Position numbers and translations under genes: made by a program
Shown here: positions 1-64,000 of the stretch, one piece after another
How the letters are laid out: each line of letters opens with the position of its first letter
How positions within the stretch are numbered: the first letter of the stretch is position 1
Notes under the pieces: model-generated
Database searches by the model: none
What the model was told of the DNA's origin: nothing
What the model saw: the letters and a program-made list of their open reading frames with translations, nothing else
Origin: Arbacia lixula
Lineage: Eukaryota > Echinodermata > Echinoidea > Arbacioida > Arbaciidae
DNA: 64,000 nt
Direction: 5' to 3'
Assembly (NCBI GenBank): GCA_963669155.1
Contig: OZ022576.1
Location: 37,665,807-37,729,806 of the forward strand

Positions 1-3000
1 GTCAAATTACCAAAATCGACCTAGAATTTCACTTTCCTATATTAAATATGAATTATGAAAAGTATTCTCAGAGGATCTATTTTCTCACCAATACCGCACA
101 GGTAAGCAAATTTTGATTGCTTCTTGCTTTTCCGTCAAAATCTTACGAATTAGCGTCACCCCCGCATCGTGTTTGTTGAAATTTGTAGAGTCTATCGCAA
201 CATGAACAAAGTCAATTAGCTTCCGTCTTTCGGAGCGTCGCGTGAATATGCATGAAATTGCTGAATTTTCGATCGATACCAGAGCGATCAGATCACGAAC
301 CAAGACCATTTCCTGCATACACAACGTGACCGGATATCGTTATCGCTCTCGATACTTCCACACGCAGTCTGAAGGAATTATTTTGGCAACCACGTGGTCA
401 TGACGTGATCTGCGCGATAGCCCAATCAACGGTCTCCGAATCGCTGTGCGGAGACGATCTATCCGTTGTACACAGTCTATGGACAATTGTTTGTTGTGTG
501 CCGATGGCCACTTGAAATTTTATTTGGCCACCAACGTCTTTAGGATCTACAATGCACAAGTCATGGTAAGAAGAAATCAGATGTGAATTTTTGGCCACTT
601 GAATAAAGAGCAAGGGAAGCACAAAGTCAAATCTAGCAAAAAGTTTTCGGACATCTCACGAAAATGTAGCAATGTTTGTCACTGTACGCTGCAGTAATGC
701 TCTTGCAGCTCTATGTCAGCATGTGCAAACAATCCATTATAATTTGGGTAAATATCAATGCGTTGCTCGCGGATTTCATTGCCCGGGAACATACACTACA
801 TCTGACATGTGAACAGACGTGTGTCTAACATGAGACGGTATCTCGTCCGAGATGCACATTCTGAAAAGCCATTGAAACATGTTAATTACGAAGATGGTCA
901 GACAGAGATGGTTTGTCGACATTCAAGTTGCAGTATGCATTCAAAATGATTGAAATTATGTGACAATCAGGCCACAGGATCCCAGTTAAATTAATGATTG
1001 ATGTAATTATAAGTAATTTTCAACAACTCATCCGACCATAGGCATAGTCAATTCATCCAGTCTAATTCCTAGTATTGACATGATTGGATCATTCCATCAT
1101 CTGTGGCAAATCATCTGGATGAAAGTACCATGCAGATCATGGATGATCCTTGGGCTCCATGGCAAGATAATTTATGTCCAATATAGCAGTTATATTAATC
1201 AATAACCATAAATGACAATGTCAGTCCTTGTTGTTGAGGCAATAACTCAGTGACCAACTCAACTGAAATGTCTAAATGAATGAATGGAACTCTCTTCTTC
1301 CTCAATTCCTTACATCAGTCATGTCAGTAAAATCCTATATTTTCTTGCATTAATTCATCACTACCTAGAAATCATGAAGATGAAAGTTGAAGCCTTGCCC
1401 CGTCAAAGTAAAATAAAAATCTGAACTTCCCTTTAGGCTTTACCCATATCTAACTGCATGCCATTTAGGCAACGTTTTATACAACGACCAACGTTTCGCT
1501 TCTTCCTCATTGCGAGCCCGGTTCTTTAGCGTTAGACACCCATTTGTATGGCATGTCGTTAGAAATGATTGTCCACATTCACGTTCAAACAATTCATGTT
1601 ATAGAGCATAAATAACGAAAAGCATCAATCTGTAATACTTACCAATATTTATTGAGATAGCAGGCTTAGTCTCTATACCACCACGGAGAGGCAAGATTTT
1701 GATTTTGTCGTCTTTTCCCTCTATTATATACCGCTATATTTCTTTAGTTCATCACATCCGTAGATGTATACAATGACACACGCTGATAAAAATACATGTA
1801 AAAGAGCCACACCTCGCAATTGCTACTATAGGGGGTAGGCGTATTGAAGCAATAGTCGTACCCCATCATGACGTTTTCGTCATTAAAATAACGGCTGCTA
1901 CGCATACTCCGCATTAGTGCGGAAAATTCAAACTGCATATTAAAATGCACCTGTTAAGGATCTATGTTAGGTAGTTTACCAAGGTTTTGCTAGCTACAGG
2001 TGTTGAATTATTATGTACAAATGAGAAATTTACTTGAAGAGTGTGTACCCCTCTCGCTGTTAACAACAATCAGCGAATAATACCCCTGTATAACGTTATT
2101 TTCCAACAAATTTGGGACCCCTTTTCGACAACACTTTCTACAAGCACAGTGCAAAAATAATTCATCTTGCAGTCAAGTTTTTCTCCGTCACATTCTCCAC
2201 CTCATTACGAACTGACAACGTGGAAAAGAGGAAAGATTATTGACATCTAAGGGTTGACAACTCGGTCATGAAACTGTGATATCCTATTCTTTTGCTGCTT
2301 TGAAATCTCTATTCCATTTCCAATTCTCCACAGACATTTTGTTTCAAGTTTTTGCCCAATTTGTTTTGGTGGTTACATGCAGGAGGCCCACTATATTGCA
2401 TCTGTATACATTGAAAGAAAGCATATCCTTTTACGAAAATTTAAATAAGTATTTAGTTTTGGAACCATAACTTTGAAGCATAATTGCAAAAGCATGCATG
2501 TAAGCCTTCAAGCAAGAGGCCTACAAAAATGGGCATACACAAACTTAGTCGTCATTTTGTTGCCCTTTGTTCCCCTTATTATTTTTTTTATTTACATCAG
2601 TTTTGGCTTTGAATGGACAATCGGAGTATACCTATGCTCTCACAGCTTGTGAAATATTCGATACCATTTTATAGGCGTCTAACCAGAACCTTCAAGTAAA
2701 AAAAAAAAATCATAAAAAAAAAACAGAGGTCTATTATGATGGGATCAAACGACCATTTTCAAAATCATTAAGGTACAACTTACTGAACTTAGAGGACCTA
2801 ACATAAATTAAAATCATTCGGCATTATTATTATCTCTAGGCCTATACACGCATGAAGAAAGTTGCGAAATGTGAAACTAAGACAGGAGCTTCTGGGTATT
2901 TGAGTTCCTTTTCTTTTCTTTTTAATTTCCTTTCATCTTCTACAAAGTGAATTGAAAGTTTGATATTTCATGTTATGAAGAAGACAAGTGTGAACCAAAA

Positions 3001-3640
3001 TGATAACTCAGCGGTAAGCATGATAGGCCTTTAAGTCGAAGTATATAAAATCAGGAAGAAAATAAGTAGCATAAGACGCAAGTTTATTTTGTTTTAATAG
3101 AACAGACAACGATTCAAAGAAAAAGAGGGGACTTTCGTCCTACGACACATTGATTATTAGGTCCGATATGAAGTTCTCAGTGCTATAAAAATGAAATGAG
3201 ATTAGGGGCAGCTACCGTTTCCTGGTCTCGTTCAAAACAACCTTCTTAGGGGTTCATATCATCCATGCCATTCGCCCCCCCCCCCCCTGAAAATCAATTA
3301 ATGTTCTTTCAATAGTAGTTGTGCTAAGTCCTAACAATATTAAATGTTATAGGCCTATTTTGCCAATCCATTTTTTTCCCATGCAGGCACATCCGGAGCA
3401 TGCCGAGGTAAGCAATCTGTTGCCATACTCTCTTCCGAGGTAGGAGACTGGCCCTGAAGTGCACAACTGCCCCCTTGCAAGCGTTAAATAACGTTGCCCC
3501 CCAGGATAAGAACCAAGAACATTATGTGCCCCTCTTAACATTATGATTTATGTGTCCTCACTCCATGCACATGAGACTGTACGTAAGGTATTTTGCAAAT
3601 TGCTTTAGCGACCACCTCATCAGAAAGACCACATCATAAA
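1..3640. other. Upstream region, no gene recognised
   Basis: 85-622 is somewhat richer in GC and CpG and holds two open frames on the minus strand (398-622, 74 codons; 85-324, 79 codons). They are out of frame with each other and match nothing I recognise. The rest is AT-rich with A and C runs. I cannot support a gene here, though part of an exon is possible. Confidence 0.3.
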
Positions 3641-3649
3641 AATAATGTT

Positions 3650-3790
3650 GAAAAAAAAGTATTATACTGTACTGTGAAGACAAAAATGCCTAAAAAAAGC
3701 AATTGTTAGCAATCTTCTTGCCAATGGTCTTAAATTCAGTGTCAATTTTAGAAGCTTGCTAAAAGTTATTTGCCCTCAAATGATGTTAGG
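3650..3790 (+). mobile_element. Half copy of the 27.5-kb palindromic element
   Basis: Shares TTAGCAATCTTCTTGCCAAT, GGTCTTAAATTCA and AGTTATTTGCCCTCAAATGA with the left arm at 27540-27620. Only one arm is present. Confidence 0.75.
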
Positions 3791-6646
3791 GTAACCTGTA
3801 CACCTGTATTTCTTGTAAAGACCAGTTGCCTTACTTGAGTGGTCTTTGTAAACAGGTTATTGTAATATACTTCTCAAATTCAACCAAGTCAGTATGGATA
3901 TTCCTAACATAGTATGATACCACGAGAGGACACATCTTTCATTGATGTCGATGTCTGTTTTATAAGGGAAAAAATAGATCAATATTTTGATACGATATGC
4001 CTGTATGCCCTATAACAGTAGATAAAACATCAATCCAAATAATAAATTGCGAGCACATTCATCATGATTCAATGTATAAGCTTTTGTATAAAAAAAAATG
4101 GTTTGGGCATTGTGTGCTGTTATGACTTTGTGTGTTCATTCTGCTGTATTTGAAAGTATAGATTATTTTATCAAAGTCAAAGTGTAGGCCTACAAAGATC
4201 AAAGGAATATATTCATTATGTATGTCTTCTGTATTTACAAATAAGAATGAAGGGCAGGCCTATTCAGGTTTTTTAAGGCACCCTGCATTGTTTTTTAATA
4301 ATTACATCATAACAAAATCATTACAAAGCAGTAAGCATATTAATAGGTCAAAGATACGTCATCTTAACAACGTGAAAATGGAATACATAATTATGATTAA
4401 AACAAGGAAGAAATACAAAATGTAAAATAATGTAAAATGTAAAATGTATAACAACCATCACCCCCCTCCCCCATCCACCCGCCAATATCATAGTTTTCAA
4501 AATATTTTCATTATATTATTACATTTATCTATGCATGTCTTCTGTATCTACAACTTTATTTTGTACTTGTGATGCATCATAATGTATTTTTTAAAGGCAC
4601 GTTTAACTGACGATAGAATATGTCTATACCCATGCTATTTCACTATTTCAGGCAACCATCGAAACCCGCTGCACAAGCATGACAGCGAGAGAGAAGGCAG
4701 AGCCAGTGCGCGGACATGTCGCAATCGCATGTCCCAAACCGCACAATGAACGCACTTTTCCCGGTTCTCGAGTTTATATAGGCCGACGACGTATGGGCGG
4801 AGTCCTTATGCGTGCCTCGCGAGTTGAGTCATCAGTCAGCTCCTGTTTCAGAGGCTTCGGGGGTCCGTGTTATGTTGTGTGTTATTTTCTTATTTGTTTG
4901 TGTTTTGTTTGTTTGTTGGTTAGATTCTTGTTCTTTTCCTGGGTGTTAATTCACGTCAGGAGGCCAACTGGGCATACACACAGAAACGGGTAGTGTTGTA
5001 CAGGGGTGTATGTCCTACCAGGCCTACTTGAATGAGTTTAGCTGCTATGATAGGCCTATGTACCGTTGGGGAATGTTGCACACACGCATACACACACGCG
5101 CCCCCCCCCCCTTCCTTCTCCTAAATTGCAATAGATAAAGTTAAAACACACTTTTGGCTAAATACATAGCATATATTATACAAAAAGCCGTCTTTCCAGG
5201 GCTCTTAATATGAAAACAAGTCCATCAAAAAATATATACAGTATATTATATTTTAATGAAATGCATATTATCTATTGCATGCAGATTCAGCTAAGTTGTT
5301 CTCATATAAACAGGACATCAGTGGACACTTGGACATTTAAAGGACAGTATCATTACCGTCTAAGCCTATAGGCTACGAAATTGACCGGTATATTCCAGGA
5401 TGAGTGTCCTGTTTTACCAGACTTAAAAAAAAAAATGATAATGATAATAATAATACAAAAACAGGGATGTGGTACTGAGATCCCTGTTAAGGGAGGTGGC
5501 ACTGAAATCCCTGCTAAAACCATAACATAGGCCTATGTCAGATCTATTTTAAATGGGATACATTTTCCAATTGGCTCAAACTTTGCTCTTTACTATGCAC
5601 ATATGATAGTTGTTCGCCAATGATCATATCCATGCTACGACAGTCTTACTGAAACTTTCATTATTCGTAATTCATTTCAGAATTCTGCGCTTCACCAACC
5701 CTTTCATGGAAAGCCGTTTTCATCTAAAAAGTGTCTTTCCCGGTGTTTAACTCTTCAATATTCACACTCAGAAACTACAACAAATTATATCGGTCTTAGG
5801 TAATTGTAGATCAAAATGCCTAATTACATAATTGGTAATGAGTTTTTCTTTTCCATAGAACATGTGAATCAATATTTTAGAAATACATGTACTTTGGTTA
5901 TAGTATTTCAAAGCTTTGATTACTCAATGTCTGGAAAGTATCATCCGAACTTTGTTCGATTCTGCATGATCTGTGCGTAGTATTGTCAGCCACATTCTGT
6001 TTTGTTAAAATAGTAATTTATTTGTAGCTATAAATAACACCCATGCTGACCTCTCGCTCCGGTAACTTCGTTTTCGCCCCTTTCATTATTATTCAATGGA
6101 GCGCGCCCCTTATTTGGGCATGATGGGCGTGTCTCTTTTACTCATGCTAGTGGTAGCGTTGCATTGAGTGTTGCAACGTGCAAGCAGGCTGGGATTGGCA
6201 GTTTGTCAAGCTGCAGGCAGTTTGGCATGGGCATGCATTGCCTGTTTGTTTGTATTTATGTATGTATCAGTCCAATCCTATGCAAATCAGAAGTTTGCAT
6301 CATTTCATAGCATAAACAGCATGATGAGTATGATAACTATAAGCAACAAAGAATATTCCATATAGGCCTACTACATCGTCACACGCATCGATAATAAATG
6401 TATTTGTAAAAGTAATGTTATGTTAGCAGGGAGATGAACTTTTTGGAAAATTAGGAACAATCTTGCTTTTTAAAACGTTTCATGAGGTCGAATATAGGCC
6501 TGAAATAGGCTATCGCAACTTGAACGTTTTGATGTATTTTACTAGACGTATAATACGCGAAAGGAATATTCGATTAGAAAGAGTTGACCATAAAATAAGC
6601 ACTATGTAGGCCCAACCATTTCGGCTATAAGATAAGAAACCAGTCG
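3791..6646. other. Upstream region, no gene recognised
   Basis: AT-rich sequence with several TAGGCCTA motifs. A 104-codon frame at 4679-4993 contains a hydrophobic stretch from TG-rich DNA and shows no conserved domain. Nothing else can be supported. Confidence 0.4.
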
Positions 6647-7300
6647 TTTAAAGGTCCCCTGACATCAAAGTATATGTCGACTTCTGCTGATGTACAATAG
6701 TATGTACAAAATCACTAACTGTTCAATATAAATGTATGTCATATATATTACAATGATTTTTCTGCATTTTTCTCAGCACTGCTAAGCCCCGCCTCCTAAA
6801 AAAAAAACCCCAGCTCAAGATTCCCATCGTGACATAATCAAAGGTAGAAATGAGATGAACAATAGGCAAAGATATTCCCATAGCTATTCATTGCCATGAC
6901 TACTTGCAATTGCTAATAATAGCATCACTTGTTTGATATGCAATGCAAACTCATTGCTTCTCCTTGGCATAGCCTGGCAAATTTGTGACATAGTAAACGA
7001 TTATTCCCATATGAAAGGTTGTTAGATGGTATTGTGTGAAGACAAGTTATGCTCTTGTGAGCAGGTGGAGGTAGCCATTGCAATAGCTAGTTATGTGCAT
7101 AAATTATGTATATTGTACTGCTCATTTCTACGTTGATGATGTCACGATGTGAATCTTGAGCCGAAGGATTTTTTGGAGGCGGGGCTTATTTTAAAATATT
7201 TGATATACATCGATTTGGAACAGTTAGTGATTTTGTAATATACATACGATTATACACCAGCAGAAATCGACATAAATTTTGATGTCAGGGTACCTTTAAA
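6647..7300. mobile_element. 654-bp inverted-repeat element upstream of gene A
   Basis: The left end is TTTAAAGGTCCCCTGACATC and the right end is GATGTCAGGGTACCTTTAAA, inverted. Inner pairs include AAGCCCCGCCTCCTAAAAA versus TTTGGAGGCGGGGCTT. The interior has no open frame. Confidence 0.8.
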
Positions 7301-7459
7301 GTTGCCCGCCCGTGCGATCAAGCGAGATAAAACAAAGATGCAAATGACAGAATATTTTCAAGCAAAATGTTACTGTATAGAGTAATTTCTAATGCTCGCA
7401 ACATTTAACTTAGGCCTTTCATTATTGTTTACTGTAAACAAATTAATACTCATGAAGAA

Positions 7460-7700
7460 TAGGCCTATATAATACCTATAAGTGGTGTCGTCATATACAC
7501 CTGACATGACTTCATTGTTACCCCGGCTTCTGATTCTACAATATCACCCATCAGCGATGAGATTTTCACTGGTCCGACAGTGTCTAGCGAGCTAGTGAAG
7601 GCACTCACAATGAGAGTTCCTATACGATCACTGTTGTTCGCTCTACCCTCAAAATTTAGAAGCAGTTGTCTTGGCAACATGCTCATATGATCATGCTCAT
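7460..7700 (-). mobile_element. Diverged copy of the AGTACTGAAGTG element family
   Basis: On the minus strand it shares CTAGACACTGTCGGACCAGT with the 63.8-kb copy, and it has GGCAACATGCTCATATGATC at its edge. A 73-codon open frame here is explained by the repeat and is not a gene. Confidence 0.55.
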
Positions 7701-8169
7701 ATCTTCTTCGTGCAAAATGGTCTTTCTTATCTGCTCAGGGCTCAGTTCTTTTTAAATCCGTAATAAGCTTCCGGGGTCATTACTGGCGAGAACCGCCCAC
7801 CCCCCCCCCCCCTTCCCCTGCCGCCCCGCTGCCCTCTCCCCCGCCAAAAAATAAGAAAAAAGTTACATGATGTGAATAACTTTTGTCTAATAATACATTA
7901 AGATAAACAGTTTTTAACAATACTGAAATAACAAATTCAATCAAGTTTTAATTGAATTCATAAACAAAAACAGAATTTAACACAAAGATCAACAAACAGA
8001 GAATAAATCAAACAAAAGATTATGATGATTAGAAGGCTGAGGTGTAGTCAGGGTTAAATGGTCAGGGAGAAAATGTATCTGTTCAGTATCTGGACTACTC
8101 GGCAAGAGAAGTTTTGAAATTATTTTCATTATGAATTTGGAAGGAGCTTGAAAAAGTAAAATCATCCTG

Positions 8170-8239
8170 TTAACCCTTTGTGTGCCGTATAAAATATGAA
8201 CTAAGTTTGAAAAAAGGCACATGACACTCACAGGGTTAA
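8170..8239. repeat. Mini inverted-repeat element with TTAA ends
   Basis: TTAACCCTTTGTGTGCC at the left and CACAGGGTTAA at the right are near-inverted over 70 bp. Similar units are at 30897-30952 and, diverged, at about 41119-41196. Confidence 0.6.
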
Positions 8240-8408
8240 TAAATCATAATAAACAATATCAGTTGTTACGAATTAATACAGCCACTTCCTTGTACAGGTA
8301 TCCAATACTTGTTGATACCTGATCAGCATCAGGCATGGCAGCACGTATATGCAAGGGCGGAAATCGCTCCCCGAAGGTGGGGGAGACATGTTTTTTCCTC
8401 AAGACGCA

Positions 8409-8650
8409 ACCGCTGAGCGGGGGGGGGGGGGGGGGGGGGGGTGGTTCAGAGCCGAAAATAGTGGGGGGAGGGACATTTTATATTGTGGAGGTACAGGACC
8501 GAAAATAGTAGGGGACACTTGTTATTGTGGGGTAAAGGAAAGAAAACAGTGGGTGACATTTGATATTGTGTCCCCCTCTTCGAATGGGGGGGGGGGGGGG
8601 GGGGGGCACGTTCCCTCCCCCTGCCCCCCCCCCCCCCCCCCGGGATTTCC
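8409..8650. repeat. Long G and C runs with a 50-bp-type tandem repeat
   Basis: Runs of G of about 20 occur at 8420-8441 and 8586-8606, and a run of C at 8625-8641. Between them a unit built on CCGAAAATAGTGGGG and TTTTATATTGTGG occurs three times in degenerate form. Confidence 0.85.
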
Positions 8651-8751
8651 GCCCATGCGTACATGTGCGTCAAGGAAGCGTGAGAAAGAAAAGGTCCGGG
8701 TCGAGGAAGGAAACGTATCATCATGAATGACGATGGACTACAGTATAACAC

Positions 8752-8825
8752 ACTGTTGTTGTTGTTGTTGTTGCTGTTGTTGTTCTTTTTGTTGTTCTTG
8801 TTGTTGTTGTTGCCGCTGCTGCTGG
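8752..8825 (+). repeat. TTG trinucleotide microsatellite
   Basis: Imperfect (TTG)n with a few TTC and CTG units. Confidence 0.9.
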
Positions 8826-9373
8826 AGGTGGCTGGCTCTCATGATCGTTCTGATATGGATCTCACGCTTCTAAAGAAAGTACAACAAAGTGATTGGTCTC
8901 AAAACTACAATCACTTTGAGAGAGCTACTAAAATACTGTAATCGCTCTCTCAAAACAATGATTGATCTAAAAACAAGAATAAAATGTAAAGGGGAGGATC
9001 TCAAAGCTATAGGCTCCTGTATGTTTTTTGGAGGAAGGCAAATACAACATTGTAATCGCTCTTCCAAAATGATTGCATTATAACCAAGGACATGCGTATA
9101 TTATTCTTATTCTTATTATTATATTATTATTATATCATGCATTTTATTATTTAACACAACAAAGAAGTTATTGGTATCTTAACATACACACACACAATAA
9201 AGCAGGAAACAAACACCATTCTAGACCTGATTTTATTTCCTCGATACAACTACAAACCACAAACATGTAACCGCTTTTCCAGATGATGATAATGTAAGCA
9301 CACTGACCTATATGACGCTTTTAAAACGGAGAGCGATGAGAAGGAAGGTGTGCTGGTGATAAAACCTGATAAT

Positions 9374-9612
9374 CAGAGAGAGATAGAGGGAGACAGACAG
9401 ACAGAGAGGGGGAGATGAGACAGAGAGACATAGGCAGCGAGACAGATACAGAGAGAGACACAGACAGACAGATATATAGGCAGACAGAGACAGAGCGGAG
9501 AGACAGAGAGAGAGACAGAGAGAAAAAAGAAAGAAAGAGAGAGAGACAGAGAGAGAAAGAGAGAGACAGAGAGAGAGACAGAGAGAAAAAAGAAAGAAAG
9601 AGAGAGAGACAG

Positions 9613-9668
<56 letters not shown>

Positions 9669-9755
9669 GAGGGAGGGAGGGAGGGAGAAAAAAGAAAGAG
9701 ACAGAGACAGAGACAGGAGACGGGCAGGCAGAGAGACAAAAAGAGAGTGGGGGAA

Positions 9756-9810
<55 letters not shown>

Positions 9811-9812
9811 CA
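9374..9812. repeat. GA/CAGA microsatellite, about 440 bp
   Basis: Long mixed GAGA, GACA and GAAA repeats with an inner duplication of a roughly 70-bp block (AGAGAAAAAAGAAAGAAAGA occurs twice). Open frames on both strands here are repeat artefacts. Confidence 0.95.
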
Positions 9813-9949
9813 AATACTAAAATACGGCCAATGAGAATAATTCGCTGCTGCTCAGATAGATTATAGCAGAAAGAGCATCTTATATGAGAAAATAATAATT
9901 CATTATTGTTCATTGATGACAACCTGTTAAACAGATATTTATCATTGTC

Positions 9950-10020
9950 ATTGTCATAAAGAGTCAAAGTGGGTCAAATATCCTGAAATAATACAACCAC
10001 ACAGTGTTGGCGAAAGTTAA
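9950..10020 (-). mobile_element. End fragment of the 31.7-kb element family
   Basis: TATCCTGAAATAATACAACC and ACAGTGTTGGCGAAAGTT match the right end of the element at 31662-32058. Confidence 0.55.
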
Positions 10021-10049
10021 ACTACATTGTTAATATAATTCATTAGTAT

Positions 10050-10660
10050 ACTTTTACCTTGGAAACATTGACAGAACATGTGTATAATTGGCACTGTTGA
10101 GAAATGTATTCGTTTATCAGTGAAGTATATATTGTGGTAATGCTTATATAGAACGGAAAGCTGGAAGTTTATTCGAGAGATTGAAGAGTTGTGAAACAAA
10201 CTTTAATACAGACAGTGAAATTTGTGATCGTGTGTGTGTTTGTGTGTGTGTGTGTGGGGGGGGGGGGGCACATTACAACAACCCGTTCCAAGGTAAAATT
10301 TAAAAAAAAATAGATAAATAAAATGTTTAAAAAATGTAATGGTGACGTACATAAATGAAAAATGACACTTCTCACCGCTTGATTGGAAATATTGCAGATA
10401 ACTTTAAACTTGATACAATATAGTATACTTTTATCTTGGAAACGTTGACAGAACATGTGTATAATAACTTAAAAGAGTTGTTTTAAATTATTCCGCTTGA
10501 TTGGAAATATTGCAGATAACTTTAAACTTGACACAATACCATTGTAACACCAGCTTGTAAAAGAGAAGGAACCTCTGGAACTTTATATCTTGTATGCACA
10601 AATATATTGCTCGTTTAAAAAGTTGTTTTAAATTATTCGTTGCTTTTAGAGCAAACATAC
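10050..10660. repeat. Local duplicated blocks 0.8 kb before the gene A promoter
   Basis: GCTTGATTGGAAATATTGCA and the following 25 bp occur at about 10377 and 10496. TTGGAAACRTTGACAGAACA occurs at about 10059 and 10436. GTTGTTTTAAATTATTC occurs at about 10479 and 10622. Confidence 0.8.
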
Positions 10661-10921
10661 CAAAGCCAGAGCTCCATTGTTTCAAAATTGATCGCAACCA
10701 ATTACTGTACAAACGACTCACTTGACCTCGCTAGATTTTCTTATTATCAGAATGCAAAGTGAAAATATTTGCGAGGTAAAACAGCATATCATGTATGCTA
10801 CTGGAACACAGGCTAATATAATTTCGGCAGGTGCAGGAAACCAAAACTATCAAAGCCAAATCTAAAACCAACTGAACAACCCGACAGGAAAAAACCGCGA
10901 TCATTATTGACGGAGCACATT

Positions 10922-10931
10922 GAAACTGAAA
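10922..10931 (+). promoter_or_regulatory. ISRE/IRF-like site
   Basis: GAAACTGAAA fits the core GAAANNGAAA bound by interferon regulatory factors in other animals. Confidence 0.4.
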
Positions 10932-10961
10932 TGTCGCCATCATCAGTCACCTGCAGTGTTA

Positions 10962-10969
10962 TGACGTCA
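10962..10969. promoter_or_regulatory. CRE (CREB/ATF-type) site
   Basis: TGACGTCA is the full palindromic CRE consensus, placed between the ISRE-like and kappaB-like sites. Confidence 0.45.
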
Positions 10970-10977
10970 ATTAGATT

Positions 10978-10990
10978 GGGGACTTTCCCC
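10978..10990. promoter_or_regulatory. NF-kappaB-like site
   Basis: GGGGACTTTCCCC contains GGGACTTTCC, a perfect match to the kappaB consensus GGGRNNYYCC. It is 409 bp before the gene A start codon. Confidence 0.5.
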
Positions 10991-11398
10991 CGTACAACGC
11001 TGAGGGATCGCGAGATTGCTCGCTTTGAACAGAGAAGCTCTCGCTTTGACAGCTCCACTACTGTATATGGCGCTGGATCAACAGGTGCGGAATGTGTACT
11101 TTTTGTGCACGTTTGATCGTCACTCATCCGATATAGTCGTTGCCGTGCAGAGACAATCATCAGTCACGGTAAAAACTACACGAATGTAGTTTACACGTTT
11201 GGCAGATTTGAGTGTGGATGGGTAGGCCTACCGGTTTAACCTGATGAAGCGACGGCACGATATCAGGAGTAGAATCTTCGGTATGTAGGCTTCTAAGTTG
11301 TAGCCTAACATGTAGTTCTAACTAAGTCACTGTAAGTATTGTCGGCGAACTAAATAATGGTGCAAGAACAAACACGCTTCCAGTAACATCTCACCACC

Positions 11399-11608
11399 AT
11401 GTCATCAGAATTTCCATCGGTAGCTATGAACTTGGTTACGCCGAGACTACAACGGGGCTTGTCAGTACGAACCTACCTCGTCGCGGCATTTTTATTATGG
11501 CTACATCTAGTACTAGTCGCGGAGTTTGCAGCTGCACAGGACGCGGCGTGTTCTGTTGAGAAGCTGGCACAAACATCAAATTGCAGTTTTCAGTATAATG
11601 AGAATCAG
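11399..11608 (+). CDS. Gene A exon 1: signal peptide and mature N-terminus
   Basis: Encodes residues 1-70 and ends in phase 0 at a CAG|GTATGT donor. The ATG at 11399 has A at -3 (accaccATG). A second in-frame ATG at 11426 (Met10) has G at -3 and would also leave a signal peptide. The hydrophobic core runs from about Tyr26 to Phe43, with a likely cleavage after the AAA at 44-46. The mature start has Cys51 and an NCS glycosylation site at 61-63, matching the Cys-rich start of D1. Read-through of the donor adds about 30 residues before a stop at 11701. Confidence 0.85.
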
Positions 11609-14600
11609 GTATGTATGCTCAGTATTATGTTACATGCTCAAATTGAGAAGAACGCATGTAAGTTGTATAGTAGACAAAGGCCATTCATTGACTTTTTTTA
11701 GTTCAGTTTTAAATTAACATTGCATACAGGACATTCTGCTAATGCTGGCAAATGATTGAATTTGAATTTATCTAAGTTTATGATACTGACATGTTTTGAA
11801 TGTTTCATTGCTTACATTAATCTGACATAATTATGTAGAGTTGTGTGTTAAATGGAGTTCTGGATGCTCTTAGCTATTTAACGACTAGTCAATATATATT
11901 CCGCCATGTTCCATGCTTAAAGGGATGGTTCACCCTGAAGATAAGTTCGTTTCAATAAAAGATGAAAGAAACATATTAGTGGAGGTTTGATGAAAATCCG
12001 TCAAAGGAAAAGAAAGTTATGATCTTTTAAAATTTAAAAAAAAAAAAAATTCACGTGCGAGGTGCTCTCCCATAATGTATGTTGTGTGCAGGACTGGACT
12101 GTCACTGTCACTACAAACTGGCATTTATACCTCAAATGCCAGTTTGTGACAGTGACAAATTGTGAGGAGGGAGAAAAGAGGAAAATGAAAGGGTAAAAAT
12201 AAACTCTTATCTAAAAGTTTTAAAAGTTTTGATTTTAAAGTTTTAAAAGTTAAAAGTTTCTTTCATGTAAATCATGTAAAATGCAATATCTGTTTGTATG
12301 AACCATTAATCAAATTGTAATACAGACTGCTTTTGAATTTGATTATAAAATCATTTTCATAAAAAGGTAAAAAAGATATACAATTCATGTACGAACCTAT
12401 TTCTCTTGAAGTATCTTTATTACGACAGATTTGTAATCAAATGCGAGTCAGGCTCTGACTCCATAATTAGTTATAAATCGTCTCTGACAGTTTTAAATGT
12501 TGTGACATGTGTGCTAAGTATTCATATATCCATGTATTCTTTTCAATGATAATGATGATGGTAATAAAACAATCGATCGATCAATCAATCAATCAATCAG
12601 TCAATCAATCAATCAATCAATCAATCAAGCAAGCAAATTAGCCATGTGCAAAGTCTTGGTTGATTTTAATTCTTTGCTGTAATCATGATGTGGACAAACT
12701 CAATGTACCATAGTGAGTCTGACGACAAAATCAATAGCCGACAGGTTGTCTCATTTACATGAATATACCCATTCCTTAGTTCGCCTCGAGCCCAGTTTTG
12801 AAGTATATCTCCACCAGCCTTGCACGATTCATGTCTTGATTAGGACAAGGATGCAGTGTGCATATGTACAGGCCATCAGTTGTTGCTACGTAGGGCAACC
12901 TGTCATTAGGAACTTTTGTTAAATAAGTTAATGGTATTAGCATGCTTTACGTGTTTCTCTTGGTTAGAATTTTTGGCTTTGTGAAATATGGTCCAGTAAG
13001 GATTTCAAAATTAACCATAGGACCGCAGTAACCAAAGGGGATTGGCTTAATTGCGCCCTGAAGTTCATTCACAGCCTGTCATCTATAGCATGTACGGCAG
13101 ATTACGTGAGAATCATGCTGCCCAGTATCTAAGTGGAGAAAAGCCATCCCACATATAAACATGCGGGCTCAGTAAAAAGCAGGTTAAAAGTTGATTTATG
13201 TAAGTAAACCAGAAGCTAGAATCTCCAAATAAACAAAAACATTCAACTGATGTTGCTCATGATAATTCAAAGTTCACTACGTGCAATAATTGTAACAAGT
13301 TTTCAATTCAAGCCCAGAGTGAACATTTTAGGGAAAAAATAAAAAGGGAGGAAATACATGTACATAAAAACTTGTGTGCTTTATAATTGCTTCACTTCTA
13401 TTCCTTCAGATCTAGTGTTGACAAGCTAGTACAAATTACAGCTAATGTCTTGACAATAATACTAGTATACATGTAACTAGATTTGCTACATAAGTATGGG
13501 AATATGGATCAGTACTTGGTGGAACGGTCTAGTACAAAACAAAGCAGATACTGTACAAGAAAAGCCAGACACAATTTCCAAATGTCTACTATTGAATGAT
13601 TTTTGGAACCTGACCTCTGGTCATATGAATATAGGGGTTTGTACAGTATTTAACCTGAGGCAGTTCTGTCTTTATTTGTAACATATCATTAAATCTGCTG
13701 TGAACCTAACCAAACAGTGTTTTTTTCTTTCACATCTGACCCACATTTTATTTAGTCCTATTTATTACCATATTCATCAATGGTCTTGTGGCCACTGCTT
13801 CTCTGGTATCTCATTATGCACCTTACAAAACGTAAGTGTAATTCTCACGGTTACCTTGTTTTTTTGTTACAAGTTTTGGCAAAATAGGCAGAGAGATATT
13901 TCAGAAAATTCAGAATATGTATGAGGTTTTGACGTTTTGTGAGGTTTGATCATGAATGAACAGCATTGATATTTCCAGTATGACACAGGAAGAATTGAGT
14001 CAGTGAAAAAAATTATGCTTGTTTATAACATAATTAACATGCAAACATATTTTAACAAGTCCTCTGAAAATAGTAGATCCATTTTAAGTAAGTACATAGT
14101 TTATACAAAATGATCATAAAACCTAATGAGAAAGTGTGTAGAAAAAAATAATTATGTATTCATCAGCTTACTACATGGCAAATCAAAAACAGTTTTGAAG
14201 TCCACATATGCCCTACAATTTCATAAATTAATGTTCTGGAAACCTTTAAAGTTATTGTTGTTTTTCAGTCTCTATAAATATTTAGTATGTTGTTCTCAGA
14301 GAATGCTTAGAGCGATTCAAATTTTAGGATTAGATATTTTTGCCTTTTCTCATAAGGAATTGCCTAGTACTGTTACAGTACATTTGAACATTCACTATCT
14401 ATAACATATCTTCTTGCATCCGAGCTGATTATTCAGTAGTGTCCTGTAGTACAGTATGTGGCGCTATGTCAGACATGAATCTCTTTGCAAACACTGCACA
14501 TTGATTTTAAGCATCGCAGCTGGTTTGCACCTATAATTTGTTACCCTTAGTTACAGCATGGACCCTACTGGTTAAAGCATATAGCCTTACTCTCACTGGT

Positions 14601-17600
14601 TCTGCCCTTTGCTCTCCTAACTGTCATTCTGAAATCTCTCCTAACCTCTCTCGTAACTCCCTTCCTAAGTTTTCTCCAAGCTTAATGCACAGTTATGCAG
14701 ATTAGATAGTTATGAGGATTGGTATTCCAGAATGCACACATGAGAGGATTTAAAATATTTATGAAAGGATGAGCCAATCAATCAAATCAAGCATGTACTG
14801 CAGACTTTATTCACAAAAACAGACAGCCCCTGTAATGCAATACAGAAAAATGAGAATAACATTATTTTGATAATGCACTTTCAACATTTCCACATCATCA
14901 ACTCTTGCAACATTTGTTTATGACATAAATACACAGTGAGCTTCTTAGATTGGCAATGGAAAGGAAAGCCTAGCATCTCATGGTCGCCAACGTCACGAGA
15001 TTTGAGAGAAAGAAATACACATATTTGTGAATAAGTAATCAGGTCATGAAATGAAACATAAAACTAATGGTTCATCTCTTGAATGTACATTACAATGACT
15101 TGATGTGTTTTTTTTAACATGTAAACGTTGACTCAACAAGATAAGTAAATATATTCCAAGTTAGCCAGCACAGCAACGATGGCACGTACCATCAGTTCTC
15201 AAAAATGTAACATATAAATAAATAAAATATATTATTTAAACAATGTATATATACTATTACGATCATCTGTTTCATGTTTGTTATTGTTTTTTTACAATTC
15301 ACTCAATCATCGGACAGCAATTCTCCTTATTTTGATACATATTTTAATATACATTGTGATATCATTAAAGAGTTTGAAACTTACTTGCAGGGGAAGTAAC
15401 ATATGATAAAATCAGGCAACGAAAACGGGTAAAGACAACTGAGCAAAATGAGCAAAATGTTTTACATAATGTTTATATAATAGAGTAATTATGTTTTAAG
15501 CGTAAACTACAACATAAACACAAAACATCAACCAAACGTGTAACATATCAATGGGTGTATAATGCCTTACTAAATTTAGGAGAGCCACTCCTGTCCTAGC
15601 CATTCATAACCCAAGCAAAAATACAAGCAACATTCATTTGCATAGTTGTGCGTACATAATTAATATGTGCGCACATAGTCCACAGAATCCGGATAAAACC
15701 TAGCACCAAGTCCTGATGAGATGTGATTGTGATTGGCTCTTCATAAATGAAACACTACTCTCCATGAATGTACACTGGCCATGGTCAAATCTCCCAAATT
15801 TGCATTAAGAGTGTGCTAGGAGGACATTCGGGAATACCCATTTTGGGCTCTCCTAGGCACCTCCTACCTTTGGGACGTAGGAAAAATCTTAGGAGGAATT
15901 TTGGAATACCACCCTTGACTATTGGACATGAGACTGCGTATTTTAAAAAGACATAATGGGGATAGCAGTTTTGTTACCAGAGTTCTGAAAACGTGCCACT
16001 GATGTTTTTTTTTTACACAATAAAATAAATACACACCCTTGCCGTACAGCATGTTATGTGTCTGGTACTCAAAAGGTTAAATTACTCTCAGGGTAAAGGG
16101 TGAACTCTTGACAAGGTTGCTATCGTCTAGAAGAGGAAGGTACCGTGGAGAAAATGAACACTGGGAAGTGTGCTCAGAAACTTGTTCATTGCAATAAAAA
16201 CCTAAACAAACTACTCCATGCATGTTTGCATGTGCTAAATAACCTCCCTCAAGATACTTTTTCATGAACAGGGTGATGAAGGGCGTTCTTGCTGGACTAG
16301 TTTCACATTTCATCTTATTTTCTTCAAGCATGAAGTTTCCTTAAATATGACTGTTACTTCTCACTGTTGTGATATCCTTGTCACTGCAAAAAACACCATC
16401 TGAATTATTTTGCTGAGTTTGTGTTCACATGTTAGTTTTTACATTTTCTGTAACTTAAGTGGTCAGAGCATTCATCTGTATTGTTTGACCTTCAATGAAA
16501 TGCTTTATTTACTTTGTGAAGAGGAACTGAAACTTAAAAAAAATGTTGTAATTGACACAAGATTTATTTCAATAGTAATGCAGAGTTCAGCACTGGCTCA
16601 GTTTGCAAACTTTCCCAACTTCATTTGTATGACTTTTGCAAATAAGACACCCAGTCTTTAAACACAGAGTAATAATGTTAAACAACTGACATGTAGGGGG
16701 ATTTTTTTCTACAATGATTTGCTATTGAGTCTAATACCTCTTTTATAGTGAGAGTTACCCCGCATCAAGTCCGGACCAGATGCGGGGTAACTCTCACTAT
16801 AAAAGGTCCAAAAATATTTAGCCCGAGCTAAAGTTAGTCCGGGCTGGGAAGTGGGTCAGGTCCGCATCACACACGAGCTAACGTCACCATAAAATGTTTC
16901 TCGATTTAGTGCGGACTAAATCAGTGACCCATGAACTGGAAATGCTGTATATGTATGCCGCTTCCGTTTCCGGGTTACCCACTGGCATACATATATGCCT
17001 TGCGCACTTTGTACATGTGTATATTGTTTGAGCCGAGAATTAAAAGTTGCATTTTCCGCACGTGAAATAAATGACTGACAGAATCGCTGAGACGAGAGCA
17101 TGGCAAACAGAGATGAGAAAAGCTTGAGAGGGAAGAACTGGGAGAACGATGAGGAGCTGTACATGCTCCAACTTCGCGCTAACCCAGACATTGCCAAACA
17201 GTTCAGAGGGAACTGTAATTAATGATCACAAACCGTTACAGCTAATGGGGGCAATAGGTTACCATGGCAACTAGTCTGGTCTCGCTCTCGTGGGTGGTCA
17301 ACGAGGCAGTATAAAATGACTTTCCCCATGCTAAAGTTACCCCCTTCTGAAGTAGGGTAAAATCAGCGCATACTATTAAAGCGGTATGAGAGATTCCTTT
17401 TTGAAACCAAGGGTGCAAAGAACAAAAATAATGAAAGCATCACGAGTTACAGGCCCATGAAATTATGACTCTTTAAATTTGTTGACATGTTACTTGATCC
17501 ACAGACTGACTGATATTGTTATTTCAGAGTAGATTTATGACATGCTGGAGGAAGTAAGAATCAATCATTATCATCTGCTGTTAATGTAGCTTGTAAATGT

Positions 17601-19586
17601 ACTGTAGCTGAACATTCATGTATTCACAATCACGTGTTGTTGAACAAGCTCACTCCAATATCAATCATTTTATTTTCCTTTTCTTTCCTTCTTTAAAAAT
17701 AATTTTATTTTGATGTTCTTCCCTTCTTTTTGTTTATGCCTCCATCATGAATGGTCAAGATTACCATTGCCATGTTTTCACTCTTGCAGTCATTGTCAGG
17801 ATCAATTTTTTTGTGCTTTAGTTTTGAATCACACCTTGATTAAAAACTGTGTTTTAGCCGCCCCAAAATCTGAACGCCATAAGAAATTGTAAGCATTTTT
17901 TGAAACATGGTTTTGAAATGCACAAATAAAGATAAAACAGTGTTTCTGACATCTTATAAACACAAGGTCCCATATTTGAAAACACTGTTTATATGATGTC
18001 ACAATGCATTGTGCATAATATGCATGCCCCATTTTTGATGTCACAAAGCATTGCACAGAATATGTGGATCCTGGGCATACAAAATCTTATGAACACAGCC
18101 TTATATGATTTGAAGACAGGTAGACAGTGTGTTGTCCTCAAAGTTTAAACTAGCGCATTAGTTTCACCTCTTACATACATTTATACTCTTTTTTTATCCT
18201 GAATTGCGTTCTTGTTTAGATAAGTCTTTTCTGCGAAGTGATGGTATGTGCAGCAATGTACATTCCTGTGATCTTTTGTGCCTTATCTCCACTATATTTG
18301 TGCTTTGCAACAGTGCAAATCGATTAGAACGAAGATCTCTGTAGGTGTTACTTAAGAACTATGAGGAAAAATCCCTTGTCGTCATTGCATGGTGCATGTC
18401 ACCTTTGATCCCATTATTCCAACATGTACTTGCCTATTCTTCACTGTTTGAATAGCAATACGTTTCTGACGTCTGATCGTTAAGTTATGTTTTTCTCAAC
18501 ATGTACATGTACAAGAATTTTCTGAAAATAAACCAATTTGATGTTACTGTAGTACTGCAATTGGTAAATAGATTTGGGGAAAAATGATCACAAAGAGCAT
18601 GCAATTATTGCAATAGATAGTGATTTTTGTTTAAATGGAATGTGGATGCATTTATCTTGAATATCATTCTCATATTCATGGGTAAAAAGCTAGCTAAAAA
18701 ATACTTTTATGAAGATTTCCAGACAAAGCTCCAACTTGATCTCCTTCCACCGCCAGCAAGATCTTCTTAGGTGCTTTTTGAGACGGGTCCCTTGCGAAAT
18801 GGGAGTTTATGGACAGTGATTTGCTGGTATAAGGACTGCGTACCTACAGAATACCCTGAAAGTTGTTGTTTTTCCATGTAATCGACATGTGTATTCAGTC
18901 ATATGGATACTGGCTTAAAATGATATATGGTTTCATTCACTTTTTTAGCCACATGGATACTAGCATAAAATGATATGGCTTTATTTACTTGTTTGAGCCC
19001 CCTACTTCCCTGAATGGGTGTTTTACATGTTTACAATGAACAGGAAGACATGAATGGCCACACAACTACTGCAGTTCATAACTATTTCGTAGTATGTACA
19101 TGTATGTACCAAAGATGCACATATTAAAAGTGTAGCTTCATACAACCTTGATTATACACACATTGGCATATTGACCACACAAATCTATAGACACAATGAT
19201 TGTTGTGAGCAACAAGCTGCAGGCACTGTGAATGATAGTTGGACATCAATACTTATCTCCTTTCGCTTTTATTTGTGGCTCATGTTCCTGCTTTATGGAT
19301 GAATAGTACTAGAGGTGAGCTTATAGGATAGGCAGCTACCTCTCTGTGCGCTCTAAGAAGAGTGGGGAAAACCCCTTACATAACCCGAGAGCATTATGAG
19401 GAGCGGCTCTGTGGAAACGCACAATGCAAACAATAGAGTAGCAAACTGCTTTGTCCTTAAAGTGTGGGATTGCACCTAATCTGTGGTGCTTCACCGTGCT
19501 TGTGGAGGGGGGATGGGGAGAGAGAGATTGGGTAGGGGGGGGGGGAGGGGCAAAGAGAGATGGGGGGGCACAAAGAGAAATTGAGG

Positions 19587-19682
<96 letters not shown>

Positions 19683-22600
19683 AAATGGTTCATTCAGAGT
19701 TGAGGGTAGTGATTTGTTACACCATTTATGTTATTTTCAAATGTATTCAATCTCACCCTATTTGTAATGCAAGACAAGAACATGGGAAAATCAGGCTGAA
19801 AAAAACATAATTTTAAAGTGGAGTTGTCTGTATGCTGTCACTCTTATTAATTCACGTCAACTGAGGTACTGCATGTCATTGAATAATGTGGCTCGTTAAT
19901 GTGAATTGCAATGGATGTGATTATTTTGACCAGCAGGTACATGTAGGATACATTTTCCAGTGTAAGTATGTGTATTTTTCCTACTTAAACCATGTTTATA
20001 AATACATGTATGTGTGCACAGTTGAACTGGTTTTGGTGACTGCATGCCAGCATGAAAAGAGCAAAGAAGAAATGAAATCATCTGGCTGTGAACATGTTCC
20101 AAGTTGTATCAAAATGGTCAATTGCCTCCACAAGGACCAAATACTTTCCATTCTCTTGTCTGGGTTAAATTGTCTCAATTCTGTGGTCTTTGGCTGTATC
20201 TGGTTTAAATTGTCTTGTCCATTCTATGATCTTTGACTGTACATATATCTGATTTAGATTGTCTCCATTGTATGGTCATTAACCGTTCAAATATATGGTT
20301 TAAATTGTCTGTATTTTATGGTATTTGACTGTATCTGATCTAATTTGTACAGCAACACAAATATGGCCAGCAAATGATCACACTACCATCATCCCTTCAT
20401 ATGAATAATGTTTGTTGCATTTTTGTTTATACACTGTAAGGGCTCATGATATAAACAAAGCTTTGCCCGAGTTAACCAATTATAATGTCATGTCATGATA
20501 TGTCATGTACTCTGCATTATTTTGTTATTTTAATTTTTTTATGCTGTGATATGGTTTTAATAGATTTGATAAATGGAACAAAATATGTGCAGGTGCATAT
20601 TTGCACTTCTATGAGGGTGCCAGCTGTATTTAGACACCTCTAGAGCAGAGAGTGAACATTAATACCTGTCAGTTTCTGTGATTTATGGTTGATGGTTGTC
20701 ATGAGCTACGTGCCTCGTAAACATGATTTGTGTTCCTGGAAACCAGTGGCTAGCGATTGCTGTTGTTGATGTAATCTATATGAAGCTTCATGTAGATCTC
20801 TGGCAGTTTAAATGGATCAATTGCAATGTTAATGTGAAGTTTCATACTGGGTACTTGAACTCTGTATTAGAAAATGTATTGCTGAATTTAGTTCATGCAT
20901 GCATACAAAGGGAACAATATTGGCATAGAGAAAAGATGAACAAGTAGAGTAAAGACACATGTGAGTTTCTTTTTGTAAATTTCGACATGTGTTACTTTAG
21001 GTTGAGATTTTGTGATTTGTTTGCAGTTTAAAGACTCATAACTTAAAACTCAGCATTTGTTGGTATCCGACCTGCAATGGCCTTCAAAAGGACAATAACT
21101 GACAACTACTTGTGCATGTGTACTGAATAAGTAAAAATATATTGATTGTCCTTTGAGGGAAACAGAAATAATATTTTCTCAATTACAGAGGAAGAAAAAT
21201 CAGACCTGAGAAGGAAGGTTTAAAAATTGTAACCTTCATCCATGTGTGTCAGTTTGTTCATGATCCTACTTACAATATATGTGATATAAATGGAAGTGCT
21301 GCAGGTTTCATTGTCAGTGGACACAAAGTACTAAATGATCCTGTCAGCACTTCCTCTTATAAAAATAGCCCTGAGGTTCAGTTTTGTTTATTTACCACTA
21401 TTAATATTTGTATCTTAACCTGTAACAAATTTGGAAATGATGAGAACATGTTTTTTTACTAGCTTACATGTAGGTCATGAAGGATATTTTGTCCCATATT
21501 TAAAAGTGGTTTATGATTATGAATCCTGTTTCCAACAAAACATTAAAACAAACTAGTGTTCAAACTAGTGTCTATCCGTTAGCTCAGGAGTCAGCAAAAC
21601 ATGATGTAGTAATGGCAATATAAATCATTTTTGTGTGGCAAGTTCTTATATTTATGGAACTATTTCACGATATCCTAGCTGTTTTATGGTGTCTTCTGTA
21701 CTACATTAGAACTTTGTGTCTTTGATCTTAATAAAAAATGCTGAAAACAATTCCCATTTCTACAAATTATACCATTAATTAGTTTGACTTAATAGATAAA
21801 AGAAATTTGTTCAAGTCTCTGTTCAATCCATCAACATCATATCATATCACTGTTGATTAGATATAATGCCTGGCAGTAGTGTTGTGTTGAGCTGTACTAA
21901 AAATGATGGAAGGATTATGAACACAACAAGTTCAACCTACTATCATTGGGTGCATTGCAATTATGACTACTCCCATTAGGGTTTCGTTCATGATTCATAA
22001 CACGTTTCTGCAGAATCAAGATTGCGTTCAGACGAAATTGAATATAAACGTGATTCAAATCACAAACCCAAAACGTGGAAAAAGGGGTGTTCGGAAACAC
22101 GTTTCTGCAGAATCATGTTCGAAAAAGGTCGCTTGAACGCAACCGTGATTTGAATCATGATTCTATTATCATGATTTTACTAAAAGGTGTTTATTTATCT
22201 CTAAAGGATACCACATTAACACATCGCATGCACTAGCAGCACCTATTAGTTAAAATGCAACATTTCCAGTGGACACACAATAGCAATGCTCGCGAGCAAT
22301 CAGTTAATACCATTGATATTCATCATTTGTTTATCAACAGTGTGACGCACACTGTACATGCGTATAGCATCTTGGGTATACCCCAAAATAATCTTGTCTG
22401 AGGCTGTGAGCGCTAGTCTAAAAATTTAGCAGCTAAGGAGCTAAATGTGTTTTATTTTGTTTGTAAGCTTAGACAGATTTTAATGAGTCGGCCATTTCTC
22501 TCCCTTTTTCTCTCTCCAGGATACTGTGCTGTGTACGGAGCATGCAGGGCACACGTGGGGCTATGCATTAGGTGAGAGACCGTGTTGACACATTTAGGCA

Positions 22601-25600
22601 GGATTGTTTCTTAATGTATTGACTAATTTCTGTGTGAAAATCACATTAATCCAATTAGTCATGCATGAATGGGCAAATTTTAAAGGAAAAATGTAACTTT
22701 TCAAAAGTCACTAGGGTAATTGTAGGATTCTGTCATGAATTTTTGATGAATTCCATTTCTGGTGCATAATTTATGTCCTTTCATTGTTTATCATCCATCT
22801 CTTGATGCACTAACACCTATTCCGACACCTAACCCATTGTTCTGGTTGAGTGAGCACAATTTAATTACAAATACAGTCAAACCTGTCTATAGCGGCCGCT
22901 CAAGGGAAATCACAAAAGTGACCACTATAGACAGGTGACCACTATAGACAGGTCGGCGGCCATTTTGATTTTGAGCATGGATATGTTTTGCACTATGTAA
23001 CCTTCGTGCTGCAACATAATTTATTGCTTACGTATGATATACATACATCTTATTTTTATGTGATATATAAATAGTATTTTATCATGTTTTTGTTCAATGA
23101 GAAATATGAATAAACCTGAAGGCACATTTTCGTTATCTGTGTATTATTTCTGTGTGTGCGATTTTGTGTGAGATCTGTGTATTATTTCTTTTGTGCCCTG
23201 AAAGGGGCCCAACCAGTTGGCACGGTAAAGGGTCATGAGCATCCAAGGGTATGTTTGTTTAATCTAGATATGCAAAAAGAAGAATGAAACACAATATCAT
23301 GCCATAAATTTGTCTTCAGTGTTCGAACAAAAATGAATAATCAAGCAGATCACTCGTAGAAAGTGATTTTATGTAAACTGTATCAAAAGCGTCATTATCA
23401 GATGAATATCTTAATTCAATATCATATTTTCACCAGCTGTCTCAACTAGCTCTCGCGAGTCTCGGTGATAAATGCTATTTTAGATATCTTACGCCACGAA
23501 AGACAATTTCTATTCTAACTGATGAAATAAATGTGGTTTAGCAGAGAAAACACATGTTATCGGCTTTCTTTAAAATCTCAAGTTAATGTGCATTTTGTTT
23601 CTTACGTTTGTGATATTCATAATGTCTTGACCATGCAGCACTGCACGACCTAGCACTGCGAGGAACCACACGCATACATTAGTACGAGTAAACTTTGAAC
23701 AGAATTGTTAACTTTGTCAAATAAACAGAATCCTAAATTGAAATACCCTTCTGAAAAAACCCGGAAACATTCTTTCAAAAGAATCTGCAACTTATTCATG
23801 TCCACATTTTGAAAAGAAGAGAATGGAGCTCCTCCGGCAGATTAGGAAAGATAGCAACAAGGGCCGCGTATGATGAAAAGCCCGCTTGCTTGGGCATTGG
23901 CGTTGCTTTGAATAGTGAATAAACGGCATAACAATTTCAAAAGAACGACAACTTGCCGAAAACAGGATCTTGAATTAAAATACCCACGTTAATGATAATC
24001 AAGTGTTCTCTTTTTCGTTGTTAGTAAGAATCTCCTCATCTTCGTGTCTATTGTTTCTCTCTCCGATCGATTGACAGCTAGTGCAAATGCCGTGCGTAGT
24101 GCACTCTTACTTCGTCTAAGGTAGCACGATAAATATCAATTTCAATAAATAAAAGAAAAAAGTATATACGGCTACAAATGCACATTAAAATATATCTTCT
24201 ATCTTGACATATTTTATTTCATCGAGAAATATTCTTTATCGTGTCTTTTAAAATATTTTTGCCTCAATAATTTCCGAACGGGAGTTGATTGAAGTAAGCA
24301 ACTTATTCCATAGGCATATCGATGAGTTTCGAGTTGCAGCCGAGCTGTGTGTTTCTGAGATTGCGAACGCTGAAGAACCGCGCGCTGCTGCCAGCTTGCA
24401 GTAGCGCATATCGCGGATCCAGATTGGTCTGGGCATGGGCTGAGAGCGCGCGAACTCGGGCTGCGCTGGCCTCGGGGCCGAGCGAGGATCCGGCCGGGGT
24501 ATTATTCATCACAACAATAAAAGCATGGGATGCAGAGACTCACTAAAAAAAGAAAAAAAACACACACCGGACATCGGGATTTCATTGATTGGGGTAATCA
24601 AGTTAAGATCCTGCTTTTTGTTTGGCAAGGTCTCTTACAAGTTTCATACAATTCGAGAATGTGCTAATGAGCTGTATTACGTCATGCAGCTAGAAAGCAG
24701 GCTTTTCATTACTCTAGCTTTTCACGGCCGTTTAAGTTACGTCGCATCGCAAAAAGCCAACTTTCCACGCCGATAGGGACGGGTGATTTCAGAATTGGTG
24801 GCCGCTATACACAGTAAAATTTTGGTCGAGGGAGACAAAATGGGTGGCCGCTGGCCGCGTTAGCCAGGTGGCCGCTATATCCAGGGTCTTTAACACTGAA
24901 TTTCTCTGCGGAGGAGTCGAAGGTGGCTGCTATAGGCAGGTGGCTGCTGAATCCAGGTGGCCGCATAGCCATGTTTGACTGTACTCATCCTTCTTGAGTT
25001 TGAATCTGTTAAAAACCGTTTATTTTGTGAAAAAATAGAACTCTGGATATTTTGACAAACATGTAACATGACCTGTTATGTAAACAAAAGAAGTTATTTT
25101 TGTGTCATGGTTGAGTGAATACACTTTAAAACTCGTACAAGTAATGCCAAAATGTACTGTTAAAACAGCATAAACAATTAACCTTGCAACTTTCGAAAAG
25201 TTACATTGTGGCCTTTAAAATTTGCCCACTCATGCATGACTAATTGAATTAATGTGAATTTCACACAGAAGTTAGTTAATAAGTTAATAATCCTACCAAA
25301 TCATTTTTCCCAAAACTTCTGTGATAAAAAATTTATGCTATTTTGCTTACAAGGGAACTTACTTTCTTTGTTGTGTTTAGATCTAGGGAAAATAAATGTC
25401 CATTTTACATTGTCTTTAGTGGAATGAATTAAAGGTAAAATTATTGTAAAATCTATTAGTTGTATTGCATTAGACTTCAACTTTTGTTGATCTACTGCAT
25501 GTCCTAATTTTGCAACACAACCATTAAAATTGCAGATCTCCACGCTATCTAGATTTTCATCGGAATTTCCGTTTTCATTTCCATTTTGATCGTCGACAAT

Positions 25601-28600
25601 TCACTGAATGAGAAAGTAACAATGCTGAAACCCCACCTCAATATTATCTGTAGAAAACAAATCAATTTGCTGATAATAGTATCAACCAAATGCTGTTAAG
25701 AATATAGTGTCTCTCTGCAGACATAATTCATTGAATTTTTGGTAAAACTCATTTAGGACCAGGTATCACATATATGGGGTTTGGGGTTTTGATAGCAATT
25801 CTACAATGAATAACAGATGGATCCAATATTATGAATCCATTATGTCATTTAGTGACATGTGTAACCTTCTTGAAGATTTTTCAGAGTGAAATATACAAAT
25901 GGAATAATAATTACTGAATCTTCAAAGAAGCAACACGTTGGAAGAGCTGAAAAACACACTTACGTCCCATAAATTTGCACAATGTATTTGTCAAAATTGC
26001 ATGTTTTGTTCAAAGGAGTGTATGTATTATTTTTTTGCCAATTTAAAACCCAAGTAAAGATCAAGATCCTGTGTTATATATAAGAGTTCAACTTGATTTC
26101 TGATTGATATCAATCGTAAACCTGTACATTAGACATAGAGGATTGGACTTGTGATCGTTGCAGGTCAATCACAACTCTTTATATGATGGGGCCCGTGCAA
26201 TTTTGCTCTGAACAGATATGGAGTACTGAAGTGGTGTTGTCATATGAGCATGCTGTGAAGACAATTGGCCCTAAACAAATTCACTCCACTGAGAGGTTTA
26301 GCAGTCCAATATTGTCTATCAGTCTAGTGTCAGGCATTCCAAATTATTATCCCCACTGTGATCACAGCTGCTTGCTATACCCGCATTGATTAGAACCAGT
26401 CGTCTTGACAGTAATGCTCAGATGATGTCCCACTTTGGTACTCTATTGGTCTTGAATAAGTTTAAACAATTCTACATGATGTACCATCCAGGCCGTTGTC
26501 CGAGCGAGACGCCGATCTATGAGGAGGGCAATGTCATACCTGGTGAGGTGAACGAAATGGCGGTCAAATTCATCTATACGACTCGGCCACGGACCATTAT
26601 GAATAATTACAGTGTGCATCTCATGGCCTCCTCTTGCCATCTGAACTGTAATAGCAGTAACGCCGATGTCCACATTGGCTTCAATATCAGTTTCCAGGCT
26701 GAACCGTGGGGTAAGTCAGACGGGTGGATTGGCGGTAAAGGGGGGCTTGGGGGAGGGGGGGGGGACTAAATTTCAAGCTTCACAAGTGATCATAATTGTT
26801 ATGATGCTTGATTGAATATTATCATTATTATTACTATTATGAATAGGATATGACAATGACATAATTTTTGTCAGAATGATTAATAAAATATTACTATTAT
26901 CATTTTTTAGGAGGAAATTGTCATTATTGTTATCGTAATGATTAATTGAATATTTGAAATATTTTTTTAAGGAGGAAAATATCATGCTTGTTACAATGAT
27001 TAATTCTTCATACCGAATATACATAAGGAAGAACTGTCCAAATGTGCACCATGCTGCACTTGTTTGCAGTCATCCCCAATTCCGGTTTATTAGCAAATGA
27101 GATGGGAAGTGCGTATATCTGCAAATATGCTGTGTGGTGTTTCCTATCCAGTACTGAAAATGAAATGTTATTGATATGATGACATATGCTCTGTTGTGCA
27201 TTGTGGGACGGCCTTTCATATATTTTGATAATATATGTTGATAATCATGACGTCTTGCTTGATGTTACAGCTGCAGAAGACCTATGGGGTTACGAGATCT
27301 CCCTGATAGAGGACTTACAGCACACTGTGCGGTGCCATTGGATCCTCCTGGATCAGCCAGGCCTGACCAGGGCCGCTGCTCAGCAGGTGAGACGGACCTA
27401 CAATTCTTGACTAACTCTTGAAGTACCATGCCAGGAAAGCCCTATTGACTTATTACACATTTCAGGCACCTATGGATGCAAAAATGGTTAAAGGGCATAT
27501 ACTGTACTGGGAAGGCAAAAAAGCCTTCAAAATGTAACTGTTAGCAATCTTCTTGCCAATGGTCTTAAATTCATGTATTGTCCATTTTAGAAGCTTGCTG
27601 AAAGTTATTTACCCTCAAATGATCCACATATGGAGTAATTAATGATTAATGATTAAATCCTCAAAATGTTCGGCCCGAACATTTTGAGGATTTGTGATTT
27701 AAACACTCATTACTCCAAATGTAGATCATTTGAGGGCAAATAACTTTCAGCAAGCTTCTAAAATAGACGATACATGAATTTAAGACAACTGGCAAGAAGA
27801 TTGCTAACAGTTACATTTTGAAGGCTTTTTTGCCTTCCCAGTACAGTATATGCCCTTTAATGGGGCCTCTACATCTTGTTCTTGGACTGCTTTTTCTTTT
27901 TTCTTCATATAGTTTTCCCCTTTTACTTTTCCCAATCCTTTACTTCTTTTGTCTTTCCTTATCCATTCCTTTTTCTCCTTATTCCGTTTTCTCCTGCATC
28001 CTCACATCTTTCTATGACCTTCTTTTCTTTGTTTTCTGCTCGTGTATTGACTCCCTGTTTTTCTGCCTTTTTGCTATTATATCTTTGTGATGTACATTCA
28101 TATCTAATTTGTATATATTTTTTAAAAAATAGAATACACATTTCCCCATCACTTACACTGTCCGATTCCCTGTTCATTGTAATAAATTTATCATAGGTTT
28201 AAAAGTTGCATTATTACTTGCTTAGGATTTCACAACGTTACTATAAAAAAATGTTCCTGCAGCACTTCAAGAGGAAAGGGAATGTGCTAAACAAAGGAGA
28301 AGCCGATATAAAATCTATTTGACTGAATTAATTTATTGGCCCATCTCCACATCGGAGTGGGTGCCAGTCATTATCAGGCTTATGATGATTAGCCTGAGCA
28401 TGAAGTGATGTGTAGGATGAGAGAGTGGCCAAACAGTTTCATGCCAACTTTCCTCTCTCTCATCCCATCCTGGAGGCATTGTGCCCCGTTGCCATGGGGC
28501 TAGTAAATATTGTGACAGTGCCCCTCGCTCTCCCAATGTGCCATTCATTACTCAGGTATTAATTGATTTCAGCCACCAGCGACTCGCTGCTTGCCGGGAA

Positions 28601-31600
28601 ACGTAATATAGCTTCCCAGTGCAACTTTCATAACGGGTATCCATTCACCACCTCTTTGAAATACACGCTGCGAGGAAGCGCTATTCCACTCATTTTTTTT
28701 TATGAATTATCTATTGCACAATAATGTTTATCTGATTGTAGAGAGAGAACTCAGGAAGTGATTGTGACGTTGTGAGCCGATTGATCAGTCAAGCGTTTAT
28801 GTAGTATAGTGCACACCCTGTACTAGCAGTTGTACATCAACTTAAATTTTGAAAGTTGAGTATTGTAGTCTGCCCTTTTTACTGATTATGCCAATAATGA
28901 TGTTGGTGACAGTATCTCAACTATGAAAAGATAGAAAGGTTACTAATATTGTCAGTATTGCTGCTGTTTGATGAACATTTTGACTACTATCGATTTCCTC
29001 CCATCTCTCCACCTGTGCCCTTCCATTGTAAATGGGAAGTGACAGTTTATGTACTCTTTCCGTTATGAATCCTACTAACAGCATTTCTCACACATCAATT
29101 GATGCACAAACGATATGTTGGCTTATTGGTCTAAGACCAGATTGAATTGAAATCTAGATTGAACTGAAAAAGGTTTATCGAAAAAATCAAACTCAATCAA
29201 GGAAAACAAAAAGGAAAACAAAAATTAGCATGACATATTAACATATATATATATGTGAAGGAAATTCCTTTCAACCTTCAAGAGATGTATGATTTACTGA
29301 CTGCTTCTTGACAACACTATTAGACCTAGATTCCTGATACTCAAGTAGCAATATAGCCCAAAATATTGGGGTAATTTATTAAATAGTTACCAATTAGCCT
29401 CCAATTTGACCACAATCCCTTTGGAAAGAATCTAGAGATTGTGAGTTTGCCAAACACGGACACAGAATGCAGCTTTGATGGGGGGTAGGAGAAAACTCAT
29501 TCTTTTATTACTTCTTTTGGGTCATGCATATAATGATGTCCGCCATGGGCATGATTTCTGCAATCAGACAAAAGCATGTTATTTCGTCCATATCAGCGTA
29601 ACACAGAACCACCTAATGATGTGAATGAAGTTCGACCTTTTTGTTGACTGCAGGATTCAGGTGGCATTGAAGGAACGCTCCAAATGACCTGCAACTTGTT
29701 TGGAACCTGCTTTGTGTTTCAGGATCTTAGCAGGATAAAGAATGACAACTACCAGCACTGACATACAGGGTTTTTTCCTTTCCCTGGAACAGCTCGATCA
29801 AAAATTGTGTCAAAAAATCAGGTCACGTACATCAGGTCACGTACATGCCTGTAATTATTTCCCCATAGGCTTGTGTTAAGAATGAGAATTTAGAAAAAAT
29901 TCATGAGAAATAGATATCAATACATATTGTTCATTTTAATAGCTTGTCCATTTACCTTTGTCTTATAAAAAAATTTAAGGGCAAGTCTCCAGTCTCTACT
30001 TTTTAGTTAAAAGCCTGAAACATAGGCTACCAGGCAATTTACTTAAAATTGTAGGGGCTCGTGCAGCTTCATAATGTCCCCATAAAACTCTCTCTGATAC
30101 CTCCTTAACCACTTGATATCATACTAATCAAATCAAGTGGTTAATTTCATCAATTACCCAAATATCCTCACAGGTGTGCAGACTCATTATACATGAGAGT
30201 CATTCTATCGAATCATTATGAATTGGGAGCACAAAATACTTGCATGCAATCGAGCATCAGTAGAGTTTATTGAAAACATATCTTTTCAGCACAATTGAAT
30301 TTAAACACGACAGTTCCTCTTCAGTTTGGGGGACTCTTCTTTATGTTTACACATAGAAAGATAAGATACAAGGAGTCGTTCAAGTTAGGACATGCCTCTG
30401 ATCTTGAAACCAACTCAATGCCAAATGTCTTGAGCATTATTTCACTTTTTAAAAATTCATTCTCTGCCAGACTCCATACTGCCCTTTGGGAATGGTGTGT
30501 GTTATCATTTCAAAAATGCCTGATGGCGCAGACAGAGTTGATTATCTGTGCAATGTGATAAACGTGAGGCTTTAAAGATATTGATATTGACTTATTAAGT
30601 GTAGATTACCTGAAGCTTTTCATCATTTTCAGTGTTGCTATGTGACAGACCATCACAGTACCAGAGTTGATTATCTGTGCCATATGTGATAAACATGAGG
30701 CTTTAAAGACATCGATATTGACTTATTAATAAACATTACTTTATGCTCTTCATAATTTCTGGAGGGAAATGATTGATTATTCAGTGTTGCTGTTTGACAG
30801 ACCATGACATTACCAGTAAATCAATCATTTCCTGAGGTAAACATCATATCTGTTGTGAACCTGTAACCTTGTGCTATATTCTCTAGCCTAACAGAGTTAA
30901 CCCTTTGTAATTGACATATGATATTGTGACTTCTCGGTGCTGAGAGGGTTAATACATGGATTAACATTAGTGGCAATGGGAAGGGAAATAACACTGATTT
31001 GAATAAATGTAGATCAGATTGGTGAAATTGTCAAGAAAATCTGCAAAATGATAATGTGTTTTTAAGATTGTGTTCAAGTATAGTTCCCTGTAGTAGTGCA
31101 TGACTCATGACATTATGTGCATCACACAGAAACAGATGTAATAACTGCTGTATTGTACAGTTCTGGTAATGTGAACAATCCAGTGACATGGCTGCAATGC
31201 CCACACAGAGAGGAAATCAACACAAATATGACTTTAGGACTCAATCAGGGAAATGCAGGATGTGACCAAATATGATCCATTTATGAAAGATAATAGGCCA
31301 GATTCCAGCGATGACAGTTCCTATGGCCATGGTGGTCACGCCTGGTATTCCCACCGCAAAATATAAGAATGGACGATAGGTTTAAAGGTAGTTTACCACT
31401 TTGCCAGACAGATTCAAATCCTGTGAAACACTTCATGAAGCAAAATGACAACGTGAATTTTTGTTTTTGAAATATGAAACTTATTGAGAATGTATAATTC
31501 ACATGCTGTTACAGCATGAACAAAAATATAAGTTTGTAGCTTGCTTCTCAAGCTCAAATTCCTAGTTTAAATGCAAAGTGAAGTTATCCACATAATCATC

Positions 31601-34600
31601 ATTTAAATGTTCTTTGAATGTTTCCATGGTGAGAGTGTACTATGCTATTTAGAAAAAAGTCAAACTTTCGCTAACACCATGTAGTTGTATTCCATCAGGA
31701 TAAATTAATCCACTTATAGGGTGAAGTAAGAAAAAAGAAAAGAGTGAAAAAAGGAAAGATTATTTTCTATATTTTTAACACTGACACAATACTATTTTTA
31801 GCTTTAGCTTTTAGTGTCTTAAACCAAAATAAATGAGATGAAATGAAAGTAGAAGGAGAGGGTCTGTGATATTGCAAAGTTGTCAAAAGTAGTTATACAG
31901 AGAAAAGAAAGGAGAGAGGCACAGTGTAGAGAAGTTGACTACATGTAGCTGTAGGTTTCTTTCAAAATCTGAAATCAAATTCTCCTCTTTTCACTCTTTT
32001 CCTTTCTTTACCCTAATTATCCTGAAAGAATACAACCACATGGTGTTACCAAATTGTTACTATTTTCTCAATAATAATTAACATTAATCATTGTTTGTTC
32101 TGGATAAACGTACCTGCTCACAAAATTGGCAAGAAATATCTTCAATAAGAGCATTGATCTCGTTGAGTCTCTTAGATTGTGATGTTCAAAGTTATGTTCT
32201 CTGTGCAAGGGTCTGAGAGTGTCAGACACTCATTTTGGACAACACCGGCAAAAATTCCAGATGACATGCAATGCTTAGCTTAAACCCATTCAATTCCACT
32301 TTTGAGTTCCTTTATTATGAGGAATGTTCTTAAACAGTATTTTCTGGTATTGATTGCTGTATTTACACAACTTTGGTTTTTGACTTGCAAAAGGGACACA
32401 TACAAAAAAAATAGATTTGAATGTAAGATATCAATGCATTGAAAAAAAGACTGTTTTGCTATGAAAGGATGTACCTGTAGTTGATTAAAATCAGTTTAAA
32501 GACAGCTAGGAAGTATCTTTGCAAAGGTTTGTGCTAAAGGCTCATCATTTCGTACCTGTATATTTTCAGTTAATTATGTAAGATTTACTCTGAAAAGTAC
32601 ATTGTTTGAAGTTGGTCATGGCTTCCGGACTTCAGAGAGTAGATCATTGCAAAGTCACTTTGTCATATGTATATCCTAAGATTCCAACGTGCTTACATCA
32701 AGCTCTAAACAATAATAATGATAACAGATAAGGTAATCGCCAGGATGATTCTTCTCAACATCAGAAAGAATATTTATCACCTGTAAATAACATACACTAC
32801 AGACACGATTAGCATTTCATGCTATTTTCTGGTTCTATTTATCCTCTTAATACCTTTGTAAAACTTTTAAGTTTTGCTATGTTTTGTTATGTATACTTTT
32901 TACTTGGATGATAAAACATCAAACTCAACTCAAAGTCAAACTCAAACTCAAAGGAATTGGCATCGGGTAAAGGGAAAGGGAAGAAAGGGAAGGAGAAGCA
33001 ATTTTAACTTTTAAACGTAACAAGTAGCAAGAGAAGAGCATGCTGTGGAGAAGGTAATGCATAGTTAGTGTATGATGCATACACCATAAAAGAATTGCGT
33101 GCAAACAAACATGGACTTTGTCATGTCGAGTTTTCCCCCGCAAGTTTGGTTTGTGCACCCCGCATTGATTGTCTGTATCATATCACCAAATAACCATTGT
33201 TATTGTGTGGTATCGAAGCTGTTCAAAGGGTGGCGCAAACACAGAAATGAAAGCTATTTGTGAAATATATTCGCCAACCACACTTAGAGCTGACATGACA
33301 TGACATGCTTCAGAAGTTTTTGCCTTGAGCTCAAAGTTTCTATAAAGTTGGGCATTTCTTTGTGAAGGTGTGGATGATTAATGTGCTATGGAAAGTCACA
33401 TATGGTAGTCTGGTTTCCAGACTGTTGGGTATTTCATATTCCAACTTTTCAATAAATGTGTCTGGCTGCAGTAGACTAATCATCGTTGATTTCTTCTCTA
33501 GCTGCCTTGCCCAGGACTGAGAAAAGAGGAAAATGATAATGTGACTAGTCTTATGAATACTCAACTGTACTTTAACTTTGGATTAGACATTCCAAATAGC
33601 CTGGAAACCCAGCTATAAAGATTGTATTGCCGAGGGTGGCGACAAAGTTTTATACTTGATTGTGACCCGAATAGACATGCTACCCCATTCAGCATCATAC
33701 AGCATCCTGTTCACCAAGGTTTTCACTTGCATTCTTTTGTTTGTACAACAGAGCTATTAATGAAAGCCATTCTGACCTGATTAACAAACATCATTAGCTT
33801 ATCAAGCTTAGACTTCTATTACTGTGTTTTTCAGTGCAATCCAAAATTAAGTTAAGGTCCTCAAATTGGCAACAATTGGGAATAATGGCAATCCCTTTTT
33901 TGGGCCATAAATCAGCAGCTCTTGAAAATGCATTTGATACCCCTTAGTTTCTTCTCATGATTCATATAATATAAGTATTGGGATCACTGTGAAGCCCAAG
34001 AAATGTTGCCAATTTGAATCATAATTTATGAAATTAATCCAACCAACATTGCGAATGCTCCCAGAACTACATGAAGTCAGGTCTGGCTTTATACTCTTCT
34101 AAATACTAATTTCCCAAGTGATGCTCCTGAATCAGCTTTGACATAATTATAGTCTTCATCAACTTGATGGAATAAGCATTTCCCTGCATTTCATCAAAGA
34201 CCATCACAATGAGTTAAGTGCTCATTTTTAAAGCACTTAGAAATAATCCTGGTACATACTTGATCAATCAAGGAGGTAACAGGAGCTATATATATCGGTA
34301 AAAATTATTTTCTTCTGAAAGAAGACAATCCATTCTCAAAGTTATTCAATCTGGAGGCAAAATTGTAAACATTGCATGCACTTTGTGCCTTGCCCTGACC
34401 TAGGTGGTTTTTGTGTTGCAAGGCAGAACAGGAACTTCACGTGATAGAAATATGACTTTGTCCTTTTTAAATTTTTCTTTTATGTTGATGTCCTGTTTAA
34501 TTCATCCCATTTCCTCTTTGCATGTACCAAAGAATTAGAGCTGTTTGTTAATATTGTGAATGTTACTGAATATTATGTGTATTGTTGTTGTTGTTTTAAA

Positions 34601-37600
34601 ATAGAGTGAAAATAAAAAAAAACACTCTGCTGATTCATTATGACAAATTATGCACACAACTTTTTTTTCATTGCTGTCATTGTGTACAATGTTTCAACCT
34701 TTCATTCATTTGAAAAAATCAAATGATTGAACTGCTGTGTAGTTAGTCACCAAATTGAATATATTCAATGTTGATTGAGTGAATTATTCAAAGTTAAACT
34801 TGATGTACCTAAACAAGGCTAAACTTGATTAATAGCCCATATGCAATACTCAATGCACTCAAGTGATATCTTTAACCTCTGTGCCAGACATGCAAATTGC
34901 TACTCTATAGGATTTGCATGTAGCACTCATCAAGTTGCGCAACTGTCACATGAAAAATTAACTGAACGCCGTGTACCTGAATGTTGTATAAAATATTGTT
35001 TGAAATTGTCTAAACTATTTTACCCTCTGAATCCTCTCAGCTCTTATTTGGCTTCTTTCTTTGTTTTTGGTTGATAATCAGCATGTGTTCTACTTTGATG
35101 GATTTATTGGTGCGAGTCCGGGCCTGCAGTACACCATCGATGTCACCCCACTCCCTACGGACTCCAGGAGATCGAACGCCCGCAGGATGCAAGTCGATGC
35201 TCCTCGGGAAACATGTAAGTCAGTTAATAATATGATAATAAAAAACACACATTTATACTGCGCTTTATACTATGTTTCTATGATGCTATTGTCCTTGCGA
35301 CTATTGACAAAGATATTTATCTTTGCCATGAGGAGGGCCAGGACATTAGCACCCATAAATATGAAATGAAAAGTTACGTTAGAAGATCATTAAGATAATA
35401 TGAACATAAAACCATGTGTAATTTATTGTACATAACTGAAAAAGTAGCGAAAGGACAAGTTGGGGCACAACTACAAGAAAACGGTTGACCTGTTTACAAA
35501 GATTTCAATAGGTGGGTTTTCAGTATAGTGTAGAAAGTGTGTAAGGATGGAGCAGCTTAGATTTTTTTATGGAAGGCTGTTTCCCATTTTGGAGCAGTGA
35601 AAGAGAGAGAGAGCTCTGTCACCGCAATGTGTGTAGTTGCAAGTAGCCCGATCTACCTCCCTTCCGAGAAAGTGTAGCCCATTTGCATGTCAAAAACATG
35701 AAAGTTTGTCAATACCACAGAAAATGGAAAAAAATGCTGTAAAAGCACCGCCCTCGCACTATTACAACTAGAAGCTGCTTTCAAACGGAAGGATTACAAT
35801 TCCAATTTGAATGTGGGATGCATTGGGGCGGTGCTCTAAGGACGATTAATTTGAGTGTGCTTTCAAATGACTTGTTGGCGCAGAAAGCACAGACTTTTCA
35901 CACGCTAGTGCATGATCATCGTGGCTTGTTGCGTGGAGTGCTTCTACCACAAGTCTGATGCATTCTCTGTAAATGGCTGGTGCTTTAATTGCATATTATT
36001 TCTGTCAAGAGATTATTTGTGCACTTGGGCAGCCTGATGAACTCTGAATATTTGTCTTGTTTGTCTTGCCAGGTTGGACACCAGATGTGATCGTGCATGA
36101 CACACCCTCAGCACTCAACTTGACTCTGCTGAAAGACAGTCAATTCTCTGTCTTCTCCATCATCCTCTACGAGGGCATTGTGCCGCCAACAAAAAAAGTA
36201 GACTTTAATGTAAGTGCTAACATAGAGGGGCACTTGGAGATGTCACATTCCTCTTCTTCTCCTTCTCCTCCTCTCTGTACTCCTCCTCCCTCTCATTTTC
36301 CTCCTTCCTCTCCTTCTCCCTATTCATTTTCTCCTTCTTCCTTCCATCCTTCTCCATCTCTCTCTCCTCTTTCTCCTTCTCTCTCTCCTCTTACTTTGAT
36401 TTTCATCCTTCTCTCCTCATTCTCCATCTCCCTCTCCATTTCTTTCTCCTCCCTCTCCTTCTCCTTCTCCTCCTTCACCCTCTCCTTTTCCTCCTTCTCC
36501 TCCTCGTCCTCTTCGTTCTCCTCCTCCTCCTTGTCCTCATTCTCCTCCTCCACCCCCTGTCCCTGTCCCTCCCCTCCCCCTCCTCCCCATCCTGCTTCCC
36601 CTTCCCCTGCTTCCCCTCCCTGTATTCCTCCTCCTCCTCCTCCTCCTCCTAACCTTTATCTCTCTTCCCCCCTGTACCCCGCTATCATGCCTCTGTCTCC
36701 CTCTCTCACTACTCATTTAATCACATTTCTCTTCCACACTTCCCAGTTTTCCCCAAATAATGCCCCCATATTGCATTGGTATTGTCTGTTTTTCAGAATA
36801 CTGAATTGTATAGCATCAATGGAAGACAGGGAGCTAATGTCTTTTTTGGCTGCCACAGACCAACAGCAGATGGGGAAACTCTCAAAGTATTTGTAAGTCT
36901 GAGAATTTTGAATATGATTTATCGTTTGTTTCTCATTTGACACCTAGCGATATCGTTCATGCCCAACTGACAAGGAAGCAATTTTAATGTATTTTTTTTT
37001 TATTTCATTGAATATTTCTGAATATATATATAAAATATTCATTATCTGTGTTCAAATTTGTTTGCATAATTCATGTACCGGAGATCATGTCTTAGTTCAA
37101 TTAAAGGAAAATTATTGTGCCTTTGTCAACAGATAATCAAGACTACACGCGAAATAGCAAATATCAAAAAAATAAAAAAAGCAATCAGGGCAATGAAATG
37201 TATGCCGGTATAGTAAACATTTATTCAGAATACTAGTCTTCATATGATTAGTTGTTCGTTCATCGATTTTGTGTCAACTTCCTTGATTTTCAGGTGGTCC
37301 CCAGAGAATGTCCGTACTGCGAATGGAATGTGACTGAGGTTGTTGTAAAGGGTAGGTACCCTGAGATTTTAAGGACCAATATTAGAACTTTGCTGACCCT
37401 TGTTAAGGTGACCACAAAGTTTCACTCTCAGTTCCTTTCTGGGTACAAACATCAGGGAAAAGTCTCAAAATTGTCAATTTATAGGCCCGTATTAGACCAC
37501 GGTTTAAGCAAATTTGTGCGTTTGATTTTATAGCGCATACTCTTAAAAAGGGTTCAATAATGAACGTGGGCGTTTGGCATAGGGTGCTAAATTGACCCTA

Positions 37601-40600
37601 GTTGTTGTGGTTAAGACTATGGTTTAATCAAATCATTTTGAATAAACTATGGCCAAACATGGTGTAAACATGACAAAAATGAATCCACCATGACTATAGT
37701 CCTATAATCTGTACTGCTTCTATATCTTAACTGAAACTTACTGTCAGTTTGCTTTTATTTTGAGTGCAGAAACTTTACAATATAACAGCTGTCGCCCCTG
37801 AGGGGTATTGCACCAATTTGTTCTTAAACTACAAATGACTTTATGCGCGCCTGATGACCCTTTCTTGTGCTTAATGAGACACCCCAATCTGTTTCTGCTC
37901 TAACATAGAAGGAGTTAATTTCCAACAATCCTAATCAAATTTGACAAATCATAAACTATGTATTCAGACACTTGTTAACAAAAAATTTAATTTATGAAGA
38001 TCAGACTTCAACTGTAGTTGCTGGGAATCAAAATTATGGAGAATTTGAGTCAGCATTAGAAGGGATCACCAGTCATACGTATAGTCGTTCATAGCTTTAG
38101 AACAGCGTGGTGAAACACCCCCCCCCCCCCCCAGTTTCCTTCCATCTATCCTCTTTTAACCCGTTCTTTACTGAGCTCACATTTTTTCAGTCGTGAAAAT
38201 ATCTTCATGTGACAATATTGACTTATGCCGTATGTAATATTATTACGACTCTCCTTATCATAAATCTTGTGGGCTGTTTTCCAGGTTGGAAGCCTGATAT
38301 TATCTACCACCCGACCCCGTTTGCTGTTAATGTGACTCTGCTGCAAGATGACGTCAGTGGTTTCTCCGCCTTCACCCTCGTCGTCCGGGGGGACGTGAAC
38401 ATCACCAAGCACATTGATTTCAAGGTGAGGAGTTGCATCACATGCTCTTCACATCAGTCCCATGCTAAGAGTATATAATGATTTGCAGGGTACTTCGATC
38501 TCCCATGCCAAGCATTTGTATGGGTCTATGCATGGCCCCTATTCTGAAAAGTCAACATGACGATCCCTACATTGTACTAGACCTGGGTATGATAGATGTG
38601 TTGTGAAATGTAAGCAAAAGATATTCCTATTTTTCACTCATTTACAGGATGGAGCACGCTATCCTCACTACTGGGTGTATGCCTACAATTTCTTTGTAAA
38701 TTGAAATTACCCCAGAATGCTCTTTCACTCAAATCTAACCAAAGATATTTCTCTTGAGATTGGAAGAAACGATGTTTACTTATGCCAATCCATGTTCTTT
38801 CTCAGACATATTAAGTTCATTTTTAACATCTGTCATAAATAGGGTTTTATGGCTTCCTTGATTGTGATGATTATAATGTGATTGTTCTTTCTCTTAGGAA
38901 GCAGAGTTATACCGAGTCAATGGAAAATGGGGGACTAACATCGTCTTTGACTGTCAAGAACCCAGATATGTAGAACTACTGGTAAGTAAATACTTCAATC
39001 ATTGTCTGTGCTCAAAATTTTTTACATGATTTATGTACTGGAGATCATCTCTCACTTCCATTACAGGAAAATGTTTTAAGTCTTTACAAAGAAAGATTTC
39101 CCTCGTTTTCACGAAGTTTATAGTTCCTGTCTATTTTGCATGAAAATATGCTTTCATTACCTGGCACAATGGTGAAGGTGGTTCTTAGTATAAGGTTAAC
39201 TTGAATGTGATAACTACATAGACTCTTTTAAACCGTCGTGTGCCACAGGTGACTTTTTCACAAATAAGCCACACAAATCCCATAGAGCAGCACTCTATCC
39301 GTCACAAATAAGGTTAATAGCAATAATCGATAAAGTACTGAAGTGTGACGTCATTTTAGCATTATTTTCAAGACAACTGGCTCTGAACGATGCGGGTAGA
39401 GCAAGCAGCGGTGATCACAACAGGGACTGTAATTGGGAATGCCGGACACTAGCCCAATAGGCAATATCGGACAGTTAAACCTATCACTGGAGTGAGTTTG
39501 TTTAGAGCCAATTGTCTTGACAACATGTTCATATGACGACACCACTTCAGTACTCTATGATTTCTTGGGACAAAGCCTGTATGAATTGATAATCACCTTC
39601 AATAGTAATCACATCAATGCCATATTCCCAGTGGCTGTAGAGATATATTGGCATGGAAAGCTACCTTGTATCTATGTCAGTCCTCTTTCTTTTTTAGGTT
39701 CGGCATACCTGATTTATATTAGTCTAAGCTTAGTGATACGCTCTTGGACAGTGATATAAAACATGAAGTTACATGTGTAATGAAGGGGTCATATGAGCAC
39801 ACAGACACAGGTTCATAATTTTATCAATTAACTCTTTGCTCGCTTCGTTCGACTCGCGGCACATACAGCGGGCTGCCAAGTTCGACTCATGTCACAGTTC
39901 GCGCACAATGCATACGGAACGCATTTAATTGTATTGTGCGCACACACATACAATAGCGACGCGTGCATTGCATTGTATACATATACACCCTACATAACAA
40001 TAAGAGGATTAAAGTATCAATAGGCAGGAAGTCTCCCAAGACAGGAAGTCTATTGAGAAGTACCCAGGGTCACTTTCAATAGAGGAGTTTAGTTTATTGT
40101 TAGCTTGCTCTTTTTGAATGCCACATTTAAATCATAAATTGCTTGGCTCATTATTCCCATCAAGACATGAGTTTGGTATGTAATGAAAGCTAAAGAACAT
40201 TCTTCTTTATGAACTAACCTATAGAATAACTTTCATTAGGACATATTGAATATAAGAGGTATCAAATAACCTCCAAAACGATAATTTGTAGACAGAATAT
40301 AAAGTTAAAATTCTCAGAATCTATGATATTATACATGACAAAATTTATACCATTGGCAAGAGTATTGATTTCTGTTAGACTTTGCTACACATTTGTTTTC
40401 ATCACGACAAACCAATAAAAAGTTATCGCGAGTTGAATATTAAAGACAGTGCATGCAAAACCCCTCTGAATGTGGCACCCTGAAATTAATGTGGCGCAGG
40501 GGAGATAATGTGCGTGGCGGGCAAAGAGTTAAGACTTCATTTCTTATTTCCATTATTTTACTGTGATTTCTGTGATGAAACCAGGCTTCATAGATCAAGG

Positions 40601-43600
40601 TTGGTTTTCTGAAAAGTGTCTGTATCTTTGTATCTTTTGAGGTATCTTTTTGAAATAATAGAGAGCAAATATTGTTTTAAGTTTGTATTTTGAAATTTGT
40701 TGAATCTCGTTAAGGACCTCCTCTGTATTATCTTTGAAACACTCTCCATTGTTGAGATTCAACCAATCGAATTTGGTTTTATTTAGGGGTCTATGTCTAT
40801 CACCCAATCAATACAAGATGTAAGGTACAACAAAAGATAAAACAATGTGGACAATTCCAACTTTGTAAGTGCAAAGATACAACAATATTAAGAAAAAGGA
40901 ACCATTTTAAGATCACTTTCGCTAGGTATACATACTTGAGGAGAATGCAACGTCCAGTATCAAATGGATATTAACAATTATTCCCTTGCTGCTGTTCAAC
41001 CTAGATCCATCCAGATGAATGTTCCTGTTGTGACTGGAACCTGAGCCACATCTCAGTCCAAGGTTAGTCTCCAAACAGTTCTCATCTCCCTTTCGTTTCA
41101 CTAGCAACCATACTGCTGTTAATCCTCTCAGTGCCAAGCTTTGAAAAGCTAACTGGTTTGTTACACATGTATGTGCCTATGGGACTGTGAAGGTTAAGCT
41201 TACTGCCAGTGTAAAGGCACTCAACAGGGAATATGCTGAAATTATTTGTCATTTTGACCTCAGTTTAGGACTTTAAATGGTATTTTGTCAATTAAGCAGA
41301 TCATAGTGAAGGTTGGTCTCCAAACAGATACAACCTCCCTTCATTCCATCACTGTTCAACCTACTGCCAGCGTGAAGGCACACTACAAGGAATGAGGTCA
41401 AATTGTGTGTCATTTGGATCTCAATTTAGAACATTGAATGTTTTTTTGTTCATATATCATATGGTGAAACATCATCAGATGTGACAGCAGGGGAGATTGT
41501 ATCATTATATCATTGTGCTCAAAGGATCCAACTTTTTTGCCCTTGAATACAGTCCAATAGTGAATAGTGATGATTGTCGTACCCCCTGCCATCCAAACTT
41601 AGAACATGGTCAAAGGTAGTCAGGGTGTACTATGATTTAGAGGATACTGGTGTAAGCTTCGTTATCACTTTCAGATGATATGTTCATAGAGAGGATATGG
41701 TTTTAAGTTTCATAAGCTCGTACAGAGGAAAGGTATTCAAGTTTCAAAAAGTTTCAAAAGCTCTCTTAGAGAATATGTTTTTAAGTTTTAAAAGCTCTTT
41801 AAGAGAATACAATTTCAAGTTTTAAAGGCTTCATTAGAGAACACAGTTTCAAAAGCTCTTTTAGAGAATATGGTTTTAAGTTTCATAAGCTATTATAGAT
41901 ATATGGTTCTAAGTTTCAAAAGTTCATTTTGAGAAAACGTTTTTTAGGTTTCAGGAGCTTTTTTGGTGAATACTGTTTTAAATTTCCTCAACTCTTATCT
42001 GACTCTGCATGCTGTATCCTAACTCATCTCTCAGGTGTCCCTCCCTCCTTCAAGGACTGCCCATCCAGAGTGGTCAAGCAGGTAGAGCTGGGCAGTGTGA
42101 ACACAGCCGTCAGTGTGGACTGGCCCCTGCCCGTACCAGTCTTCTTGGAGCCGGATTGCCAGACTGGCTGGAACAGCAGCCATCAGCCCCTGCGGAGCTT
42201 CTTCGCAGTCAATGCCACCACCAGGGTCTCCTACCATGCCTGGCAGTACAGCATGGTGGCTAACTGCTTCTTTGATGTCACTGTTGCCCTAGGTAACCAG
42301 GACGGGAGGGGGTATTCTGAAAAGTTTCTGAAAAGGGTGGCATGCGCACTCTGGTAGCAAAATAATGAAGAGAGAGAGAATGAGAGAGGAAGATTACTAG
42401 AGAGGGAAAGAGAGAAGGAAAGATGAGGAAAAAAAGAGAGGGGGTTGGTATTCAGAAATTTTTTGAAAAAGGTGGCATATGCACTCTGGTAACAAAATAA
42501 TGAAGAGAGAGAATGAGAGAAGAAAATTATTAGGGAAGGGAAGACAGAGAAAGAGAGAGAGAAGGAAAGATGAGGACAAGGGGGGGGGGATCGAGGTATC
42601 TGAAAATGACCTTAAGTTTGCACTTATGTCCCCTGTGATCTATGGCGTTATTGGCATAGTTTTAGAACTAAGTCAGTTCTTGGAATATCAACTGGAAAGT
42701 GTAGCTAAGACAGTTTTTGACTCAAGATTCTCTAAGAATGCCACCCAAGTTTAGAGGTGAACTATCCATGTTGGATGGTTGTCATAAGCTGTCTTTGGAA
42801 ATGAAGGGGGCATGCCCACTCTGGTAACAAAACAGTGAAGCAAAGGAGAATGAGAGAAATAGATAGAGGAAGAGAGAGAAAGAGGCAGAGAGAGAGAGAG
42901 GAAGATAATGAGAAAGTGAAAGAGCTAGAGAAAGAGAGCATGAGAGATGAAGAAAAGCAATAATGAGGGATTACATATCATTGAGCAGCATGCTAGCAGT
43001 AGTCCACTAAATTTGAAACCCAATATTAGAGGTCAAGACACGGTTCCGCATATTCACTCGTTATCATATCTCTCCTGCAGTGGACACTACTCCCCCAGCA
43101 GTGGACTATTGTCCAGCAGACATCACTGTGGTAGCGGAGATGCAGGAAGACTCGCTACCGGTCAGCTGGGACCAGCCCCGGGCCACTGACCAGTCGCCCA
43201 TTACCATCCAATGCAGTCACCATAATGGCTCTCTCTTCACAGTGGGTGACAATTTGACGGTCAGATGCGCATTGGAGGATTCCCATGGAAACAGGGCCCG
43301 GGATTGTGTGTTCTTTGTAGTCCTACTCGGTAAGTGATTGCCATGGAAACATAGCCCTGGATTGTGTGTTCTTTGTAGTCCTACTCGGTAAGTGATTGCC
43401 ATGGAAAGATGACCCTGGAAAGTGTTCTTTGTAGTCCTACTCGGTAAGTGATTGCCATGGAAACATAGCCCTGGATTGTGTGTTCTTTGTTTGTGCAAAG
43501 TGCAAGGAAGTGACTGATCTTTGACTTTTATAACCTCAAAAAGTATAACATTTTAATCCAGTACTACACAGCAGGGTTTGCATTACCTAGACATCAACCG

Positions 43601-45685
43601 AATCATTACTAGACATTGTGCGACATTTAATGTATTCACTTTGGGTTTTTTCTCTTTCTGTTGCATGTAGTGCTTGGTTTAGTTTTCCCACAATTGAAAT
43701 GAACTTATGTATTGAACTATGTTTTTCTCATCTTTCCAGGCAAGCCCACCGCATCTCTTCCCCTGATCCTGGCGTGCTGCGTTACTGGTGCGGTGATTGC
43801 CTTGATATCTGGGTTTATATACTACAGGAAATGCAGCATGGGCAATAAACCGGGTAAGACTGAATACAGCGTTGCCCAGTCCTTGCACTCTCAGTTGATG
43901 TGTTTTTTTTTACAGCAAAAGCTGATCATTATTTGCTGAATTGGCAACATTCTTTTTTTGTGATGAGATGTTGATTATGAAAAGGAATGTTTATTTCATT
44001 ATGAATTACATGAAATGAAAAACATACACTTCAGAGCAATGTTTTTGCAAATAGAATGAGCAACTTTAAAATTTTTCAGCGCTTTACCAATTTGAAAATT
44101 TAGTGATTATATGACCTTTTGATTTGAGAAATTTACAACATCAAGGTAATGCATATCACTGAATGTTAAAAATGGGTTAATTTCTTGCAGAAATGTATGC
44201 TCTTAATTGTGATGCATATTTTACTATTTTTAATAATTGATATCAAATGTTATACCCTCATACCATATATTTATGGTAAATGAGAAACTCCTGTCCAAAA
44301 ATATAACTTAATATGCACCGCAATCAAGACCCAAGTTAACTTTTGATTTCTGGGAGCAAATGGTTAAAACGATTTATTCTGAAAAAAAATCTCATGGTGA
44401 TCTTCTAATAAGATAAATATTATGTTCATTTAATGTTTTTTTGATATCCTTTAATATCAGTCATAAATTCAAGAAAGGAAATGTATGGATCCAGGGGTGG
44501 TATTCTAAAAATCCACAGAGATGACAAATTTATCTCCCCTAAGGTAAAATGTCCCTAAACTATTTTATCTTTGGGATTCCGAAATTTATATAAAGAAAAT
44601 TTTCACCAATATTAATGAGCGCATGCCCTGCGCTCCTATTCCTGAGGCAGCCAGTAATAGAATCTGTCTTTTGCATACATTAACACCATCAGGCTGATGG
44701 TATGATGTCATGAGACTGACAATGTATATTGCACATCAGTGTGCCTTATTGCATTTGGTGCGCGTATATGCATGAAGTTGAATGTGCGAATTACTTGCTC
44801 GGGAGTAGTTTTATCTTTTATCCTTTTTTTCCTAAGTACATTTCAGAATACCAATGTAGCTCCTTTGCAAAATAAATTTATCTCTGAGGCTCATTTACAT
44901 GAACAATTTTATCTCTAGCTAATTTGAATAAACATTTTATCTTTTATCCTACGTTGGCTTTTCGGAATACCCCCAAAAAATGTTTTCCTAACTCCCTGAG
45001 AGACAATTACATTGTTCCTAAGTCCATTTTCAGAATATCCCCCCAGAGATGAATGATGGATTGGTCCTGTAGCTAGCGCTGGTCAAATATGGTGCTGGTA
45101 TATATCTTTTTATACTTGTTTCATGATATCATCTAGTATTCTGTTGGTTAGTTTGCCACGTACAGCAACCTCTCTGACGCGGACTAAAACGCTGCTGCGG
45201 ATCCGCAGCGGATCCGCGGCGAATCCTCAGCAACCTTTTACTTATCCATTCCTGCTGATGCGACCATTTTCTCTGTTTCCTCTCCCCCCACAGATGAGAT
45301 AACAATGAGTAATCCGGAGCAGAATGTCAAGTACCCAAACATATTGGATATCCAGTTTTTTGAAAGTACTCAATCTGTGACCAGCTCTCACGTCAAGAAT
45401 GCGGAGTTCTACACCAAAAGCAACAGCCCCCCGCAGCGCAGTAGCTCAGAGTCGAACCTGTCATCGGGGTTCCACAGCGGAAAATCTGCAGAGTTCCAGG
45501 AGAGCTTTGGATATGCGGCGGAGGCCGAGGAGCAAGAGAGTGAGACTCTGCTGCCTTCACACCCACCGTACGACTCGAACAGGACTTCCACCACCAATGT
45601 GGAGCTGGATGTGCAGTCGTGTGTGTCCGGCTCGCTTGGCGATTTTGGAGTGTCCATACGAGACGCATATGAGTCTGCATCCTAG
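11399..45685 (+). CDS. Gene A: IL-17-receptor-like ectodomain with HYR domains and one membrane helix, no SEFIR (15 exons, 771 aa)
   Basis: Join: 11399-11608, 22520-22571, 26492-26710, 27271-27386, 35082-35214, 36073-36209, 36797-36892, 37294-37351, 38285-38424, 38898-38981, 41005-41062, 42035-42292, 43081-43329, 43740-43853, 45294-45685. All borders are GT-AG and every phase matches, giving 2316 nt. Order: signal peptide (about 1-46), D1 (about 51-243), D2a (244-340), D2b (341-434), HYR-like (435-520), HYR (521-603), membrane helix (about 610-632), tail (633-771). D1 shows the IL-17R layout (NxS/T-rich strand, then LWGYEISLIED, a Cys, then QYTIDVTPLP). D2 shows the WxPD start, a long beta region and a CxxC ending. 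IL-17 receptors normally carry a cytoplasmic SEFIR domain; the 139-residue tail is too short and shows none. Many N-glycosylation sites fit an extracellular role. Ligand and signalling are unknown. Gene structure is firm; the IL-17R family call is motif-based. Confidence 0.82.
11917..12160 (+). mobile_element. Left arm of the CRE-bearing MITE family, with a hairpin, intron 1
   Basis: Starts TTAAAGGGATGGTTCACCCT and includes GATGAAAATCCGTCAAAGGA and CACGTGCGAGGTGCTCTCCC. It is followed by a strong hairpin (12101-12126 pairs with 12134-12156 except for a 3-base bulge). No matching right arm is visible. Confidence 0.7.
12571..12628 (+). repeat. TCAA tetranucleotide microsatellite
   Basis: About 13 units of ATCA/TCAA in intron 1 of gene A. 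Confidence 0.9.
12960..13165 (+). repeat. Dispersed repeat, copy 1
   Basis: Shares GCAGTAACCAAAG, GGCTTAATTGCGCCCT, CCCAGTATCTAAGTGGAGAA and AAGCCA with 47955-48155. The copies are about 200 bp and in the same orientation. The family is not recognised. Confidence 0.65.
14941..15015 (+). mobile_element. 3' end fragment of the same RTE-type element in gene A intron 1
   Basis: TTGGCAATGGAAAGGAAAGC and TGGTCGCCAACGTCACGAGA, followed by a short GA stretch, match 55760-55850 closely. It is 5'-truncated, as is common for non-LTR insertions. Confidence 0.75.
16741..16804. repeat. Perfect 26-bp-stem hairpin in gene A intron 1
   Basis: 16741-16766 and 16779-16804 are exact reverse complements. The 12-base loop itself holds the palindrome GTCCGGAC. 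It begins TTTTATAGTGAGAGTTACCC. Confidence 0.95.
17100..17222 (+). pseudogene. Short Myb/SANT-like frame, possible Harbinger-type relic
   Basis: A 40-codon open frame reads MANRDEKSLRGKNWENDEEL and goes on to LRANPDIAKQFRGNCN. The spacing of W, DEEL, L and QF resembles the start of Myb/SANT-like domains found in Harbinger transposons and HARBI-associated proteins. It lies in a segment with repeated GCTAAAGTTA motifs and a strong hairpin at 16741. The call is tentative. Confidence 0.3.
18890..18998 (+). repeat. Two-copy tandem repeat, about 60 bp
   Basis: CATATGGATACTGGCTTAAA and CACATGGATACTAGCATAAA mark the two copies, in intron 1 of gene A. Confidence 0.75.
19501..19682. repeat. GA microsatellite with G runs
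   Basis: About 90 bp of (GA)n preceded by G-rich sequence, in intron 1 of gene A. Confidence 0.95.
20164..20350 (+). repeat. Degenerate tandem repeat, about 55-60 bp, 3-4 copies
   Basis: Units are built on GGTTTAAATTGTCT, then ATTxTATGGTCTTTGACTGT, in intron 1 of gene A. Confidence 0.75.
22520..22571 (+). CDS. Gene A exon 2 (52 nt)
   Basis: Acceptor is tctctccag and donor is TTAG|GTGAGA. It starts in phase 0 and ends in phase 1, encoding DTVLCTEHAGHTWGYAL plus one base. It corresponds in place, size and phase to the 49-nt exon 2 of gene B, which encodes a peptide of similar length with one Cys. This exon is too short to stand out as an open frame and was placed by splice signals and phase. 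Confidence 0.75.
22611..25290. mobile_element. Outer inverted-repeat element interrupted by a pogo-like insertion
   Basis: 22611-22730 and 25175-25290 are inverted copies: both contain CTAATTxxxxTTAATGTGA-type sequence, GCATGAxTGGGCAAATTTTA and GTAACTTTTC. The arms are about 110 bp. Most of the length between them is the 2.1-kb element at 22874-24981, so this looks like a nested insertion in intron 2 of gene A. Confidence 0.65.
22874..24981. mobile_element. 2.1-kb pogo/Tc1-mariner-type non-autonomous element
   Basis: The left end is CAGTCAAACCTGTCTATAGC and the right end is the inverted GTTTGACTG, each flanked by TA (22872-22873 and 24982-24983), as expected for Tc1/mariner/pogo insertion. 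Subterminal copies of CACTATAGACAGGTGACC occur on the left and GGTGGCCGCTAT on the right. No transposase frame is visible. The region 24340-24500 is unusually GC- and CpG-rich. Confidence 0.75.
26222..26442. mobile_element. 221-bp inverted-repeat element, copy just before exon 3
   Basis: The left end is AGTACTGAAGTGG and the right end is CCCACTTTGGTACT. The interior matches the 39.3-kb copy in opposite orientation. It ends 50 bp before exon 3 of gene A, so it lies next to the branch-point region of that intron. Confidence 0.75.
26492..26710 (+). CDS. Gene A exon 3: first half of D1
   Basis: Acceptor is ccatccag and donor is TGGG|GTAAGT, phase 1 to phase 1, residues 88-161. It starts with a short Cys motif (GRCPSE) that aligns with the start of gene B exon 3 (DTCTTG), and ends on a beta strand (VHIGFNISFQ) that aligns with TCLNITFEIN in gene B. 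This is the core beta strand of IL-17R D1. The exon begins 50 bp after a 221-bp inverted-repeat transposon that ends near 26442. Confidence 0.82.
26780..27012 (+). repeat. Degenerate tandem repeat, about 80 bp, in intron 3
   Basis: Three to four copies built on ATAATTGTTATxATGATTxATTGAATAT and AGGAGGAAA, between exons 3 and 4 of gene A. Confidence 0.7.
27271..27386 (+). CDS. Gene A exon 4: second part of D1
   Basis: Acceptor is gatgttacag and donor is CAGCAG|GTGAGA, phase 1 to phase 0, residues 161-199. The segment LWGYEISLIED...C is the strand in IL-17 receptors that reads G[FY]E[IV]xL followed by a Cys. It aligns with GLLFKFTSLRD...C of gene B, and the intron falls at the same place in both genes. 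A 373-bp palindromic element lies 100 bp downstream. Confidence 0.85.
27488..27860. mobile_element. 373-bp near-perfect palindromic element with TTAA ends, intron 4
   Basis: The two halves are reverse complements over almost the full length. Both ends read TTAAAGGGCATATACTGTAC (right end inverted), and the centre is TTCGGCCCGAA. The first 40 bp on each side pair perfectly. It starts 100 bp after exon 4. TTAA ends suggest piggyBac-type mobilisation. Confidence 0.85.
30530..30740 (+). repeat. Two-copy tandem repeat, about 128 bp
   Basis: GAGTTGATTATCTGTGC, GATAAAC and GTGAGGCTTTAAAGA-type blocks recur at about 30535 and 30664, in intron 4 of gene A. Confidence 0.8.
30897..30952. repeat. Mini inverted-repeat element with TTAA ends
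   Basis: TTAACCCTTTGTAATTGACA at the left and GCTGAGAGGGTTAA at the right, 56 bp in all. Confidence 0.55.
31662..32058. mobile_element. About 400-bp inverted-repeat element in intron 4
   Basis: The left end contains AACACCATGTAGTTGTATTC and AGGATAAATTA. The right end has the inverted TAATTATCCTGAAAGAATAC and AACCACATGGTGTT. The inner arms AAAAGAGTGAAAAAAGG and TTTTCACTCTTTTCC also pair. Confidence 0.75.
35082..35214 (+). CDS. Gene A exon 5: end of D1
   Basis: Acceptor is gataatcag and donor is ACAT|GTAAGT, phase 0 to phase 1, residues 200-244. The motif LQYTIDVTPLPT matches the last strand of IL-17R D1 (xYxVxVxxLP, then a linker). The split last codon becomes Cys when joined to exon 6 (T + GT), giving the linker Cys seen between D1 and D2 in the family. 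Confidence 0.85.
36073..36209 (+). CDS. Gene A exon 6: D2a, first part
   Basis: Acceptor is tcttgccag and donor is TTTAAT|GTAAGT, phase 1 to phase 0. It encodes CWTPDVIVHDTPSALNLTLL and onward to KKVDFN (residues 244-289). The WxPDxI start followed by an LNLTLL strand and FSVFSIILYEG matches the start of IL-17R D2 and is clearly homologous to exon 9 of the same gene. Confidence 0.85.
36236..36720 (+). repeat. Pyrimidine-rich tract (TCCTCC/TTCTCC) in intron 6
   Basis: About 480 bp of nearly pure C/T on the coding strand fill most of intron 6 of gene A. The tract leaves an open frame rich in Ser and Pro, but that frame does not join to exon 7 in phase, so it is not coding. Confidence 0.9.
36797..36892 (+). 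CDS. Gene A exon 7: D2a, middle part
   Basis: Acceptor is ctgtttttcag and donor is GTATTT|GTAAGT, phase 0 to 0, 32 codons (residues 290-321). It encodes NTELYSINGRQGANVFFGC and onward, which pairs with EAELYRVNGKWGTNIVFDC in exon 10. A Cys is conserved in both copies. It is preceded by a very long pyrimidine-rich intron. Confidence 0.82.
37294..37351 (+). CDS. Gene A exon 8: D2a, last part (58 nt)
   Basis: Acceptor is gattttcag and donor is AAGG|GTAGGT, phase 0 to 1. It encodes VVPRECPYCEWNVTEVVVK (residues 322-340). The paired cysteines (CxxC) followed by a short strand are the usual end of IL-17R D2. It has the same length and phase as exon 11. Confidence 0.82.
38285..38424 (+). CDS. Gene A exon 9: D2b, first part
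   Basis: Acceptor is ctgttttccag and donor is TTCAAG|GTGAGG, phase 1 to 0, residues 341-387. It encodes GWKPDIIYHPTPFAVNVTLL and onward to HIDFK, the second copy of the exon 6 module (137 nt versus 140 nt). Shared features are WxPD[VI]I, TP at the same spacing, a glycosylatable strand ending TLL, and the DF[NK] exon end. Confidence 0.85.
38898..38981 (+). CDS. Gene A exon 10: D2b, middle part
   Basis: Acceptor is ttctcttag and donor is CTACTG|GTAAGT, phase 0 to 0, 28 codons (residues 388-415). It is the counterpart of exon 7, four codons shorter at its end. The motif AELYRVNGKWG and the Cys after VFD are conserved. Confidence 0.82.
39334..39554. mobile_element. 221-bp inverted-repeat element, copy in intron 10
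   Basis: The ends are AGTACTGAAGTG and CACTTCAGTACT, perfect inverted repeats, with inner parts (GACAACTGGCTCTGAA versus TTAGAGCCAATTGTCTTG) also paired. It is the same length as the copy at 26222-26442. Confidence 0.75.
39828..40532. mobile_element. TTAA-flanked inverted-repeat element in intron 10
   Basis: The left end is TTAACTCTTTGCTCGC and the right end is GCGGGCAAAGAGTTAA, inverted with one mismatch and both ending in TTAA. The interior is CpG-rich at first and has no transposase. TTAA ends suggest a piggyBac-type non-autonomous element. Confidence 0.65.
41005..41062 (+). CDS. Gene A exon 11: D2b, last part (58 nt)
   Basis: Acceptor is ttcaacctag and donor is CAAG|GTTAGT, phase 0 to 1. 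It encodes IHPDECSCCDWNLSHISVQ (residues 416-434). I found it by looking for the missing partner of exon 8. It has the same length (58 nt), same phases and the same pattern (xxPxEC-x-x-C-[DE]-WN). Without it, exons 10 and 12 do not join in frame. Confidence 0.82.
41197..41450 (+). repeat. Local duplication downstream of exon 11
   Basis: GGTTAGTCTCCAAACAG next to the exon 11 donor recurs as GGTTGGTCTCCAAACAG at about 41310. A second shared block (CTGCCAGTGTAAAGGCAC and its following 80 bp) occurs at about 41204 and 41367. Confidence 0.7.
41697..41960 (+). repeat. Degenerate tandem repeat, about 46 bp, before exon 12
   Basis: Five to six imperfect copies built on GTTTTAAGTTTCAAAAGCTC and TTAGAGAATATG. 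The array ends about 75 bp before the exon 12 acceptor. Confidence 0.8.
42035..42292 (+). CDS. Gene A exon 12: HYR-like domain 1
   Basis: Acceptor is catctctcag and donor is CTAG|GTAACC, phase 1 to 1, 258 nt (residues 435-520). It encodes a domain starting PPSFKDCPSRVV and ending SYHAWQYSMVANCFFDVTVAL. The CP near the start, a VSVDWPLPVP strand and the final NCFFDVTV strand are the HYR (hyalin repeat, Ig-like fold) pattern. The fit is weaker than in exon 13 because the usual DxxGN turn is absent. Confidence 0.75.
42337..42930 (+). repeat. Three diverged copies of a GA-rich unit in intron 12
   Basis: A unit starting with GCACTCTGGTAACAAAATAA and followed by GAGA-rich sequence occurs at about 42345, 42480 and 42815. 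The first two are preceded by a 'ggtattctgaaa'-type motif also seen at the ends of an inverted-repeat element at 44.5-45.0 kb. Confidence 0.7.
43081..43329 (+). CDS. Gene A exon 13: HYR domain 2
   Basis: Acceptor is tctcctgcag and donor is CTCG|GTAAGT, phase 1 to 1, 249 nt (residues 521-603). The sequence has the full HYR signature: DTTPP, YCPADITV, VSWDQPRATD, FTVGDNLTVRC, then DSHGNRARDCVFFVVL. HYR domains are common in echinoderm extracellular and adhesion proteins. The end of this exon and its donor are repeated in the following intron (43339-43492). Confidence 0.92.
43281..43492 (+). repeat. Tandem copies of the exon 13 end and its splice donor
   Basis: A unit of 56-58 bp that starts in exon 13 (CCATGGAAACAGGG) and includes the donor CTCG|GTAAGT is repeated in the intron. 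GTAAGT donors lie at 43330, 43388 and 43444, followed by a partial fourth unit without a donor. The copies keep the exon-like sequence TTCTTTGTAGTCCTACTCGG. Confidence 0.92.
43740..43853 (+). CDS. Gene A exon 14: membrane helix
   Basis: Acceptor is catctttccag and donor is CCGG|GTAAGA, phase 1 to 1, 114 nt (residues 604-641). It encodes a single helix of about 23 residues (LPLILACCVTGAVIALISGF then IYY) followed by a basic stop-transfer RKC. The topology is type I. Because the exon is symmetrical (phase 1-1), skipping it keeps the frame and would yield a soluble protein. Confidence 0.85.
44493..45045. mobile_element. Inverted-repeat element (MITE-like) in intron 14
   Basis: The left end reads GGGGTGGTATTCTAAAAAT and the right end reads TTTTCAGAATATCCCCCC, which are inverted. 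The interior has repeated TTTATCT and CCTAAG motifs and no open frame. A related fragment lies near 15820-15930 (CTCCTAGG...GGAATACC). Confidence 0.55.
45294..45685 (+). CDS. Gene A exon 15: cytoplasmic tail and stop
   Basis: Acceptor is ctcccccacag, starts in phase 1 and ends at TAG 45683-45685 (residues 642-771). The tail is polar, with a Ser-rich stretch (684-706) and an acidic stretch (718-725). It contains ESETLL (723-728), which fits the acidic dileucine endocytosis signal [DE]xxxL[LI]. Tyrosines at 655, 681, 715, 734 and 767 could be modified, but none sits in a motif I recognise. There is no SEFIR, TIR or death domain. Confidence 0.85.
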
Positions 45686-45850
45686 GCGAGGGGGTAGCGT
45701 GTTTTCTTGACACACACGGAGCAGTTACAACCGAATCTGGACACACAGACTGGCCTTCCTCCACTCGCCCTCTCTTGAGGGAAGAGGGAGGAAGGAATAT
45801 TGCTTATTCCTTGTGTCCAGACTTTGTTTTGATGGCAGCTGTGCATGAGA

Positions 45851-46097
45851 GAAATGGACAGCACTGGCCAGCCTAGCCTAGAACCTATGTACCGTAGGCT
45901 AAATCGCTCTCTGTGCAGAGTTTCAAATAATGCAGGGAAATGGACAGCACTCGTCAACCTAGCCGAGAACCTACATAGGCTAAATCGCTCTCTGTGCAGA
46001 GTTTCAAATAATGCAGGGAAATGGACAGCACTGGCCAGCCTAGCCTAGAACCTATGTAGGCTAAATCGCTCTCTGTGCAGAGTTTCAAATAATGCCG
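45851..46097 (+). repeat. Tandem repeat of 82-86 bp, 3 copies, in the 3' UTR of gene A
   Basis: Copies start at about 45851, 45937 and 46019, each with AAATGGACAGCACT near the start and CTCTGTGCAGAGTTTCAAAT near the end. CTCTGTGCAGAG is itself a small inverted repeat. The array begins about 165 bp after the stop codon. Confidence 0.9.
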
Positions 46098-46139
46098 GAC
46101 ATTGTCAAGTACTAGATATTTTCATTGTACATGTAAGTT

Positions 46140-46345
46140 CTCTATTGCTGTACTGTATGTATATGTATATATGTATGTTAATTGTAGATGTGTATGTATG
46201 TATGTGTGTTGTATATTTGTATGTATGTTTGTGTGTATGTATGTATGTATATCTGTATGGATGGAAGGATGGATGGATGGTGCATGGATGGCTGGATGGC
46301 TGGATGGCTGGATGGATGTATACAATGTGTATGTAAGTATGTATA
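46140..46345 (+). repeat. TATG and GGAT tetranucleotide microsatellite
   Basis: Imperfect TATG/TGTA repeats give way to GGATGGATGGCT repeats. It lies in the 3' UTR of gene A if the signals near 46.5 kb are used. Confidence 0.9.
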
Positions 46346-46509
46346 AATGGATGTTTGTTACATCCAGTAAATATCTGTACATGTAAGAGTTTATCATGTC
46401 AAACATGTAGAATTACTTCCCTTCTTCCTCCCCCCATTTGTACGGGCTCTTCCAGAGAGGAATTTGTTATTACAATTCATGTTACGTGCTTGGTTAAAAT
46501 AATTTCCTT

Positions 46510-46515
46510 AATAAA
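46510..46515 (+). terminator. Possible poly(A) signal of gene A, proximal
   Basis: AATAAA 825 bp after the stop codon. A second AATAAA is at 46653-46658. Which one is used cannot be told from sequence. Confidence 0.4.
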
Positions 46516-46652
46516 CTCTTTATATGGTAGGCCGCACATTTATTTGCAGGGTGCAGTTTCATCCAGTTAGAAGACAATGTGTTGCATGTCGATCGTTATA
46601 ACTTTTACCCGGTAGTTATTTCTGTAAATCTTATGCAAGAAAATTAGACAAA

Positions 46653-46658
46653 AATAAA
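46653..46658 (+). terminator. Possible poly(A) signal of gene A, distal
   Basis: AATAAA followed by a T-rich stretch (tttctggtcatttaatttct), which would suit a downstream cleavage element. Confidence 0.4.
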
Positions 46659-46984
46659 TGCTCTTTCTGGTCATTTAATTTCTTTAGTTTTGGAATGATT
46701 AACTACTTTCATTCTAAATGTTATAGTCATTTAGGTCATGATGTAAGCTTTATATTGAAACCAGAAACACCAAAGGGAATTTAACTTGAGTTTGTAAAGA
46801 GTATTCTACACTGTACACAAGAAATAAGGGCTCAGGAAGTGACCACTCTAGAAACAGTAATTCTTTATTTCAATGGTGGTCACTCTTGATTACGCTCTTT
46901 GTTGTTCAGTTATGGATTTTCTTCTATTACCAACTTCTCTGTAAGTACACATAATAGACTAATGTGGATCTGTGCAAATTTGCA

Positions 46985-47205
46985 TGTACGCTGCTCTGAC
47001 AATCGAGCACTGATAGATTGCAATCAAATATGGACAGACATGTGGAGCTGATTGATTGTAATAGATTGTAATTTATTGCGGTCTTTGATAGATTGCAATC
47101 AAATTGTAATTGCTTGTAATTTATTGCAGTCACTGATAGATTGCAATCAACTATAGACAGACACATGGAGCTGAGTCTGCAATTGATTGTAATTCATTCA
47201 TTATA
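46985..47205 (+). repeat. Degenerate tandem repeat of TTGATAGATTGCAATC type
   Basis: CTGATAGATTGCAATCAA occurs three times with TTGTAATTTATTGCxGTC and GACAGACAxxTGGAGCTGA between, just downstream of gene A. Confidence 0.8.
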
Positions 47206-47954
47206 GGTGTTGATCTGAAGCTCCCAATGGTATGGGCATTAGAGCATGGCATCACACTTCTTACCCTTCTCAGTACAACCGATCACAGTCCTGTGTCAAT
47301 TACCACATAGTTTATTACCTATGGGACTGAGAGAGTTAAATGCGATATTGGGTAACAAAACATCAGTCCAACAACACCCTTCCCACACTGATCAACTCAT
47401 CTTCTTGTTTGCCCTTGAGTCTTACAGGCTCACATTGACATTTTTAAATGTGATCTATCCATTTGATATTCAATGATGTCGATCAATTTTTTCTCCTCTT
47501 CCCCAAATGTGATGTTTATACATAGTAACCTTAAACTTTATGACTGTGTTCAGCTCATGTGCCTTATTTCTGTGTGATTAATAGTCTTTCAGTCACATAT
47601 GATCTCAGTACTTTCTTACAGTTCTATAATAATTGTATTATTTTGTTCAAACAGATATATATTTCCTGGCTATTTCTGTGTTATATTGATGAAAAGAAAA
47701 AGTACTGTAATATGTCATTTGTACAGACATTCATGTATTTTAACTGCTTCACTGTTCTCTGTGTTGCCAAGAGCAAAACAGACCCATTGTTAGTCATATA
47801 AAGTCCAAGCTCGCTCTTTTACCCTGTTTGATAAGGTGGCGAAAGGCCTAATCTAGAGTAAGGCTCTACCGTAAAAGAATGATGTGACGCACTTTAACAA
47901 TTTCCCTTCCAGTGGTCTGAAAGTGCCTATATGCGTAGCCGGGTGCTCACGGTT

Positions 47955-48160
47955 AGATTTTTGGGCTGCGTGAACAAGGTCCTGTAAGGATGTCAACATC
48001 TACCATGGAACTGCAGTAACCAAAGAGGTTTCGCTTAATTGCACCCTACAAGATATTTTAAGTTCATTCATAGCATGTCGTCTACTGTCTGTACAGCAGA
48101 TCTTGTGGGAGTTGTACTGCTCAGTATCTGAGTGGAGAAAAGCCAGCCCACAAATCAGTA
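47955..48160 (+). repeat. Dispersed repeat, copy 2
   Basis: Second copy of the repeat at 12960-13165, lying in the intergenic region between genes A and B. Confidence 0.65.
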
Positions 48161-50164
48161 CTCACCAATGAAAACCCTTATTTGTTTGTTACACATGTGT
48201 TAACCTATGGGATTAAGAAGGTTAACACAGAAGTAATCTAAGCCTGGTCTCTGTCTAGTGCATATATGACCACCATCCATTGGTAAATGCTATGTTCTTG
48301 ATTAACTCTTTAATTATTCACTTCTTTTATAAGTGATCAAAATGATATCAATACTCGGTATCCATATCATTTGATCATCATGCCTAATGTCACCTTGTCT
48401 TATTGTTTTAATTCTGAGAAAATATCAGTACTTTATATCAATTATACCATATCTGTTATTGTACAATGAAGTACGGTATTCCTTCGGTGGTACCGAAAGT
48501 TTACTGAAAGTGTTACCAAAAGTTAAACTATTTTCTAAATAGTACTTATTAAAGTACAGTATGTTTGTTACCAAGTCTGTAATCATTGACCAAAGCTGTG
48601 TATATATGATAAATATATGATAATCACAAATTCAGGAGATGACAGCATATTTAATCTGTACATCATGACACATTTATTCTCTTTCACAAGATTTTGTCAC
48701 TTGATATTATTCTTAACATATGTACATAAAACTATGTAAAGAGAGAGAGGTTTTCTATATTTTATCTTTATATTGATGGAAAATACTTTTGATATACATG
48801 TACACAATTATTTGTATACATTTTCGTTCATGTTCTGCGTAGATATATGTATATCAAAGACATAATAGGAATCTGGTACTCTTTCATCTGTGTCATTCTT
48901 TAAATACATGAACCAGATTGCAGTGAGCCTTAATAATAAGTATATTGAACAAATGTAAAACACCATTCATTCATACAATGCATGAAAACCTAGAAAAACT
49001 CATGAAATATGTTTGTTTTTCTCATCAAATTTTCTTATCAAATATATTGAGTTGCTCCCCTCAAAGTACCGGGTGCTTTCAGTATAATGGATTAATGGAT
49101 GTGTACAATTCCTTTTCTTCCCTGTAACATTCCTCAATCACTGTTGAGTGGGTATCGTCATGTCAATACTTTTCTAATACTACATGCAGTATATGATACA
49201 CATAATAGGTACATTTCTTGATTGAGTGAAAATATTTTCATGGTAAGTGATATCACTTTTGTGTTTTTTTAGCTGCTTTGTAATACTGAAATCATCAACA
49301 TTCTGAGGTAGCATACTGATGGTAGAGAGTGATTTTCATGGCCCTGTTAACACGGACATGACACTGTATCAGAGAGTGATGGCATACATTTTTTGTTTTA
49401 TGTGTGAATGACATTTGTAATTACATGTCATTTCAAAGTGTACAATACCTTGTCAAATGCGTGCAGAGGAAAAAGATGTTGTTTTCTTTCTCAGGAGATC
49501 ATAAGAGAAGTCTTTCAATACTGTATAGTTGCATTTCTATAGTTAAGCTATTTTATTCTAATGATTACCGTATGTGCTTGATGACATGCTATTTTTCTGT
49601 CTAAAATATATATGTTATACTAATTATGTGATTATGATACTTTCTGGCTGATCAATTTAATTTAATGATCTGCGATGTGTAACATGACAGTTAAAAACTG
49701 GGTATCAATATCATTAATTCAATTGATGTTTCATCTGTTACGTTGTGTGTGTGCCAGAAAGGGCATTGCTTTGAAAGAAAGATAATTTTTTTAAATAATG
49801 AAGGAACAAACAGATTATTTTGAATTATATATATTTTCATCTGAGATACCCATATTGTTTCAATGTATACTATAATTATTATAAGGCTGTAATGAGTATG
49901 TTTTCTCTTAGTTTGGAACTGTATTTCAAGTATCCGGACCAGCAGGTAGAGGAAATGCATTTGATTCTGCTGTTTAAAATCTTATCATCACACAAATAAA
50001 TACTATAACAAAATTGAGCTATCCCGTTCATTCTGTATATGATGATGATCATGATGGTAGTGATGATAAGAGAAAAACAATCACAGTCACATTCATGAAG
50101 CTGCATGCAAATGAGTGGTATTCCATGTTAATGAGCAAAGCATATACATGCATGTACAAGACAT
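48161..50164. other. Intergenic, nothing recognised
   Basis: AT-rich DNA between genes A and B with no convincing exon, RNA gene or element. Confidence 0.5.
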
Positions 50165-50360
50165 CGAGACGAACGGGGAGAGAGACAGAGAGACAGACAG
50201 ACAGAAACAGAGAGACAGACAGAGAGGCAGACAATGAGAGAGAGACAGAGAAAGAAAGACAAAGAGACGGGGAGAGACAGACAGACGGACAGACAAAGAG
50301 AGAGCGACGGAGGGAGAAAGAGAGAAAGATGGGGAGAGCAAGAGAGAGAGAGGGAGAATA
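50165..50360. repeat. GACA/GAGA microsatellite
   Basis: About 190 bp of mixed GACAGA and GAGA repeats, in the intergenic region. Confidence 0.9.
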
Positions 50361-50606
50361 CATCTTTGAATTTACAAGATTTAATTTTGAAGGGGCGCAA
50401 TATGGGAAATGTTGCCTTTATCGGTGTAAGGTGACCCTTCAAAAGACAAAAGAGAAGGAGAAAAAAGAACATAAAAATGTAATTGTTATCTGAGGCTCCG
50501 ATTAGGTTTGTGATAAATAGTGAAATTGTGTGCCTCGGCCCCGTCTCCCTACCCGTTTTCTCTCCTTCTTCTTGTCTGGTCCGCAGGTTATCTTCATTGT
50601 ACATTT

Positions 50607-50880
50607 AAAAGATAGGACGTTCACCCTGAAATTTAGTTGATTTCAATAAATGGAGACGCGTGAAAGAAACATATGAGTGAAGGTTTGACGAAAATCCGTC
50701 GAAGGATATAACGTTTTTATTTTGTGACGTCACGTGCGAGGTGCTCTTTGTTGTGTAAAAAAAAAATTCTCGAAAATATGCATCTTCTCAAAACAGATGT
50801 GGATCCTTTTACCTGTGCATTTCATACATCATCATAAATACGTTTTTACACAAATACCCCTATGAAAATGTAAATCACTC
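50607..50880 (+). mobile_element. Copy of the CRE-bearing MITE family, one arm
   Basis: Contains GTTCACCCTGAAATTTAGTT, GGTTTGACGAAAATCCGTCG and TGACGTCACGTGCGAGGTGC. It has a perfect CRE (50725-50732) overlapping an E-box CACGTG (50731-50736). Confidence 0.7.
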
Positions 50881-50984
50881 TGTTGCCAAAAGCAGAAAAA
50901 GAGCAATTTATGGAATTATTTAGTACACAGGGGTGCTGCCTGCCAGCCCGTCAACTTACATGTTATCAAGTGCATTATCCCCAA

Positions 50985-50986
50985 AG

Positions 50987-51021
<35 letters not shown>

Positions 51022-51165
51022 CACCAACACACACACGCACACACACCTACACACCCACACACATACACACGCACACACACGTACACACACACGCACACAC
51101 ACCTGCACACACACACACACACATACACCCCCCCCCCCCCTCCCTCCACCCCCACACACACACTG
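50985..51165. repeat. CA microsatellite ending in a C run
   Basis: About 140 bp of (CA)n with CG interruptions, then a run of C. Downstream, 51230-51500 has loose repeats of ACAACCCACCC. Confidence 0.95.
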
Positions 51166-51624
51166 TCTGGAAAATGTGGACAATGGTAAATGTTCTTGCA
51201 TGGAGAGAAATATCATTCCTTTTCGTCTCGATAAACAACCCAGCCGACAACCCGATCGAATCCTACGAAATCAACTCTGATCTCACAACCCACCTGGCCC
51301 AGCCCAGCCCGTCCTTTTCTCCTCGAAAAGCAACAGCTCGCAACCCGAATCCTACCACCAACTCTAGCTGATCTTACAACCCACCCCCAGCCGGCTCTTT
51401 TATCTTGACAAACACAGCTGGCTCGCAACCCGCCAACTCTGCTCTTACAACCCACCCCCAGCCGGCTGCTTCATCAACTCTCATCTTACAACCCACGTAC
51501 CAGCTCAAACCGCGTTCTCTTCTTCAGAGCTTATCCTAGTCCCCAATGGGAAAGTGTGTGAAAACAGAAGTGGTGTAAAAGGGACTCCCCCCGCCCGCCC
51601 CCCAACCCTTATTTACAGAATTAC

Positions 51625-52223
51625 GCAATCATGAAAGAAATATATAAGTGAGCGTTTGATGAGAATCCGTCAGAGGATAAGAAAGTTGTGATTTTTGAAG
51701 TTTTGGTTTTGATTTTGAATTTTATCTTAGGCATGAAACGAGCCCGGAAACGAGTGGGGCGAAAGGGACCACTATGGGGGTCCGTAATACCAGTGAAGGT
51801 TTGACGAAAATCGGTCAAAGGAAAACAAAGTTTCATGTATTTGATTTTAAAGTTTTGATTTTGTGACGTCACTTGCGAGGCGCTCTCCCATAATGTTGTG
51901 TACTATTTTTTTTCCATATGAATTGCCTTTAATATTTTTGAAGAAGGAATACATTCTTTTCATAGCGATATGTATTTAAAAACATGTGTCTAATGATATA
52001 TCAAATGCACAGGTGAATTGGTAAATATCTTTTTGAGAAAATGGACATTTTCACAACAAAAGTGTAAACTTCATATGGGAGAGCACCTCGCACATGACAT
52101 CACAAAATAAAAATTTTAGAATTAAGTAATTTTCTTTTCCTTTGACTGATTTTCGTCAAACCTTCACTAGTGTTTCTTTCATGTGTCTCCTAAAATGAAT
52201 TCAGGGTGAACTACCCCTTTAAG
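51625..52223. mobile_element. Copy of the CRE-bearing MITE family, both arms
   Basis: The left arm (GATGAGAATCCGTCAGAGG, then GGTTTGACGAAAATCGGTCA) and the right arm ending CAGGGTGAACTACCCCTTTAA are inverted. A CRE lies at 51864-51871. The left arm looks partly duplicated (51625-51720 and 51790-51890). Confidence 0.7.
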
Positions 52224-54087
52224 TTGTGATTTTAAAGTTACGTAGTCCGCTTTACCACACTTTCCCCTACTACATGGTGTACAGTGAAACTCATCGTATG
52301 AAACAATTTCATATGAGTCTTATAAGAACACAACACAACTACATTCAAATTTCCGTTTACAAAGTGCATATTGCTATCGTTATCGAAAACTTCAGATTTT
52401 CTAACATTTTGAAGACATCAAAGACACACATGTACCAAGTATTCGGTCTCTGCAGGAAGGTGTTAGGAAAGGGAAGAAACTCGAGGAAAACAGATTCATA
52501 TATCTGTTTGGGTTCTAAAGCGTGCTCATGAATGTCAAAAGCATTTCATGATCATGACAATGCTTTGATGTTCCATGTGCCGGGCCGACATTTAGCAGTT
52601 GTGAACTTGAAAATAAATTTCTTGAATTGCCCATTTGTTTCTAGAAGCTTTGTTTTTGACAAATTTGTTTGCAAACTATAAGGAAGTTAAGGGCAGATTA
52701 TGACAGATCCATTACTCTAGCTGCTTTTGTTTCGAAAAGTAATCATTAAAAAATTGGACATAAGATATTTGTATTACTTACAAAATTGACCAATTTCTTT
52801 ACTTTCCGACACCTTGTGCATTTGTGGGATTCAAGTATTCTCAAAATGATATATTAAGCTGTGTATGGCATCATTAAAGGTGTTTATGTGCGTTTGCGTG
52901 CAGCGGAGATGTTTTACTTGAAAAACTTTGTTTGTTATTTGTGTTTGCTGATACCAGAACGGGACAAGCGAAATGAGACTCTACATTTCTTTTGTTATAT
53001 CTGAGAAACTGTTGCCTTAGAATTATGTTCGTCATTGTTCAAACACCTGAACAGCACCTGTTGAGAACATAACTTATCAGCGGCGTGCATGGCACATAGA
53101 TTCAAGGAAAGAAAGTTGCTTCATATCTTTCCATAACGCGTTTGTGCATAACACCGTTTGTGCATAAAATGCAAGTGCACCCACCATCTGCAACTTCGCC
53201 CGTTATTATTCAAGATGATCGTGGGAACGATGGTCAGTATTAATGTAAACCCAGAGTGTGTCATAATAGGCATGTTGTGGTCAATCCATCTGGGTCTAAA
53301 CAATGCGGGTAAAGCAAATAGCTGTGATCCTCCCAATGACAAAGTGCCCGACACTAGCCCGTGAGACGATGTGGGACCTGTGGATTCCCGACTTGTTGTT
53401 TATACCAAGGATGTATCCCAGGGTCGACGGTAGTCTCCCTTTAACGACACCACGTCGGGTAATCTATTGAGCTCAGAGGTTTCGCTTTTTACTGCCTGCC
53501 CCTAAAAATGAAGATGATTAGGCCAAGCCTCAATGCTTTCGAGCTAACGAACTGTTCAAGCGGAACCGACGGACGCAGCTATAGCCGAGATGCGATACCA
53601 CTCATGCTGCAAGTCGCAATGTTATGCTCGCTCTCACTACCGAAACAAACTTTGATCAGCGTCAAGCAATGCATGCACCGATTCGCACTTTTTTTCGCAC
53701 ATTTACTTTGTAATGTCTGTACTGGTAGCATCAGTGAAGCTCATTAATACGGATCGCACAGGCGTGTGGAGCTGTATACACCTGCCACGACCTACACCCA
53801 CAACGCGTGATGCAGTCTCGGTTTCCGTCTCCCGTAGATAGAGTCCTTTCTGTAGTTGCTGTATCAACAAAGAGTCATTTCAACTCCGTCTCTTCATTTC
53901 AAACTAACAACTTTACCACACTCACGAATCATCACAACAGTGAAGACCCCAGCGATGTATTATAAGAAGACCGGGCATGACGATCGAGCTCAAAGATAAC
54001 AGTGTACCAAGAACTTAGCATCGCTGATAAGCACCTTACCAAGCCGCGATAGGACGGGAACAGTTTCGCCCGTCATATTTAGTAGCG
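52224..54087 (+). other. Upstream flank of gene B
   Basis: 52224-53260 shows nothing recognisable. 53500-54087 is richer in CpG and is the likely promoter and 5' UTR of gene B. A near-kappaB sequence (GTGGATTCCC, about 53390) lies inside a transposon fragment and deviates from consensus. A 79-codon frame at 53508-53747 has no recognisable domain. Confidence 0.4.
53270..53460. mobile_element. Diverged fragment of the AGTACTGAAGTG element family
   Basis: Shares AACAATGCGGGTAAAGCAAA, then GCCCGACACTAGCCC, with the 39.3-kb copy (AACGATGCGGGTAGAGCAAG, then GCCGGACACTAGCCC). It lies about 650 bp upstream of the gene B start codon. Confidence 0.55.
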
Positions 54088-54237
54088 ATGTTGCACTCTT
54101 ATCACGCCACCCCGGCCCTGCCGATCATAAAGTTGGTGTTTAGAGTTTTAGCATTGCTGCTGAGCTGTGGGCCCGTAAGAAGTCTCGACGGCCCAATCCA
54201 ACGGTGCCAGGGCCCTTACCAGTGGGATGCACAGCGG
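54088..54237 (+). CDS. Gene B exon 1: signal peptide
   Basis: Residues 1-50, donor CAGCGG|GTAAGA, phase 0. The ATG has G at -3. The hydrophobic segment is PIIKLVFRVLALLL. The mature part holds Cys40. The exon encodes RCQGPYQWDAQR before the donor, comparable to the Cys-containing end of gene A exon 1. Confidence 0.75.
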
Positions 54238-57200
54238 GTAAGACATCATAAATTAAATTCAACGGAAATTATTATTTAGTTACATATTTGTACAAACAGG
54301 TCATTAACACTGTGTGTGTGCTAGGCAAAATACTGTTCTTTTGGATTAATGTATATTAATTGTATATTAATTGATGGTGAAATTAGGACCCATGCGTGAC
54401 ATTCTACAATCTGAAGTACATTCTGTTGTGCAAAGTATGAAAAACAGAGCAAGGCAAGTGGACCTGATGAGATAAGCGTTGAAATCAATCAATGATCAAT
54501 CAATGATCAATTGTTTGGTTGAGATGGGATTAGTGAAGTGGACAGATGTGTTCAATGTATAACTCAGGAGATATACCTTCAGAATTGAGCAAGTCCATCT
54601 TTATTGCTCGCCAAAGAAAGCTGGAGCAGGACAATGAGCTATGTAGTGAAGATCTTGTTGAAAGTGCTGATGAAGGAGTAAAATCAAAGCAGAAATATCA
54701 AAGTTATAATGTGGTTTTGTTTAGGACTGTGGTACCAGAAATGCAATATTCATGTTGAGAATGTTATCAGAGAGGGCTATTGATATGAAGCAAGATTTGT
54801 AAATGTGTTTTATTGATATACCAGTCCAAGGCATTCAACACTGTCAAGCATGAGGAGATGTTGAACATCTTGAGTGAAACTAATGTCAATGATAAGGATT
54901 TCAGCATCATCAGAAACCTTGGGTGAATTTGTTGAAATAAAAAAAGGAGTCCGGCAAGGTTGTGTCCTTTCCCCGGACCGTTTTAATTCATACATCGAAT
55001 GGATCCTAAAGGAACTAGAAGAACTACCAAGATTTGTGAGAGGTGGCACCAAAATCAACAATCTTCGCTATGCAGATGATACAGTGCTTATTGCAACATC
55101 GGAATCTGACCTCTAGCAGATACTGAACAAAGTTGTGAATGAGAGTAAGAAGGACTGTACATCAATGGCAAGAAAACTGAGTGTCTTGTTGTTACAAAAC
55201 AGAAAGTTGTACCTGTCTGCAACATCAAAATTCATGGTGTCAGTCTGAAGCAAATTAATAGATTTTGGAAGCTGGATTACATCAGATGGGAGGTGTAACA
55301 GTGGAATCAAGAGAAGAATATGTATTGCAAAAGACACTTTCTCAAGAATGAACAATCTTCTTTGTGACCCTGAAATCTCCTTAAACAATAGACTCAGAAT
55401 TCTAGACTGTTTTGTGCTACCTATTCTGAAATATGGATGTGAGTGTTAGACAATATTCAAGGAAATGGAGGATCGCTTGCAAGCAACAGAAATGTGGTTC
55501 CTCAGACGTATGTTAAAGACGTATGCCAAGGACAAGCCTAACATCAAACACAGCCATTTTAGAGTGGGCAGGCAGACAATGTATTTTACTAAAAACAGTT
55601 AGGAAACAGCAACTGGACTTTTTAGGCCACTGTATGAGAAAGGAAAATTGGAGTGTTTGTTTCTAACTGGAAAGATAGTAGGAAAGAGGGATCGAGGACG
55701 CCAAAGAGTAACATTTTTGCAGAGCTTTGCAACGTGGACTAGGTTGAAGAAGACTTAGACTAGCAATGGAAAGGAAAGACTGATATTTCTTGGTCGCCAA
55801 CGTCACAAGATATGGCACTTTCAGACTTTTTGTTAATTGAGAGAGAGAGAGAGAGATGGTGAAATAGTCTGCGCTAATGCACTTTGGTATCCTACTAATT
55901 TTATGAATTTGAACCCTGACCTAACCCTAGACAACTTCCTTGCCGTTGAAATCGTCAAAAAAAGTGATTTCTAGGTCACTTTCTGCCGACGACAATCAGT
56001 ATTGCAGTATTCCCATTGCATGCATTATATAGACAACAGCTCAAAGGAATTGGCATAGGAAAAGTCAAGAAAAGGAAGGAGCCACAGTTTTGAACCACGG
56101 TTTATTTTGTCCAGTTCAGCATGAAACATGATGCTTTAGCCTGAAAAGCATCATGTTTCACGCTGAACTGGACAAAATATACCACGGTTTAAAACTGCGC
56201 TCCTTCCCTTGCTTCTCTTTCCCTATGCCAATTCCTTTGAGCTGTTGTGTATGTGGGATACTAAAGTGTATCAGCACCAAATAGTCCAGAGAGAGGGAGA
56301 GAGGTGTAAATAAGACAATAGGGATATGAATGATAGTTGGCAACTGTTTGATGCAATTATATGAATAATCATTTTGTAAAGTAATCCTTGTGCAAGACTG
56401 AGAGAAAGAGAGAGAGAGATTGGGTGTGAGATCACTAGGTTGCAAACACCATATTTGCACACTGTCATGAAGTGTTTTACCATACTGCAACTTCATGATA
56501 GTGAAACTCATTAGTACAGGAGCTAGGAGAGAGGACACAACCCTGTGGTGCTCCTGTGTTCAAAATTTTGATGCCAGACACATTTCCCAACATCTACCGG
56601 TATTTGGCAAACAATATGTGAATAATGGAACTGTCTAAAGTCATGTCCTTCAAGACAGCCATTATTTTTTACCCCAACAAGCAAACATGATCTTCACAAG
56701 TCTGCACAAATTCTGTTATTAATAATTACATTAAAAGGAAGTGCATATGCACTTATTTAGCTCCAACTGCTATGGTCAGTGGTTTCCACATGAATTATAT
56801 ATTGTACTAGGAATTGCACTATTGTGGTAACAGAACCGTGACAGCACTAATAGATTAGCATGGCCTTAGTGTTTTAGGAGTTGTATTGTATAATGAATTG
56901 CATAATTTACAGAATTGAATAACTATAATACATCATATATACAACTTTAAACAAAACATTTGGTCACTGCATGTAGGGTAGATGAAATATAGAACTGCAA
57001 TTCTAGCCCTTCCTTCTCCTAGGTTTCATGATGTTGATCAATTCAATCAAAGTCAAACATCACTTTCATAGGTAGAATAGATGTGCAGCCCTGTGTCTAC
57101 ACATGTGCAACATTTATCAAAACGGTATATACGGAAGGCTTTGATGTGGTAAGTTGAAAGCGTGGTTGGTATGGTGTATGCAGGAAGAGTTGTGTTAAAT

Positions 57201-60200
57201 GTTGTTAGAATATGGGTTTGAAATATCTTCAATTATATTTCAACTTTTCAAGTTCCCATAACTTCCATTTATTGCTTTGCACACTTACACCTACAATTAT
57301 AAAAAGTACATTTCTTCATAACTGTAGGTGTAAGTGTAGGTTTAAGAGTTATTTAGGAGTACTTATCAATACTTGTACTTATACACTTCTTACTTTCTCT
57401 CTTTTCAGGATGACCAGCATTATAATATACAAAGCACCATAGAGAGAGACTGCCTGGGTAAGATCAATGCATTCTTGCTAGTTTGTGCCGAACTAAAACA
57501 TGATTTTATTTTATTTTATCCCATTTACTCTGTGGACAAAACATTAGAGTACCCTTACTTGCATTGCTCAAGATCATTTTGCAGTATAAATCAAATTCTG
57601 TACAATTTTAACCTCTGGTAACAAACATGTTATCATATTTTCACAACATTCTAAGGTTTCTCACTCAAGAGTGCACAAACAGTTGTATCTTCAATTTAGT
57701 TTGAGGAGAATGCGAGCAGTATCATTGCAGTAATAAGATTATATAATTGGTGTTTGTGAGATGTATAGCCTCTTTAAGAGAAGTAGGCTCATTGAAATTG
57801 TGTAATCCAGTATAGGATTATAGGATTTGGCCCATGTTCTGAACAGAGGTTCAATATAATTCATTTTGGCTTCAGAATCACTAAGGTATATTGAGTTTGT
57901 CCATATTATAATTACATCAAATACTCTGCTATGATGAATATTAATGATGTTACAGCATCAGATGTTTGATTTTGTGCCCGATAAATTTAGACTACACTTA
58001 GTATGCGGTTGAAGTTAAACCACCATTTTTGTGTTTGTCACATGTATGGTCTCTTGGGAGAAGTGCCGTTAGGCCTTATTAAGACTCATAAAATCTGTAC
58101 ACAACTTTACAAGCACATGACTATACATTGTAGTCATCTTCAAAATGGCTGATATCATTCTGGTATAAACCATACTCCATAGTCATTGAGGCATGAGGAA
58201 TTTCATTTGTGTTCCTGGGGGAAAAGCTTTGCATTCATTACTTAACAATTCTTGTAAAATGTGGGGAAACCTACAAATAGTGTACGAGTTCAGAGATCAC
58301 CATTGAGGATATCAAAGCCAGCATTGGTATTTTGAGATATATGCGGTGTGTCTACTATGTGGATATGTGGATTGCATTTGCTATGTAATGGAGTGTATCT
58401 AATTTAAATGTTTAGATTTTGTGTCCCGTAGTGTTAATATTACAGGCATGCTGTGTATGTGTGTGCATGAGATACAAGTAGGTATACATGAATATCTGTT
58501 TCCCCCAACCCCCCTCCCCTATGAGAACTTACAAAGTGAAACCTGCTGTAGCCACCACCTGTGTAACAAGACCACTTGATTTTAAAGTGCATATTTGTCC
58601 CCCCCCCCCCAGCCCCCACAATGTTTCCATTGAAACGTGTTATAAAATGACCTCTACATAAAGACTCTATTTTGTGTCTCCCTTGAATGGTGTGTCCAAT
58701 TATAATAATTTGATCTTGAATTTGAGTAGATAGTTCTCCCTTTTTAATGTACTGGGAGTAACACAACAGATTCTGCTTGGTATTATTTTATTTCAATACC
58801 TGTCAAAGTAGATTGAATATAAATGATTTATTGACAATTACTTTCAGCATTTCTAAGCCTAATTAACTGTTTAAGGGCATTCACCAACATGCATTTTTTT
58901 AGTAACTTACTCTGAGGCTAGTAAGGTTTCATGAATATGAATATGAATATGAAATACAAGGCTGTTACATGTTATGGCATTTCTACACCAAAGTATACAA
59001 ATTAATTAAATGAAATTGTAAGCAATGAAAAAAATTAGCAAACATCATATGTATGGGAGAGTACTTTGCTTGTTTAAAACTTTAATAAGTCATAACTTTC
59101 TAATTCTTTCACAGATTTCCATCAACCCTAAACAACTTATGTTTCTTACATATTTCTGCTTTTATTTAAACAAACTTAAAGGGATAGCTGACCCTGAAGT
59201 TATTTTAGTTTCAATAAAAGGAAACACATGAAAGAAACATATTTTTGAAGATTTGACGAAAATCAGTAAAATGAAAAGAAAGTTATTTGATTTTAAAGGT
59301 TTAGTTTAGTGACATGTGTGAGGTGCTCTCCCATATTATGTTGTGTACAATATTTTTGGAAGATGTCCATTTTCTCAAAAGGGTACCATTTCACCTGTGC
59401 GTTTGATATATCATTAGACATATATATTTACACACATATCGCTATGAAAAGAATGTTTTCCTTCATCAAAGAACATGAAATAGGAAACTTATGGAAAAAG
59501 TAGTTCACAACATACATGCATCTGATAGAGCACCTTGCACGTGACGTCACAAAACAAAAAAATTAAAATCAAATAATTTTCTTTCCCTTTGACCGATTTT
59601 TGTCAAACCTTCACTGATATGCTTCTTTCATGTTTTTGATTTTTTAAGAACGATCTTAACTTAAAGGGTGAACTATCCATTTAACTTAAGGTGGACTTTC
59701 CCTTTCATGAATATATGTCCTCTGGAAGTGAGGCTACATTTAGCCAACTAATTTTGATGTATTTGTTGGTGAAATGTAGACACCTGTACCACTGGGATGG
59801 CGTACAACGTTGATCTTGAGAGGCGGGCGGAGAAGGTGTCCAACCTCCGGCACGACTTCTACACAACAATGAACAGCCAAGGGGAACAAGTCACTTGCCT
59901 CAACATCACGTTTGAAATCAACCGCTCCAGTAAGCAAAAAGTCAATTCCGATGAGCCAATGGTATGCCTCGAAAGGTGCTGTAGTGAGTGTGTGTGTGTA
60001 TGTGTGTATGTGTGTGTGTGTGTGTGTGTGTGCTTGTGTGCTTGTGTGTGTGTGTGTGTGTTTGTGTTGGGGGGGGGGGGGTACCAGATTGGGGGATGGC
60101 AAGAATATAATCTATTTTGATAAACGTATTTCATTCTTTCTTTTTTTTGTTTTTGGAATGATTGCAAGTTGTTTTCATTGATTGGTAGTTATACAGTGAA

Positions 60201-62751
60201 ACCTGTTTATAGTGGCCACCCAAGGGAAACAAAAATTGTGGCTTTTATCGACAGGTGGCTGCTATAGACAGGTTCTTTAACACATGATCTCTCTCCGGGG
60301 GAATTATTTTAGTGGCCACTATAGACAGGTTCGCTGTTATAGACAAGTGGCCGCTAAGACAGGTTTGACTGTACATGTATTTAATTTATATTGCTTGTGT
60401 ATACTTCAGTTGAAGGCTAGGATTTCTGTAATAATTAAGTTTGTATGAAATCAAAATATAGATTACTCATAAAAAGAAGGTGTGTGTGTATGGGGGATTA
60501 GGGAGTGTGCAAGGAATGTACTGAATAATGACAATTTGACAAAAGGCTCAACACTGGGCCTTGAGGGTGGACCAAGTGGTAGTGGGGGCAGGGGTGGGGT
60601 GTGGGTAGGGGTGCATGGGGTGGGTGTAGGGGTGGGGGGAGGGCATTGCACATGCATAATAAATTGGAATAAGCCTAAAAACCTTGAATACCCTCCAGTG
60701 ATGAGAAAACCAAATGTGCAAGGAACCAAGAAAGAGTGTGTTGCTAGTGATATTATAATACAACTAATAAGTAAAAGAATTGTTGACCAGCACATGCATA
60801 TCCTGCATTGAAGAAATGAATTATCACCCAAACATCTTTCTCCGAAATGCTGCCTAGTAGCAGGGACATGCTAGTAGCAAGAAATGTGTATGGAGGCTCC
60901 CGGTGAATGTACATTGTGCTGAGTGTGGTTTTCCCCAACATGGCATATCAATGGGAATTGAACAAGGGAATCTTGGCATTGTGTTGAGTACCAGTAGTCA
61001 TAGGGGATTGGCCAAATTCTGAGTTCCTTGGCAGTAAAGAAAAGATCTATCCTTCTGAATCAGGCATGCATGAATTCTAAATGTATGGCATCATATGGTC
61101 CATTTCAACCATAAAGATTCAGAAGGCATTATAAAATGAGTATATTTCATGACACAGGAGTGAATGGCAAGTCAGGAAGCAAGTACCTATACATTTCAGA
61201 CCAAACCTGTACTTCTGAATTAAAAAAACAAGTTTGCCAGAGATTGAAAACATGTCGGAAATTCTGCAAACGATGTGGTAGCTGGTACCATGGAGACTTT
61301 AGTTCTATGTTTGATAATTTCTTTTGATTCGTGACCACATGTCACATCCTTTCGTTTGTGATATGGGATACTTTACGTGATGATTTAAAATGTCATGTCA
61401 TCCAGGCTGAAGACAATCAAGAGCTGCAAGAAAAATTCGGAATAAATGTGATTGCAGAACGGCAGAACTGTAATGTGTCACCATGCAAGGCATGTGTTTT
61501 GTGTTTCAAACCCCACTTTGTCCTGTGACCAGTGAGAAGACTATCAGCATGTATGTTGTTGATTAATCTACCCTTCTCCCTCCCTTTCTCTCTCTCTCTC
61601 TCTCTCTCTGTCTCTTCTCTCTCTCTGTCTCTCTCTCTCTCTTCTCTCTCTCTGTCTCTTCTTTTCACTTTTGTTTTGCCTCCCTCTTTCTCAATCTCCT
61701 TTATTTTTGTTTGTTTCTCACCTTTTTCTCTATCTCTGTCACTATCTCTGCTCTCCAAATCTCCCCCTTTCTTTTATTTCCCCTCACTCTATTTATTTGC
61801 CCATCTTTATTTTTTTCACATATATTAACTGTCTTCCATTCCACCCCACCCCTTACTCATATCTGTAGGTGCATCAAAGACTAAAGGACTCCTCTTCAAA
61901 TTCACCAGTTTGAGAGATTTGAATGGACAGTGCTTCAAGTTGAATATCACAACTCGATTAGACACCCTCTCCACATTTGATCCCAGCAACCAACCTTCAG
62001 AAAATGTAAGTCTAGTCTTTTAAAAAATGTCTCAATATGATTGCTCAGTTTAGTTTGATAAGAAATGTATAATACAATATGAAACTTGCGTGAATACACT
62101 GGTTTTCCCCTTTGAATTGAAGTGAAAGATCGCAAACGTCACAGCCAGAGGGCCAAATTGCGTTTAACGTACTGTGATGACATTAGTAAATTGATTGACT
62201 TTCAAGTTACATAAAAACGATCATTACTACACTGTATAGATAAAGGCTGATAGTAAAATACTTGCACAATATCCATGTTAAAGTCACACTTTTAGCCCTT
62301 AGTTTTGAAATAGGAAAACAAATACTGCACTGCACATTCTCTTAATCATGACTGAGGAAAGATAATTGTCATCTTTGTGTTGACTGAGCTTAGGCCGATA
62401 TGCTGCTACAGTCTTGGTGCAAAACCAGAATCACAAACATGTTTTTAATTCATTTAAGTGTAAATTGGCTAAAATACATTGCTGCATAGATATGTTGTAA
62501 GTGTCCATTCTATGGCATGGCCATTTGGCTAACTGCCCACATGTAACAATAACTACAGTATATAGTGCTTTGCTGCATTCTGCCTTGGTTTCTGTCAAAA
62601 ACATATGGCAGTTGCAGGGATGCCCTAAGCACTTCATCATTCTGAAGGCTGTTTGGAAGCCGCATGTTTCAGTTCACCACAAATTCAAAATATGGCGTGA
62701 GGGCTACCGGTACCCTCACCTGAGATTGCCACAGCACGTGACTGTGAGAAT

Positions 62752-62793
<42 letters not shown>

Positions 62794-62941
62794 ACATCTG
62801 ACCTTCTCTTTGTTGTCATTCACCTTTCACTGCAAATCTCCCCCTCTTTGTTTCTTCTTCAATATACACCAGCCAGAAACTGGGAAAAGTGCCCTCCGAG
62901 TAATTCCCAAGCTGAGATGTCAAGAAGAAGATTATGATTAG
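54088..62941 (+). CDS. Gene B: secreted IL-17R D1-only paralogue (5 exons, 184 aa)
   Basis: Join: 54088-54237, 57409-57457, 59780-59929, 61869-62005, 62873-62941; 555 nt including TAG. All borders are GT-AG and in phase. A signal peptide (hydrophobic 13-27, likely cleavage near VRS at 30-32) is followed by a Cys-rich N-terminus, the strand TCLNITFEIN, GLLFKFTSLRD, QCFKLNI, and a final SALRVIPKLRC. This is the IL-17R D1 layout. Exon number, order and phases (0, 0-1, 1-1, 1-0, 0) equal those of the first five exons of gene A, which argues for tandem duplication. The protein ends just after D1, with no D2, membrane helix or SEFIR. It may be a soluble binding or decoy protein, or the short form of a gene that continues outside the window. 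Function is inferred only. Confidence 0.72.
54430..55857 (+). pseudogene. Dead RTE/BovB-type non-LTR retrotransposon, reverse transcriptase part
   Basis: Conceptual translation with frameshifts and stops shows the order of an RTE reverse transcriptase: IPSELSKSIFIA (palm start), KKGVRQGCVLSP, LRYADDTVLIA (YADD catalytic box at 55069-55080), GSWITSDGRCNSGIKRRICI, LPILKYGCEC, then MWFLRRMLK and RGRQR near the end. The 3' end is TGGTCGCCAACGTCACAAGA followed by a GA repeat. Many in-frame stops show it is not active. It lies in intron 1 of gene B in the sense orientation. The endonuclease part is missing. Confidence 0.85.
56033..56248. mobile_element. 216-bp palindromic element in gene B intron 1
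   Basis: Both ends read ACAACAGCTCAAAGGAATTG (right end inverted), and the inner halves (TTTGTCCAGTTCAGCATGAA versus inverted CACGCTGAACTGGACAAA) pair around a centre near 56140. A one-arm relic of the same family is at about 32949-33010. Confidence 0.85.
57281..57336. repeat. Short inverted repeat before gene B exon 2
   Basis: CACTTACACCTACA pairs with TGTAGGTGTAAGTG across about 27 bp. It ends about 75 bp before exon 2. Confidence 0.8.
57409..57457 (+). CDS. Gene B exon 2 (49 nt)
   Basis: Acceptor is tctcttttcag and donor is CTGG|GTAAGA, phase 0 to 1. It encodes DDQHYNIQSTIERDCL plus one base. It is the counterpart of gene A exon 2. Confidence 0.72.
59176..59692. mobile_element. Complete copy of the CRE-bearing MITE family, gene B intron 2
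   Basis: The left end is TTAAAGGGATAGCTGACCCT and the right end is AAAGGGTGAACTATCCATTT. The arms are inverted for about 170 bp each. The right arm carries CACGTG (59538-59543) overlapping TGACGTCA (59542-59549). It ends 88 bp before exon 3 of gene B. Confidence 0.8.
59780..59929 (+). CDS. Gene B exon 3: first half of D1
   Basis: Acceptor is tgaaatgtag and donor is TCCA|GTAAGC, phase 1 to 1, residues 67-117. It starts DTCTTGMAYNVD and ends VTCLNITFEINRS, with an NIT glycosylation site. It is shorter than gene A exon 3 (150 versus 219 nt), with the middle loop reduced. Confidence 0.8.
59985..60082. repeat. TG microsatellite and G run
   Basis: (TG)n of about 70 bp followed by a G run, about 60 bp after exon 3 of gene B. 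Confidence 0.95.
60194..60371. mobile_element. 178-bp pogo-type MITE in gene B intron 3
   Basis: The left end is CAGTGAAACCTGTTTATAGT and the right end is CAGGTTTGACTG, flanked by TA on both sides. The interior has GACAGGTGGCTGCTATAGAC. It is a short relative of the 22.9-kb element. Confidence 0.8.
61578..61670. repeat. CT microsatellite before gene B exon 4
   Basis: (CT)n with TGTCTC interruptions, about 200 bp upstream of the exon 4 acceptor. Sequence up to the acceptor stays pyrimidine-rich. Confidence 0.95.
61869..62005 (+). CDS. Gene B exon 4: second part of D1
   Basis: Acceptor is atatctgtag and donor is AAAAT|GTAAGT, phase 1 to 0, residues 117-162. The strand GLLFKFTSLRDLNGQCFKLN is the best IL-17R-like stretch of this gene. 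An NIT site follows. Confidence 0.82.
62751..62792. repeat. CT microsatellite before gene B exon 5
   Basis: (CT)n about 80 bp upstream of the exon 5 acceptor. Confidence 0.95.
62873..62941 (+). CDS. Gene B exon 5: end of D1 and stop
   Basis: Acceptor is atacaccag, starts in phase 0 and ends at TAG 62939-62941. It encodes PETGKSALRVIPKLRCQEED, then YD. SALRVIPKL matches YTIDVTPLP of gene A exon 5. A weak donor (CGA|GTAATT, near 62898) could allow splicing onward. No AATAAA or ATTAAA is visible between the stop and 64000, so this exon may not be the only 3' end. Confidence 0.65.
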   Translation, partial: PETGKSALRVIPKLRCQEEDYD

Positions 62942-63097
62942 GGCGCCTCATCACTATTATTGCTATCCAGAGTGTGAATAGAAGAAGTCTTGAGAATGGA
63001 ACTCTTGTGCTGTGTTGATCTGTCATGTGGTGTATATTAAGTGTATTGGATAAATGTTAAGAATATTAGGCAGGAAGAAAGTTAGTTCCTGTTTGCT

Positions 63098-63123
63098 CTC
63101 TCTCTCACACACACACACACACA

Positions 63124-63187
<64 letters not shown>

Positions 63188-63190
63188 TTT
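63098..63190. repeat. CA-CT-CA compound microsatellite
   Basis: (CA)n, (CT)n and (CA)n in series. The flanking sequences TCTTTGTTTCTTCTTxA and CATTTTTCACTGC resemble those around 62810-62860, suggesting a local duplication next to exon 5. Confidence 0.85.
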
Positions 63191-63354
63191 CCAACCCTCT
63201 CTCTTGCCCTCTTGGTCATTCATTTTTCACTGCTTCTGATTCCTATCTCCCCCTCTTTGTTTCTTCTTTAACACATTCTTATATTTCCTTTATGTGAATG
63301 TAATCATAATCAATGATAAAGGGGTAAAAATCCATACCTGCTACATATATTTTT

Positions 63355-63491
63355 ATGAAAGTTGTCAGCACTGTCGGTGCTGACAATTTCAGTGAAATCC
63401 TCGTTTTTTATTGGCTGAGAGGCACTAGCCTCTGACTGTTACTATGGTAAATGTATGAGAAAGACAACTTGTCAGTGCTGACAACTTTCAT
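63355..63491. mobile_element. 137-bp inverted-repeat element after gene B
   Basis: ATGAAAGTTGTCAGCACTG on the left pairs with CAGTGCTGACAACTTTCAT on the right. The left arm also carries its own small hairpin (TTGTCAGCACTGTCGGTGCT followed by GACAA). A run of C follows. Confidence 0.75.
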
Positions 63492-63764
63492 GAAATGCCC
63501 CCCCCCCCCCCAGCTCATAAAGACATTTCTTATCTCTCTTGGGTGGTCTCTATGTACAGGTTTAACTGTATTTTTAAATGATTTACTGTAGCATCCCTAC
63601 ATTTAGGCAATATTTGGAAGAAACAAATATGAAGTGGTAGATATATAATCTAACCTGATGCGGTATTGCATTGATGCTAAATATGAAATACACAACTTGC
63701 TCTTTTACAAGGAGAGTATAATGCAGTTGCCATGCTTTCAACAGAAGACAAGTTGTGAGTATAG

Positions 63765-63960
63765 AGTACTGAAGTGTGACATCATATGGGCATGTTGTCA
63801 AGACATTTGGTTCTAAAGCAAGCAGCAGTGATTATAGAGTAGACTCTCATTGGGATAGCGCCCGGCAGTAGCTCACTAGACAATGTAGGACCAGTGGAAC
63901 TCTCGCTAGAGCATTGTTGTTCAGAACCAGAAACCAGTGTAACAAGACCACTTTGGGCTT
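63765..63960. mobile_element. Copy of the AGTACTGAAGTG element family, 3' end unclear
   Basis: It begins AGTACTGAAGTGTGACATCA and continues through a GACAATGTAGGACCAGTGGA block also seen near 7560-7590 on the other strand. The right end is not obvious before the window stops. Confidence 0.6.
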
Positions 63961-64000
63961 GCTTTGAAGTAGGATTCCAACATGTACATGGCAAGCAGTT

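Follow-up and report, generated by a model that had tools for sequence, protein, structure and literature searches.

The window analysed here, a 64,000-nucleotide stretch of Arbacia lixula DNA spanning C1:37665807-37729806 (+), contains a gene that we call gene A (11399..45685, +). Using open reading frames, scored splice sites and codon bias, we modelled it as 15 exons encoding 771 residues. The introns are of the GT-AG type, their phases fit throughout, and the sole stop codon stands at the end. An earlier note on this DNA had read the gene as 15 exons joined in phase, 771 residues and a 139-residue tail with a stop, and the rebuilt model returned the same figures. Codon scoring was trained on eight HYR matches together with hand-picked exons; because these exons were gene A's own, the scores lend the model no independent support. 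Flanks of 100 kb on either side of the window, the upstream one in part, were also searched with gene A, and coordinates above 64000 are given below as window-equivalent positions. Rfam, used at the gathering threshold, gave no match in the window.

All exons of gene A lie on the forward strand (+). Exon 1 (11399..11608) supplies the start codon and residues 1-70, including, by hydropathy, a signal-peptide-like hydrophobic stretch (residues about 27-45). Exon 2 (22520..22571; 52 nt, phase 0 to 1, residues 71-87) was placed by splice scores and phase and is the least certain exon, although a 49-nt exon of gene B, described below, supports it with identical phases. The D1 region is spread over exons 3 to 5 of the model: exon 3 (26492..26710) encodes its N-terminal part and has a counterpart in the paralogous gene C (exon 128664-128453, −), exon 4 (27271..27386) its middle (LWGYEISL ... 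C), and exon 5 (35082..35214) its end (FYFDGFIGASPGLQYTIDVTPLP), matched by gene C exon 122963-122831 (−); exons 4 and 5 were also assigned by profile comparison. The first D2-type unit follows in exon 6 (36073..36209), which starts with W-x-P, exon 7 (36797..36892) and exon 8 (37294..37351), which closes the unit with CxxCxW. Exons 9 (38285..38424), 10 (38898..38981) and 11 (41005..41062) make up the second D2-type unit and duplicate exons 6, 7 and 8, respectively, exon 9 being identified by sequence search as well as by the model. Exon 11 was placed by splice scores and phase, supported by its resemblance to exon 8 and to a gene C exon of equal length (58 nt). Each unit spans three exons; the two stand in tandem as duplicates, with equal phases and a last exon of 58 nt in both.

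Beyond these units, the earlier note had read a HYR-like domain and then a HYR domain. The second was clear, as exon 13 (43081..43329, phase 1 to 1) matched Pfam PF02494 over the cut-off (56 bits, E = 5e-15). The first was marginal: exon 12 (42035..42292, phase 1 to 1), which resembles the HYR-like exon of gene C, scored 20.5 bits (E = 6e-4), just below the cut-off of 21.7. Exon 14 (43740..43853, phase 1 to 1) encodes the single predicted membrane helix, at about residues 612-630 (hydropathy 2.56 across 19 residues), and exon 15 (45294..45685) encodes a cytoplasmic tail of 139 residues and the stop. Overall, the Pfam search of the 771-residue translation found HYR, left D1 below its cut-off and gave no match for D2 or SEFIR.

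Two further observations concern HYR exons. A 58-bp tandem repeat at 43278..43490 (+) copies the end of exon 13 together with its splice donor. The donors after 43329, 43387 and 43443 score equally, and an in-frame stop is met when reading past the first of them; use of the donor after 43387 or 43443 would yield a secreted form of the outer part of gene A. Elsewhere the genome is rich in HYR, with large HYR exon clusters at C17:1682298-1741164 and on contig C6.

Gene C (128664-99481, −) lies 54-83 kb downstream of the end of gene A, beyond gene B. Its 10 exons join in phase to give D1, one D2-type unit, a HYR-like domain, a HYR domain, a membrane helix and a short tail with a stop; exons for its N-terminus did not turn up in the searched downstream flank. 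The HYR domain matched Pfam in its second copy only (1.4e-10), and the HYR-like exon had no Pfam match. In blastp, the products of genes A and C aligned at E = 2.5e-30, with about 27% identity over gene A residues 98-528. By segment, identity was 30% in D1, 31% in D2a, 23% in D2b, 38% in the HYR-like domain, 25% in HYR and 28% in the helix plus tail. In five of these six segments none of 2000 shuffles reached the observed score, and for the helix plus tail three of 2000 did. The tail alone was not significant, as 515 of 5000 shuffles reached its score; we therefore rejected tail homology as proven, and the two tails appear only marginally alike. Gene C shares with gene A the domain order, the phases and the lack of SEFIR but differs in having one D2-type unit instead of two and a tail of about 93 instead of 139 residues. 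The located parts of gene C agree with gene A in order and phases and so support the predicted gene A model independently. A plexin-like run of coding-like exons, recognised by eye, adjoins gene C at 139186-163623 (−, window-equivalent).

Gene A by itself reached no Pfam IL-17R model's cut-off. The sole Pfam match in its D1 region was to IL17R_D_N (PF16742; E = 0.17), where 12.3 bits fell short of the cut-off of 25, and phmmer against solved structures gave no match at E up to 10. Compared by hhalign with a profile of four human receptors, gene A residues 51-434 alone scored 28.9, the best of 200 shuffles being 24.9, a likeness that is suggestive only. Gene C passed the Pfam model IL17R_fnIII_D1 (PF16556; 28.4 and 30.1 bits, cut-off 26), with E = 1.6e-6, or 4.5e-7 for its D1-D2 piece; NCBIfam gave no match to the gene C D1-D2 at E up to 1. 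When the D1-D2 regions of genes A, B and C were combined in a joint profile and compared with a profile of human IL17RA, IL17RB, IL17RC and IL17RD, the match reached 91% probability (E = 9e-7, score 51.2), the best of 200 column shuffles being 21.8; the alignment spans D1 only. A profile of genes A and C without gene B still gave 81% (E = 1.3e-5). Since gene C exceeds the PF16556 cut-off and matches gene A at E = 2.5e-30, the assignment of gene A D1 to the IL-17R type is firm, resting on the paralogue and the joint profile. The D1 proposed in the earlier note, weak in gene A alone, is thus upheld, and D1 is the likeness that gene A shares with these four human receptors by profile-profile comparison. 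The human receptors have SEFIR and are not known to carry HYR.

The two D2 assignments fared less well. Pfam found no family in either unit. Against the human D2 profile the units scored 19.7 (shuffle maximum 16.6), but just 9 columns were aligned, and against the D2 of gene B and of a second SEFIR receptor described below they scored 13.2 over 4 columns (shuffle maximum 23.6). The putative D2 identity in gene A rests on position, on the W-x-P start, which is also found at the start of D2 in human RA, RB and RD, and on intron phases; profiles gave no confirmation. The D2 intron phases are common to genes A and B; the second SEFIR receptor shares them in the two exons that were seen. Of the order D1, D2, D2 given earlier, D1 therefore stands, and both D2 assignments agree with position, W-x-P and phases without profile confirmation. 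Because D2 is unconfirmed by profile, the ligand-binding surface of gene A may be incomplete.

Genome-wide, a search with the gene A D1-D2 region returned 12 matches: nine from gene A, two from gene C and one on contig C14 (E = 0.71, with two internal stops). When the genome was searched exon by exon with PF16556, the single place returned was gene C exon 5, below the cut-off; gene A was missed. An alternative reading is that gene A descends from an IL-17 receptor but has lost IL-17 binding, and would serve in adhesion or recognition through its HYR stalk and duplicated D2-type units. This would suit a genome in which HYR is very numerous (150 matches scored of 1343 first-look candidates), D2-type units that lie past profile recognition and the low overall identity between genes A and C. 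However, both paralogues have retained D1, at the identity given above, and the pair has remained near a SEFIR receptor; we consider the loss of IL-17 binding unlikely.

That SEFIR receptor is gene B (54088-76132, +), in which 12 candidate exons join in phase to encode 830 residues. The first four candidate exons (54088-54237, 57409-57457, 59780-59929 and 61869-62005; together 54088..62005, +) lie within the window, and the gene runs on to 76132. The order is a signal-like start, D1, a D2-type part, two cysteine-rich EGF-like exons, a membrane helix and SEFIR. In Pfam, SEFIR matched at E = 3.4e-10 and D2 matched Ig_ILCR1 at 8e-4, below the cut-off, and no D1 family matched the D1. The EGF-like label comes from the cysteine pattern, as Pfam EGF reached just E = 4.5. 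The first exon and the exon at 69782-69895 are candidates, and the frame stays open without the latter. By blastp, gene B was matched by gene C at E = 2.4e-9 and by gene A at just 0.002. Gene B resembles gene A in its D1 region, D1-D2 intron phases and membrane helix but carries an EGF-like stalk and SEFIR where gene A has a HYR stalk and a plain tail. Between genes B and C we noted by eye reverse-transcriptase-like and zinc-finger-like frames (81923-78972, −, window-equivalent).

The SEFIR of gene B lies 29 kb downstream of gene A, outside the window and in a separate gene. We rejected the exon as a part of gene A, since it is accompanied by D1, D2-type, EGF-like and membrane exons of gene B. 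A second 3' end, in which gene A exon 14 would splice past the gene B exons to this SEFIR exon and so produce a full receptor, could be joined in frame, exon 14 ending in phase 1 and the SEFIR exon starting in phase 1. Such a splice would nevertheless skip the signal-like, D1, D2-type, EGF-like and membrane exons of gene B. Moreover, gene C, on the opposite strand, has its own corresponding terminal exon and could not be spliced in cis to the gene B SEFIR exon. We regard this 3' end as highly improbable.

An exon-level search of the whole genome (607 Mb, 590 contigs), which could miss a SEFIR split over exons by introns, found SEFIR in two places, gene B and C1:12281011-12281490 (−); neither gene A nor gene C was among them. 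On the Pfam, flank and genome searches, within that limit, we rejected a SEFIR elsewhere in gene A. The absence of SEFIR from gene A, as first noted from the window, accordingly holds: its tail has no Pfam family, and both genomic SEFIR places belong to other genes. The second SEFIR receptor (C1:12280552-12314842, −) has a D2-type part, four cysteine-rich EGF-like exons, a membrane helix and SEFIR. Its D2 passes Pfam PF23608 (Ig_ILCR1; 3.8e-8), and D1 was not identified within the 50 kb examined. The EGF-like modules sit between the D2 and membrane exons; one of the cysteine-rich exons passes the Pfam EGF cut-off and one falls just below it.

Outside the two receptors, the same exon-level search found no Act1-like SEFIR gene. 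This agrees with the available part of a study of sea urchin IL-17 receptors, which found no Act1 homologue in echinoderm genomes (PMC5457136). Therefore, inability to recruit Act1 may not be what distinguishes gene A in this animal.

We also considered whether the gene A tail itself could signal. No Pfam family matched it at E up to 10. Ten motifs were tried; of those present, only an acidic di-leucine (ESETLL) was unusual for a tail of this composition, at an uncorrected P of 0.047, which is weak among ten motifs, and it was absent from the gene C tail. YxxPhi occurred at chance level, and the PPxY, NPxY, YxxQ, TRAF2 and TRAF6 patterns were all absent. In place of SEFIR, gene A might signal alone through an unfamiliar tail, for example by phosphotyrosine recruitment. 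The tail is long, and its alignment with the gene C tail has a common stretch (LDIQFFESTQSVTSS / VDLNFLMESQSVVST). According to the available part of the same study, echinoderm genomes yielded no Act1 homologue, and tyrosine-based STAT5 recruitment has been proposed as possible for sea urchin IL17R1 (PMC5457136). However, the likeness between the tails did not rise above shuffles, the tail lacks a Pfam domain, and the patterns just named were at chance or absent, so that we assign independent signalling a low probability.

Gene A is best explained, as far as sequence can tell, as encoding a single-pass membrane protein whose ancestor was an IL-17 receptor. The stalk consists of HYR-like and HYR domains in genes A and C and of EGF-like modules in both SEFIR receptors found. 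The EGF-like, HYR and membrane exons are all of phase 1-1, and each of the two SEFIR exons starts in phase 1; because of these matching phases, stalk and tail could be swapped by exon shuffling, and we infer that they may have been exchanged at phase 1 joins. The D1-D2 part of gene A would then bind IL-17-type cytokines at the cell surface, and the protein itself would not signal. It could be a decoy tethered to the membrane, or else a co-receptor that binds ligand and tunes the SEFIR receptor next door, gene B. Such a role near the gene B product, tethered and non-signalling, as decoy or co-receptor for IL-17 ligands, is the likeliest, and we favour it with somewhat better than even confidence. 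The earlier note, whose view took in neither gene B nor gene C, had proposed a decoy, a co-receptor or a receptor with a different tail; all three are kept here, with decoy or co-receptor likeliest.

The gene B SEFIR receptor lies between genes A and C. A broader reading, which we put forward tentatively as possible rather than probable, is that genes A and C represent a separate IL-17 receptor subfamily. Exon shuffling would have put two HYR domains and a new tail in place of the EGF-type stalk and SEFIR, the two genes, flanking the SEFIR receptor, would form a built-in pair of decoys or co-receptors, and the repeated donors after the last HYR exon of gene A would allow a secreted form.

IL-17 receptor relatives without SEFIR are already known in vertebrates. 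IL17REL lacks SEFIR and resembles the outer part of IL17RE (PMC10143491, in the part available), and snakehead IL-17RE2 and the fish IL-17RE-like proteins also lack SEFIR (PMC11942210, PMC11136934, likewise in part). Vertebrate IL17REL and snakehead IL-17RE2 thus resemble gene A in combining an IL-17R-type outer part with the lack of SEFIR. The available excerpts describe them with an IL-17R_N-type outer part and mention no HYR, whereas gene A has D1, two D2-type units, two HYR domains, a clear membrane helix and a 139-residue tail. IL17_R_N gave no Pfam match in gene A at E up to 10, but since the D1 model that gene C passes likewise failed to pick up gene A, this says little. Among echinoderms, the sea urchin SpIL17R1 and SpIL17R2 have 17 and 16 exons, outer parts of 535 or 662 residues and, in both cases, SEFIR (PMC5457136, available part). 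They resemble gene A in their many exons and long outer parts but differ from it in having SEFIR. Their more likely counterparts here are, we infer, gene B and the receptor at C1:12.28 Mb.

Our literature search, outside which most subscription papers lay, found no paper joining an IL-17 receptor or SEFIR with a HYR domain, so that the domain order, which the earlier note did not know to have been described, appears in that search as undescribed in its HYR form. What appears to be new is the HYR-stalked form; with SEFIR-less vertebrate relatives known, gene A is a variant rather than the first relative to lack SEFIR.

Defence of the gut by IL-17 signalling is ancient. In the purple sea urchin, 35 IL-17 genes stand against two SEFIR receptors, according to the available part of the report (PMC5457136). 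Receptor counts based only on SEFIR miss relatives such as genes A and C, and the presence of two SEFIR-less genes close to a single SEFIR receptor suggests that the receptor side is richer than such counts indicate. Genes A and C are defined genes with which decoy or co-receptor control of IL-17 could be tested in an invertebrate.
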